Positions 1 to 64,000 of a DNA stretch of 64,000 nucleotides are shown here, in pieces; the stretch's first letter is position 1, and each line of letters opens with the position of its first letter. Under the pieces are notes generated by a model that was given only the letters and a program-made list of their open reading frames with translations, was not told the DNA's origin and did no database searches. The stretch is taken from contig NEEC01000002.1 of the NCBI GenBank assembly GCA_002189035.1, forward strand, positions 1,612,001-1,676,000, given 5' to 3'. The position numbers and the translations under genes are program-made. Origin of the DNA: Utricularia gibba. Taxonomy: Eukaryota > Streptophyta > Magnoliopsida > Lamiales > Lentibulariaceae.

Positions 1-3000
1 CCCCCACTTAGCATATATGCGGGCTTATCCGCATGCTTCAACAAGTCAAACTCATCTAACTTCTCCAATACAACCTACAATTGGACAAGCTCCTATTGTA
101 GTCTTACACATTTGGCCAGAGAGGTTCTGCCAAGCTCCTATTTTAGGGAGAAAAAATGGCATGAATTAAAATGGTTCTACGAATGCTTACACGTTGCAGA
201 TCATACTCCTCGACTCCTTTTATTCTTGCAAAAAGCTCAAGGTGTTCTCGAGGTGTAACAAACTCGAGAAGAGCATCAAATTGGGGACAATACCCAATCT
301 ATATGGCAGAAATATGACTAATAAACAGTAGAATAAACAGGGTAACCAAAAATAAATGCCATCAAGAAAAACTATTCCAATTTTTACCATATGCAAAGGG
401 TTAAAGGTAACATATTAAATGCATAAGTGCCTCACATGTTTGCGGGATGCCTTAGGGTTCAGTCTTATATCTTTACCAAATATATATGCCGTCCCATCAG
501 TTGGGAGCTCTTCTCCTACAGTAGATGGATGTGCAATCAATCATGCCACATATACGCAAAGATAATGCTTTTTCAGATTTCAACATCATTTTAATGAAGA
601 ACCACTAGATAATAACACAGAGCAGCTGTATTATATAATAAAGGTGCATATGAAACATTTTTTTCTCCAATAATTTTCTTCTACGCAACATATATTTCTG
701 AAGAATTCTCCAAAAATTTTCTTTCTTACCAGTGAGCATTGACAAGGTAGTTGTTTTTCCTGCTCCATTAGTTCCCAGAAAACCAAAACATTCACCTTGT
801 TGAACAGAGAAAGCCAAAGACTCTACGGCTACTTTTGGGGCACGGTGCTTCCAACTAGAATAAACCTGAAATCATTGAAATAACCAAATAATTTCAAGGA
901 CTTGTGGTCTGAAAATGACACAAATTTCACAAGACGAAGAGTTGGCTGGCACCTTCCGAAGATTGCATAAGCAGGCAACTGCACCGCTACCACTGCCTGA
1001 AAGCACCTTTTCCCTTTCAATTTGGACATCAACGTCCTCAACATAATCTTCAACTGGTATCTTCTTAAAAAGAGGTTCTGAAGAGCTAGTGGAAGATATG
1101 CAAATTCTTTTTACCAAGCTGGTCCATATTCCAGATGCTACTGATAGAAATATCTTGTCAGGGAGTACTTCGAGAACTAACGTCAAGAGAAAGTAAATGA
1201 TGGCCTGCACCAAACAGAGAAAATATTGTTTAACTAAAGTAATTTTTAGTTATACCCAAAAAGGCAGAAATGGATAATCGCGAGAAAGAAATGCCAAACG
1301 TAGGGCATGACAAGAGAAGTACATGAAATTATATCTTTATACAATAACCTCGAATGCCAGATAAACTACAGAGCCACCAGTGATATTCCATGCATAAATC
1401 GTATCACTGAGCCTTCCTTTCACCCCTCCTTGCAAAAGAGCTAATGACGCCAATCCATCAGCAAAGCAAAATCCTGGTGACAATCTGAAGAAATTCTGAG
1501 AATAAAACAAAGAGCAATTATCACCCCGTGACTATTTTACTAGATAAGGCAATAATTTAAGAGGACATTCCTGTAACCTTGAGAATTGAATTGGTTCTTG
1601 CAGTAGAGTCTAATAGCCCCATGATGAACGATATGGCCATGAGAACAATCCCAGTAAAAATTTGAATCAAGAGCACGACATTCTGGATTCAATACAAATA
1701 TATTCACATTTCTAGCAGACCAAACTTTGGAAGTTCATAATTATGAAATGCATACCTGTGCCATGCTGTGTTCATTAAAGAAAAAAGTGAGACAGTAAGT
1801 TGAGGATGCCAATGATGCTCCATATCCAAGGAAAATGAGTGTAGTTGGGAGAAGGGAGTCTCTCCCAATGAATTGATCCAGGCCTGCATGCAGATGTGCT
1901 GAAGAATCTCAAGCATACATACAGCTTCACACAAACAGTATATTATAACGGCAATGCTTTCAAAAAAAAAAAAAAAAAGAGGATGCAATAGCTACTAGAA
2001 GTACAAAGCAAAGAAACAAGGACTTGAATCAAAGAACAAACCGAATATGAAGAAGAGAATGAAAGCAAAAGAAGTAGGAATCAGGAAGCTGATGAAGTCC
2101 CAAAGGTAGGTGGAAGCCCAATATGCAAGTACTGATACCTATAAAATATTAAAATGGAAATATGACAGAGGATAAAACGAAAACTATAAGAAATCCAGAA
2201 GACGCATACCCCACTAATAAGCTGCTGATGCTTCGCTTTTGCTTCACGTTCCTGAAAATCAAAATATGCTCGAATATTGCATCAAGGAATTATCAACCTA
2301 AATATAAATTTTTTAAACCTCATAAAACTTTTATGGATAAGCTCCTACAAACTTTTGTAAAGCAAAAAGTAAAACTAATAGCAACATATTAGTTACCTTC
2401 ACAACAGCCACAGCAAATGAAGCAGGAATGAAGGCAAAAGCCATGCTAACAACGATAGCAACTCTAAATGCATCCAAATCCTACATATTAACAAACGCAA
2501 GAGAGGCTGAAAGATTAAACTCAGAGGCATGGGGCATTATACTTCTCATTTCAGATTCCACCCCCAAAACAGCTTCATATAATTAGAAATAAAAGAAGCG
2601 CATGTGATTTAAGAAAACTAATGACGTTTGATTCCAATGTAGTTAACATTTCAAAGCAGACCAACTAGGCGTAAAAAAGCCGCCTTTACCCTGAACAAAT
2701 ACGTCATTGAGCTAGTACTTGAAAAAAAAAAACGCACATGATTTTGCTGGCGCTGAGTTTTTGTCATGGGTAATGGATGATTACGTGTTATAATTGACAT
2801 ATTCTCATCATGAGTAGCAAGTCTAAGAATCGCTGAGTCCATCAGATTTATGTACGTTGGAGCAGAATGCTGACAAGAGCTGTTGTGAAGAATGGTGTAG
2901 CCTAAACTCCCATCCTCACTCTGCCTATCCATAACAACTGCTCCATACCTGTAAACTTGACAGCAATTGTAAAACCAAAACCAAGGGGGCAGTTCAACGA

Positions 3001-6000
3001 ACCTATACATAGGTATCAAATATGCTGACTAACATTATAAAAACACAGGATTTACTCATGATGACTAAGAGAACGACCATAGGATTTCAAAGTTTGAAGT
3101 ACATTAGTTAAAATCACCTTGATTGATATGATTCATCGAAGCTAGACATGAGATATTCGCTCATAGAAAGCAAAATAGGGCCCAAAGACATCCCTGCAGC
3201 TTCAACAGCATCATTCAGTGCCTTTTGAGAATCGGGAAATTGATATCCAGTTTCTTGTGACATTTGAATCCATCCTCCATGCACATGCTTGGACACCTAT
3301 GATGCTAAATTTTAAATATACCATGTATTGCAGGCAAGGAAAGAAAAATAATTAGTAATATCTTTTCATAAAATAAACCTCCTCTGCAATAACCACTGAT
3401 ACATTGAAAGGAATTGGACCACCGCCACCTCCACCAGCCAACAGAGGATTGAAGTGAGAGGTTGTAAAGGTTACTGATTTCTGGTCCAGATGTGGCTTCA
3501 AGCTGATCATCAAAAGGCCCAAAAGCAAGAAAACGGCAGGAATTACCAATTGAAAGACAATTGTCTTTTGATCTCGCCGAGCTGATACTGCTCTCTTTAT
3601 CAGTAATGCTTTCGAGTGTTTTAAGAAAGTAGAACTTGGAAGCATATTGCAGTAACAGCAATGCATGCCAAGCAACTTAATGACTTGAAGGGTGGCAGAA
3701 AAAAAAAAGGCACCAGCTTTCCCTATCATCGAGAGCATGCAGACAATAACTTCAATGTAGTTTTTCACTACTTTTGGAGAATAATATCTTTCTGCCGAGT
3801 TTTCATTGCCTAGTTGCTGTGCATTCGAAATAGTTTGATGATCAACAAAACATTCGGTTTCATCAAAGTCGCCTCCAGAAACTCCTAAGAATACTTCCTC
3901 CAGAGTTGTGACAGAAATTCCATAGCTCTCAATGCCAAAATGGTCACAACTCTCTTCAGTGCTAGGACTAGGTTTTTGCATGAAATGCTCTATTTCACGA
4001 AACATTTTTTCAAAGGATGATGAGGATAAAACAGGGAGCTTAAATGACAATTCGTTTCCAACCTGCAAGAAAAAGAAGAAAAAATTACACGGAAGATGAA
4101 CACTTCTTACAGATGAATTTTATACTTTTTCAAGTTTTACCTAAATACTCCAAGACAGAATAAAAATAAATACTAACAATAAATAGGATGAAAATAGGGA
4201 GCTTTCTGTACCATACTGATTATGCCACAATAAAGAGGATGAAGAAGAGATTAAGGAAATACATTGCTGACGCATATCGTGGATGGAACATGAGAATGGA
4301 TTATATCAGCCACTGCAGAACCATTCGGAGAATTCTGAAGGCAAACACAAGAAATAGAGGATTGTGAGTTTTTAGGAAATAAAAGGAATATTGCATATAG
4401 AGTAAAATGGCACATACCTTAACAAGAGTGAGGGTATAGCCAACACCATATCGTTGCTTTAAGAAAAAAGAACTGCTCAACCATGGATTGCAAGTCATTT
4501 GTGATGAACAGAAAGCAAAGCTAAAAGATATCAACAACTACATCAAACAATTTAAACAATAACATCAGGTACCTGCCGCAACATTTTAGTGAGCCATTAG
4601 CCATTATCGCTATCCTATCTCCAAGCGCATCAGCTTCATCCATGGAATGTGTAGTCAATAGTATAATTCTTCCCTTTTTCAACCGTTTGATCAACTGCCA
4701 TGTCAGCCGCATTGAGTAGGGATCCATCCCGCTAGTTGGTTCATCTAGGACAATAACCTGCAACGCATATAGATCTCATTTTAGCAACCATGGCAAGGAT
4801 TTTACCAGTTAACAACAAACACGAACCTTGCTGTTTCCTATCAACGCAATAGCAAGTGATAACTTCCTTTTCATACCCCTGATAAAGCCCTTACAAAAGT
4901 ATTTAGCTTGTCGGACAAACCCACCTTAGAATTAGAGTACAAGGAGCCCACATTAATTATCTCAAACATTAGGAATGTGTGTATTAAAGTAAGTATTCAG
5001 GCCAATAAAATTCTCAAGTATCTAAAACAACTTAAGGAAAAAAAAAAACATGATCAATTTGTAAATGTGAGGATAATAATAAACATTCTGTGTATGAAAA
5101 AATTACAAGCACAAAAAATAGCATGGGATCCTTACTTCTGCAGCCATTTCCATGACAACACTCTGCAATCTATCTTCATTCACACCCTTTATATGCGAAA
5201 ATATTTCTAAATGTTCCTTCACCTGAAAATAAAACACAGCCCCTGAATAACTATAGCTCAAAGCCCCTAACATTTATTATTAAAATGTTCCAAGATTAAA
5301 GGAAGCATATTTCATGAAAAATTAAAAAAATCAAGATAAATAGAGTAGCTTATAAATTATAAAAAAAAACACAAAAACAACAATTCCTCGGAAAAAATGG
5401 GAATTATGCAATTAAAAAAAGATACTTTAATTTTGAAAAGAAAATGAACAAGCTGCATTAGCATATCTTTTGGCAAGAAACCATTGAAATAAACAGAAAT
5501 AACAGGTGAAATCTCTCACAGTCAACTCAGGAAAAAGAATATCATTCTGGGGGCAAACACCCAAACTTTTCCGTATTTCATCCTGCAAAAAAAAAAAAAA
5601 AAAAAACAAGTAGCTAGCCTCAGAGTGGAAATTGAGGATATGTCAATTAACTCATCACTAAGAGAACATTAAACATTGTCATTATTGTTGTATTACCACA
5701 TACAAGGGATTAATTCCATTACTAGTTATCAACAATCTCACATTTTATCCTCTATATTCGAATTTTCCTTGAGCAAATGTAAGTGCAAGGATTGCCATAA
5801 TACTTCTAGAGGTGATTTTTTATATTCATTTATATTCAAGAAATATCATCACATATATATTTTGAATCTTGATTACCATGTCAGTTAAGATGCTCTTTCC
5901 ATAAATAAACGCATCTCCAGTGGTAGGGCGAACAAGCCCAACAAGCATAGAGATTGTGGTACTTTTACCAGCGCCATTGTGACCTGAAAAATAAACACAA

Positions 6001-9000
6001 TTGAAGATTTGGATAAGGAGAATCAACTCCAAAAAATATTGAAATTATCAGCCTACTTGATGGGCAATTATGAATGCAAATCTGGAGCTTTTTAGCAAGG
6101 AATATTGTGTGCAGCATGGGGAAAAAATTACTTACCAAGAAGTGCAAGGATTTGATTCTCGTACAATGTTAGCTGCAAGGAATCGACAGCACAGAACCTT
6201 GCCTTCCTTGCAGCATAGACCTTGTGTAAATTCCTTATTTGGATGCATCTGATTTTTGAAGACACGACCAACAGAAGGCATTAAGTACAAGCAATATTGA
6301 TAGATTCAAAACAACCTCGAGGAAGGGGACATTTCACCTTTGGTCCAGCTCTTGCTGCTTCATTTCAAGACTTATTTGTTCCACGGATGGTGTATATACT
6401 TCTCTTTGGGAAGAAATGGTATCTCTCTCAGTGTCACTGCCTATCAACTCAACAAGTGAACTAGAAGAAAACATTTTGTTCACGATTTTTTCCCTCCAGA
6501 ATTTCTTAGATATTGTGAAAACCAGGGGAGCCGGCAGCCATTTTCCATGTAGAAGATCTGATTCCCAATTTTTTAAAAAAACATATTTAGTTAAAAGAAA
6601 ACATATAGAGAAACCTTCAGTTCATAGTTTGAGGAAAATGAATCGAATGTAAACAAGTACCTTATGTAGATAATGTCCAGCACCATAATATAACAAAGTG
6701 TCAAGCACCATCAACAGAAGGCAGACCAAAAAGGACATTCCAGATGAATCCTGCGATTAATTTGATATTTGTACCTTTAAAACTATTTTGCATTAAAAAT
6801 TAAGATAACTTATAGAGAAAGTTCTACCCTCCAAACGTTGCTCCAACGGAGTCCAACATGTGCTTGTTCATAATCAGCAAAGTTAATTGAACCCAAAGCA
6901 AATGCAGTGGGAGAAAGAAAAGATGCCAAAACCTTAAATAGCCTATACATTAAAAAAAAAAAAAATGAACGAAAACCAATAAAATAACAAAATTGAACCA
7001 TAGATTTTGTTTTCAAAGGCGTACATAGGAACACTCTCATCGTCAACAGTGTAATAAGGGAAGAAAGCAGCTAGAAAGGCAAGTGTTCCAACGGCAACTG
7101 CAGTTTTTGCCCGTGTGAAGAATGTAGATATCAGAAACGAAAGTGTTATTGAGCTGAGTCCAAAAGAGAAGAAGTATACAAACACCAGAGATTTGTCACT
7201 ATACTTAAAAAGTGTCCCCATCGTACAAATGGTAACAATCCCAGATGAGATAGCAAACTGCAGAAGGTCATAAACACAAACAAAAGCCGTAAATAGAGAG
7301 GTTCTATAGCATTCTCCTTCATGAAGTCACACCAGTAGGTGCTAAACCTGAAATGTGTAAGTTATAAACCACGAAAGATTGAACACATTGTCATTGACAC
7401 CCATCATATAGAGGCCTTCCTTGATCTTTTGTTCCTGGAGCATCAGTTAAAAGCTCAAATTACAGGAGTTACATCACTTCAAGAAAACCACATGAGCAAA
7501 CTAAAGTTCAAAACGAGAGGCAGAAGAAGAAATTGTACCCACTACCTTTTCATAAACAGAGTAACTGATCAATCGAGATACAGGATAGAGAAAGCCTAGC
7601 AAATAACTGCGCTTATATGGACACAGAAAATATAAAATGTATTAGCCCATGACACTCAAGCAATGAATATATAAATTTTTTTCCTAAATGTGAAAAAAAG
7701 TGAAGAAATACAGAAAAAACACATACAGAACTCCCATGACTCTCTTGACAATGGACTGGAACTTGTCATCTGTGTACTCACTGGTTGGAAATGGCACAAG
7801 CCTAATTGTTTTGGGAGTAAATTGTGTCCAGAGTGTTTCTAGATTTGCCATTAAGTCCGAATTTGAAAATTCCTCCTCATTAGTCACAAAGTTTGTCAAG
7901 TTTTGCTGAGCAGAAAATATTATAAACGAATCAATTACTTGTTGAAGCTGCAAAATAGAAAAATATGAGCAGATTAGCAGTAGAAACAATTTTTAATCTG
8001 GAGATGGGAGACTCAAACAAAACTAGAGGAGATTTGAATTAAAAAAAAAAAAAGGAAGATCCATAAAGCAGGCCCAAATTCAAAATCCTGTCCAACAGCA
8101 TTCTCATGATAATTTGGAAGTTTGAGAAATATACAAAAAGGAACAAGCTAAGGGCAAAAAAAAAAAAAAAAAAAAAGGTCATTCTACAGTTCAATGAAAT
8201 GCCTTCTTGATGGTATAAGGATGATGAGATCATACAGTCAAAAATCCACTGAAGCTGTATTGCATTATTGGTATCATGTTTACACCTAATTGTAAGTCAT
8301 TGACATAAGGTCCATTCACATCCATGATAGACTTAATGTCAGGGAAACCAGAAAAAGCCCATGTATGGTTTAAGCGAATGCCATAATCAAACAACTGAGG
8401 GCCTTGATTATGAAATACAACAGCTCCCTTAATTTTGGGTTTTGTTGAATTCCTACAGGAGAAAAAGAAATATATGAGCACAGGGAAAATGACTTTTAAA
8501 AATGAGAATCATATGATGATAAATAATGTATCAACATAATACAAATGAAAGATAATCAACAGATACTTCCACAACAGAAAATTTTTTACATACACAGCCC
8601 CACATAAAAATTAATGAAAGTGAAAGAAATTGAAACTCACTTTTCTTTATCATAAGCACCATATAGATCAGAGCGTATGTAGCCCTCAAGTTCTACTTCA
8701 TCTTTGAATATTTTTGAAGTCAGCTGGATAAAACATGCTTATAATTACCATGATATCTAAAAAAAAAAAAAAAAAAAAAATAGCATATAGAATAGAAATG
8801 TAGAAAGTAACCACACATATAAGAATGCCAAATTTCGAGATTTCTGATATAAATTTACAAAAAACCACCTGCAGATGTTGATGGGTAATTATAGAAGTAA
8901 AAAAGTAAATAGAGGTCAAACACCTATCAAAAAGACGTAGAAAAATGAATAAGAACTGCAGTCTCACAGATCATCATCCATTTCTCAAGAAGCAACCTAT

Positions 9001-10260
9001 AGTCACCTTACTTTTATATAAATTAGTGCAAAACATATTTAAACCACATCCCTAAGGGAAGTGTGTCCATCCCAATCATGCGCCAACGTAAAAAATGAAA
9101 AAAAAAAAAGAGAGGCCAAAGATAGACATAAAATCAATGAAGAAAAATTGTAAAAAAAAGTAACATGCGAAAAAAATATAACAGTCCAGAAGGAATCAGT
9201 TCATGCCTTAAGAAGAGGGAATGTTTGAGATAATACTTCAATCATCATTCTTGTCTCTGATGTATCAGGTGCAAATGCCAAATATTCATGCTTGGCATAA
9301 AGCAGCTCTAAGATTTTATCAAAAGGTGCAGAGATATCACCCTTTCCTACTTCCACAAGCATACCATTTCTAATATATCTGCAAAACCCTTCATTCTGTT
9401 ATGAAAGCGACTTCTAAAATCATAAGGTTAGTTTTTTGCTTAAAAAGATACACAAGATTATTTCCACCATGAATTTGTATTCGTTAGATATGTTTTATAT
9501 GAAAAAAAAAATGAGGCATTCTCTGGTGAAAGAACAATAAAATCATCAATGCCCACGGGATGCAGAGCAGTAAGGCTTACGGCTGTGGAAGGTGTACTTG
9601 TGTGTCTACCGTAGACCTGACAGCTATAAGCAGTAACATGACAAGAGTTGGAAGTAAAACCTGTCATTAGGATAAAGATTAGATTTAGCATATGCTATCT
9701 TTCAATATTACAAAATAAAAAATGCCAAAAAAGGTGCATGAATATGTGCATTCTCGAGAAATATGCCTTGCAAGACTATTTTTCACACTAGCATAGAGGA
9801 TTTGCATACAGAAAACAACGGAAGGGATTTCTTTATTTAGCTGACATATTTTTTTTTGTTCATTCGGCAAAGGACAAAGGGATACAGATAAATTCTGAAG
9901 AACATGCAAATTAAGTGAACACGTACATAAGCTAAATACAACAACACCTCAACTCATTCATGTTATCATAAGCTTGATAACCAGGGTAAACACCTCAACA
10001 CAGAAAAGACAACATATCCGGCCCATAAGCCCTCGGTAGGAATGAGGATACTCAAAGCACAACGTAAGAGACTCAAGAAAATGAAACATCGCAAACTGCA
10101 TGTTCGTTCGTTACATATGTGACAAAGAAGAGACCTCTCCGCAGGTTACAAAGGGGTTGCGAATCTTGAGAAGCCAGTTCTTCCTGAGCATAGCTCTCAA
10201 CTGTCTCATTGATGTCCTTCTATCCTCCTCCATTTTCTCTTTAGTCTTGGTGTTCTCCAT
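1..10260 (-). CDS. ABCA1: ABCA1-type full-size ABC transporter, 3' end cut by window edge
   Basis: Subfamily A ABC transporter, a large membrane protein presumed to move lipid-like substrates. The start is the ATG at 10258-10260; exon 1 (10135-10260) carries [14 protein letters not shown], typical of plant ABCA1, and exon 2 (9581-9660) the first membrane helix. Later exons give the long N-terminal loop (9200-9380, 8230-8480), membrane exons, and nucleotide-binding domain 1: Walker [10 protein letters not shown] at about 5952-5984, signature near 4870-4890, Walker [14 protein letters not shown] at about 4724-4758. The second membrane half lies between about 3350 and 1360, and domain 2 has [10 protein letters not shown] near 748-777. 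The window ends inside the second signature (AYMLSGG, 1-74), so the C-terminus is missing. The introns carry poly-T tracts just before some exons. Odd: the domain 1 signature exon changes frame inside LSGG because a C run on the plus strand (4876-4879) is one base short. Every other exon I checked keeps its frame, so I suspect sequence error. From memory the counterpart is At2g41700. Confidence 0.93.
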
Positions 10261-11568
10261 GACAGTTCAAAGATGAACTAAATTCACACCCCCTAAAACA
10301 TGCCTGATCCATTCATTCCAAAAAGTGGGAAATTTCTTTATCCATGACTCTGCTGCTACTGCTCCATACTCGCCATGTAACATGAAGTTGAAACGAAAAG
10401 GGGCTTCAGATGGAAAATGGTTGGTAGGAGTTGAGGAGAGTAGACCTGAGGCTTCGCCCAAACCCACTAATTATACTACCGTGGAGAGGCGAAATATAGC
10501 TGGACATGCTAATCGCTAAGCCACGTCAAACTCTCCATCTACAGAAACAACAGACGGACACATCGAGTCCGATGGCAACAACATAGAGTAGAATTAAACA
10601 GGAAAAAAGATCGAATGAAGAAGACATGAAACTCAAGAAAAGTCATCTCAACGACAAAGAAGAGAATCGGAGAGGAAATAGCCTTGAAAAAAAACAAGAA
10701 AGAAAAGTCGTCCCTACTCCCCCTGGCTGATTCCGTCATCTGGACGTTACGTGATTCAACGGTCACTGACACGTGTACTTGGGCCTCAGGTAAAATAGCT
10801 CAAAACAAAATACCCTTAAGAACTAACCCATCAGTGTAGTCCAAGCCCAAAAGGCCCATTTCAGTTTTCAACCACGATGGCCTTTAACTTGGAATTCGCA
10901 TTTGTATGTTTCAAAAGCATTTTGGATAAATTATTTTCTTTTAATTCCCATTAAAAATATTTTTTTTTAATGTTTACATTTTATTTGCAAATTCATTTTG
11001 GAAACCAAGCTGGCCTTTATTATTTTATTTAAATTTTGGAATGAAATTTATTTAAATTTAATATTTTTATAATTTGTATATTCATTTTGAATATGATTGG
11101 TGGATGATAGTAATAGATATATCAAAATTCCACGTTTAATTAATATGTAATTTATAAATGATTGTGATTGAGATTAAAAATTAATATTATTAAATTTTAA
11201 AATATGTAAATTTCACTTGGAAATATACTACTACGTATTTCATGTTTTTAATTTTAATTCGTTATTTATTTATTTAAATTAAATAATAGTGAAACATAAT
11301 TATCCTTTTGTATAAATCAAATGTATTTTATTCCAAAAAAACACGCCATTTAAGTATATTTAAAAAAAAAAGAAGAATGCATGAAGGTATTAAACCGGAA
11401 GAGGAGAATATAGAACAGTCGGAGAGAGAGGATGGTGGAATAGAAGGGAATAGGGAGGGGACAAGAGGGGCGAGGAGCAGCTGGGGAAGACATTAAAAGA
11501 CGCCACAGAAAGAAAGCATTAGCATCCACAAGTCGCAAAAATCTTCCGTTTTTCGAAGCCGTCCTGGA
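10261..11568. other. Divergent intergenic region between ABCA1 and the unknown membrane-protein gene
   Basis: The left part should hold the ABCA1 leader and promoter. From about 10870 to 11390 the DNA is very AT-rich with T and A runs. The stretch 11385-11568 is purine-rich (GAGGAG and GGAGAGAGAG type) and probably forms the leader of the gene starting at 11569. Short open frames here show no conserved features. No repeat or mobile element was recognised. Confidence 0.6.
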
Positions 11569-12941
11569 ATGGGATTCGTGAGGACCACCGCCGCACAAGG
11601 AGGCGACGGCGGATTTGGCATGGGATTCCTCCTGGTTTTCTTCCCCGGAGACGACCAGGACACCCGCCGCCGACACAAATTCAACCCCTTCTGTTCACCT
11701 CTCCGAAGAGCCCTCTTTGGGACCTACTTGTCAGAGCCCAAACCACTGCATTCATCTGTCTTCTTCTATTGTTTACTGGCGCGCTTTTCTTCACCGTCTC
11801 TACTCTGCCGCCGTCGACGCACCGAATCTACGGCGAGCCCAGAAGAATGCTTGTTGAGAAAACCCGAGAGTTGCATTTGCCGCACGCCTTTCAGGGAATG
11901 GGGGCTTTGTATAGAAGAGGTACTGCCGCAATGAGCGACATCGTTGTTGTTCACGCCGTTGAGTCCCTGAGCTTGAATGAGTTGAGGCTTTTTATTCGTC
12001 TGTTTCTTCGCTCCGACGTCGCTTCGAGATCCGACCTGGTGCTCGTCTTTCCGGCGAGGAAAGCTGCAATGGACGATGTGATTCTGCAGGAGAACGATAG
12101 TTTCTTGAAACTTCTGTCACAGTACCGCTCCAATTTGAGGAACGATTCACAATTTCCGGCGAGTTTCGATGTGTCCCAGTTCCTGAAAACCAGCCGGAAA
12201 GTGAAGGAGAGAGGGGAACCCATTTGGGGTAAGAGAACTAAACCCAATTCCGGCAACAGCGGCGGCAACACTGAACCGAACCGTCCGTGTTACGGCTCCG
12301 TAGTGGGATTCGAAACAGAGGAACTCGACCCGGAAAATTCTCTATCCGGGTTCGTGGATCACGCTCCAATCACCCTAAGAAGGTGGGCTTGTTACCCGAT
12401 GCTACTCGGCCGGGTCAAACGAACCTTCAAGCACATAACGCTACTCGACCCGAAGGCAATTTGGCTAATCGGCGACCCCCTCAGCCGGTTCCGGTGCCAC
12501 CGCCCCGATTCAGTCGTCCTCTACCCGACTCTCCACCAAGGCCGCCACGTCAAGAAAGGCACGGTTTCCACCCGTCTGAAACCGGTCCACCCGGGCATCA
12601 TAATGGGCGGTTCCAAAGGCGTCCGCCGGTTATCCAACACCATGCTGATACACATCGTCAACGCGGCGATGCAGCGCAGGCGCAAGAACTCCGTGAGCGA
12701 GGCCGGCGTGTTCAATCAGCTGGTGGAGAACGAGTTCATGCTCAACGACATTCATCTGATCGTGTCGGACGAGCCGGCGGTCGAGTCGAGTTCGCTAACC
12801 GGGTCAAGTTTTTTGAACCACAGTGTGGTGAAACGGGCGAGTGGTGATCAAGATTTTTTTTACGGGGTAGCCATGAAGCACATATGCTCCTTCCCTTTAG
12901 ACGCCTTGGTTCACAGGGACTGCCACAGTATGATACAATAA
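11569..12941 (+). CDS. Plant-specific single-pass membrane protein of unknown function, with an apparent frameshift near the N-terminus
   Basis: I do not recognise a characterised function. The protein would start at the ATG at 11569 with a glycine-rich N-terminus ending in MGFLLVFFP, and continue in another frame with SPLWDLLVRAQ, a hydrophobic segment (AFICLLLLFTGALFF, about 11733-11780) and a roughly 370-residue soluble part to the stop at 12941. The two parts are joined only if one base is missing between about 11640 and 11700; the C run at 11685-11688 is a good candidate, since five Cs would restore one frame. Conserved-looking pieces include ITLLDPKAIWLIGDPL and VHPGIIMGGSKGVRRLSN, the latter possibly nucleotide- or sugar-binding, though that is a guess. 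The topology, a short cytosolic N-terminus, one anchor and a large globular domain, resembles type II Golgi enzymes, and similar plant proteins have been loosely labelled glycosyltransferase-like. The 3' end is G+C-rich compared with its flanks. Confidence 0.75.
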
Positions 12942-13800
12942 CTATATAACACATGCTACATAAATAGATTGTTTCCTCGAAAAGGGATGTATGATACATA
13001 CGGGTGTCCCAAGAATTGTCTATAAAATGTTAATGTTCTCATTCTATTTTAACTTTTATTTTATTTCATAGTATAATATATAAGATTTATATTCAATTAT
13101 ATATATAAATTATTATTTGATTAATTAATATACATATACAAACTTTGTATGATTATATTATTTACTTATATACAAATGAAATGAAAGTTAATTATATATA
13201 TACTATTACATGTTTTTTATAATATGGAAGATCTCCATTGCACTATACGTAACATATACTAATATACTATTATCAAACGATTTATTACTATTATTTTATA
13301 TGAATCATAATTAAATAAAATTTTAAAAAATGGAGAATAATATAATATTACCACGATAAATTGGAGATCAAATCTCATATTCAATCTATAACTAGAAATA
13401 TTAACTTTTAAATAATTATTTTTATTAAATGCTTAATTATAATTAAAAAATGTGTTAAATATGATTTTAAAATAATATTTACGGATAATAAAAAAAATAC
13501 AACGAGCACCATTTTAATGGGGAAGTGAATGGTGCCAGGCTGTCATCTTTGGGGTAGGTGACGGTCAGATCCCGCCGCAATTACCGAAGTTAATCAAGGG
13601 TCAGAATAGAGTTAAGGCGAATAGAATATAATATTCTTTTTATATTTTTATTATTATTTAACTACATTAAAAAATATGACATTTATTTATGACGAAAATG
13701 GTGGTGTGGCAATGCCAGCTTTAAAACGCGCACTACATGTGAGTTTCGGTCACGTGCACGTTCGAGATCATCACCTTAACAAGACCAATTTTACAGAAAA
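12942..13800. other. AT-rich intergenic DNA
   Basis: The 3' flank of the unknown membrane-protein gene. From about 13020 to 13500 the DNA is strongly AT-rich with TATATA stretches and no open frame of note. A short stretch of mixed composition (13530-13610) follows. I see no gene or named repeat. Confidence 0.5.
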
Positions 13801-13821
13801 AAAAAAAAAAAACTCATTACA

Positions 13822-13880
13822 TTTCGAATTTTGATTTTTTTTTTTGAATCAAAAATTCAATTTTTTGATCAAATTCGAAA
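13822..13880. repeat. AT-rich inverted repeat (hairpin)
   Basis: The left arm TTTCGAATTTTGAT (13822-13835) is nearly the reverse complement of the right arm GATCAAATTCGAAA (13867-13880), around a centre with a long T run and GAATCAAAAATTC. It would fold into a hairpin of about 13 pairs with a nested smaller one. It marks the switch from AT-rich DNA to the mixed-composition block on its right. Confidence 0.5.
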
Positions 13881-16083
13881 ATTTCCCGATTTTAGAAAAT
13901 TGATATGCGAAAACTGGATTGAAGAGGAGTGGGGTTTAGGGTGAATGGAGGCTGCATTCATGAGGGTCCGGCACTCGGCGTGCGATAGCGTCCCGCGCCG
14001 ATTTACTCGCCGGAAATCCAAGGGCCAAGATGAGAGACACGGAGTCGGGCTACGGTGCGCCTATCGGATTAGGGATTAAGAGAGCATTTAGTAGCAGACA
14101 GCATAATGCCCAGTGTTTAACGATTCACTCATCATTCTAATCACTACTGGGACCGCTACTCGAATTTGGACCCATCCAGGTACCCGATCTATCGTGATTC
14201 CCACTCTCTTATACCCCATCTTTGTCATGTACAGATGCTAAAGCAGGAGCCATCTGTGTCATAATGCCCAGTTTTTTTCTAGATGTGTATGGGGAACATC
14301 ACATAATGTGAATATGGTGTGACCCCTTACTCTTGATCCAGTTTCTGGTGTGATTCTAAATAGTTGAGCATTGATGAGAGGGTAGTGGGTTACACTTCAC
14401 GCGAAGAAGGTGAGGTTGGGGTAGGGCTCTCCTCTTCTAGTCTAGTGTGGGGAGAAGGATTCCAATCAGCCCCACCTCCCTTCCTCACCACCATCCCACC
14501 TCTAATTCTGCTAGAAGAGGTTGAAGATACCATGATCTCGAAAAAATCGAATTTCTAGCCATTCTTGATGAGATTCATGTGGTCTGAGTGGGTTTTGTAA
14601 AATGCATCCAAAGGCGTGGATGGGTGCTGCTTAGACTAGAAAGGAATAGGATAAAATGAGAGGAGTACAAGCTCCTTAAACAGCACATTTGAAGAAATGC
14701 CAGAAGAGTCCCATGAGGTGTCCACCCTACCACATTTGTCCTAACCTCCCCTTGCAAACAATCAACTCTAATCCCTCCCTCGTCCAAGCCTAAACGGCTT
14801 TTGAATACCAGATTTGAGCTTTTCAAAAATGTTCTTCCTTTTATTTTGTAATGGTTTAGAATGAGGAGGGTTGGGTGCAGGCAATCATGGGGTTATGGTT
14901 ACAATTAAGAGGGGAAGTGGCCCTGGGGCTGGACTTTTCAAGAGTGAAGTTTTGACTCACCCCCTGTTTTCATTTTATGGGCCACTTGATGGGGTGGCGG
15001 TGACAGCAACTGCTTCCCTTCGTTGGGAGGGACACTTGAGATTCCAGCCCACACACACACACCTCACCAGCCGGCTCTTCTCTGCCCCCAGAGTTAGTTA
15101 AAAAAGGCACATGGTATCGTCAATGTCAATTGCTGTCACTTGGAAGCCCCTGTAGAAACCATCCCATTACTCAGATTCTTCAACATAAATCCAGAGAACG
15201 ACCCCTCCTCCCCTTATAAGGATGGAGGTTGGCTCAAGGATCAAGAGACAGAGTGCTTCTTCTGAGTGTCTTCAGAGAGGCCTCTCTTTATCTTGTACGA
15301 GATAACAAACAGGCAGCAGCCTCCAAGGGAAGAGCTCAGATTTGGCAGTGAAATTAAGCATCGAGGAATGGGAGTGATGAAGGATTGATCTGGGGACCAT
15401 TCCAGCAGTTAACTGTAGAGATCAAGATCTCCTGCTGGCAAGATGAGTGACATCTACTATCATCTTCGATTGGCATGGCATGGGGTTCAGTCACCATCCT
15501 ACCATTTACGCAGTATGCACAATCACGAGCTGGACCGGACCGGACCAGTCGCATACACCCACCCCCATTTTCTACCACTTTCTGTTCACAGGTACCTCAT
15601 TCGATGCAAATCACATCAGGATTCATTTTGGAAAAGCAGACCAAGGAAAAAAAGTTAGTTTTTTTAAAGGGGAGGGGCCATGACCCCTGCCTTGGAGGGC
15701 GCCCGTGGTGTACATTTGTAGGAGGAAACTGCAGTGTCGACAGTGTAACAAGGTGCAGAATACTTCACTAATTTCTGGTAGTGAGGTGGTCCGACAATCA
15801 TGGGAACATCAATAACGAACATAGAGAGAGCTTCACAAAAACATTTTTTATGTAATAATTTTTTTTTAAAAAAAAGCACAAGGGAATATTTCTGGGGCCA
15901 CGGGAATAAAGTTCTAATTTTGGAAAAAAAATTAAATTTAAACTAAAAACAAATTTCGAAAAAATGATCAAATTTCAGAAAAATTAAAAAATACATTGTA
16001 TGTCAGAAAAAATTCAAAACAAAAATTTCAAAATTTTATCGAAATTTAAAACATTGGATTGAAGAGCATCAAAGCAGTGAAAG
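13881..16083. other. Gene-poor block of mixed composition, content unexplained
   Basis: From about 13920 to 15760 base composition is closer to genic than intergenic, yet no frame longer than about 100 residues looks like a real protein. A small ATG frame of about 44 codons begins at 13945 and is arginine-rich, with no recognised family. The block contains a short CA run near 15052-15062, a nested palindrome (CCAGCAG, then GAGATC-AA-GATCTC, then CTGCTGG) at about 15402-15437, and GACCGGACCGGACC near 15535. I checked by eye for common plant miRNA sequences and tRNA box patterns and found none. Untranslated RNA, old mobile-element debris or a decayed gene are all possible. From 15850 the DNA becomes A-rich again. 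Confidence 0.4.
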
Positions 16084-16252
16084 ATATTTTTAATTGGGCT
16101 GTGAAAATGGAAATGGGCCGCTCTTAGATCCACTGTAACTAGGGATCCAGCTCATTTACATGCTGTGGAAACTGCAAATGCCCAACGTAACCGTTTTCCC
16201 CGATCTTTAGTTCAGCCTAGGGTTTCCTGATCTGTGCTGTGTCGTATACAAG

Positions 16253-16705
16253 GTAATTTTTTCATTCCTCTACGAAGACGATTCTGTTGTTTTTCGATTG
16301 CTGAGTATGGAATTGCAGATAAGTATGTTTCGAAATTCAATAATGATGGTTGCACGTCACCTTGGAATGAACTTTGGAGTCGTTTGATATTCGGTTTTCC
16401 ACTCTGCGTACTGCTGGAAAAATGTTTTTCTTTAAGCATGAATGTTGTTTGTTAATGTTCATGGGATTAATCTTTGTTGTCAAAAATTTGTATCCCTCTA
16501 TTTGCCAAATGTGTAGCTGATCATCAGTATATATTTCTCAAGGTAGCTTCAATTTGCTCTGGTGATTAGATGGACGTGGAAAAGGCTAATGATTATATAG
16601 GTTGTTTTTATTTTGAGTGGCATCCTAGTTGCTTATCGTTCACACCAGTTGATTAAATTGCTCTAGTATTCCATAAATTTTAAATCCTGATGATTGGGTA
16701 TGCAG
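16253..16705 (+). other. Leader (5' UTR) intron of the small membrane-protein gene
   Basis: A donor ACAAG/GTAATTTT at 16252/16253 follows a leader containing CTAGGGTTTCCTG, and an acceptor TATGCAG at 16705 lies four bases before the start codon at 16710. The coding exon therefore begins almost at the splice site, as is common for plant housekeeping genes with leader introns. Confidence 0.6.
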
Positions 16706-16709
16706 GTAA

Positions 16710-17081
16710 ATGGCATTGACTAATTTAATATTGACTGTTGCTGGGGTGACGGCTTGTGTGTTATTGTTGAGGAGTGACGTGAAACAGTCGGCTACCATAT
16801 TTCGGCGAAACATCAAGCATATTCGTAACTGGCTCGAAGAAGAATCCGGTGCTGCAGCGAGGTGTGCTTCTTAAGTGTATTATATTTCAATCTTCGCCTG
16901 CAGCGTGTTAGTGTGTTCTGAAGCATTACTTCTCAGCTATTACCTCATATAACACTTCGTTTGCACAAATTTTACTATTCATTGTGAGGCTAAGCATATG
17001 AGATTTCAATGCAGGGAAATAGAAAAGGCAAAACCCAAAGAAATACCAAAAAATGATGCCCTCAAGGATGGCAAGGAATAG
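16710..17081 (+). CDS. 72-residue membrane-anchored protein, two coding exons
   Basis: This small gene has no long single open frame and is visible only after splicing. Exon 1 (16710-16861) encodes a hydrophobic start MALTNLILTVAGVTACVLLL, one membrane segment, then a basic and acidic stretch with IFRRNIKHIRNWLEEES. A donor AG/GTGTGC and an acceptor TGCAG at 17014 join in phase 2 to exon 2 (17015-17081), which adds a lysine- and proline-rich tail ending in KDGKE and a TAG stop. The total is 219 coding bases with the frame intact. The join, the N-terminal anchor and a clean leader intron all favour a real gene. I recall similar short plant proteins of unknown function; the anchor followed by positive charge would suit an organelle or ER membrane. 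No function is assigned. Confidence 0.78.
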
Positions 17082-17687
17082 ATGAACTGCAGCAAATGCA
17101 TTTCTGTTCTCATGTATATTTTCCAGGTCAGCATGTGGCAATGTTACATCTTATATCAGCTGCTGCCATGAAGATATTGGCAATTTTTTATGAATAATAA
17201 GCTAGTTGTGTGTATGCGGGCTTGCAGTTTTCTGTTGAGAAAAACCTTAAAATTCGATCAATCAATGCCGAGCAAGGCGTCTCTTACCTGTTCAGTTTTG
17301 TTTCTCTTCAGTTTCACAAGATAAGAAGCATATGGATACAATCTCCATTGTTGTGTTGTGAGTACATTGCTTCGTTCCAAAGCAGGACCAACTCCGGACC
17401 AAAAGAGCCAAACAGAAAAAGGAACATTGCAAATAATTTCTTCATCCGGAATAACATCCTTAGTTCGATCAGTTAATGGCGATCTTCTTCCAGATTGATG
17501 ATCATGGGAAGATAATATCAATAAGCTAATGAACACGGGATCTGGCTAGTGGAAAGCAATGGTTTTTTTCTAAGTCTTCACACCATGTCTGTAATGGCTG
17601 AGTAAGAACAGAGTTTACATGCCATAAACACCTGAAGCTTCTGAAGCATGAGCTTAGAGTAATGTGTACAGGTACAGTTACATTCAC
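17082..17687. other. Convergent 3' flanks
   Basis: Lies between the stops of two converging genes and is expected to hold both 3' untranslated regions. Open frames here on both strands are short and lack conserved features. No repeat or terminator-like structure stands out. Confidence 0.5.
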
Positions 17688-18950
17688 CTACGCTTTTGAT
17701 GCGCCTCCATGGTCTCTCTCGACGTGCTCCACCAGAGCAACAGGATCACGAAACCCCTTGCTGCATTTGGGCAAACATCGAGGGTTACCTTCATCACCCC
17801 ATTTCGTTCATGGACCTTTTCCACATGTTCCACAAGAGCTCCAATGTTACTAAACCGTAGCTTGCATTGTGGGCAGATCTCCACTTGGGAGCTTGTACCT
17901 GCTTTGGGGCCAGGGTTTCCAACGGCAGTGGTACGGTCTGCTGCTCCGCTTGTGGACACCGCCTGGTTAAAATCATTGCCCAGTTTGGATATCCCAGCTT
18001 CAGCTTTAGCATACAGAGAAGAAGCTACTCTAGAAAAAGCAGAAGTCCAGTTTGAACTTGAAGAAGATGTGGGTGCAGCTCGCTTCGGATCCTGGTTTCT
18101 GTCTCTGTTCATGGAGCTCATAAACTGAAAGACAGATTCTGGTTTCTTGGGCCCGGGGCAGTTGTGGTCTGCTCCAAATCGGTGTTTCAGGCAATGCTCA
18201 ATGTTACAGTCCCTGCACTTGATCTTGTTGGAGAAGGTTAGGGTCTCTTTGCACCGGGGGACAGGACACTTCTTTTTGTTCATGGCGATTGCATAGTTGG
18301 ATGGATCACACTCGACGTTCACATGCGATTCCCAGATGATGTTGGGGTCTTGATCAGGAACTAATCGAACTCCCCTCGCGCACAGTGGACAGACAACGAC
18401 AGTAACATCAGCTTTGTTGGCCTTCGGACATTGGTGACTGGTATAGCTTCTGTGATCCAGACAAAAGACCTGATCAAGAGAAATTTGAGAATCAGAACAG
18501 TGAGATGCGGGCTTCTTCTAGAGGAGGAGGATAACAGGAGGCAAACAGCATATAGCCATGAATCACTGGAATGGAAAATCCAAGCCCCCATCTCCAGTAA
18601 CCAACACAATCCTTGGAAGAAACAGCATTTGATTTGCTTCAAGGAAAAGAACATTCATTTGAAAGCCCAACAGGATACAGAGCCTCAATCGAGGACAGAA
18701 AATACTAAACGAACCGCAAAAATGAAGACCTAATTCAAAGGTTGAAGCAAACAAATCGGAAACGATTTCAGCTTCACAAGTCAAAACCATTTACTTACAC
18801 GAGCATGAATCCAATATAAAGTTCAAGGGGAAGGGTTTTGATAAACCAAACCTGTTGGCAGCAATCGCAGGTAAACGGCAAGAAATCGATCTGGCGACAT
18901 TCCTCCAAACCGCAGTGCTTTCCAAGATTCGGAAACGCGGGAGTCCCCAT
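17688..18950 (-). CDS. Zinc finger AN1 and C2H2 domain stress-associated protein (SAP11/SAP13 type)
   Basis: Stress-associated protein with two AN1 fingers and two C2H2 fingers, a plant class tied to abiotic stress responses and probably ubiquitin-linked. Exon 1 (18852-18950) starts [18 protein letters not shown] and joins in phase 0 to exon 2 (from 18469), which completes AN1 finger 1 (CDCCQQ, then [15 protein letters not shown]), AN1 finger 2 ([18 protein letters not shown], then [11 protein letters not shown]), a serine-rich linker, and C2H2 finger 1 ([22 protein letters not shown]). The second C2H2 finger is frameshifted: the T run at 17766-17768 on the plus strand is one base short. With four bases the frame reads [22 protein letters not shown] and stops at 17688-17690; as written the frame runs to 17684 with a nonsense tail. 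Length and domain order match the SAP11/13 family (At2g41835, At3g57480 from memory). Confidence 0.92.
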
Positions 18951-19707
18951 TGCTCGTTTTCCTTCCAATCAGAATCTCGGGCAACTGAAACTCAATGGAG
19001 CAACAGGAGCCCCGCTTCTTTAAACGCGCAAGCGTGACCGAATATCAGGATAAGGGAGGAAGATCAAACCACGCTTCAGGCTAAATCGGAGGCGGAGAAT
19101 CAGGATTCAGATGGGATTCCGCGTTTTGTGCGTCCTTCTACGCCACAGAAGGCAATGATCCTACCGAGTCCTTCCCATAAAGATTCATCGGGAACCGCGT
19201 CCCCTTAGTCAACAAACCCCCCCGACTATTCATTGACTATGTATTACTTTTTTATCTTCAAATATTTTTCATTTTTTAACAGTAAAAAAATTAAAAATAA
19301 TTAGTTTTAAATATACAATTTTAAGTATTTAAATGATTAAATATATTGATATATTTAAAATATTAATAACTCATAAATTATATTTTTTAATTATTTTGAT
19401 GAATATTCAATTTATTTAAATATTATGAGATTTTAGTGTTTGATACATGTACGGATTCCTCCCTCCATTTCAGGGGTTTGCCAATGCCAGAGACACGAGA
19501 ACTGAATCCTGCAGATGGGATTGATTGAAATCAGTCGACAAGAGCATGCAACGATGGACATCGGGAATTGAAAACTACAACACTTATTCCTGGGCTGAAA
19601 CCCAACCAAACAGCCTGGAGCCCCTGCCCCGGCTGTTATTGCTGCTTATCATCCATGCACCGAGCGCTGCCACTAACGTACACGTGCTGCTCCCATCCTT
19701 TGCCGGC
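18951..19707. other. Promoter side of the SAP gene and 3' flank of RFS2
   Basis: 18951-19200 is moderately GC-rich and should hold the SAP leader and promoter. 19230-19440 is very AT-rich. The last 250 bases before 19708 probably belong to the 3' untranslated region of the raffinose-synthase-like gene. No other gene was seen. Confidence 0.5.
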
Positions 19708-22700
19708 TCAGACATGGACCTCCACCGCCCACTGATACATCTCCTCCTCCGGTACCGGGATGCTAAGCGACACCAGTCCCGTCTCGGCTTCGTATTCGAA
19801 CTCCGTCTCCGTCCCGCCGACGACGCATTTCAGGGGCCTCTGCGAGGAGTACGCTCCGAAGCGGCCACATCCACGGACCCTGAGACTGATCCTCGCCGCC
19901 TCCTGCTCCGGTCTCTCGATCTCAATATTCTCCACCGCGCCGCTGGAGTTGAACATGTCGAGCAAGCCGATCGCTGCGAATGAGACGCCTGCCGTGATTT
20001 TCTGTCCGGGAAGAAAGATGGAGAGAGAGACCGTTAGGGGAGGAGAAGGTGGAGGTATGTAAAAGGGCTTTGGGTTACCTTCAAGGGGCAGACATGGAAC
20101 AGTTCGTATTCCAGAACTTGCAGCGTGACCGGAAGAGAAGCGCCTTTGGGCAGAGTAATAACCTCCTTGGATCGATAGCCGTACACTGCTACATCACCAT
20201 TCCAGTCTGATCCGGCGATCTCGCTGATGGCGTCGACGTCGTTTGCTTTCACTGAGCCGGTGAGGGTGCCGGGGGAGGCGTCGTGGATGCGCGTCTTCTT
20301 GGCAACCTTGCACCAGCCAGCTCCCTGGCAGTTGAAGACACCGACCACCCCGGAGCACTTGTTCACATTCCAGATCTTGAGCAAGCTGTGTATGATCAGG
20401 AAGGGCAGAAGGTCACTCACTGGTCTGACTGGTGCATACATACATCGAGGATTCAGGCGATATGTATGAAGTTGCTGACCTTGTTCCATCTCTGGCCGGA
20501 TCGGCGAAGAGGCAATCAACTGTTGGCCGGCCAGGTAACTGTGCACGAAGGATCGACCCGTCTGGGAGGACGAGCTTTTTCAGGAGCTCGAAGTTGTGGT
20601 GGCCCGGCTTGTCGCTGAACGCAAAGAGGATATGATCATAAGTACTTTGAGTTAGGCAAGAGTAGTACAATGGTATCATCAGCGGATTACCTGACGTAAA
20701 TCGAGCAACCCCCAACAGCTCGAGCTGCAGCATGATAATCGGCAGCAGGGTGCAGGCTCTGCAGCACAGATACAAGCAATAAGCAATCCATTCTATTCCA
20801 TGGCTGATTATTGCAAGGAATAAGATGGAAGAAAGGGAGGACTCACATGAAACATGTCCCAATCTGGTTGCATGAATTCCCCTAAGAAAATGGTGTTGTA
20901 GGCTACGGAAGAGATATGGATGGTATGGGAAGCAGGATCTCGGGGATAGAAGTCATCTGAGGCCCTAACCACGGCGGTCTGCCTTGCGCTGTACAACCCG
21001 TCAGTGTTGTGGCACATGCAAGCAATGCATCCATTGTCAGGAAAGTTTCTGGAGATGGATGCCTCGAGCCCCTGTATGTAGCTGCGGGTGAGAGAGACTC
21101 TGCCACCATGTCCAGCGCCCAGTGTTTCAATGATGTTCTGTACATCGACTTTGACTCCATCAACGCCACAGGAGGCCAAGTAGGCGTGAAGCTCATTGTA
21201 GAAGTTGAAGACCTTCTTGGGATGCACCAGGCCCAAACCATGTACAGCCAGACTATCCATGACAATGTCTGGTTGATTTCCAAGGACTCCCGGGGAAGAC
21301 ACAGGGTACGCCAGGGCGGAGTCGTAGTGTTCCATTCCAGGACCGGCAGGCTGCACGCCACCCCAATAACCCGCCAAAGCATGCCAAACATAAATAAACC
21401 TGAAGCGTAGAAACAACAGGAAGGGCCGATATTACAAGAAGAAAAAGTAGTGATATCAACCCGCAACGTTTTCCTGAAAAGGCTAGGCCTTCAAATAAGT
21501 AGTGAAGGAAACGAAAAAAAATGGGAAGGAGACGAGCAGAATAACTGCTCTAAAGAAGTAGGCTAGGTTAAGGAGAATACTTGACATTTTGATGATTTTT
21601 GGCGTCCTTCACAAGATCTTTCAGGCCTGATTCCTGTTCACTCTGTGATCCATTCTTTTGGAACTTTGAGTTCTCTTTGATTCCGGTCAGCCTATTTGCA
21701 AACCTGAGGATTGAAAATTGGAGTACCATAGAAACAAGTTGAATTGCAATGAGGAACCATAAACGGTATCAACATGATAGATAAGTATTCTGTCTAAGCT
21801 GTAAGAAGAGTGTCCTGTTAGAAATAAAAATAAAATCATCTTACTGTGCTCCTTCTTGCACAACACAATTTGGGTCATGTTTAATATCACTCCCAATCTG
21901 TTGCCAGCCGTCATCGATGATCAGAAAACGTGCTGGAACACCTCCTTCAGACAAGCTGTAAGAGTATTTTGATTAGCATCATAATTCCAGTACATTTATT
22001 AACAGAATTGAATAATCTTCATCATTTACCTCTTAAGTCCTTGTTCCACACCCTCAGCAGTGACATCTGTGTAAAAAGCATCCCATGTGCACCAGCCGAA
22101 CCAATCGATGAATGATGGTAACTAAAAATCAGCAAAAGATGCGAGCTTCATACACATTGTCCACTTCTGTAGCGTACACCTAAACATCCTTACCTTTTTC
22201 TTTTCACGGTGATGGAACGTTTGCATGTGTTTCTCAACGGCCCTGTTTCATTAAATGGTGAAATCAGAACTACGTAAACATAATAGGTTCTAAATTGACA
22301 AGCTTGGATGAAACAGAGTGAGATGGGAAGGAAGCCTTACTTCACAGCTTGGTTGATTACTTCAAAGGGATTTGGCCCGGCATGCATGTAAACGAGGTGA
22401 TTCCCTTGATCTGTTGCAACAGCATTATCACCTGCAAGAAAAATTGACTTGAAATTCACTAAAAGTTCTTTCTCCAGGCATCTGATATCAAGCCCCTGCT
22501 GCCAAGATCTACTCACCACTCTCGAGGCATATCTCCATCTCATTTTTTTCATTTCCCTGAAGAGCAGCACGGAACGGTCCCTCGAGAACAGGAAGAAAAA
22601 CTGTGTAAATAGTTGGGGCATCCTCTACCAAGCCATCACTCGTGTCTTTGCTCTCAACAAGCATAAACTGCGTCTCCAATGGTATATCCTTCCCACATGT

Positions 22701-23023
22701 GCCCATCCTTTGAGTCATCCACCATAGCTTGAAACGGAATAAGCACATGAAACGCACGTCCCTGGTCCAGGGGAACATAAATTAGTTCATCAAATATACG
22801 TATAAAACTCATGTGACACCTTGAATTCTTACTCTAAGACGCCGACAGGGAAGACATGAAGGCTTTTGCTATGAGAAGCAGTGGCACCAATGAAAGCACC
22901 TGCGACAAGACCTACACCTAATCCTGGCGTAAGCACGATATTGTCAGGAACTCCAGAGAGTATGGTCTTTCCGTGAACAACGAGGTTCCCTTCGTTGATG
23001 GAAATCTTTGGTGTTACCGTCAT
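19708..23023 (-). CDS. RFS2: Raffinose-synthase-family protein RFS2/SIP2 (probable galactinol-sucrose galactosyltransferase or alkaline alpha-galactosidase)
   Basis: Glycoside hydrolase family 36 enzyme of raffinose-family sugar metabolism, probably cytosolic. The start [20 protein letters not shown] (ATG at 23021-23023) and the run through [77 protein letters not shown] and [20 protein letters not shown] match plant RFS2 closely. The expected catalytic residues are the aspartate in DGVKVDVQN (near 21140-21165) and the one in [11 protein letters not shown] (near 20935-20970). The C-terminus [11 protein letters not shown]...[12 protein letters not shown] ends at 19708. There are at least twelve exons, and the junctions I tested keep frame, e.g. 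[15 protein letters not shown] and [16 protein letters not shown] leader intron lies upstream. Family members differ in whether they make raffinose or cleave alpha-galactosides, so substrate is inferred. From memory the nearest relative is At3g57520. Confidence 0.93.
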
Positions 23024-23053
23024 CTTGGCAAGCTCTAGGACTTGTAGATATTC

Positions 23054-23759
23054 TGCAAATTATAACGGGTATGCAAAAAGTGGATACCACACAATATCCA
23101 TAAAACCATTCAAGGTAACATATTCTTCCATATTCCACTACAATAAGAAGCTAATCAGTTGAAAGAACATGATATCCCAGCCAACCATCAAATCAAAGTA
23201 CAAGAATGTGGCAACCCTTAAGAATTCTAACCATAGATCCCATCATAATTGAAGAACGTTCAGAGCAGTGTCTTATCTTGGAAATTGAAGAACGTCCTTG
23301 AGAAGCTAATTCAAAATGAAGATACAGCAAGATCCAGTTCCAAATTCCACTAAATTTCTAGAACTTTATTAGATAATTTATCCAGACTACTCTAGAATTC
23401 TAAAAGGAAACTCATGACTGCATTATAAAAAAAGGCAGGGATCAGAATATTCTAGAGCATCAACTGAGAGGCTTCAAGCATAATGAGAACACAAAAACTT
23501 TCTCATAATCCGCATCAAACGTCTGGATCTGTACGAGGAATAAAGCAAGATCCAGAATCCGTTGGAATACTAGATCAAAGACAAGCTCCTCGTACAAAAA
23601 CAATTATACCAAAAAGTTCAACTCCAAACAAGCATCAATCTCTTGTCCACAACTTTTCTTTCCCCTTGGTTTTCCATCTTCCAGCATAGCTCTCCACTCG
23701 AAAAAAAAAACACCACCAGAAAAAAGCTCAACGCATTATAGAGTAAACAGAATTTCACC
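23054..23759 (-). other. Leader (5' UTR) intron of RFS2
   Basis: On the minus strand a donor GAGAAG/GTGAAATTC lies at 23760/23759 and an acceptor ATTTGCAG precedes a short exon that carries the start codon at 23023. The upstream exon (about 23760-23935) has an open frame but no in-frame ATG that I can find, so it is taken as untranslated. Confidence 0.55.
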
Positions 23760-23963
23760 TTCTCGGTTTCGTGCCGATGAGGTGCTCGCCGGAGAAGATC
23801 GGGAACGCAAAAACCTCAGAAGCGCATTCGAGAGGAATGCAGACTTCAAACGAAGGGGAACCGGGAGCGAGTGAGAAGCACGCGCCGCAGTAAGCTGCTC
23901 CTGCTGGTATGATTAATCAAACAAAATAGGAGGTGCGAGGATCAATGCACCACAGCAGCCGGG

Positions 23964-23971
23964 TTTATATA
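23964..23971 (-). promoter_or_regulatory. TATA box of RFS2
   Basis: TATATAAA on the minus strand, followed about 30 bases downstream by a leader region that leads to the RFS2 leader intron. Position and sequence fit a plant core promoter. Confidence 0.5.
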
Positions 23972-24015
23972 CATGTGTGGGAATGATTTTACAACATCCG
24001 ACGACTCGCCGGTGG

Positions 24016-24628
24016 ACACGTGGACTCGGCTCTGTGCAAGTACGTTACAGTGGTGGGCCCCAGTCTTCATCAAAGTTCACCGTACTTGTAATATAACTGA
24101 TGTAATTTTGAAAGAAATTCTCTCCATGTCCAGGTATGTATCCCCTTCCCACGACGGTTATTTTAAAAAAAATAATTATTCTAATTTTTATTTATCTAAA
24201 AAATAATTATCCTTAATTACACTATTTAGGTACGCCAATCATCACCCCCACGACATGTGACCTTGCCAACAACAAATTCAACGCCATTCGCTACCTCTAA
24301 AGACCAGCTTATGTAAAATTATTTTTTATTTATAATAAATTTTAAAAATTATTTTATTTTATTAAAATATTTGTGGAAAGAATGTACACTTTATTGAAAG
24401 TTAAATGATTTGGTAAACGCAAGCTGCATCTTTTTGTTTTTTTACGCAATGTGAGAGATGAAGATGACGTGGCATGGAGAGAATGACGGAGATATTTATG
24501 GGGTGGTACCGGGTACGTGGACACGAGACCACATAATGCACCGGACTCGTCAGTCACGTGGCTGAATAAAACCAAAAGACACTTCCCTCACGTGAGTATG
24601 GCCCGCTCCCCTGGCATGTACGCACGTG
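24016..24628 (-). promoter_or_regulatory. Cluster of ACGTG (G-box/ABRE-like) motifs upstream of RFS2
   Basis: Five ACGTG cores lie within about 650 bases upstream of the probable start of RFS2 transcription: ACACGTGG at 24016-24023, TACGTGG at 24514-24520, and CACGTG at 24555-24560, 24589-24594 and 24623-24628. Three perfect CACGTG palindromes sit within 75 bases. Such elements bind bZIP and bHLH factors, and paired ABREs mediate abscisic acid and dehydration responses, which would fit a raffinose-pathway gene. The link to RFS2 is by position only. Confidence 0.5.
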
Positions 24629-24725
24629 ACACCCGCCACAAGCTGAATCTGCAGCCCCGCATACATGACATAGTAATACACACCATACATGGCCTCGTTG
24701 GTGGAATGCCCCACTGTAAAAACCA

Positions 24726-25594
24726 GATTTGCTGAATACCCCGGGTTCTAAAAGTATTGTCCAAATAACCCTCTTTTGAATTTTTTATTATTTTGTATAT
24801 AATTAATGCACCTTTTTATCTATTTTAATCCAAAAATATATTTCCCATCTATTTTAAATGCACGTTTTTATCTATTTAATTTTAAATTTAATTTTGATTT
24901 CAAGTTAATTCAATACTTTACGAATTGCAAAATCAAAATTAAATTTTTATTACAAAATTTTTTTTACAAAAACATGTCTTTACTATAATCATAATTTACA
25001 TCTATAACAAATATATAGTATAATGTTACTCTAATGTTTTTGAATGCATCATCACTTGTACACTTACAATATATTTTTTTGATCAATGAACACAAGTAAT
25101 CTAGTTAGTACATAATTTTACATGTGAATTGTATTTATATAATGTTGCTATAAAAAATATTCAATGAAACAAAACATGGTGAATAATATCCAGAAAACAA
25201 TTTAATGTTTTTTATGATATTTGGATCATCTAATATAAAATTATTAAACATTATATATTGTTTAAAAAATTTATTCATGTGATATTACTTATTATTGAAA
25301 TATAATAATAAAATAAACTATTTTCATTAAGTTATTAAAAAATATTTTTATGGTTGTATAAAACAAATTTAACTAAAAATATAAATAAATTAAATCAAAA
25401 TATTATTTAAAGTAAATACTTATATAAATGTATTTTGATAATATATATCTAATCATTTTTAATGTGTATAATATATATTTATTTTTTTATTTGTTTATTT
25501 GTTTCTCTCTCTAAAAAAGGGGTATTTAGCAAAAGAATAACTGAAATAGGGGCATTTCTAAAAGGCTTTGGGAAAGCGGGGTATTCAGCAAATC
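24726..25594. mobile_element. Candidate non-autonomous element with inverted ends
   Basis: An 18-base sequence GATTTGCTGAATACCCCG at 24726-24743 is repeated exactly in reverse complement at 25577-25594. The interior, roughly 24780-25500, is strongly AT-rich and has no coding frame. Both ends carry a 30-base-periodic subterminal repeat in opposite orientations (right: 25519-25624; left: CCCC at 24739 and ACCCT at 24768). No clear target duplication flanks the arms, so ends and class are uncertain; a decayed DNA transposon derivative is the likeliest reading. Confidence 0.45.
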
Positions 25595-25624
25595 CTCATT
25601 TTGTAGAGGGGTATTCTGCTAAAT
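25519..25624. repeat. Four-copy degenerate ~30-bp tandem repeat
   Basis: Units begin GGGGTATTTAGCAAA (25519), GGGGCATTTCTAAAA (25549), GGGGTATTCAGCAAA (25578) and GGGGTATTCTGCTAA (25608), spaced 30, 29 and 30 bases. The third unit is one arm of the 18-base inverted repeat with 24726-24743. Confidence 0.65.
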
Positions 25625-25632
25625 TACTCCGC

Positions 25633-25659
25633 CATACATACATACATACATACATACAT
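25633..25659. repeat. CATA microsatellite
   Basis: About seven uninterrupted CATA units. It directly follows the right end of the candidate element. Confidence 0.85.
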
Positions 25660-28408
25660 CTCCTCCCGCCTGATACGCCTCGGGCGGGGCGAATGATGGA
25701 TAGATTGATTGATGGGCAATTTGGTCTTCTCACCTCGCCACGTACCCTCGCTCTGTGGGTCCCGCCAAAATCCAACGCGGGGCCCCCAGATCATCATCCG
25801 CCTACCGACACACCAACCATATGCATAATGAATGCATCTTTTTTATATTGAAATATGATATAATAATGTTTAAAAATGATAAGAATTGTATACATCAAAG
25901 GAATAGTTGGTGACATTCTGTGTGCAAACACGGGGGCGGTAGAATGTAGCCCTGATGAGATAGATCCCTAAGACAAGAAGATAAAGTTAGGGCAGCAATC
26001 AAGACACACACACAAAGACATGGGACATGTTGGGTGGAGGGGCTTGACTTGCTTTCAATCATCACTGGGATTGGGATTGCAACAACAAGATGGATATCCT
26101 CCCCTTTAGTTCATGTCCACAAACCCTAAACCACAAACCTCCACTTTTTTCCCATCAAGTGGACTCAGTGCATGCATCATGTGTTGTCTAGGGACGCACA
26201 ACTTGAAATTGAATTTCGAGAGGATAAAACACACAAGTTCAAATTTTAATACTTTTACAAATCATGGTTTTTTTTAATCTCATGAGATTAAAAACACACA
26301 GAATATGTTTTGTATATGAATAAATTATACCAAAGATGACAGATTTATATAACTTAAAAAGAAGATATATAATATGATAATTTTATTCAAAATCCTATTC
26401 TTCTATTATTTTATTTCATATTTATGAGATAAATTATCTTGAATATAATTTATATCAATTACCAAATATTATGTTTTTCTTTTATCATTTAATTATTCCC
26501 CTTTATTCTCTCTACCAAACATACTCATAGGATTTAAAATTGGGATTAAATTAAATTGTTGTGGATTATAAACTACGAATCACCCATGATTTTTTTGATT
26601 ATTTAAAAGATTGAGTAGAGTCCAATAAGGATGGAGGCGATGGATTCCACTTTCGATCAGAATTTCTTGGCCGGCTCTTTTTATTGAAGCCACACGAAAC
26701 GGTGGTGGAGGAACAACCCTTATCTCCCTTTTCGTGCAATGGAGCCTTGTCCAAATCCGGTGTCTGGTTCCGGTCCTTTTCAAAATATTCTGCTCATTAT
26801 TTATATTCATATCATTACAACACATCTCTCTTTTTCTTTTTAATAATACGAGAAAAAGTAATGCACGTTCTCCATACAATAAGCTATTTATTAAACCTTT
26901 TTTTAAAAAAATAGAATACGCTCGAAATAGATCATAATTTGTTCTAGTTAGTTTCTATGCACACAAATAATACCATAAATTTAATTTGAAGATAATGCCT
27001 AGGGTACGCCAATAACCGAGCTTTCTATACAACTTACCCAAAGCTAGTATTTGGTGGGTGGGATTGGATGGATTTAAAAGTAAAATTATAAATTATAGAA
27101 TGTTTAATTTCGTATGTTAAAATATACTCGAAATTAAGTGAGTTCTTTTTAATTTCATGTACATGAATTTATTTAAAGTTACACCCTTTTCTTAATTTAT
27201 TTAATATCATATAATCTTAATTCTAATCTCACAAACTAAATATTATGTATTATAATATATTGATGTAATCGCACCTGATCATCGAGGGATGTCTGTGCCC
27301 TTTTTTGGGTTGTGGATGATATGGAAGGGGGTCGAATTTCTGACCAATCAAAACAACATGAATTTAGCCGTCGAGCTCAAGGAGGACAAGGTGTGCACGC
27401 CATGTATGTATTATAGGCCACGTCATCGACCACGTTAACAAAAGTTATCTTGATAAGCCACGTGTTCCACCCAATTTCAATATTATTTATTCATGCAAAA
27501 AAAAAAATGTAGCCAAATTAATATACTCATTTTTTTTAAAAAAAATTCCATTTATCTCGTGCCTCCATCAGTGGGGACTGAAATCGAATTCATTTAGAAC
27601 ACACATCAAATATAAAACTGATTTCACATTCATATAATGTTGTATTTGATTTGGAATTTCGATATCTAAAAAGGTTATAACGAATTATATAACTTTGTTT
27701 ACAAAAATCAAAATTTTGTTTTAAAAAAAATGAGATTTTAGGATATTTGGAAATCGATATGTTAGTGTCTAAACAAAGAAACTAGTAACTTTGTTTCAAA
27801 AAATTGATATTTTTGGTATTTACTAAAATCATATAAGAAATATCGTTTTTGAAAAGAAAATATAAAAAAATACTATGGATATTGATATATCGATCCTGAA
27901 TATACAAAACAATGATAAAAACATTAGGATATTGAAGCATAATTTACGTAATCGTAATGTAATAATTACATCATAAATAAAACATACAATGATAATTAAC
28001 TACATTATCCATTCATATCCTCATCCCACTTGCAGCACTTTTTGAAGTGTTGCTTTATTGTTTTAGTTTAAAATTTTAGTGGCGATATTAGTTACTGATA
28101 AAAAAAAGAACATGATTAGTTTTTTTATAATTTTATATGAACATTTTAAAAAAATAAAATAAAAAATATAGTAACTTGAAGATTGAAAACTTAAAACGGA
28201 CACATTTGTTCAGTAAGGATATGGATGATAACTCTATTTGGTTGAGGTTGAAGTTCTCGGGTTCTAAAAAATGTGTGGACGTTTGATTCCGTATTGGATG
28301 AATAACATTGAGAATCCACAAGTACAGAAGTCTCTCGAGCAGTAAATTACACAAAACAAACCGCCAAAACCATACACAACAGAAGCTGGTCGCAGGGAGG
28401 AAGTGATG
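25660..28408. other. Long AT-rich intergenic region
   Basis: Gene-poor DNA between the candidate element and acetylglutamate kinase. It is strongly AT-rich in several stretches (26220-26580, 27040-27260, 27480-28180), with short islands of mixed composition at 25690-26200 and 27270-27480. Open frames are short and lack recognisable features. The last 200 bases probably hold the 3' end of the kinase transcript. No terminal repeats or transposase fragments were recognised. Confidence 0.5.
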
Positions 28409-29437
28409 CTAACCGGTGATCATTGTTCCGGCGCCTTCGTCTGTGAGAATCTCAAGCAGCAGGGAATGCTTCAGCCGGCCGTCTATGATGCTAGCAGTGC
28501 GTACTCCCTGAGCCAAAGACCGTACACAACAATTGACCTTGGGAATCATGCCACCAGCGATCTTCCCATCCTCAATCATCTTCTTCACCCCTTTGATGTC
28601 GATTTCCTTCACCAGACTTCCTGGGTCATCCTTGTTCTCCAGTATACCAGCCACGTCTGTCAGCAGTATCAGCTTCTCTGCACCCAGTGCGGCGGCGAGT
28701 TCTCCGGCTGCAGTGTCTGCATTGATGTTGTAGGACTGTCCATTTTGGTCAGCAGCAACAGAGGCAATTACAGGGATGTAGTTGATGTCCACGAGTGGGC
28801 GGAGTATTGAAGGATCCACACTGGCAATGTCGCCCACGAACCCCAGCTGTGAGGATTTGGATGAGGGCCGAGCCGTGAAGAGCCTCCCATCAATCCCACA
28901 GACACCAACAGCAGTTGCACCAGCCTTGTTTATCAGTGCAACAAGTCGCTTATTCACTTTACCAGCTAAGACCATGGACACGATTTCCATGGTGGATTGA
29001 TCAGTCACGCGGAGGCCATCCACAAAGTTAGGCTTGATGCTTAGCTGCTCTAGCATTCGATTGATATCCGGGCCTCCTCCATGAACGAATACAATGTGAA
29101 GGCCAACGCAGGATAGAAGTACTACGTCTGCTATAACCGATGCTTGGAGGGCATCGGACTTCATTGCTGCACCCCCATATTTGACAACTATAGTCTTTCC
29201 ACGGAACTTCTGGATAAATGGTAATGCTTCAGAGAGAATCTCCACATGGTCTTTCCCAGACTTGGAGCTCTTATCAACTTCTTGTGCTGCTGATGATCGG
29301 ATCGAAAGTCTTGGACTTTGGTGCTTACAGTTTCTCACAAGAGACGTTCTTTGTAGCGATGGAGTGAATGCAGAGTCTGGTTTCCCGTAAACTGATGGCT
29401 TAAGAGATGCAAGGGGGAGAGTCTTAGATGCCAACAT
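28409..29437 (-). CDS. NAGK: Acetylglutamate kinase, chloroplast precursor
   Basis: Phosphorylates N-acetylglutamate, the controlling step of arginine synthesis in plastids, where the plant enzyme is regulated by the PII protein and arginine. The coding sequence is one exon. The chosen start is [11 protein letters not shown] (ATG at 29435-29437); the frame is open further upstream but only across a probable leader intron. The first 55 or so residues are serine-rich and basic like a transit peptide. Then come [20 protein letters not shown] (phosphate-binding KYGGAAM), [38 protein letters not shown] (substrate and ATP site), [14 protein letters not shown] and the C-terminal [10 protein letters not shown]. 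It ends [10 protein letters not shown], the typical plant C-terminus. Length (342 residues) is normal. It diverges from the PPR gene on its right. Confidence 0.96.
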
Positions 29438-30202
29438 AGCTTCAAATTCCTTGACAAATAACTGAGAAGACAAAAGTATCTCCAAACCTATCTGCACACA
29501 CCACATAATTTACAAGTATCAGCTTGCAATAAGAGAAATCATCGTCGGTGCAACGTAGAAATTGTTAGTATATAGATGCATAGAATATGAACCAGAAAAA
29601 GCTCCTGACATGTTTATCATCCTGAACTATATAAACACTCCGATCAGCCATTAAGGACAACCAAACAGAAAGAAACGGTCATCTTAACTCTTTCTGATTG
29701 AACAATGAATTGTAAATGTAGTGATGAAGTATAACTGAAACACAAAACGAGAGAATCCAAAATGTTTACCTGTGTTCTTTTTATTCCAATCTTCCGCCGC
29801 GGTGTGTGAAACTATCGTTTCAGAAAGCGGCGGTCATCAGATCGGATCTCAGAGGAGCGACGGCGGCGGAGAGCGCAGCGACAATGGCGATGAGAACGGA
29901 AAGTGGGCCTATTTCGGCCCAGTTTCCCTAGTAAGGTTGGTGGCTGATGACTTGAAATTTAAAAACTATAAAAAAGTAAATACTGTTTTTATATTTATTT
30001 TTAAATAAAATAAAGATTAAATTTGGGCGGGTCCGGGTAAACCCGTCGGAGCCAACCAACACATGCGAGTGGTGAGATTCAGAATTGAACAAAATTCACA
30101 TCCCGCAGCAGGAATCAGAAACCTGAAAGGTGCTACTTTTCCTTCGCTTGGTGTTCTTGAACTGGAATAGCTTTCGTTCGTCTGGTAGGATGTTGTTATG
30201 GG
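29438..30202. promoter_or_regulatory. Divergent promoter region of NAGK and a PPR gene
   Basis: Only 765 bases separate the two opposed start codons. On the minus strand a probable NAGK leader intron runs from a donor near 29768 (AACACAG/GTAAAC) to an acceptor near 29492 (GTGTGCAG). The GC-rich stretch at 29800-29910 probably holds the NAGK transcription start, and 29960-30200 should serve the PPR gene. Confidence 0.5.
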
Positions 30203-32329
30203 ATGGCAACAATCTTAGGGATATTGTTTTCAGTGTCGAGGTCGTTGAGAAATGCAAGCTCTATGCGGCAAGTTCAGGTGTTTCATCAAAAAGTGATATC
30301 TTTTGGTTTTCAAAGAAACATGGGAATGTGCAAGAATCTAATCGATCACTACATCAAGTTGGGTGAATACCTCTATGCGGATTCTGTTTTCCGAAGCATA
30401 GAAACTCCATTGGACATCACGCTCTGGAATGGTTTGATGGCGGCGTACGCGAAGAGCTCCATGTTTGTTGAAGGTATTTTGCTTTTTGAAGGTTTACTGC
30501 AGTTCCCATATCTGAAACCTGACGGCTATACTTACCCGAGTTTATTGAAGGCTTGTGGTGGTTTGAGGAAAGTGGATTATGGAGAAAAGGTTCATGGCCG
30601 TTTGACGAAAGAAGGGTATTTGTCTGATGTTGTTATTGCCAGCGCTTTGATAAATGTTTATGCCAAATGTTGCCGTTTCTTCTCAGCGGTCAAGGTGTTC
30701 GACGAAATGCAGGAAAGGGACTTGGCATGTTGGAATAATGTGATATCTTGTTATTACCAAAGTGGCCAGTATGAAAAGGCGTTGGATTATTTTGAGAGGA
30801 TGAAGCACAGTGGACTGAGTCCTGACTCCGTATCGTTTACTGCAGCCATTTCATCGTGTGCCAGGCTCTTGGATAAGGAAAGAGGGAGGATGATCCATGA
30901 GGAAGTGTTAAGAAGTGGTCTTGAGTTTGACTCTTTCGTGAGTGCTGCTCTGGTTGATATGTATGGCAAAACGGGATGCCTGATGTGGGCAAAAAGGGTG
31001 TTTGATTTAATCAAAGATAAGAGCCTCGTCACATGGAATGCAATGATAGGAAGTTACAGTCACATTGGAGATACTGTTTCTTGCATGGAACTCTTAGTGA
31101 GGATGACACGAGAAGACTTCCGTCCCACATCTGAAACCATTGGCAGTTTATTGGTTTCTTGTGCAAAATCAGCACAACTGAGGCATGGAAGGTTTGTTCA
31201 CGGCTTTGTGATGAGGAACTACATGTTCCATGACATATATGTCCATATCTCATTCCTTGATTTTTATTTCAAGTGCGGATGTGTTGAAACTGCAGAAAAG
31301 TTGTTTAGAATGTTGCCTGAATCAAATATTGTTTCCTGGAATGTTATGATATCTGGTTATGTATCTGCAGGTCTCTACCTCAAAGCACTTGCTACGTTTG
31401 ATGATATGAGGGAATCGGGTATACAGCCTGATGAAATTTCAGTTACTAGCGCATTGGCAGCTTGTTCACAGATGACAACTCTAGAAAGAGGTAAAGGATT
31501 GCATGAGTACATTAAGAAGAATCAGCTTTCCAATGAAATTGTATTGGGAGCAGTTCTTGATATGTACGCCAAATGTGGTGCAGTAAAAGAAGCAGAATGC
31601 ATATTCAAGCAACTGCCTACAAAAGACTTAGTTTCATGGACTTCGATGATTGTGGCGTATGGCTCTCATGGCCGAGCACTTGATGCTCTGAACCTCTTCG
31701 ATCAAATGGTCCATGCTCGTGTATGGCCAGACAGAATTGCATTTCTTGCTGTAATTTCAGCTTGCAGTCATGGCGGTTTGGTTGATCAAGGTCTGCATTA
31801 CTTCAATCGAATGGTAGATGACTACAAGATCACTCCTACGACAGCAGAATACTCTTGTGTTATTGATCTTTTGGGCCGCGCAGGGAGACTACATGAAGCT
31901 TACAATCTTCTCCTGAAAACCACTAGCATGAAAGAGGACCCTGATTTGCTGAGCACATTGCTTGCAGCATGCAGTATGAATGGAGATATCGAGTTGGGTG
32001 ACAAAATTGGAAATCTACTGTTAGAGAAGGATCCTGATGATCAGTCAACATACACCATTCTTGAAAAGATGTATGCTTCTGCTAAGAGGTTTGAAAAAAA
32101 ACGTGAAATAAGATCCAGAATGAAAGAATTAGGCCTGAAGAAAAACCATGGCTGCAGCTGGATTGAAGTTGATGAAAAAATTCAGTCATTCGTAGCAGCA
32201 GACAAGGCGTTTGCAGAGGCTGAATCAACTTATCGGTGTTTATCTTTGCTGCATACTGACATCCAGAATGACCACGAAATGACTGTACAAGGAGCGGGAG
32301 AAAGCTCTCTTCAGTGGTTTCCCTCATAG
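30203..32329 (+). CDS. PLS-class pentatricopeptide repeat protein (E type)
   Basis: Organelle RNA-binding protein of the PLS class, expected in mitochondria or plastids in RNA editing or processing. One exon encodes 708 residues from MATILGILFSVSRSLRN. The PPR units are clear throughout, with repeated cores such as DITLWNGLMAAYAK, DLACWNNVISCYYQSG, SLVTWNAMIGSYSHIG, NIVSWNVMISGYVSAG and DLVSWTSMIVAYGSHGRALD. The tail after the last repeats (GDIELGDKIGNLLLEKDPDD, CSWIEVDEKIQSFVA) is the E domain; no DYW domain follows. From memory it resembles At5g27110, which is also intronless and of similar length. RNA target and exact compartment are not deducible. Confidence 0.93.
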   Translation: MATILGILFSVSRSLRNASSMRQVQVFHQKVISFGFQRNMGMCKNLIDHYIKLGEYLYADSVFRSIETPLDITLWNGLMAAYAKSSMFVEGILLFEGLLQFPYLKPDGYTYPSLLKACGGLRKVDYGEKVHGRLTKEGYLSDVVIASALINVYAKCCRFFSAVKVFDEMQERDLACWNNVISCYYQSGQYEKALDYFERMKHSGLSPDSVSFTAAISSCARLLDKERGRMIHEEVLRSGLEFDSFVSAALVDMYGKTGCLMWAKRVFDLIKDKSLVTWNAMIGSYSHIGDTVSCMELLVRMTREDFRPTSETIGSLLVSCAKSAQLRHGRFVHGFVMRNYMFHDIYVHISFLDFYFKCGCVETAEKLFRMLPESNIVSWNVMISGYVSAGLYLKALATFDDMRESGIQPDEISVTSALAACSQMTTLERGKGLHEYIKKNQLSNEIVLGAVLDMYAKCGAVKEAECIFKQLPTKDLVSWTSMIVAYGSHGRALDALNLFDQMVHARVWPDRIAFLAVISACSHGGLVDQGLHYFNRMVDDYKITPTTAEYSCVIDLLGRAGRLHEAYNLLLKTTSMKEDPDLLSTLLAACSMNGDIELGDKIGNLLLEKDPDDQSTYTILEKMYASAKRFEKKREIRSRMKELGLKKNHGCSWIEVDEKIQSFVAADKAFAEAESTYRCLSLLHTDIQNDHEMTVQGAGESSLQWFPS

Positions 32330-33886
32330 GAGAGAGAGAACCCGTGAGCGATCACATTACCAGAACTCACTTCCTTGTACTGTTCTCAAGATAGCTACCC
32401 GGAAATAAAGCAGCAGCAGGAGCGCATTTCATGCTCCCATTTGTTTGATCTTGTGAAAATTCCAAGCCCCCAGAATTCAAGAGAACGTGGAAATCACAGA
32501 GGAGCGAGCCAGAAAACATTGATGGGAAATGAACACGGTTCTTGGCATCTGGGCAGCAAGAGTCTGGAATGATGGAGGTCCTGCCGGTCCACGCTGCGAG
32601 CTTGCAGCGCAGTAACATGGCCGCAGAGGCAATGGGGAAGCGCCCAGATGCACTGTCTTCCCCTCTTCAACTGGATGTCCTCTCCGATGGTGTCGGCCTC
32701 CTCTGCTTCTCAGTCCACTCATTTTCAGTCACAAGCAGTACCATTCTCAACACTAAATGAAAAAACAGTGGGCTGCTCGCTATTTCATCATGTACATTTC
32801 ACCATCATCGATAATTATAAAAAAAAAAAGGAAAATATTCGATTTTTTACGTGATGAAAAGACAACACCCCTATTATTTATGTGGATGAAAGTAACAAAA
32901 AAAACACACTTTTCACCATTTTCAACTGGCTACCTCACACCCTCTTCCTATTAAATACACAATAAAATGACCCGCAGTTAAAAAGACTGGGTTTAGGGCT
33001 TTTACCGTCAGGCGTTAGGGTAGAAAATGAGGGCGGAGTAGGTAATTACTGAAAATGACCCTATCCCATTTTTATTTGTATTTCCTTTTAAAAAAAGTAA
33101 AAAATTACTAGCCGCCCACCTCCCCCAATATCACCCACTGACTAATACGCCGTCGTTTGAATAATCACCACAAGTAATTATTATAATACTATTAATCCAT
33201 ACTAATAATACGCCCTTTGATAGAGATGAATAAGGAGTTTAGGATTTTAGTACATATATCCTAACCGTGTTTTAAAATCATGGGTTCAATTTAACGAAAA
33301 TATATAACACCTTTCACTACGAATACCTTGTTACGACTTCACTCAAGTCACTAATCAGATGAATTAGAAATCTGATCTTGTGTAAGATATTATGTGAGAA
33401 AAATAGTCATATATAATATAAGTTTTTTAACTTAATGTATAAAATAGAGTGTATCCTATATCTCCTTCCATGTGGAAATAAATTGAAAAATGAGTTTAAT
33501 TTATTTAAATAATACTTTTGAATTCGATTCAATTTATTATAAAAAAAATGTTGTTGGATGGAGCATTGCACCGGATGAAGAGTATGGTAGCTTTTAAAAA
33601 GCTATGAAGAATTTAAAAACGTCTATTATGTTTTATGAAAAAGGAAGAAAATAGATAGTGACTAAAATCTGAAATTTTCAATTATAATAAAGAATCAATA
33701 AAGTCAAGAATAGAATAGCGAAATAATGGCAATAAAATAATATTATTTTCCACGTCATAAAAAAATATTGTCGAAAGAAACGCCTGTGAATTTATTGCGA
33801 TGGAGGGGGAGAGAGAGAAAGAAAGTGGGGGGAGAAAAAGTAAGTAAACAAACCAACCAAAGGCCAAACCTCAGTCAGCATAGGAA
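32330..33886. other. Intergenic region
   Basis: 32330-32800 includes the probable PPR 3' untranslated region; its composition is mixed and it has a 7-base inverted pair (GGGGAAG / CTTCCCC near 32634-32663). 32800-33680 is AT-rich. The last 100 bases are GA-rich and probably start the leader of the CCCH gene. No other gene was recognised. Confidence 0.45.
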
Positions 33887-33970
33887 ATGGCGAAGAAAAA
33901 AGGGAGGAAACTGATGATGACGATGATGATTCCGGAGGGGTTCTGTTGCCCTGATTTGAATCGGAGATGA
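33887..33970 (+). other. Upstream open reading frame in the leader of the CCCH gene
   Basis: A 27-codon ATG frame, lysine- and methionine-rich and ending GFCCPDLNRR, lies in the presumed leader about 725 bases before the main start, with other short ATG frames between. Whether it sits in the mature leader depends on splicing that I cannot establish. It could dampen translation of the main frame, but this is inference only. Confidence 0.35.
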
Positions 33971-34695
33971 GATTAGGAAAGTACTTTTATGGAATCGGAT
34001 CGTTTTGTTTCCGGATGGAACTGACTCCAACTGTATATATGTATCCGTGTAATAAAGAACGAAGCTTTTTGCCGGTGCTGATGATGGGCTGACTATCTTT
34101 GTGTTTATTTTAGCGTTTAAGGTAAGGGGAGGACTTTTTGATTCTTAGCTCTGTTTTATGTTGTGTGGGTGGGAACTATATGTAGTATTCGTGTGACGGG
34201 TTCAGATCGTGTTTGCCCTCCTTCTTGTGTTTTGCTTGTAATCTTGTTGATGTTTTATGGAGGAGTACGATTGAGGGTGAGTTGGTTTTTCATTTTGAGG
34301 CCGTGGGCATGCAGGGGTAATGTGGTCTGTAATTCTGCTTACTTACTGAAGCCCCTTGATTTTTCAAATCAGGGCTCTGGTTGGTTAAGTGAGTCTTCTG
34401 GTCGGCTGGTAGGGTTTTGAGAAATTTGATGTCTAAAGAAGTAAAGGCCCTTCCTTTGCTCTAAAGAATCTTTTTTTTTTTTAAGTGAAGTGTGTAGTGA
34501 AACAACTTGGGATTCATGGGGGCTGTATGAACTTACGAACTCTGAATATTTGGGTTAGTATGGGTTTTCCTTGTCGTACTGAAATTATTTTCTGACATTG
34601 ATACTTAGCTTTCATGCTCTTGTGTTCCAGATGGATTTCCATGGAAAGGATATCTGCGAAGTAGCTGAAAATACAATTTTCTGATTTTGAGAGTT

Positions 34696-36672
34696 ATGAA
34701 TACTGAGAGTAGTAAAGATGCTTACCTTAGCTTGCTTGAGCTAGCTGCAAACAATGATGTAGAAGGCTTTAAGAAATGTGTTGATCGTGAGCCATCAAGC
34801 GTAGATGAGGCTGAACTATGGTATGGGCGGCAAAAGGGCTCAAATCAAATGGTTCTCCAGCAAATGACTCCCTTGATGGTAGCAACAACTTATGGAAGCA
34901 TTGATGTGGTAAAATTTGTATTATCTTTCCCTGATGTTGATGTGAATCAAAGTTGTGGTGTTGATCAAAGTACTGCCCTTCACTATGCTGCATCAAGTGG
35001 AACCGCGAATGCTGTTGAAATTGTGAAACTGCTTATAGAAGCTGGTGCAGATCCAAGTCTCTCAGATTCTAATGGCTGTTGCCCTTATGATGTTATTGTT
35101 GTCTCTCCCAAGTCTCCATCCTTGAAGAGTTCACTTCAAATGTTGCTTGTTCGAGATGGTTCATTTGAGGATACGGATTTGACGGTTTTGATCGATACCT
35201 CGAAATCGAATTCAGATTCTCCACCTCCTTCACCATGCCAGAGGATTGAATCCCCTGATTCAACAACTTTTTCTAAGGGCATGAAGCTTGATGATGTTTC
35301 TGTACCGTTAACAAGAGAGAAGAAAGAGTACCCCATTGATCCCTTCATGCCTGATATCAAGAACAGCATCTACTCCAGTGATGAATTCAGAATGTTCTCA
35401 TTCAAGGTTCGTCCATGTTCCCGTGCCTACTCACATGACTGGACTGAGTGTCCCTTCGTCCATCCAGGCGAAAATGCTCGAAGAAGGGACCCCAGAAAGT
35501 TTCACTACAGTTGTGTTCCTTGCTCTGATTTTCGTAAAGGGGCATGCAGACGTGGTGATATGTGTGAATATGCTCATGGAGTATTTGAGTGTTGGCTTCA
35601 CCCGGCGCAATATCGGACTCGAATCTGCAAAGATGGTACTGCTTGCAGCAGAAGAGTCTGCTTCTTTGCCCACACGCAAGAGGAGCTCCGTCCATTGTAT
35701 ATGTCTTCTGGTTCTGGTGTTCACTCTCCTCGATCAAGCTCCTCTGCTGTGAATGGGATGGACTTTGCTGCAGCAATGGTTTTGCCCGGTTCGCCGTCTT
35801 CCGTCACGATGATGTCTCCGTCTCCGTTCACTCCTCCGATCTCACCTTCAAGCAAAGGCATGCTGAACTCCAGTTGGCCTTCACAGCAACAGAATGTGCC
35901 CACTTTAAGTTTGTCCGGGGGGAATTTTCAGATGAGCCGGTTGCACTCCTCTCTGAATGCCCGAGACATTGATGTCCAGCAGCAGCACCTGATGAATGAG
36001 ATGGCCTTTTCGATGCACTCTAAAATGCTGAGCTCTTCAAATCTTGATGACGTTTTTTCAGAGAGTCCATGCCCAAGATATCCAGATCAAGCTCTGTCTT
36101 CCTCCGTCATGTCACCTACACACAAATCTGCAGTCCTGAACCAGTTCCAGCAGCATCAGCAAGGCATGCTGTCTCCTATAAAAACAGCGTTTTCTCCTAG
36201 AAACATGGATCACTCCCAACTCCAGACACCCTTCGGTGTGGCATCTTCTAGCAGAAATTCACTCGTCTCTGGAGACCCCATCTCTCCCATGAGCGCTCGC
36301 TTGTCATTGCTAGCACATCAAGACAAGAAGCATCAACAGTTCCGCAGCCTCAGTTCTAGAGATCTGGTATCTCAGGCTTCATCTGCAGCTTCCCCACTAG
36401 AAGACCCAAATTGGTCGAAATGGGGGCAACCCTTGTGGACCTCTACCATGGCCGATGATTCAGCTGGACTCCGAAGATCCTCATCCTTCGAACTTGTCAA
36501 CAATGGAGATGAGCCTGATCTATCATGGGTTCACTCCCTTGTCAAAGAATCCTCTCAGGAAAGAAGCGCAGGTGTGGATCATGAAACCGCCGATTCCATG
36601 GAACAGGTTGATCAGTCTGTGTTGGATGCATGGCTTGAGCAGATGCGGCTCGATCAGCTTATGGCCCAGTAA
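34696..36672 (+). CDS. C3H30: Ankyrin-repeat CCCH tandem zinc finger protein (TZF7/TZF8, OXS2 class)
   Basis: Plant RR-type tandem CCCH zinc-finger protein that binds RNA and can act in the nucleus; this class is linked to oxidative and salt stress and to flowering under stress. The chosen start is the ATG at 34696 ([20 protein letters not shown]); the frame is open a little upstream but without an ATG. Ankyrin repeats cover about residues 45-140 ([33 protein letters not shown]). Then come a plant-typical arginine-rich finger C-X5-H-X4-C-X3-H ([16 protein letters not shown]), then C-X7-C-X5-C-X3-H ([19 protein letters not shown]) and C-X5-C-X4-C-X3-H ([16 protein letters not shown]). The long serine- and glutamine-rich C-terminus ends in a leucine-rich stretch ([24 protein letters not shown]), as in the OXS2 group, where it may act in nuclear export. 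One exon. C3H30 and C3H56 are near-identical in layout, so the symbol rests partly on gene order. Confidence 0.93.
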
Positions 36673-37906
36673 AACTTCGTTCCCACTAAACCAGGTTTAG
36701 GATCAACAGCAGCAGCAGAAGAAGAAGAAGAAGAAGAAGAAGAGATTATTAGTAGACTGTTGGTAAAAAAATAACCAGCTTTTGATTTTTGTTTGGTATT
36801 TTTGGGGTGTAATGCTTCAACTTTGTAAACAGGAGATGTCTCAAAACAGCAATCATTTCTAGAATTTTAATTATATATTATTTGAAAATTAGAAATAAAA
36901 ATATTTTATTATAATATCCATTCTTAAATAAATAACACATGTTTAAATCATGAATAAATATTTAAATAATATTTCATTTATTTAAAAATTCATTGATGAA
37001 CTAAAATATAATATTATCTCTATTATGTAATTATATCATATATAAATTTTTAATTATAAAATTTTATATTAAATACATAATAAATATTTTTTATTTAAAT
37101 AAGAATTTATACAAATAATTAAATTATTTATTTTTATATAATTTAATTTTGTCGGCATTTAATAGTATGAGGGATAGGACCAAAATGGTTCCCTATGGAC
37201 TATGTTACTAGGATTGGTAACATATTCACGACTAGTGTGACTTAATATTAATTAATTAATTAATTAATTCAATATATTTGTAGGATTCAATGGGGGGATG
37301 CTGACGTGGATTTGAATCTTTATATGAATTTTCAACGAGGTGCCAACTGTCAAGTACCTACTGCCGAGAATTAGTTAGGGCGGGAAATGGGGATTCGTGT
37401 TGAGAAAGGTTTCCAGTTGTGTGAGAATTTGGCGAATGGCGGTGAGGAGGAACTGCGTCATGAGTTCGCCGGGGGGACTGGATGCATCGCCCTGTTTCAC
37501 TTCTTGGAACGCGCAATTCTAGATTTGGGCAATGCCCTTGTGAGTGTTACACCATGCAATCACGGTGCATTGATCTCTCGTAATTGTTGCGCAGATAAGA
37601 TTGGGTTACGTTGAGTTTTGTAGTGCTTTCTACCCATGCGATTTATTGTGTAGTTGGGAGGGTCTTGAAATCCTCCGGTTATCCGGATGTGGTCCATGGC
37701 AAGTGATGACAATGTGGTTACGTTTTTTGGCTCTTCACTATTAGCAATGCTTTAATGGCCGCTTCTTCCCCGTATAACGCAGCTGAGTATGAACCCACAT
37801 TGACACGTAGATGGGTTCGTGAATCATATTTTCCCGATCCCCGAATCGCGGTTAAGTTGAAGATTCCCCTGAGCGGTTTTCCGGATTTTCATCTGCATTC
37901 TCTAGT
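36673..37906. other. Intergenic region with simple repeats and LPAT2 leader
   Basis: 36673-36880 should be the 3' untranslated region of the CCCH gene and holds a GAA/GCA trinucleotide run at 36702-36742. 36870-37150 is very AT-rich. A TTAA run (ATTAATTAATT...) lies at 37246-37269. A 75-codon ATG frame (37387-37614) sits in the likely leader of LPAT2, unlike any family I know. 37620-37906 is presumed leader. Confidence 0.45.
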
Positions 37907-40900
37907 ATGGCGATTGCGGCGGCGATCGTGATTGTTCCTCTGGGCTTTCTCTTTTTTCTATCTGGGCTCGTCGTCAATTTTGCCCAGGTTTTTTATGTTT
38001 TCCGGCATTTTTTCACTTTGTTGAACCATTATGTGGATTGCGGTGGGATGAGGTGATTTAAGCGTTTCCTTTGATTGTCGTCAGGAAAATTATACCATTC
38101 TGTAACCCGCTCCTCTAATTTCATTTTTTGCATTTTCTGAATCTGGGACAATGCTTAATTGTCATAGTTTACCCTTAACATCTTATTGAAGTCCAAATTA
38201 TTGTGCCAAAAACTAAATTAAGGTAAATTGTGCTGATGACTGAAAAAGCCTGTTTATTGAAGGTGCTTGCTTAATGATGATAAGTAAAGAGCTTGTTTTT
38301 ATCAATCAATGTGTTAATAAGTATCGATATTTTCAAATGTCAGGCACTACTTTATCTGCTGATAAGGCCGTGGTCAAGAAACATTTTCAGGATGATCAAC
38401 AGGATTATAGTAGAGTTTTTGTGGCTGGAGCTTGTTTGGCTCGTTTATTGGTGGGCTGGTGTGAAGGTGATTCATATGGAAATTGTTGCACGCCGAATAA
38501 TTTTCACAATCAATGACTTGTTATGCGTTTAGATTGTGTGCCATTAAAAATTTGAGACCTTTGGGGACTTTTAATACTAGATGGGTTGTAGTTTTGGAAT
38601 CGTTCTTCTCTCGAGCTGGAAGTTACCTGTTGCCGGTAGGTAGGTAAAGTGATTTAGAATCTTCAAACGAAGAACATGATTTAGAATAATGTTTCCCACT
38701 TTCCATATGCATTTACAAGTAGCATGAGAGTCTACGTGAATTTATCTGAAGTAAATAGGAGTCATGCTTCCATCTTTTTAATATGAGTTTAAGAATCATG
38801 CTGCCATTTTAAAAGTATTGTATTGTACTTATGGCTGCAGATAGAACTGGATACTGATCCTGAAACCCTCAAATTGATGGGTATGGCTTGCTCCTAATGA
38901 TTCATTTCATTTCCTCATTTTCTGAACCGTCACATTTCTCATGGTGGACCTCCCAGGTAAGGAACATGCGCTTGTGATTTGTAACCACCGAAGTGATATT
39001 GATTGGCTTGTTGGATGGGTTCTGGCGCAGGTTGAGTTCTCCATTGTTGTTACAGCACTTTATATGGATAATAAATATTTAGCTGTTGCTCTGGGTCATC
39101 TATTTTTTTGGAAAAAGAGTTTTTTAACTCAACTTGAGGTTTTATTGTACTGTGATCTTTCAAAACATTTTCTTCAAATAAGCCTGTATTAGGATATTCG
39201 TTCTTACTGAGGCATATGTTGATGATCTCTTGAATTTCTAATGCCAGCGGTCAGGCTGCCTTGGTAGCACATTAGCAATAATGAAGAAGTCGTCAAGGGT
39301 CCTTCCTGTAAGTGGTATCACTCTTCTGGTTTTATAATTGTTTGAAATATTTTTTCTTGTCATGCTTTAAAGAACACAGAGTTCGACTTGGCTGCCTTCG
39401 CGTCTATGTGAATTAAATTTGTCCACAAACATGAAAAGAAATAGAAACTCTGAAGCGATTGCAATATTTCTAAAAATCTATTTCTCTTTCTTTACTGCAA
39501 GTTGTTGGAAAAGGGTGCTGGATATTTTCAGAATATATCCTTTCATGTTTGTCTTTACTAAATTTGAGTAAGAGACTTCTTTATTCTCCTTACCATGCTA
39601 AGAAATGTTACACTTGGCACAAAGTAAAATGCAGCTTGCATGGCAATATTTTATCTTTTTTTTTTTTGAAGGTGATAGGATGGTCTATGTGGTTCTCTGA
39701 ATATGTTTTTCTTGAAAGAAACTGGGCCAAAGATGAAAGCACATTAAAGGTATGGAGGAATACTATCTAGTAATGAATTTTTTATCCTGTCCTCGGGTTT
39801 TAGAGTTAACAGGTCATTTCCTGTTTTTTTTTTTTTTTGAGGTGTTACAAGTAAACTAATTGTCTCTTGAATAAAAAACTTGTGGCAGGCAGGTTATCGG
39901 CAGCTGAATGATTTTCCAAGACCATTTTGGCTCGCTCTTTTTGTTGAGGGTACTCGCTTTACACAGGCCAAACTTTTAGCAGCTCAGGAGTATGCATCCT
40001 CAGCAGGCTTACCCATCCCCAGAAATGTTTTAATTCCCCGTACCAAGGTTTGGTGATATTTCTAGTTTCTTCTGCATCAGCTCTAGAATGCATTGTTTCA
40101 AAAGATCATGCGGTTCAGTTTGTTCTTGGTATTGTTTCAAAAGATCATGCGAATTCCAGGGATTTGTTACTGCCGTGAATCACATGCGTTCATTTGTTCC
40201 TGTCATCTATGATATAACTGTTGCCATTGGGAAATCTTCTCCACCACCAACAATGCTCCGACTCTTTCAAGGGCAGTCTTCTGTGGTAAGACCATTTATG
40301 TTTCAAAAGAAACTGATTAATGTGGTGGGATTGTTCAAGAACATAACAATAATGTGCCTCTTGAAATTTGTGGGTACCTTACATTTTTATAAACCATGTT
40401 TCTTTTGTTCTTGGTTCCACTATGGCTGCAATGTTGCATTTCTCAATGGGGCGGACTCGCCCTCTCAAGAATTGGTATATCAAACTTATTGCAACGGCAA
40501 AGGCATCCATGCATATTGTTTTATGTAGTCCCTCAGTTGCCTGATCATAATATTTCTTTTGAGAGCTTGCATTGGAATTTTGGTGTCAGATTCTTGTAAT
40601 TTTCCATTTCAGGTACATGTGCATATCAAGCGATGTCTAATGAAGGACTTACCGGATGATGATGAGGCAATCGCTCAATGGTGCAAGGATGCCTTCATCG
40701 CCAAGGTTCAAACTCTTTGATGATTTTATATCCGTAGAGCAGCCATCTTAAACCAAATGAATTTGGATTCCTTTCCCTATCTTAAAAAACTGTTCTTGCT
40801 GTGGCTTCTGCCACCAGGATAAACTATTGGACAAGCATAATGCTGAGAATTCATTCGGAGGACAACTTCAAGATACAGGCCGCCCCATGAAGCCCCTTCT

Positions 40901-41197
40901 GGTGCCATTCTTACTTCTTTGACTGGATGGATCTCTTCTTTCATTACCTTCCCACCTTGTCTAACTCAGGATCACGTTGTGCAACAACAGGTAGTCTGTT
41001 GTTGGTCGCTTTTACTCATCCTGGGAGCGTGGAAACTGGTTCACCATTTCACTGTTTTCTCATCATGGAAAGCCGCAACCATTTCCGCCATTGCTCTCGC
41101 AGTGGTTACGATTCTGATGCAAATCCTGATTCAGTTCTCCCAGTCGGAGCGATCCACCTCGGAGAAGAAAGCCCGTCTGAGTTCCAAAAATGGCTAG
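37907..41197 (+). CDS. LPAT2: 1-acyl-sn-glycerol-3-phosphate acyltransferase 2 (LPAT2)
   Basis: Acylates lysophosphatidic acid to phosphatidic acid in the ER membrane, a core step of glycerolipid synthesis. Eleven coding exons are readable. Exon 1 (37907-37987) encodes the hydrophobic start [20 protein letters not shown]. Later exons encode [18 protein letters not shown], the HX4D catalytic motif in [13 protein letters not shown] (about 38970-39005), [40 protein letters not shown], the EGTR motif in [53 protein letters not shown] and a C-terminal pair of hydrophobic segments followed by [11 protein letters not shown] and the stop at 41197. Exon phases agree throughout. The protein is about the usual length for plant LPAT2. 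The intron before the GFVTAV exon contains a short tandem duplication. From memory the counterpart is At3g57650. Confidence 0.95.
40092..40151 (+). repeat. 21-base direct repeat in an LPAT2 intron
   Basis: ATTGTTTCAAAAGATCATGCG occurs at 40092-40112 and again at 40131-40151, a 39-base unit repeated. Each copy is followed closely by an AG: the first at 40117-40118, the second being the acceptor used before GGATTTGTTACTG at 40160. Confidence 0.85.
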
Positions 41198-41642
41198 AAG
41201 GAAGCAGCCAGTGGATGCTGCTATATCCAAAGAAAGACCAGTACGTGTACGTGTATGTCTAGCTAATGCACCGGCTCGACCGGGTCTAATCGTTCTTACC
41301 GGGTCGGTCGCGTTCCAGAAGCAAGGACGCTTTCGTTATTTATATTTGTGCATTATAAAAAACTATGTATTGGGACCTCGAATTTTTCATTTTTTTGTTG
41401 GTGTATTTCCCAATTTAACCTCGTAAGTCATTGGTCTCCGGACATCCGAGAAGGAAAATAATAATATAATTATTATTGAATGGTTTCCAAAAATATTTAC
41501 AATTTGGGCGGTTGTTGAAAGACGGGGCTGATTCATAATTTTATGAAATGCAGGGACTGGAGCAAAAATAAATTTTAAGCCATGAGCGGCGTGCCCTAGT
41601 TTCAGACTTTCAGTTGAGAGGGTGGGTGCTTTGGGCGAGAAG
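41198..41642. other. Intergenic region between LPAT2 and SmD3
   Basis: Contains the LPAT2 3' untranslated region and the short SmD3 promoter and leader. It includes an AT-rich stretch (41455-41580). No other feature was seen. Confidence 0.5.
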
Positions 41643-42948
41643 ATGAGTCGGAGTCTTGGAATTCCGGTGAAGCTCCTTCACGAGGCGTCGGGGCATATCG
41701 TAACGGTGGAGTTAAAGAGTGGCGAGCTTTATCGAGGAAGCATGGTTGAGTGCGAGGATAACTGGAATTGCCAACTCGAAAACATCACCTACACCGCTAA
41801 GGTACTTTCGGTTTTTCGATAGCCTTTTTTTTCCTGAAAATGTGATAGAGTTTCCTAAATGTCGCCTTTTTTTTATTTGGGTGATGTAGATTTTGTCGAG
41901 TTCTATTTCGAGTTTTTTTTTTGCTGCCGTCTTTATTTCTGGATAGGCAGTTCAAAGCCAACTCTTTTTAGGAGATGTAGATTTTACTGCAGGAAGTTTG
42001 GGAGTTGGTGGTGTGCGTTTCCTTTGATATATTTCTGTTTGCTTCATGTTTTGGAAGGGAACAATTCTATGAAGAAAATGCTGGCCGAGACTCCTAGTTT
42101 AAATATCGTGTTTAATAAAGGTCCCCAACTGAGATTTGTGTAGCTGGTCGAAACCTTTTTGCTCATTGACTATGATGACACGGTACTAGTTCATCGAGAT
42201 CCTTTCCTCGCTCATTGAACATGAGCTGCTGTTGAGATTGAAGTTTAAGCACATGATAATTATTTAAATGTAGGTCTACAGATGTCATATTTTTTATGTT
42301 GGTCTGCAAGTTGTTTAGGGCTGTGTATGGATCAAACCATTTGTGTTGGGTTTTCCGGTGAGCTGTACTTTAAGTCGGTTAACATGCGCTTCAGGAATCA
42401 ATTGATTGTATCCGCACTCTCGTATTTTTTATGTGTATTTAAACGTGCTACTACATTACAGGATGGAAAGGTCTCACAGCTGGAGCATGTTTTCATCAGA
42501 GGAAGCAAAGTGAGGTGCATGCTTGCTTCCATACTTCATTCCTTCTTTTTTATCGGTTTTCACAGGTTTTATTAATACTGATCCTTCAGATTTATGGTAA
42601 TACCTGACATGCTCAAGAATGCTCCAATGTTTAAACGACTGGAAGCTAGAATTAAGGTAGTCATTTTTCTGCAACACTTCATGATCAAAGTTGCTCTGGC
42701 TTTCTCCTCATTGACCTCATTATGATCCATAACTCGCAGGGTAAAAGCTCCACTGTTGGAGTTGGACGTGGCCGTGCTGCTGCCATGCGAGCCAGGGTAT
42801 GTTCACTCACACTCATGACTCATATGCACCTTCACTTGGTTTACAGAATTCATTTTCTCATATCTAAGACTGCATTTTTCGACAGGCTCAGGCTGCTGGC
42901 CGTGGTGCACCGCCTGGCCGCGGCGCTGTTCCACCCGTGAGGAGATGA
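41643..42948 (+). CDS. SMD3: Small nuclear ribonucleoprotein SmD3
   Basis: Core spliceosomal Sm protein, part of the seven-membered ring on U1, U2, U4 and U5 snRNAs in the nucleus. Five exons were read: 41643-41801 ([20 protein letters not shown], then Sm1 motif with [20 protein letters not shown]), 42462-42514 ([17 protein letters not shown]), 42590-42655 ([20 protein letters not shown], Sm2), 42740-42796 ([19 protein letters not shown]) and 42886-42948 ([20 protein letters not shown]). All phases agree, including the split arginine codon at exon 2/3. The C-terminal RG-rich tail is the site of symmetric arginine methylation in this family. Length about 131 residues, normal. The start is the ATG at 41643; the frame is open slightly upstream without an ATG. 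Confidence 0.95.
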
Positions 42949-43401
42949 CCCTACTTTTTAACTGCAGGAATCTAATGTACTTGTGTTTTCACTGTATCAC
43001 CGTTTGACTTAGCCCTTTTACGCCTCTTAGATTCCCATCTGCTTGTTATTTCCTAAACGCTGAAGCTCTCTGCTATTTTGTGTCATATGTTTTTTTTCTT
43101 ATGTTTTTTCGCGGGAAAATTATTTTTAATGAGCTTTATTATTTAAAAATAATAAAATAAAATCATTAAACGTACTACGTTGTGCTTTTTGCGTGTGGAT
43201 TGGGCCTTCTGGAAATTATTTGGCCCAAATCGTTTGTTTGAAATTGAGCTTTCTGGTCAACCGTTTGCGGCCCAGAGAATTCGTTCGTCGTCGTCTTCAA
43301 AACCCTGAACCTTATTAGCCGTGTGAAGTGTGCGGATCTTTCGCGTTTTTGGACACCTCTGGTGTGCGTTAAGGAAACCCTATTTTGTGTTGGCAGCCGC
43401 C
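42949..43401. other. Intergenic region between SmD3 and CBF5
   Basis: Holds the SmD3 3' untranslated region and the CBF5 promoter. A short leader beginning near 43270 contains a probable start region. Nothing else is visible. Confidence 0.5.
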
Positions 43402-45205
43402 ATGGCTGGAATCGAGCTTTCCCAACCTGAGAATGCGAAGAAGAAGAAAAGCAAGTCGAAGGAAGAAGATGATAACTCCACTGTTGATTTCATGATAAAG
43501 CCGCAGAGCTTCACTCCGTCTATCGATTCCTCACAATGGCCGATCTTGCTGAAGAACTACGAGAAGCTTAATATACGAACGGGGCACTACACGCCTCTTC
43601 CCTCTGGTTGCTCTCCACTCAAGCGGCCTTTGCTGGAGTATATCAAGTATGGGATTTTAAATCTCGATAAGCCAGCGAATCCTTCGTCTCACGAAGTTGT
43701 GGCGTGGATTAAGCGCATTTTTCGCGTCGAGAAAACCGGCCATTCAGGCACGCTCGATCCTAAGGTCACAGGTAACTTGATTGTTTGTATTGATCGCGCT
43801 ACGCGTTTGGTGAAGTCGCAGCAAGGTGCAGGGAAGGAGTATGTTTGCGTTGCCCGATTGCATTCGCGTGTTGATGAGGTTTCTAAAGTTGGTAGGGCGC
43901 TAGAAACTCTGACAGGCGCGCTTTTTCAGCGTCCGCCATTGATTTCTGCTGTCAAAAGACAGCTTAGGATTAGAACCATTTATGAAAGCAAGCTGCTTGA
44001 GTATGATACCGATAGGCATTTAGTTGTTTTCTGGATTTCCTGCGAGGCGGGTACATATGTGAGGACCCTCTGTGTCCATTTGGGCCTTTTACTAGGCGTT
44101 GGTGGCCATATGCAGGAGCTGAGGAGAGTGAGATCTGGGATTCTTGGGGAATGATAATATGGTCACGATGCACGACGTAATGGATGCACAGTGGATGTAC
44201 GACAATTCCAGAGACGAGAGCTATTTGAGACGGGTAGTCATGCCTTTGGAAGTTCTGCTAACTAGTTATAAGAGGCTGGTGGTGAAGGACTCAGCCGTTA
44301 ATGCCATCTGCTACGGTGCTAAGCTGATGATTCCAGGTTTATTGAGGTTTGAGAATGACATTGAGGTGGGAGAGGAAGTGGTTTTGATGACCACCAAGGG
44401 GGAAGCCATTGCATTGGGCATCGCTGAAATGACGACTGCAGTCATGGCCACTTGTGATCATGGAACGGTTGCAAAGATCAAGCGAGTGGTCATGGATAGG
44501 GATACCTATCCTCGGAAATGGGGATTGGGTCCGAGAGCATCTTTGAAGAAAAAGCTTATTGCAGAAGGAAAACTAGACAAACATGGCAAGCCAAATGAGA
44601 ATACCCCGGCTGAATGGCGTAGGAACGTTGTTTTACCAGCTGGAGGTGATGCTGTCGTCGCTAGTCTCGCTGCACTCCCGAATACTGTGAGTTCCGAGAA
44701 TGCTGAAGTTGATGGTGGAAAGGACAAGAAGAAACACGAGGAAAAGGAAGACGCTGGTGGACATGCAGGAGGGCACAAGCGCAAACATGATGCAGTTGAT
44801 GGCAGCCCCGTGGTGGAGGCAGATGCTGCTAAAAAGATGAAGCTGCAAGGATCTGAAGAAACAGATGGAAAGGAGAAGAAAAAGAAGAAGAAGAAAGACG
44901 GTGCAGAAGAGGCTGTAGCAGTTGAGGAGGAGAAATCAGAAAAGGAGAAAAGAAAGGAGAAAAAGAAGAAAGAGGGTGGGGAAGAAGCTGTAGCAGTAGA
45001 GGAGAAATCAGAAAAGAAGAAGAAGAAGAAGGAGAGCGTAGTCGAAGCTGTAGCAGCTGAGGACAAACCAGGAAAGGAGGAGAAAGGGAAGAAGGACAAA
45101 AAGAACAAAGATGAAGAACCAGTGACCAGAACTGATCAGGATGCACCTGCCAAGAGTGAGAAGAAGGAGAAGAAGAAGAAGAAGCACAAAGTCGAGCAAG
45201 AGTAG
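43402..45205 (+). CDS. CBF5: H/ACA ribonucleoprotein pseudouridine synthase CBF5 (dyskerin), with a frame break at about 44150
   Basis: Catalytic subunit of box H/ACA snoRNPs; pseudouridylates rRNA and supports telomerase RNA, in the nucleolus. The intronless coding sequence starts [16 protein letters not shown]. The dyskerin-like N-terminal region is followed by the TruB-type domain with [19 protein letters not shown] (catalytic aspartate in TLDPK, near 43760) and [12 protein letters not shown]; the PUA domain reads [19 protein letters not shown] and [11 protein letters not shown], and a long lysine- and glutamate-rich tail (from about 44870) ends [11 protein letters not shown]. The frame breaks between RVRSGILGE and [15 protein letters not shown]: as written GAA is followed at once by TGA. 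Compared with other plants the GGGGAA at 44146-44151 should be followed by two more As, so two bases seem lost, or one G gained. The downstream half is fully open, which favours sequence error. Confidence 0.93.
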
Positions 45206-46009
45206 TGAGTCCGGCATTTCATTTTATACATTCTGCTGCTGGATCTTTATCCATAACCATGACCATGACCATGAACATAGCCTAGTTTTGGTTTTGTGAT
45301 CCTGAGAATTTTATTCCTGGCGCCATATTTTCCCTCTCTTTACCCTCACACATGCGCATGAATAACTACTCCAAGAACAGGAAAGACCAATTACCCGCTC
45401 TCCTGATATTAGCCCGTATCAATAAAAGCTCGTTTTTACCATCAGTAATTTCCTGCTAAAACGTTCAGGGTAAAAGCAAACTGTGCATGATCGTTGCTGT
45501 GCGATAGTAACACTTTGCAGAAGACTGCTTAAACTACGATGCTATTTACCTGAAATCCTTGACACAAGCCAGCAAACGCAACAGCTGAAACGTCAACCAA
45601 AGCAAAAAGCAGGAAGATCACAGAAAGATACACGTTTTTTTTTTCTTTTTTTGTTCCAAAGCAACACAAATAACAACAATACAAAGATCAAGAGGATCGT
45701 CGTGATCAGGACCTGTGTGCTCATGAAATCTACACAAAAGGAGGCTTTTTCAATCACAACCATGTCACAAGTGCTCTTTCGCAGAGGGCAATGAAGCTTC
45801 AAAATAATCTCTATGAAATACCCAGTGCATTAACAAAGTTTAAGCCTTTGATTATAGGTTTCAACATGGAAGGCACATGCTTTTCTTTCAATTACATTAT
45901 TCACTCGGGCACCACATTCGAGTAGTTTAAATGGAACCTCGCTTCGAAAAGAAAGATTAGCAAAAACGAACGAAACTGACCACATCCGCATCCGCCGATG
46001 GCGCTTAAT
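45206..46009. other. Convergent 3' flanks of CBF5 and the ESSS gene
   Basis: Contains both 3' untranslated regions and a short CCATGA-type repeat (45250-45278). A 100-codon plus-strand frame at 45483 shows no family likeness. No gene or named repeat was recognised. Confidence 0.5.
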
Positions 46010-46353
46010 TCAGTCAGACTCGGTGGTTTGAGCCTCCTCCAGCTGAAGCCGCTCGAGGGCTTTCTGATGAGCCCAGGTCTCGATCGTTAGATCGGGCTTG
46101 GCATTGAGGCCAACTCCGAGAATCACAATCGCCAGGAAGCTAGTGATATAGCAGGGAAGCTCCCAGTCCTCCCACTTCCGAGATTCCCCGGAGGCGGCGG
46201 CGTTCTGTTGTAGGCGAATCCCTTGGGGCTCTCCTCGTGACCCGGCGTCGCCCAGCGGCTCGGACCGCCGTCACTTCCACGGGTACGAAGCGATGAGGTG
46301 ATCCGGGACCGGAGAGTGCTCGAAACGGAGGCGAAGGTGTTGAACGGCGGCAT
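46010..46353 (-). CDS. Complex I (NADH:ubiquinone oxidoreductase) ESSS-type subunit, with a 1-base frame break
   Basis: Small accessory subunit of the membrane arm of mitochondrial complex I, the plant homologue of mammalian ESSS/NDUFB11. Intronless. The start MPPFNTFASVSSTLRSRITS (ATG at 46351-46353) is followed by SRWATPGHEESPKGFAYNRT and PPPPG. The frame then breaks: the C run at 46186-46189 on the plus strand has four bases where five are needed. With one more base the second half reads ESRKWEDWELPCYITSFLA, a single membrane helix (ITSFLAIVILGVGL), then KPDLTIETWAHQKALERLQ and ends at the TGA at 46010-46012, giving about 114 residues, the family length. As written the frame runs only to 46123. 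From memory the counterparts are At2g42310 and At3g57785. A decayed copy lies head-to-head just upstream. Confidence 0.88.
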
Positions 46354-47030
46354 TCTTAGGCCGAGGAATGGAGCTTCTTCAGTCGAAGTGATTTGGGGAT
46401 TTGCAACTCGTGTTGGACGGATACGGCGTCGTCTACAATGAACTCTTAGAGGTGGGGGATTGGACTCCTTTACGGGCGGCCTATGTTAATGGCCCAAATA
46501 TTAAATGGGGCGAGTCTCTCAGAAAAAAACAATTTCGGGCCCAATCATTCAGAAACACAAGATGTGCCAACATTTCTGCTGAAGCTTCATTCGGTCTCGA
46601 AATGCCGCCGTTGCACCCGTTCGCCGGCGCTTCGACCACTCACCGGTCCAGGATCAGCCAACTGTTTCGAACCACGTGGAAGTGGCGACGCGCCAAGCCG
46701 ATGGCCGGCGCATGGCCACGAGGAACGACGCGACTCAAGGGATTTAGTCCTTCAACCGTAATTGGTCATGGCTTTGAGACCACATTCATGGTTGTTGTTG
46801 TCTAAATTTTTAAATTCTTTACCTGGCAGAGTAGGAACACTCATTCTGCTCTGATGGCGATGAGCATATAATAGTTTTTTGTTGAGATGAAAACTGAATC
46901 AAGTTAAAGCTTTCTTATCCTCGACTGCGTGGATATAATTACTTTTTGAGAAGGAAAGGGTCTAGAGTTGCAGTGTTGAACCGCACGTGGGCTATCATTT
47001 TGCAAAAGTTCCCTCCTGCTGCAGTGGACT
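46354..47030. promoter_or_regulatory. Promoter side of the ESSS gene, containing the inverted fragment and the leader of the second PPR gene
   Basis: About 215 bases separate the ESSS start from the start of similarity in the inverted fragment. The right-hand part (46800-47030) is the presumed promoter and leader of the PPR gene. No TATA box of good quality was picked out. Confidence 0.4.
46572..46770 (+). pseudogene. Decayed, truncated inverted copy of the ESSS-subunit gene
   Basis: On the plus strand the stretch CTGAAGCTTCATTCGG...AAATGCCGCCGTTG repeats the leader and start of the ESSS gene on the minus strand. It would start at ATG 46602 with MPPLHPFAG and HRSRISQLFRT, clearly related to the ESSS N-terminus. 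At about 46670 the frame shifts by one (an extra A in ACCACGTGG where the working gene has ACCCGTGG), and the related residues RGSGDAPSRWPAHGHEE follow in the next frame. Likeness fades after AAGGGATTTAG at about 46745, so the membrane helix and C-terminus are absent. It is a 5' fragment, not a working gene. Confidence 0.7.
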
Positions 47031-49298
47031 ATGATGAAAATATTGCACTCCAAGTCGACATGTTCTTACCATGCTGGCAGTTGTATTGCTCGGGATACTT
47101 CAAAATGTAGTCTCTCAGTTAATCTTAAACTAAGATCCTTATGCAGGCAAAAACTTTTCAGAGATGCCCTTCAGGTTTTTGATGTTCTAGAAGAGAATGC
47201 GGACAGTGGAATAGGTTCACGGACCTATATTCATCTATTATCTGTTTCTTCATCTATGAAATCAGTAGACTATGGAAGGCGAACTCATTTGCATATGTTA
47301 AACTCTGGCGTGCTCCCAAACATGATCCTTGAAAATCATATTGTAAATATGTATGGAAAATGTGGGTCTATGGATGATGCCAAGAAAGTGTTTGACAGCA
47401 TGAGCGAAAGAAATGTAGTGAGTTGGACTTCACTCTGCGCTGGTTACGCACAGAATGGTCTGAGTATAGAAGCTATAAATTGCTATAAGGAAATGTTGCG
47501 GTCTGAATTTATGCCTGATCACTTTACCTTTGGAAGTGTGATTAAAGCTTGCTCGGGTTTGGATGAGGCTGTGTTAGGGAAGCAGTTTCATGCCCATGTG
47601 ATTAAATCTGAATTTGGTTCCCATCTTATAGTTGAAAATGCTCTAGTATCAATGTACACCAGATACAGTATGATTAGTGAGGCCTGCAAAGTTTTCTGCC
47701 AAATCAAGTCGAAGGATTTGATATCCTGGAGTTCAATGATTGCAGGTTTTTCGAAACTAGGTTATCAGTTTGAGGCTCTATCTTGTTTCAGAGATATGGT
47801 TTATCTTGGTATCTACCAACCAAACGAGTTCATTTTTGGTAGTCTTTTCAGTGCTTGTGGAACTCTCGTCCAGCCAGAGTACGGAAGACAGATACATGGA
47901 ATGAGTATCAAATATGGTCTTCAAGGAAATGCTTTTGCAGGTTGTTCCCTGGCTGATATGTATGCAAAATGTAGTTTTTTATACTCCGCAAAGGCAGTAT
48001 TCAACCTGATTGAAGACCCTGATTTAGTATCATGGAATGCACTGATAGCTGGATTTTCCTATGGTGGTAATGCAATTGAAGCGCTTTCAATCTTTTCCCA
48101 GATGAGGGTTCTTGGTATGGAACCTGATGATATCACTGTACGGTCTTTGCTTTTTGGCGTTACTCTCTCACAAGGAAAGCAGTTGCACTCCTATGTGATA
48201 AAGACTGCACTCAGTCTTGACCTACCAGTATGCAATACATTACTCACAATGTACGCAAATTGCTCAGATAGCATGAATGCTTGTAGGATATTTGAAGAGA
48301 TTCAGAGCAATGCAGATATAGTTTCTTGGAATGCGATAATTACTATGCTCTTGAATGAGAACCAACTTTCAGAAGTTGTTGCACTATTTAAAACATTGTT
48401 GATCTCTCGCTTGAGACCTGATCACATTACTTTGTCTTGCCTACTGGGTGCTTGTGGAAGATTTAACTCTTTGGAGATGGGTGATCACGCTTATTCTTTT
48501 ATTAAAAAAATTGGGATTGAAAGTGATATTTTGGTCATGAATGGATTGATTGACATGTATGTGAAATGTGGGTATCTGGAAGGAGCTAGAAAGCTCTTTC
48601 ACAGTGCTCAATTTCTTGATGTAGTCTCTTGGAGCAGTATGATCCTGGGATATTCCCAGTTTGGTTTTGGAGAAGAGACGCTGAGTTTCTTTACAAGGAT
48701 GAAGAAACAAGGACTAAAACCAAACCAAGTAACTCTTGTTGCCGTTTTGAATGCTTGTAGTCATGTTGGTCTTGTAGACGAAGGGATGCAGTTGTTCAAC
48801 TCTATGCAACAGGAGTATGACATTATGCCTACACGAGAACATTTTTCCTGCATCATCGACTTGCTTTCTCGAGCCGGCCTCATACATGAAGCTGAAGCTT
48901 TTATTGACAAAATGAAACTAGAACCAGATATCGTGATGTGGAAAACTCTCCTATCTGCCTGTAAAATTCGAGGGAACGTAGAAGTTGGAAAACGGGCTGC
49001 AGAGAAGATCTTGCAGATCGACCCTTCCAACTCCGCTGCTCATGTGCTGCTTTCCAGCCTCTATGCTTCTTCCGGGGGTTGGAAAGATGTGGCAAGAGTA
49101 AGAAGTTCGATGAGGGAAAGGGGTGTAAGAAAAGTTCCAGGTCAGAGCTGGATTCAAATCAAGGACAGCATCCATGTTTTCTCAACTGAAGATGGATTGC
49201 ATTCAGAAAGGATCAGCATATTTCCTTTGCTCGAACAACTATCGTTGCATATTCTTGATGCTGATGCCGCGCTATTCGTAGACTACTACTATCTCTAG
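47031..49298 (+). CDS. PLS-class pentatricopeptide repeat protein (E type), probably mitochondrial
   Basis: One exon encoding 755 residues from MMKILHSKSTCSYHAGS. PPR units run almost end to end, for example NVVSWTSLCAGYAQNGLSIE, DLISWSSMIAGFSKLGYQFE, DLVSWNALIAGFSYGG, ADIVSWNAIITMLLNE and DVVSWSSMILGYSQFGFGE. The last part (ALNACSHVGLVDEG-type repeat, then GNVEVGKRAAEKILQIDPSN and GQSWIQIKDSIHVFSTEDG) is an E domain without DYW. The tail beyond it is short. From memory it most resembles At3g53360, a mitochondrial PPR protein, but the targeting peptide here is not clear-cut. Function would be sequence-specific RNA editing or processing; the target is unknown. It is unrelated in detail to the other PPR gene in this window, so they are not a recent tandem pair. 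Confidence 0.9.
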   Translation: MMKILHSKSTCSYHAGSCIARDTSKCSLSVNLKLRSLCRQKLFRDALQVFDVLEENADSGIGSRTYIHLLSVSSSMKSVDYGRRTHLHMLNSGVLPNMILENHIVNMYGKCGSMDDAKKVFDSMSERNVVSWTSLCAGYAQNGLSIEAINCYKEMLRSEFMPDHFTFGSVIKACSGLDEAVLGKQFHAHVIKSEFGSHLIVENALVSMYTRYSMISEACKVFCQIKSKDLISWSSMIAGFSKLGYQFEALSCFRDMVYLGIYQPNEFIFGSLFSACGTLVQPEYGRQIHGMSIKYGLQGNAFAGCSLADMYAKCSFLYSAKAVFNLIEDPDLVSWNALIAGFSYGGNAIEALSIFSQMRVLGMEPDDITVRSLLFGVTLSQGKQLHSYVIKTALSLDLPVCNTLLTMYANCSDSMNACRIFEEIQSNADIVSWNAIITMLLNENQLSEVVALFKTLLISRLRPDHITLSCLLGACGRFNSLEMGDHAYSFIKKIGIESDILVMNGLIDMYVKCGYLEGARKLFHSAQFLDVVSWSSMILGYSQFGFGEETLSFFTRMKKQGLKPNQVTLVAVLNACSHVGLVDEGMQLFNSMQQEYDIMPTREHFSCIIDLLSRAGLIHEAEAFIDKMKLEPDIVMWKTLLSACKIRGNVEVGKRAAEKILQIDPSNSAAHVLLSSLYASSGGWKDVARVRSSMRERGVRKVPGQSWIQIKDSIHVFSTEDGLHSERISIFPLLEQLSLHILDADAALFVDYYYL

Positions 49299-49495
49299 GG
49301 AAGTACATAACATTGTATGCTACAGACTCATGCATTCCTTGGATTGCGTCACTCATCACGTTGTCAAAGCTTTTTAACAGAGAGAGGCAACCTTTTTTTT
49401 GTTTCTGGTCTTTCTATTTCTGCCCCTCCTTGTGAAGTGAGGGTACCATGCGTTACAATAAGATCAGAATGGCCGAGAGTATATGCTTAAGGGAG

Positions 49496-50781
49496 TTACA
49501 TCATTGGATGGAAAATTCTCAAAATGTCAGCCAAACATAAAGCCTTGATTTGAGGAAAAGGGAAGCAGGGTGCTTCAGAGGGGCCATTGCGTATGATGAA
49601 CTGATGATGCAGCTTCGGAGAGCTGCCCTCGCTGTGTTGGGTCAAGGGAAGCACCTCATTGTAGTCACAGTTCACATTGTGGGATGCTTGTCCCAAACCA
49701 AGTTCAGGTGATGTTAGGCCAACACGATATGAATTTTGGATCCCCTTAAATCCCCATGGTTGGCAGCTGAATTGACTGAGAATTGGTGCATCAGATTCGG
49801 GATGAGTGGAAGTCGGGCCTAGATTGTCATTAAACCAATGGCTCGAAGACGGAATAATTCTCAAGTTCCAGGGCTGGTATGACAGAAGAGAGGGAGCACC
49901 AGTGGAGTCTGAAGCTGCAGTAAGACATTCCTCTGAAGATACTCTGGAAATGGAAAGAGGTTGAGATGTTGAAACTTGTAGATACTCAGATAGGGGAATC
50001 TGTGAGCTGCTGCTATGCCAAATGTTGTCAGGATACACTTGTTTAGTAGCCGCATTCACCCATGAATCTCGTACAGGGAGAGATGTGTACGAGTTCATCA
50101 AGAAACTCCCTGTTTTTCTGTGCTTATCTGCAACGCAAAACAAACATCTCTTGACAAATACTCACTTGAAATGTACACGTGAAGATAGAGCATTTGAATA
50201 TCTCACCTAACAATGAGAGGTTGGGAAATGCAGAGGAGAACAAGGAACCTGGCTGTGGCTTCCTGCGGCGCTCATTGTGACCAGCAAGCCGCCGCCGGCA
50301 GCTCCTTTTCCCTTGGTCAAACTCAGACAACTGATGAAACCTGTAAGAAGCAATTCTGGAGTGAGAAAAACCAAGTCTTGATCTTTCTTTCATCCGTTTA
50401 GAGGAACACATGAGAAGGGTACCTGCTACACTGTTGACAGAACCTTTGCTCAATTCCTGCAACAATCACCTCCGGAGACTTGGAATGAAACCCACAAACT
50501 TTGTGCCTTGAATAGTAAGGCTTAGCACTACTCAGATCTACTTCACAGCCCTGTACTTGACATCTCGGGGGCTGGTTACAGTACAAGAGCTTTGTTCTCC
50601 CTCTTTTGGCCGGAGAAGAGGAAATAGTTTCCAGCGGCGATGAAGACTTGGGGGGCAACCCAGACCCCATACCTTGAAAATACATTTTGCGACCAAATCT
50701 CAAGCCATTAAGAGAATCAGCAGCTGCACCAGAAGATGGGGAAGAAGAAGAAGAAGAAGAGGATGGGGAACCCTTTTCCAT
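49496..50781 (-). CDS. SQUAMOSA promoter-binding-like transcription factor (SPL9/SPL15 position)
   Basis: Plant SBP-box transcription factor of phase change and flowering. Three exons: 50423-50781, 50207-50340 and 49496-50128, joined in phases 2 and 1. The start [15 protein letters not shown] precedes [13 protein letters not shown]. The SBP domain (residues about 70-145) carries both zinc sites, [31 protein letters not shown] and [19 protein letters not shown], and a bipartite nuclear signal [17 protein letters not shown]. Exon 3 contains [11 protein letters not shown], the coding position of the miR156 site usually read ALSLLSNQPW. An ATG frame upstream (50832) is open but the start at 50781 matches the family. 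From gene order it lies where SPL9/SPL15 are expected, but sequence also resembles SPL13/16-type proteins, so I give no symbol. Confidence 0.92.
49880..49899 (-). promoter_or_regulatory. miR156 target site in the SPL coding sequence
   Basis: The plus strand reads TGACAGAAGAGAGGGAGCAC, equal to the common miR156 sequence except at position 14. The SPL mRNA therefore pairs at 19 of 20 positions; the usual plant SPL site also has a mismatch at this position (U there, C here). It sits in exon 3 in the normal place, so post-transcriptional control by miR156 is expected. Confidence 0.88.
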
Positions 50782-52131
50782 GGTTATATCCTCCTCCTTT
50801 GGTGCATCAGAACTCCACCTTGTGAAGAACATTTATTGGCAAGGGAAAGAACAATCATGGGGCAATAGTCTACAGCATAGTATTCTCTGCCTAATAAAGC
50901 TGTGGCACCTACCTTTCTTTTTCTACCAATTGAGTTCCTGTCACACTCCCTGGTGGTGTCTCAATAATTTAAACCAGAAGCACCTATCTTTGAAGATCAA
51001 CTGAATGGACAGGAATCGGTTCACTGCTCCCCTCATAGACATCCATACACAATTTGCCTCCTCCAATATCCCATCCCACTAGGCCCTCCATAGTTGGAGC
51101 AAAGTCCCAACTGCCAACGCAGAAGTGGGGTGCCATCCATCTCCCAAAGATGGAAGAAAGAGGAGTCAGGGAACCAAAGTTGGAAGCATTGCAACGCCAC
51201 AATGGGCGTTCAAACAATAACTGCTTTAAAGGCTTTTATCTAGACAAAGGCTGCTGCTTTGTTTTGTAAAGCAAGAACCACCTTTTGCTAGTAGTGCTGG
51301 GATACTCCTACAAAGAATCTCACTCACTCACTCTCTAATGGTACCATACTTGTAGGCCTCATCAATCTTCACCATATCTAATTAAACTTCCACTTGCACA
51401 TCAGCTATGCACTAGATTTTAAATCTGCAAAGCAAATGAAACAAGAACATTAAGCCAAGATCAGTAGCTAATGTGTCCAGGTTGATAGGTTTTGCAGATG
51501 AGATTATCAGGACTTTGAGATTTAAGAACACAAACCAATAAAATAAAGCAACTGTATCTTATTCACTAGATGCCCACAATCCAAAATAATGCCATAATAT
51601 CTGTTGAGTATCTTTCCAACTTTATAACTCCAATGACATACTTTATACTATATAAACTACAATAATTTCATCTGAAATCTTTTTTATTCGAAATTTTTCG
51701 TGAATCTTATCGTTTGAGATTAGAGAACCAGTTAAGGGGAATAACGTTTTTTTATGGATTTGATTTAATATATTTATAATATTCAATATACAGAAATGAT
51801 GAGATTAAATTTATTTATACTAAACCAATGAATTTTGTGTATTATTTGTCTTTAAAAAAAACAATGGAGAAAGGGTATATCGGTCTATTCTTAATCAGGA
51901 AAGAGTAGAAAAGCAGCCAGCTATTTGGCCCAAGGCGTAAAGCTGTTGTGGGTGCCACAAAACGCTGGATGCAGATCTGACGGCCGGGATTTTGCTAACG
52001 TAGATCTGGGGTTCATTTTAGCTGAGCCTTCTCCTCATTTGAAAACCAGTGGTTCGGCGGAGGAACAGTTACTTTTTCCCCGATCACCATTTTTGGAGAC
52101 CCCAGCCGCTCCATCGGAATTACTTACTGAG
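50782..52131. other. Divergent intergenic region between SPL and actin
   Basis: The left part should hold the SPL leader and promoter; an open frame on the minus strand at 50984-51217 has no recognised likeness. 51420-51860 is AT-rich. From about 51900 to 52131 lies the untranslated first exon of actin, ending in ACTGAG before a GTATCG donor. Confidence 0.5.
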
Positions 52132-52543
52132 GTATCGCATTGCGAGGATTCAATTCGCAGTTAGTTTTTGTTGTTTCTGTGTGGCGTGCTGCTTCTCCAT
52201 TTTCTGTTGCGTTTGATCCGTGCGAAGGATCATACATTTATTGGTTTCTGCGGTGGGATCTGGATGCCTCTCTGCATTGTTGCGTTTTGTTCAAGGATCT
52301 ACGCGTTGGTTGTTGTCATTTCATTCGATATTGAGTAATTCATTCTGCATTCGGTGTTTGGTTGGGATCTCCGGATGTGCGTGCCGCCGCATCTTTGTTG
52401 AATTGATTTGTGTTGATTCTTACGCACATCTCGTAGTCTTGGTTCTGTTCATGCCTCATCATATCCATTTTGTTTGTTGTAAGACCTGCTCTGATTTCGT
52501 TTCTCATTTTACAAGAAGATGACGTGTATTTTGCGTGTTTAGA
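52132..52543 (+). promoter_or_regulatory. Actin leader intron
   Basis: A donor at 52131/52132 (CTGAG/GTATCG) and a T-rich acceptor GTGTTTAG ending at 52543 leave 12 untranslated bases before the ATG at 52556. Plant actin genes have a leader intron at this position, and in several it boosts expression. Confidence 0.65.
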
Positions 52544-52555
52544 AAACCAAGTAGA

Positions 52556-54015
<1,460 letters not shown>

Positions 54016-54316
54016 GCTTACAGCCTGCTTGCAGAATACGGCGAGTCAGGGTGCTTCAGTCGTCCATTTGATTTCTGGTTTCCTACTGCTTTCATATTGT
54101 CATGTTATCCTGGAGCATGACCATGAAATGGTATACTGTTTTCTATCATGTACTCGACATCCTGTGTTTGTTCTGGAGTTTTCAATGAAGGCAAATGCAA
54201 CTTCATCTACTTCCATTTGTTGATTTACTCGAAGCTCAAAATTAGAGGAGGAGAACCTCATTTAGTACTTTTTTGATTCCCTGAAAAAAAAAAACAAAGA
54301 AAACTTACATCGAAAC
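54016..54316. other. Actin 3' flank
   Basis: Holds the actin 3' untranslated region, including a second GAATACG-CGAGTCAGG stretch at 54033-54049 that echoes the last coding exon (53965-53983), a small local duplication. No other feature was seen. Confidence 0.5.
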
Positions 54317-55353
54317 TCACCTTTTATCACCAAAAATGGCTTCAGCTAGTGATGGGAGTTCATTCATGGACTCGGAACTCCAGCTAGTGATATCAGGGGA
54401 AAAGAGACAAGGCATCAATTTGGAGAAGTTCAGGAGTTGAAATAGGTGGCAATTTGTGGTTTCTTGGTTTTCTGCCGACAATGCAATCTCAAAAGTCTCT
54501 TGATCAAACAGTTTTTCCCAGAGGCCACCAGATGCAAAGCATACAAATTTGCCATTCTCTTGTAGATTCTCTCTTGTGAAGTGATACCATCTTAGACCCA
54601 CGTAGAGGGATTTCTCTACTATTGAGACAAGCATCATTCTGATATCTGTGCAACATAAAAAAACAATCAGACAAAGTAGAAAGCCACAGGCGCAAATTCT
54701 GGGAGCAGAAAATGAACATGATGTACGTAAGCAAGCTATATTGTTACCGTATCTGTCGATAACCGGCTCGGAGATGAAACACCAGCCAATGAAAACTCTC
54801 CTTGGTAGTCCTCTTCAAGATCCCCGAACCAGACAATTCCATCCTTTTCTGTGCAAGTTTCTGATGTCCCTTGAACAACCACCTTCAGAAAAGAAACCTG
54901 AAGACACTCGGTACTTCAAGCGCTCTACCTCCTCATCGGAAGACAATGAAGACACTCGCGTAGGAGAATCAAGTCCGAGAAACCTGAGCAAATAAACCGA
55001 ACTATTTTTAATATATATTAAATACTCTGGTTAATTAAAATGGAGGAACCGCACTAAAAATCGAGAAAAATGCTTGGTAATAATAGTAATGGAAATTCCT
55101 ACTAACAATTAAAATGGAGGAAACGCTATTTTTAGAGCATCGGCTAAGATTACTTGGACATGCATGCGACTTTGCCGCGAAACGAGAAGCAGACAACCTC
55201 TGAGGAGCGTTCGATCTTTTCATCATCAATTTCAAGGTCTATCGCCATAGCTTCTTCATCTGCAGGTACGCAGTTCTCCATTCCCATTTCTTCTTCAATT
55301 CCTGGGATCTGGACCTTCCTGTGCTTGATCAAATCCTCTGTAAAAAATTTCAT
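54317..55353 (-). CDS. Unrecognised multi-exon plant gene, model uncertain
   Basis: I do not recognise this protein. Three coding stretches are visible on the minus strand. Exon 1 (55154-55353) starts MKFFTEDLIKHRKVQIPG and is acidic, with a good donor (CCAA/GTAATC). Exon 2 begins at 54983 with FLGLDSPTRVSSLSSDEEVE, but its end (VSFLKVVVQGTSETC and DGIVWFGDLEEDYQGEFSLAG, to a donor near 54750) is in another frame. Exon 3 (about 54640 down to 54317) reads SLYVGLRWYHFTRENLQE and GGLWEKLFDQETFEIAL. No simple splice joins exon 2 and exon 3 in frame either. This may be a wrong model, a damaged gene, or another case of the small indels seen across the window. The fragments look like coding DNA in composition and hydropathy. 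Confidence 0.4.
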
Positions 55354-55658
55354 GGTGAGTCTCAAATCTCTGTTGCATTTTCTTCCAAACAGCTTTCATT
55401 TTTCTGCCATTGCATATTCTGTAACCCAAAAAACGGGGCAACAATCTCACCGATACCCAGAAGTTTTATAACTAATCAATCTGGGGGGAAGGTGGCGCCA
55501 AAAAGATATTACTTGCTTTGTTCCCTGTTCCGAGATTTTCATTGCCAAGAATTGCACCTCCTGCATGTCTTGTAGGAACTTCTTCAACTGCTGTGTTGAT
55601 GACTCTGGTTCCCTCAAGGACACAGACCTTCACGGTTCCTGCACCCTAACATAAAATA
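55354..55658. promoter_or_regulatory. Short divergent promoter region
   Basis: About 305 bases separate the two opposed starts. It includes leader sequence for at least one of them. No clear TATA box or other motif was seen. Confidence 0.35.
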
Positions 55659-57310
55659 ATGTTGTGCTGTGGAGGTGCCGAAGAGGAACCAAGTGCAGGT
55701 CCTCCGGCTAGCCAACACACTGCCCCGCCAAAGGCCGGGAACACCTACAGTGGCAGAGTGGGGGAGGAGGTATTGCTCAAACTTCTCATCACTTCCAATC
55801 TTTTGCTCTTTCAGAATACCTCATCTTGCAAGGATGATGCGGCTGCTGGTTTTTGAAACCTCAGGTAGCGAAAGGGGGGAGCCAAGGGGCTCGGCTGCTA
55901 GAAGTGGACTGCCCCAGAAAACGCTACAGATCGATATACCTGCTCTGTCTCTGGATGAGCTGAGTAAGCTCACGGGAAATTTTGGGACTAAGGGTTTCAT
56001 AGGAGAAGGCTCTAATGGCAAGGTGTTCCGGGTGAAGTTGAGTAGTGGAGTGGAGACAGCAATCAAGAAACTGGATACCAGTTCAGCATCTGACTCTGCG
56101 GATGACTTTTCTGCTCAGGTATTGCATGCACCTCATTTCATTTGCAAGCCAAGCCCGGAGCTGCTAACACACTTACTTTCTTCTGTTCAGTTGTCCACAG
56201 TTTCCAGGCTCAAGAATGAGCATTTTGTGGGGCTCATAGGCTACTGCCTGGAAGGAAATAACCGAATCCTGGCATACGAGTTTGCAACCATGGGCTCTTT
56301 GCATGATGTCCTACATGGTAACCTCCTTGAACACAAGATAGCAGGCACAAGAACTGAATCGCTCTTCTCTGTTGCTCTCCAGGAAGAAAAGGGGTGGAAA
56401 AAGCAGAACCAGGGCCAGTCCTTGCATGGAACCAACGAGTCAAGATTGCTTATGGTGCTGCAAAAGGCCTAGAGTATCTTCATGAAAAATGCCAACCTTC
56501 GATAGTTCACCGTGACGTGAGATCCAGTAACATCCTGTTGTTCGACGATTTCGTCGCCAAAGTTGCAGACTTCAGTCTTGCGAATCAGTCATCGGATAAT
56601 ACTGCTCGTTTGCATTCAACCAGAGTCCTCGGAACTTTTGGTTACCATGCACCAGAGTCAGTTGGCACACCAACTTCCTAATCTTTTAGCATATGTTGGG
56701 AAGTGATTGATTACCTTCAATAAGTTGAGCCAAAACTGGTGGTAACATTTACCTCTTACGGTCTTCCAGATACGCCATGACAGGGCAGATAACTCAAAAA
56801 AGCGACGTCTACAGCTTCGGGGTTGTGCTTTTGGAGCTTCTGACAGGGAGGAAACCAGTTGATCATACCATGCCGAAGGGGCAGCAGAGCCTGGTTACCT
56901 GGGTTGGTATTTCATGTCTCTTAACTTCATGAGATTTGTGGGATGCTTCTTTTCCTGCGTCCAAATAATGAAACTTGCATCAGGCTACTCCAAGATTGAG
57001 TGAAGACAAGGTGAAGCAATGTGTTGATCCCAAGCTTAATGAAGAATATCCACCCAAGGCTATTGCCAAGGTCAGCACAATGCTCTGCAACTTGCCCTAA
57101 TTCAAAACCAGATCCATGTCTTTCAAAAGTCTATTTAGAAGGATACTGATAGACATCCTGGCTGGTTTGCTGTATGCTTCTCAGATGGCAGCTGTTGCCG
57201 CGCTTTGTGTGCAGTACGAAGCCGACTTTCGTCCAAACATGACCATCGTCACCAAGGCTTTACAACCACTACTCACCTCTAAACCGGCGGCTCCTGAATC
57301 TGGCGCATAA
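55659..57310 (+). CDS. PTI1-like receptor-like cytoplasmic kinase
   Basis: Cytoplasmic or membrane-associated kinase of the PTI1 family, which acts downstream of immune and oxidative-burst kinases (OXI1/Pto type). Exons: 55659-55769 ([16 protein letters not shown]), 55865-56118, 56191-56317, 56383-56656, 56770-56902, 56984-57070 and 57185-57310. MLCC gives a likely palmitoylation site. Kinase motifs: glycine loop GEGSNGKVF, lysine in AIKKL, catalytic [13 protein letters not shown] in HAPEYAMTG, and the conserved tail [14 protein letters not shown]. The DFG position reads ADFSL, a variant; PTI1 proteins more often have DFN. Exon 1 to exon 2 joins in the wrong phase as written; one more G in the run at 55760-55764 would give a [15 protein letters not shown] junction, so this is probably the same kind of base loss as in other genes here. 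All other junctions agree. From memory At2g41970 is near by position. Confidence 0.88.
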
Positions 57311-58042
57311 CAAAAGACCAGGATCTCGGAGCTGAGTTTGCAATGCTGAAACAGGCTAAACAACGTAGTAACAAATACCAGCAGCGAATTCCTTGAGGAT
57401 TAGATTTTCATGTAAACTGAACGTATTCTTAAAGGAGAAGTAATGTTAGAAAATTCCATGATTTCTAGGTGCTGGAGCATATTAAGATAAAATAGATAAA
57501 ATTGAATGTTTTTTCATAAGTTCAGTAGACGATCACAACTCTGCATTAAGATTTGCTGACCCTTTTATTACCAATGGAAGGATGAGATTTAAACAAAAAA
57601 CTGTTTTAGATGGCCATAAGCTCCGAATAATCCAAGTAGGTTCCAGGTAGATCAACAAACCGAACTAACTGTGGATTCTAAATCAGAAACTTACATAAAA
57701 TCCACAGCCGTTAACTAACCTTCCATTAGCCTGAGACTGAGAGGCTGCAAGCGACCTTGCATGCTGTTAGGCACTCAAACCAATTGACTATGACTTCACT
57801 ATGAGAACAAGGTTGCGAATTACAACGTCTCATACAAAGAGACATACACCAGGAAAAAGTCAAATGATAGAACCATGCATCACATCAACTTCTCTTTTGC
57901 CTATAGAGTCACAAAGTTTTCTCCTTCTCTGGTACAAATCTGCATAGAAAAGGAACATGAATCACACTGACCAAGATGTTCCAGCTAGTAGACATAAGAT
58001 GAAAGGATTTACCAATAAGCAGAGAAGTACAATTACCTATCC
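57311..58042. other. Convergent 3' flanks of the PTI1-like and CCR4 genes
   Basis: Contains both 3' untranslated regions. No repeat, RNA gene or open frame of note was seen. Confidence 0.5.
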
Positions 58043-61000
58043 TCAGCGTCTATTCCTCGGCTTGCAGCGAAACTCAGCTAACAGGGCTATATGATCTGAT
58101 GACCATTCAGGAGAAGGTAGCCCAGTATCTTTTCGCAGGCGATCTTCATCCAATAGCTCCAACAGAGATTCCACAGTTAGGGTATCGGCTGCAAAAAGAA
58201 AATTCGAGTTCATTACCCTACTTTAATAATACCAAAAAACAATATTCTAAAATGTAAACAAAAAGAATAGGATGTTGGCACAGAGCAGAGTTCATTGCAG
58301 TCAAGCTGTACCTGTATAGAATATGTAGTCAGATGTCCCAAGGAAATCTCTCGTGCATTTTGTGAAATGAGGTTCATTGGTAGCAGGATCTGTTTTCTTT
58401 CTCTGCTCCAAGGCAAGAAGACTACAAGCTCTGGCAAAGGATGTGTATGCACTAACCTGGAAAATAACATGACAACATATGAACGACTAATGTAAGAACG
58501 TCTAGACAGCTATTGAAAAAAATAACCATAGTAATCATTTAAATACCAATGGCAACTGATGTGTTAGTTTGGTTGCTGGCCGGACAATACCAAGAGGGTC
58601 CAGATTTAAATCTGGATGAAGGGGATCGACTTTTCCCATGGCAAGTAGAGAATGAGGACCGCTATATTCAAACAAGAAAAAAATACATGATTAATGATCT
58701 AGTAGTGGAACTCGTTCACTGCAAAATTTAGTTCATGAAAAGTCGAATAAATGTACCTTCCAGGGGCTGAATTAAAATCCCCACACAACAACATTGGAAT
58801 ATCAGCGCTTGCGGCAATTTTTTCAAGACCTTTCAGCAATGTATGAACCTAATAGCATGACAAAAGAGCAATACTTACAATGAACAAGACCAAAAAATAA
58901 AATTATTTAAGCAGGAAGCAGTCTTGGCAGATACCTGCCAGATCTTGACGTCCTTCAAATCTTGAGGCACATTTATATGTGTATTTGCCTGGTTCACATA
59001 CATGAAGTGTATATTAATGATAAAATAAAACAGTAAGAGCCCTCTTCATCATAAGTAAACTAGCAAAATGATCTTCAAAAAAACACCAACTATTTTTTTT
59101 TTTTAAAAGGACTACATATAAATACATTGGCAAAGCAGATAGAGTAGACGACCGACGTGATCTATGAATTAATAAAAAATTCAAAGTCAGATATCTAAAG
59201 GACAGCTAATCCTCAGAGCTTTATCAGAAACTATTGTGAAATAATCCATAAACCGTAAACGTGATCAAATCTAAACTGTAACCCATATCTTTCGCTTTTC
59301 AGAGCAGAAAATCTCTTGATAAAAACAGTCAATCTGACAGGGATGACAAGCAACAAGCGTATAAACAATCCATTAAAAACCTTACCACACAGACAAGCTG
59401 GCGCCTCACTGGATTCTCATTACCTTGGTTACTGAACTTGGCTTCAAGAACTACAATCAATGCCACATTATCCTATGAATGCAGAAAACATATCAATAAA
59501 ATGGCCTGACCAAAAAAAAATGGGCCACTGCTGAAAGATCCATAACCACTTACTTTAATCAGTCGATTTAAGGCACTTTTCTTCTGTGTAATTGGAAGTA
59601 ATGCATCAATCAGAGATTGCGCAGCTTTATTAAACTCAACCTGCATCGAACAGTGATTTAGATAATTGATAGCTGATATTTTGGCAACACAAAAGGTACC
59701 ATGTCAACCTCATATTTTTTGACGTGTGAAAATCTATCTCGACGAAAAAAGGTAGCACAACCATCTATAGTATTTGTGTTCCCTGGAACGACCTGCACAG
59801 TAAAAAAACAGAGAGTAGTGAAAACTTGCAAGGATTCAATACCAGTCCAAGAAAGTGTTTTGCCAAACCTCGGTTGTCTTTTTTTTGAATAATGGCTGAT
59901 ATCCGTGCTTATCTAGCTCGGGAGCAAAGAAATCATTGTAGTGGTCACTTTGAACCTGATTCATCGATAAACGGGGCCAAAATTAAAGGCAGAAAAGGGT
60001 GTATTCAGACTCCACTAAACCCGATGCATCTGAAATGTCAAAAAGATCAGCCCCACAATCCAGAGTATAAATGTTTGTCCTTTAAAAATTCCAAAAGGCA
60101 AATTTCTTCAATATGAATAGCTCCGCATAAACAGCAAACACCGACAACTGGTTATATAGCACAGCTTTCGATTTGTATCATAAGTTTCATTATAAGTAGC
60201 CTGATAACTTAAAAAACAACTTTGGAGCTTTGATTTGCACATCATATACCTCTTGAAGGCAAACAATGTCAGCTCGGTAGCTAACTATTTCTCTCAAAAG
60301 ATTTTGCCTGCGGTATGTCCAAGCAAGAGCCCACTGTGGGCAATAGCTATATTGTTCACCCATAGCATAAGTCTCTGATAAAATGTTGTAGGAGAGAACA
60401 GTAAACGTTCCACCAGAAGAAGTACGGGTCTCCATCTCTGGATGCCCGGAAATGTCACTGACAGATACCATTCTCCGTGGTGTAGGTGATGGGGCAGGTA
60501 TTACAGAGGAAGTTGTCAGAAATGTAGGAAGTCCCACAGGTAAGTTTGTTTCAGCATCTACGACAACACACTCAAATTTAAGTGGGTGCCCTATATCATC
60601 AGCTGATGGCGTGTAACTTTTAGAGTGTCCTACTTCAAACCACGTTTCAGCACCATTTCTCTGAGTTATCACAGCTGGATACAAGGCATTGTTGCCATTT
60701 GATAAGCTAAGATTTGGCTGAGATGAACTCACGTTAATAGCACTTGCTGTTGAATTATCATCATCATCTGCCCCATTTGTATTAGCTGCAATGACAGCAC
60801 GCTCATGAAGAACTCGGTGATGCGGCCAAGCATCAGAATAACACTTGCTATTACAATGGTAACTCTTAGAAATAGGTAATTTGGCCTTAATACACATGAG
60901 GCATTGTAATGTAGCCTGCTCTGTTGGGTGCACGCTACAAACTGGTACCTTTTTATCACTTTGTATGCGGTACCTGTACTAAAAACAATACTTAGTGAGA

Positions 61001-61607
61001 AGCATAAAACTCAGGAAGAAAGTTACAATTTCACAAAAAATGACTACATGAAAGTTAAAACTATCATCCGTCCACACAAAAGCAGGCAGTATGGAAACTG
61101 CCATTCAAGACCATACAGAGCGTGTATGATGAAACCGTGCAACCAAATACCTAATATATGACATGAAAACAGTAAAAGTCAAACAAAAGATACATGCCGA
61201 AGCACACTAGATAGTATGTATGCAAACTTATAAAAATATGCAATGCTTCATAAAATTTGAAAAGGAAAAGCGAAAGTAATAAAACCACGAATCAAGAATC
61301 TTCCATTTAATATGCACGGCGACACAGTAACAATTACGAAAAACAATAACAGCGTTGATAAGCGATAGGAAACCCTACGAACACCCAATCGTACATTAAA
61401 ACAAAAAGGGTGATTGAGTGATAGTTGATTAAAACAAGAAAGCACTCACCACTTATATCTCAAGAAAGGACCACGAATAGGCTTCCCCTCAATAGCATCG
61501 CCACCAATAACAGAACCATCAGAACGCTTTACAAGAACATACGGCGTCAATTCGCACCCCACAATCGGTATCTCAGACGGCAGGTGCACCCGATGCACAC
61601 TTAGCAT
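58043..61607 (-). CDS. CCR4: CCR4-type poly(A) deadenylase (carbon catabolite repressor protein 4 homologue 1/2)
   Basis: Catalytic subunit of the CCR4-NOT complex that shortens poly(A) tails; cytoplasmic. Start MLSVHRVHLPSEIPIVG (ATG at 61605-61607); the first exon ends GPFLRYKW. The next exon carries a plant-specific zinc-binding module (CSVHPTEQATLQCLMC and YHCNSKCYSDAWPHHRVLH), a serine-rich linker and the start of the exonuclease-endonuclease-phosphatase domain with VLSYNILSETYA and DIVCLQEV (catalytic glutamate). Later exons give CATFFRRDRF, LLCGDFNSAPGSA (near 58780-58830) and SDHIALLAEF with the last catalytic histidine, ending NRR and TGA at 58043. At least eight exons; the junctions I checked agree. 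From memory it matches At3g58560 and At3g58580. Confidence 0.94.
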
Positions 61608-62791
61608 TTTCCCCCTAACCTGCTTAACCTATATTCCTGGCCGTTCTCCACCCTTGCTATTTCAAACTCAAAGAACGACAGCAACCGAATTTCAATCATC
61701 AACTGCGAATGGACTCACGGCGTATACCGCCGTCACCTGCGCTGACCGCCAATCGCCATCCTTCAAATCGAGAAATGGTTCATGTCAAAGAAGCTTCTGG
61801 AGCGACTCATCAAATGGTGCTTCGATCTTGAAGCGGATACTTGCAGCAAATTTTTCATATCGATATCGATTGGAGAGTTTAGGGTTTTACAGAAGCAGAA
61901 GGAAAAAAAAAAGGCGCTTTAGAGATGACCATGACACACGTCATGGCAGCTTAATCCGCCTATTTATCCATCCAAATCATTTCGTAAATACCTCCGATTC
62001 CTTTTCATTAGTTACCTGTAATTTTAATTTTTAATTTGGAATATAATAAAATCTGTTTGAAATTGTATTAAAAAATATACTATAAATTTAATAAAATTTA
62101 ATATACATTATAAAATTTAATATATTAAATTAACATATAATTTAATTTTATAGCTTATGAATAGTAAAATTTATAATTAATATTTTTTTTAATGATTTTA
62201 TTACGGATAAAGATTAGAATTTTTAAAAATTAAATAAAATCAATTCAAAAAATTATGAAAACCAAATAGGACCTAAAATTTATAAATAAATTATAGCAAA
62301 TTTAATTCATATTAACCTTGTATTTAATAAAAGAATTTAACTATGACTACTAAATCCATTTGTATGTTATCGAATATACGAATCAGTGGGGGTAGAGTGA
62401 GGAACTGGTTAATTGATTTGGGCTGCGCAAATGCCGCTTGGCTCTGAGGATGCTCCACTGAAGAGACGACGGTGCGGCGGCGAGTGGGACAGAGTTTTGT
62501 TCTGAACCCTGCGATGCGGCGATCTGAACATGAAGAAATCAGAAGCCACTGTGCGTCTAGACAAGAGAAGAATGTGAAAGACGAGAAGCAGCACAAGCAA
62601 GTGGGGGGGCCTGCGTCTGCCATATGAAAAAAGAGAGAAACTTGCAATCTATTGCACCAAAACCCAGCAAACATATGGTAGGATTTGAGATTGGATGGGT
62701 TTGAATGCAGGGAAACAAACATATGCTATGTGTACAAGTTATCTATCTGATAATGTTTTCTTCTAGAACACCACACCAGACGGCCCCCGCA
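61608..62791. other. Intergenic region
   Basis: 61608-61920 holds the CCR4 leader and promoter. 62030-62360 is very AT-rich with long A and T runs. 62400-62790 has mixed composition and probably includes the 3' untranslated region of the zinc-finger gene. No other gene was recognised. Confidence 0.5.
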
Positions 62792-63259
62792 TCAGAGACT
62801 CAAATCCAAACTCAACCGCTCTTTGCTCCCCGTGGTCTTGCAATGAGCAGTCGCAATCGCCACTACCTTCGGCTTGGAACCGGAGATCGTGCTCATCTGT
62901 TGTCTGCTTCTGATCCAGGGACTATGATAAGCATACGCTACAGGGACACTCGCAGCGTACGGTTCTGAATCAAGATGCATCATCATCCTCTTCGCATGCT
63001 GACGCTCCCTTTTGTGGGCATTCTGGTGGCCTCCCAAGGCTTGCGAAGTTGGGAAGTTTCTGGAACAGTATTGACACTCGAACTTCCTGTAAACCTTGTC
63101 CTTGTTACCTCGTTCTTGATCTTCTTCTTGGATGTACATGTCTGCGGCACATCGGAACTCCTTGCCGAAGAGTTTGATGTTCTTCTTGGGAGGGCGCAGG
63201 AAGGGAAGCTGAGAGAAGGAAGTGATGAAATCACGAGTCTCTGCTTCCGTCCTGTCCAT
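62792..63259 (-). CDS. C2H2 zinc finger transcription factor of the GIS/GIS2/ZFP8 type
   Basis: Single-finger C2H2 regulator; this group controls trichome formation and gibberellin and cytokinin responses. Intronless. The start is [19 protein letters not shown] (ATG at 63257-63259); upstream codons are open but unlike the family. The N-terminus has [17 protein letters not shown], the LFG motif of the GIS subgroup. The single finger reads [21 protein letters not shown] with the plant-specific QALGGH helix, followed by KRERQHAKR. The C-terminus ends LSLDLSL, an EAR-type repression motif. The length of about 155 residues is short for GIS (about 250), nearer some ZFP6/ZFP8 relatives. From gene order it lies where At3g58070 (GIS) or At2g41940 (ZFP8) is expected. 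Confidence 0.9.
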
Positions 63260-64000
63260 AGGATACGATGGAATGAGAAGAAAAGGAAGTGGCTTGCGGT
63301 TGAGGATGAACTGAGCAACCAGAAGATGGAACACAAAACGCACTATTTTAATAAAACACGAGTTGGATGATGATTTTATTTAAAGTGTTACATGTTGAAA
63401 GGCAACTTGATCTCATGCTACATGTATAGAACCGTACGATGGAGTGGATGGATTAGACATTATTGGTAGTAAACAGACAGATGGGAAAAAATGAGAAATA
63501 AAATATTGAGGAATAATGTGATCATGGAATGTGAAGTGTATGTGCATAATAGCGACGCACAAGTGAAATTAATTGTGAAGGTGAATGGTGGGTTCAATAG
63601 GGACAAAATGTGTCCATACAAGTCGCCTCGTGCCGACATGAGGGGACCAAAGCCAACATTTTTAGGACATCATGACTCGGTCCACTTGCTGCGCTGGGTA
63701 CGCTGCAGCCCAAGTGGCGGCGTGTCCTTTTGTATCATGTAACGAGTCTGAATCCGGATTCCATTTTGCCCCATTTGCCATCCTTGAAAAATCACAACAA
63801 TTTGAGAAATTAAAATGAAAGGCCGACGTGGACTGATCTGGACCGTCGATGCATTCTGTTTTCCCAAGGATCCTTGAACTCTTCGTTTCTTTCTTTAGTA
63901 TAGTTTAAATTATTACACCATAAAGTTTATTAGAATCCAATCACAAATTCCTAACCTGTTGGGTTCGATGTCAGATTGGCGTCGACCCTGTCTGAGACAA
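63260..64000. promoter_or_regulatory. Upstream region of the GIS-like gene to the window edge
   Basis: Should hold the leader and promoter of the zinc-finger gene. It is AT-rich with some GC-richer parts (63600-63740). No TATA box of good quality and no further gene were found. Confidence 0.4.

What the first reader, a model, noticed from the sequence alone, without database searches (positions are those of the whole stretch)
4870..55769. Recurrent frame-breaking indels in well-conserved genes across the window
At least five clearly recognisable genes lose frame through a tiny indel where the conserved protein demands one or two more bases in a homopolymer: ABCA1 (plus-strand C run 4876-4879), the AN1/C2H2 SAP (T run 17766-17768), CBF5 (GGGGAA 44146-44151), the ESSS complex I subunit (C run 46186-46189), and probably the unknown membrane protein (C run 11685-11688); PTI1-like (G run 55760-55764) is a sixth likely case. 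Essential, otherwise well-preserved genes losing frame this often is unlikely, so consensus error is the leading idea. PPR, CCCH, actin, NAGK, LPAT2 and RFS2 coding regions show no such break.
Basis: partly seen in the sequence, partly recalled or inferred. Interest (0 to 1): 0.6.

Follow-up and report, generated by a model that had tools for sequence, protein, structure and literature searches.

The report
Assembly indel errors, not broken genes
The small frame-breaking deletions in this plant window are almost certainly base-counting errors of a long-read assembly, which recur through the whole assembly (about one per 3 kb of coding sequence), and not real damage to the genes.

Summary
The frame breaks are real in the sequence. 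CBF5 lacks two bases, the others one.

The window belongs to a 100.09 Mb, 516-contig assembly that fits the published PacBio (HGAP/Quiver) assembly of Utricularia gibba. The defect is genome-wide. In GRAS, HSP70 and HSP90 genes I found 23 more breaks; all are single-base losses, mostly in G/C runs. Five GRAS paralogs each lose one base in the G/C run that encodes the same conserved motif. Loss rises with G/C run length: 3 of 21 at length 5, 1 of 5 at 6, 4 of 4 at 7.

The direct proof of mechanism is one 2.2 kb locus that the assembly holds twice (end of contig C414, start of C416). The copies show 20 small indel differences and no clear substitution, break one gene at different places, and the longer version is always the one in frame.

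Broken genes stay under strong purifying selection around the break (CBF5 dN/dS 0.03 and 0.02), and only one ESSS copy was found. Interest is practical: gene-loss claims from this assembly need read-level checks.

The parts
4876..4879 (-). Frame break (one base short, G run on the coding strand) in the LSGG signature of ABCA1
   Evidence: Three-frame reading; ABCA structures have LSGGM without a break; no second copy by DNA search
11716..11725 (+).
   Evidence: Alignment to homeolog L004 on C2; DUF7780 match of the downstream frame
17766..17768 (-). Frame break (one base short, A run on the coding strand) in the last C2H2 finger of the AN1/C2H2 SAP gene
   Evidence: Three-frame reading; zf-AN1 match
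44146..44151 (+). Frame break (two bases short) in CBF5
   Evidence: Homeolog L002; TruB_C_2 split between frames at positions 28/30; dN/dS 0.03 and 0.02 on the two sides
46186..46189 (-). Frame break (one base short, G run on the coding strand) in the ESSS complex I subunit, the only copy found
55760..55764 (+). Frame/phase break (one base short, at or next to the G run) at the end of exon 1 of the PTI1-like kinase gene
   Evidence: Homeolog L036 has one more base; exon 2 dN/dS 0.10
30203..32329 (+). PPR gene, intact frame (comparison)
   Evidence: Open frame of 708 aa
47031..49298 (+). PPR gene, intact frame (comparison)
   Evidence: Open frame of 755 aa
34687..36672 (+). CCCH zinc finger gene, intact frame (comparison)
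   Evidence: Open frame of 661 aa
28409..29506 (-). NAGK gene, intact frame (comparison)
   Evidence: Open frame of 365 aa

Best explanation
The breaks are residual consensus errors of a long-read assembly (very probably the PacBio HGAP/Quiver assembly of Utricularia gibba). During consensus calling short homopolymers, G/C runs above all, are called one base too short, more often the longer the run. Where that happens in an exon an intact gene looks frame-shifted. Shown here: the breaks, their genome-wide recurrence, their sign and context, the lasting purifying selection, and two assembled copies of one locus that disagree by indels. Inferred: the species, the sequencing method, and that each individual window site is an error.
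For: Same locus assembled twice with 20 indel differences, no clear substitution, and different frame breaks in one gene. 29 interior breaks in window, GRAS, HSP70 and HSP90 genes, all deletions. Five GRAS paralogs lose one base in the G/C run of the same conserved motif. Loss grows with G/C run length and was not seen in A/T runs of 5-6 in the GRAS sample (lesions; run counts; Fisher p 0.001). dN/dS low around breaks. Only one ESSS copy found. Assembly size and contig lengths fit the published PacBio/HGAP assembly. HGAP/Quiver is known to leave G/C-homopolymer indels (PMC4832174).
Against: No reads were available. The doubly assembled locus is at contig ends, where coverage is probably low, so its error density does not carry over to the interior. 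The frequency, about one per 3 kb of coding DNA, is high for a Quiver-polished assembly at 88x. CBF5 lacks two bases outside a plain homopolymer and has an intact homeolog, so a real lesion there is possible. Contigs C304 and C241 share one HSP70 break, but may share reads.
Confidence: 0.95

Rival explanations
1. Real, recent pseudogenisation: slippage in homopolymers inactivated these genes, tolerated because whole-genome duplication left spare copies.
For: CBF5, DUF7780 and PTI1-like have homeologs on C2. Real pseudogenes exist in this genome: GRAS copy L083 has a stop codon, several frame breaks and 58 missing residues.
Against: Breaks also hit ESSS, the only copy found, and ABCA1 and SAP, which gave no second copy by DNA search. 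The counted genes show no stop codons and low dN/dS. All 29 breaks are deletions. The assembly disagrees with itself at a doubly assembled locus.
Confidence: 0.03
2. Some breaks are misread gene structure (unrecognised short introns or alternative splice sites).
For: GRAS copy L071, first taken for a break, is a real intron of about 75 bases. The PTI1 site lies next to a splice donor.
Against: At the other window sites the two frames abut within a few bases, with no room for an intron, and homeologs have the extra base at CBF5, DUF7780 and PTI1.
Confidence: 0.01
3. Programmed or tolerated frameshifting: the short runs are real and the protein is made by slippage during transcription or translation.
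For: Recurrence at one conserved motif in five GRAS paralogs and persistent purifying selection.
Against: Breaks lie at unrelated places in unrelated genes; 20 GRAS paralogs are in frame with the same domain; indels of the same kind lie in non-coding DNA of the doubly assembled locus.
Confidence: 0.01

Closest known systems
Residual G/C-homopolymer indels in PacBio HGAP/Quiver assemblies (Streptomyces albus SM254, PMC4832174)
   Same: One-base indels nearly all in G or C homopolymers, left after Quiver and found only with short reads.
   Different: There 205 indels in 7.2 Mb of a GC-rich bacterium at 262x; here about one per 3 kb of coding DNA in a plant assembly reported at 88x, and all interior breaks found are deletions.
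False frameshifted genes in long-read drafts (PMC12007338)
   Same: Deletion errors in homopolymers of two to eight bases make intact genes look like pseudogenes.
   Different: Those are mainly nanopore bacterial drafts, with A/T runs hit most; here G/C runs are hit most.
Real pseudogenes after whole-genome duplication
   Same: The window has a homeologous block on C2 with only part of its genes found in two copies.
   Different: The broken genes show no decay apart from the indel, unlike GRAS copy L083.

Membership tests
Long-read consensus indel error | The same genomic locus gives different run lengths in independently built consensus sequences | tested here: met
   C414 end and C416 start: 2.2 kb, 20 indels, no clear substitution; a different locus from the window's
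Long-read consensus indel error | Indels concentrate in homopolymers and rise with run length | tested here: met
   G/C runs in GRAS: 3/21, 1/5, 4/4 lost at length 5, 6, 7 (lesions; run counts)
Long-read consensus indel error | Spread over the whole assembly, independent of gene function | tested here: met
   GRAS, HSP70, HSP90 breaks on many contigs
Long-read consensus indel error | Accurate reads show the longer run at the site | not testable with these tools
   No reads held
Pseudogene | Relaxed selection in the broken gene | tested here: not met
   CBF5 dN/dS 0.03/0.02; PTI1 exon 2 0.10, DUF7780 0.12/0.27, GRAS 0.07-0.15. ABCA1, SAP and ESSS not tested for lack of a second copy
Pseudogene | Further lesions such as nonsense codons | tested here: not met
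   No stop codons in the counted GRAS genes or in the CBF5 comparison; L083 shows what a decayed copy looks like

The most novel reading that the evidence does not exclude
A minority of these short runs are real in the plant's DNA and the proteins are still made, by slippage during transcription or translation in G/C runs. The evidence does not exclude this for single sites such as CBF5 or the HSP70 break shared by C304 and C241.
Probability: 0.02. Interest if true: 0.75.

Novelty: not a real feature. Interest (0 to 1): 0.12.

Why it matters
As biology it is ordinary. In practice it matters because this assembly is used for claims about gene loss, truncation and family size in a miniature plant genome. 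If about one coding indel error per 3 kb holds genome-wide, a large share of gene models is split or shortened, and absence or truncation of a gene should not be claimed from this assembly without reads. At least one published truncation (DCL3) was checked by RACE (PMC8333044) and is not called into question here.

Tried and rejected
A GRAS frame change at a shared position in six loci looked at first like a conserved programmed shift; reading the DNA showed one real intron (L071) and five losses in the G/C run of the conserved motif. The DCL3 truncation in the literature was considered as a possible casualty and dropped because RACE supports it. C304/C241 was tried as an interior test of doubly assembled DNA; it gave one T-run difference in the first 3 kb and then diverging copies, so it is weak. 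Depletion of long G/C runs in intact genes by codon shuffling was only marginal (G/C of 5 or more: 21 seen, 30.6 expected), and A/T runs showed a similar deficit, so it is not used. Low-identity GRAS copies L073, L075, L076, L078 and L079 were not counted. dN/dS values for CBF5 taken in wrong frames were discarded and CBF5 redone; of the three frames listed for PTI1 exon 2 only the open coding one (frame 2) is used.

Full report
What is there. All six genes named in the finding lose frame through a loss of one or two bases. ABCA1 breaks inside the LSGG signature of an ABC domain; ABCA-family structures have an unbroken LSGGM there. The AN1/C2H2 protein breaks in its last zinc finger. ESSS breaks just before GESRKWEDWELPCY, and the downstream frame matches solved plant ESSS subunits at 7e-30. 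CBF5 is two bases shorter than its homeolog, and one Pfam domain, TruB_C_2, is split between the two frames at positions 28 and 30. PTI1-like exon 1 is one base shorter than its homeolog. The sixth gene carries DUF7780. The two PPR genes, the CCCH gene, NAGK and the actin exons are open.

Where it comes from. The window is C451:1612001-1676000 of a 100.09 Mb assembly in 516 contigs. Contig lengths seen put the N50 near 3.4 Mb. This fits the Utricularia gibba PacBio assembly: HGAP, 88x, contig N50 3.4 Mb (PMC5793159), with a Unitig_8 of 6.8 Mb (PMC8333044; C451 is 6,822,880 bases). The species is therefore an inference from size, contig lengths and gene content; no name was given. The review describes HGAP as assembly from PacBio reads alone with Quiver polishing; I did not see the original genome paper, so whether short reads were used later is not known.

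Homeologs. A homeologous block lies on C2 from 3.455 to 3.605 Mb. CBF5, DUF7780, PTI1-like and actin have partners there. ABCA1, SAP and ESSS gave no second copy by DNA search, and a Pfam search found ESSS only in the window. Between CBF5 and its partner dS is 0.74 upstream and 0.64 downstream of the break, and dN/dS is 0.030 and 0.023. DUF7780 gives 0.12 and 0.27 on its two sides and PTI1 exon 2 gives 0.10. The reading frame downstream has thus been maintained long after duplication.

Genome-wide survey. I asked whether the window is special, using families that are conserved and have few introns. GRAS domains: about 26 genes are unbroken in one frame. I fetched 18 other loci. Five of six that change frame at the same profile position lose one base in the G/C run coding for the conserved PGGPP-like motif; three of these are DELLA-like. 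The sixth is a real intron. Frameshift-aware alignment and reading of the DNA count 14 one-base deletions in nine well-aligned GRAS genes, no insertion and no nonsense codon. HSP70 adds six one-base deletions and HSP90 three. With the window's six this makes 29 interior breaks, all deletions, one of two bases and the rest of one base. If insertions and deletions were equally likely the chance would be 2 to the power -29, about 2e-9; with 80% deletions about 0.002 (my arithmetic). The rate in GRAS is about one per 2.7 kb, in the window about one per 4.5 kb (the coding length of the window is my estimate).

Run-length dependence. In the GRAS sample the lost fraction of G/C runs, by length before the loss, is 3 of 21 for five bases, 1 of 5 for six and 4 of 4 for seven, against 0 of 34 A/T runs of five or six (lesions; run counts; Fisher p = 0.001). 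A/T runs are hit sometimes (SAP, one site in L082, one in HSP90). The assignment of a lost base to a run is by the nearest run and is ambiguous at some sites.

Direct evidence of consensus error. The last 2.2 kb of C414 and the first 2.2 kb of C416 are one locus assembled twice: the match begins at base 1 of C416 and runs to the last base of C414. The copies differ by 20 indels of one to five bases and three mismatches next to an indel, with no clear substitution. Two alleles or duplicates old enough to differ at 20 indels should also differ by substitutions. The GRAS gene in the overlap is broken at one place in C416 and at others in C414, and in every coding case the longer version keeps the frame. 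This shows that the assembly's consensus carries such errors. Contig ends are likely poorly covered, so the density there is an upper bound.

Known background. An HGAP/Quiver assembly kept indels nearly all within G or C homopolymers (PMC4832174: 205 in 7.2 Mb, removed with Illumina reads), and long-read drafts are known to gain false frameshifted genes (PMC12007338). The frequency here is higher than in the first example. I found no held paper reporting this for the U. gibba assembly.

Verdict. Consensus error is the best explanation for the window as a whole (about 0.95). For single sites certainty is lower: highest for ESSS, ABCA1 and PTI1 (G runs; ESSS in addition is the only copy found), lower for CBF5 (two bases, not a plain homopolymer, intact homeolog). 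The decisive test is read mapping.

Noticed in passing
C414:3444157-3446356 and C416:1-2217 (L074+L111, L084+L112): Two contigs overlap at their ends by 2.2 kb and were not joined; their consensus sequences differ by 20 indels.
   Followed up: yes
C241:15000-19999 and C304:2234061-2239060 (L110, L109): The 31 kb contig C241 repeats part of C304 around an HSP70 gene almost exactly; both share the same frame break in that gene.
   Followed up: partly
L083 (C244:2105250-2106400): A GRAS copy with a stop codon, several frame breaks and missing segments: a likely real pseudogene.
   Followed up: partly
L071 (C4:1154950-1156350): A GRAS gene with a real intron of about 75 bases inside the domain, at the place where other copies show the frame break.
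   Followed up: partly
window 13046-13225: An AT-rich stretch with more than 35 dispersed matches at 74-86% identity elsewhere in the assembly; probably a small transposable element family.
   Followed up: no
window about 62016-62291: A second dispersed repeat with many matches elsewhere in the assembly.
   Followed up: no
C2:3455000-3605000 versus the window: The homeologous block is about twice as long as the window for the same genes, and several window genes gave no partner there.
   Followed up: no
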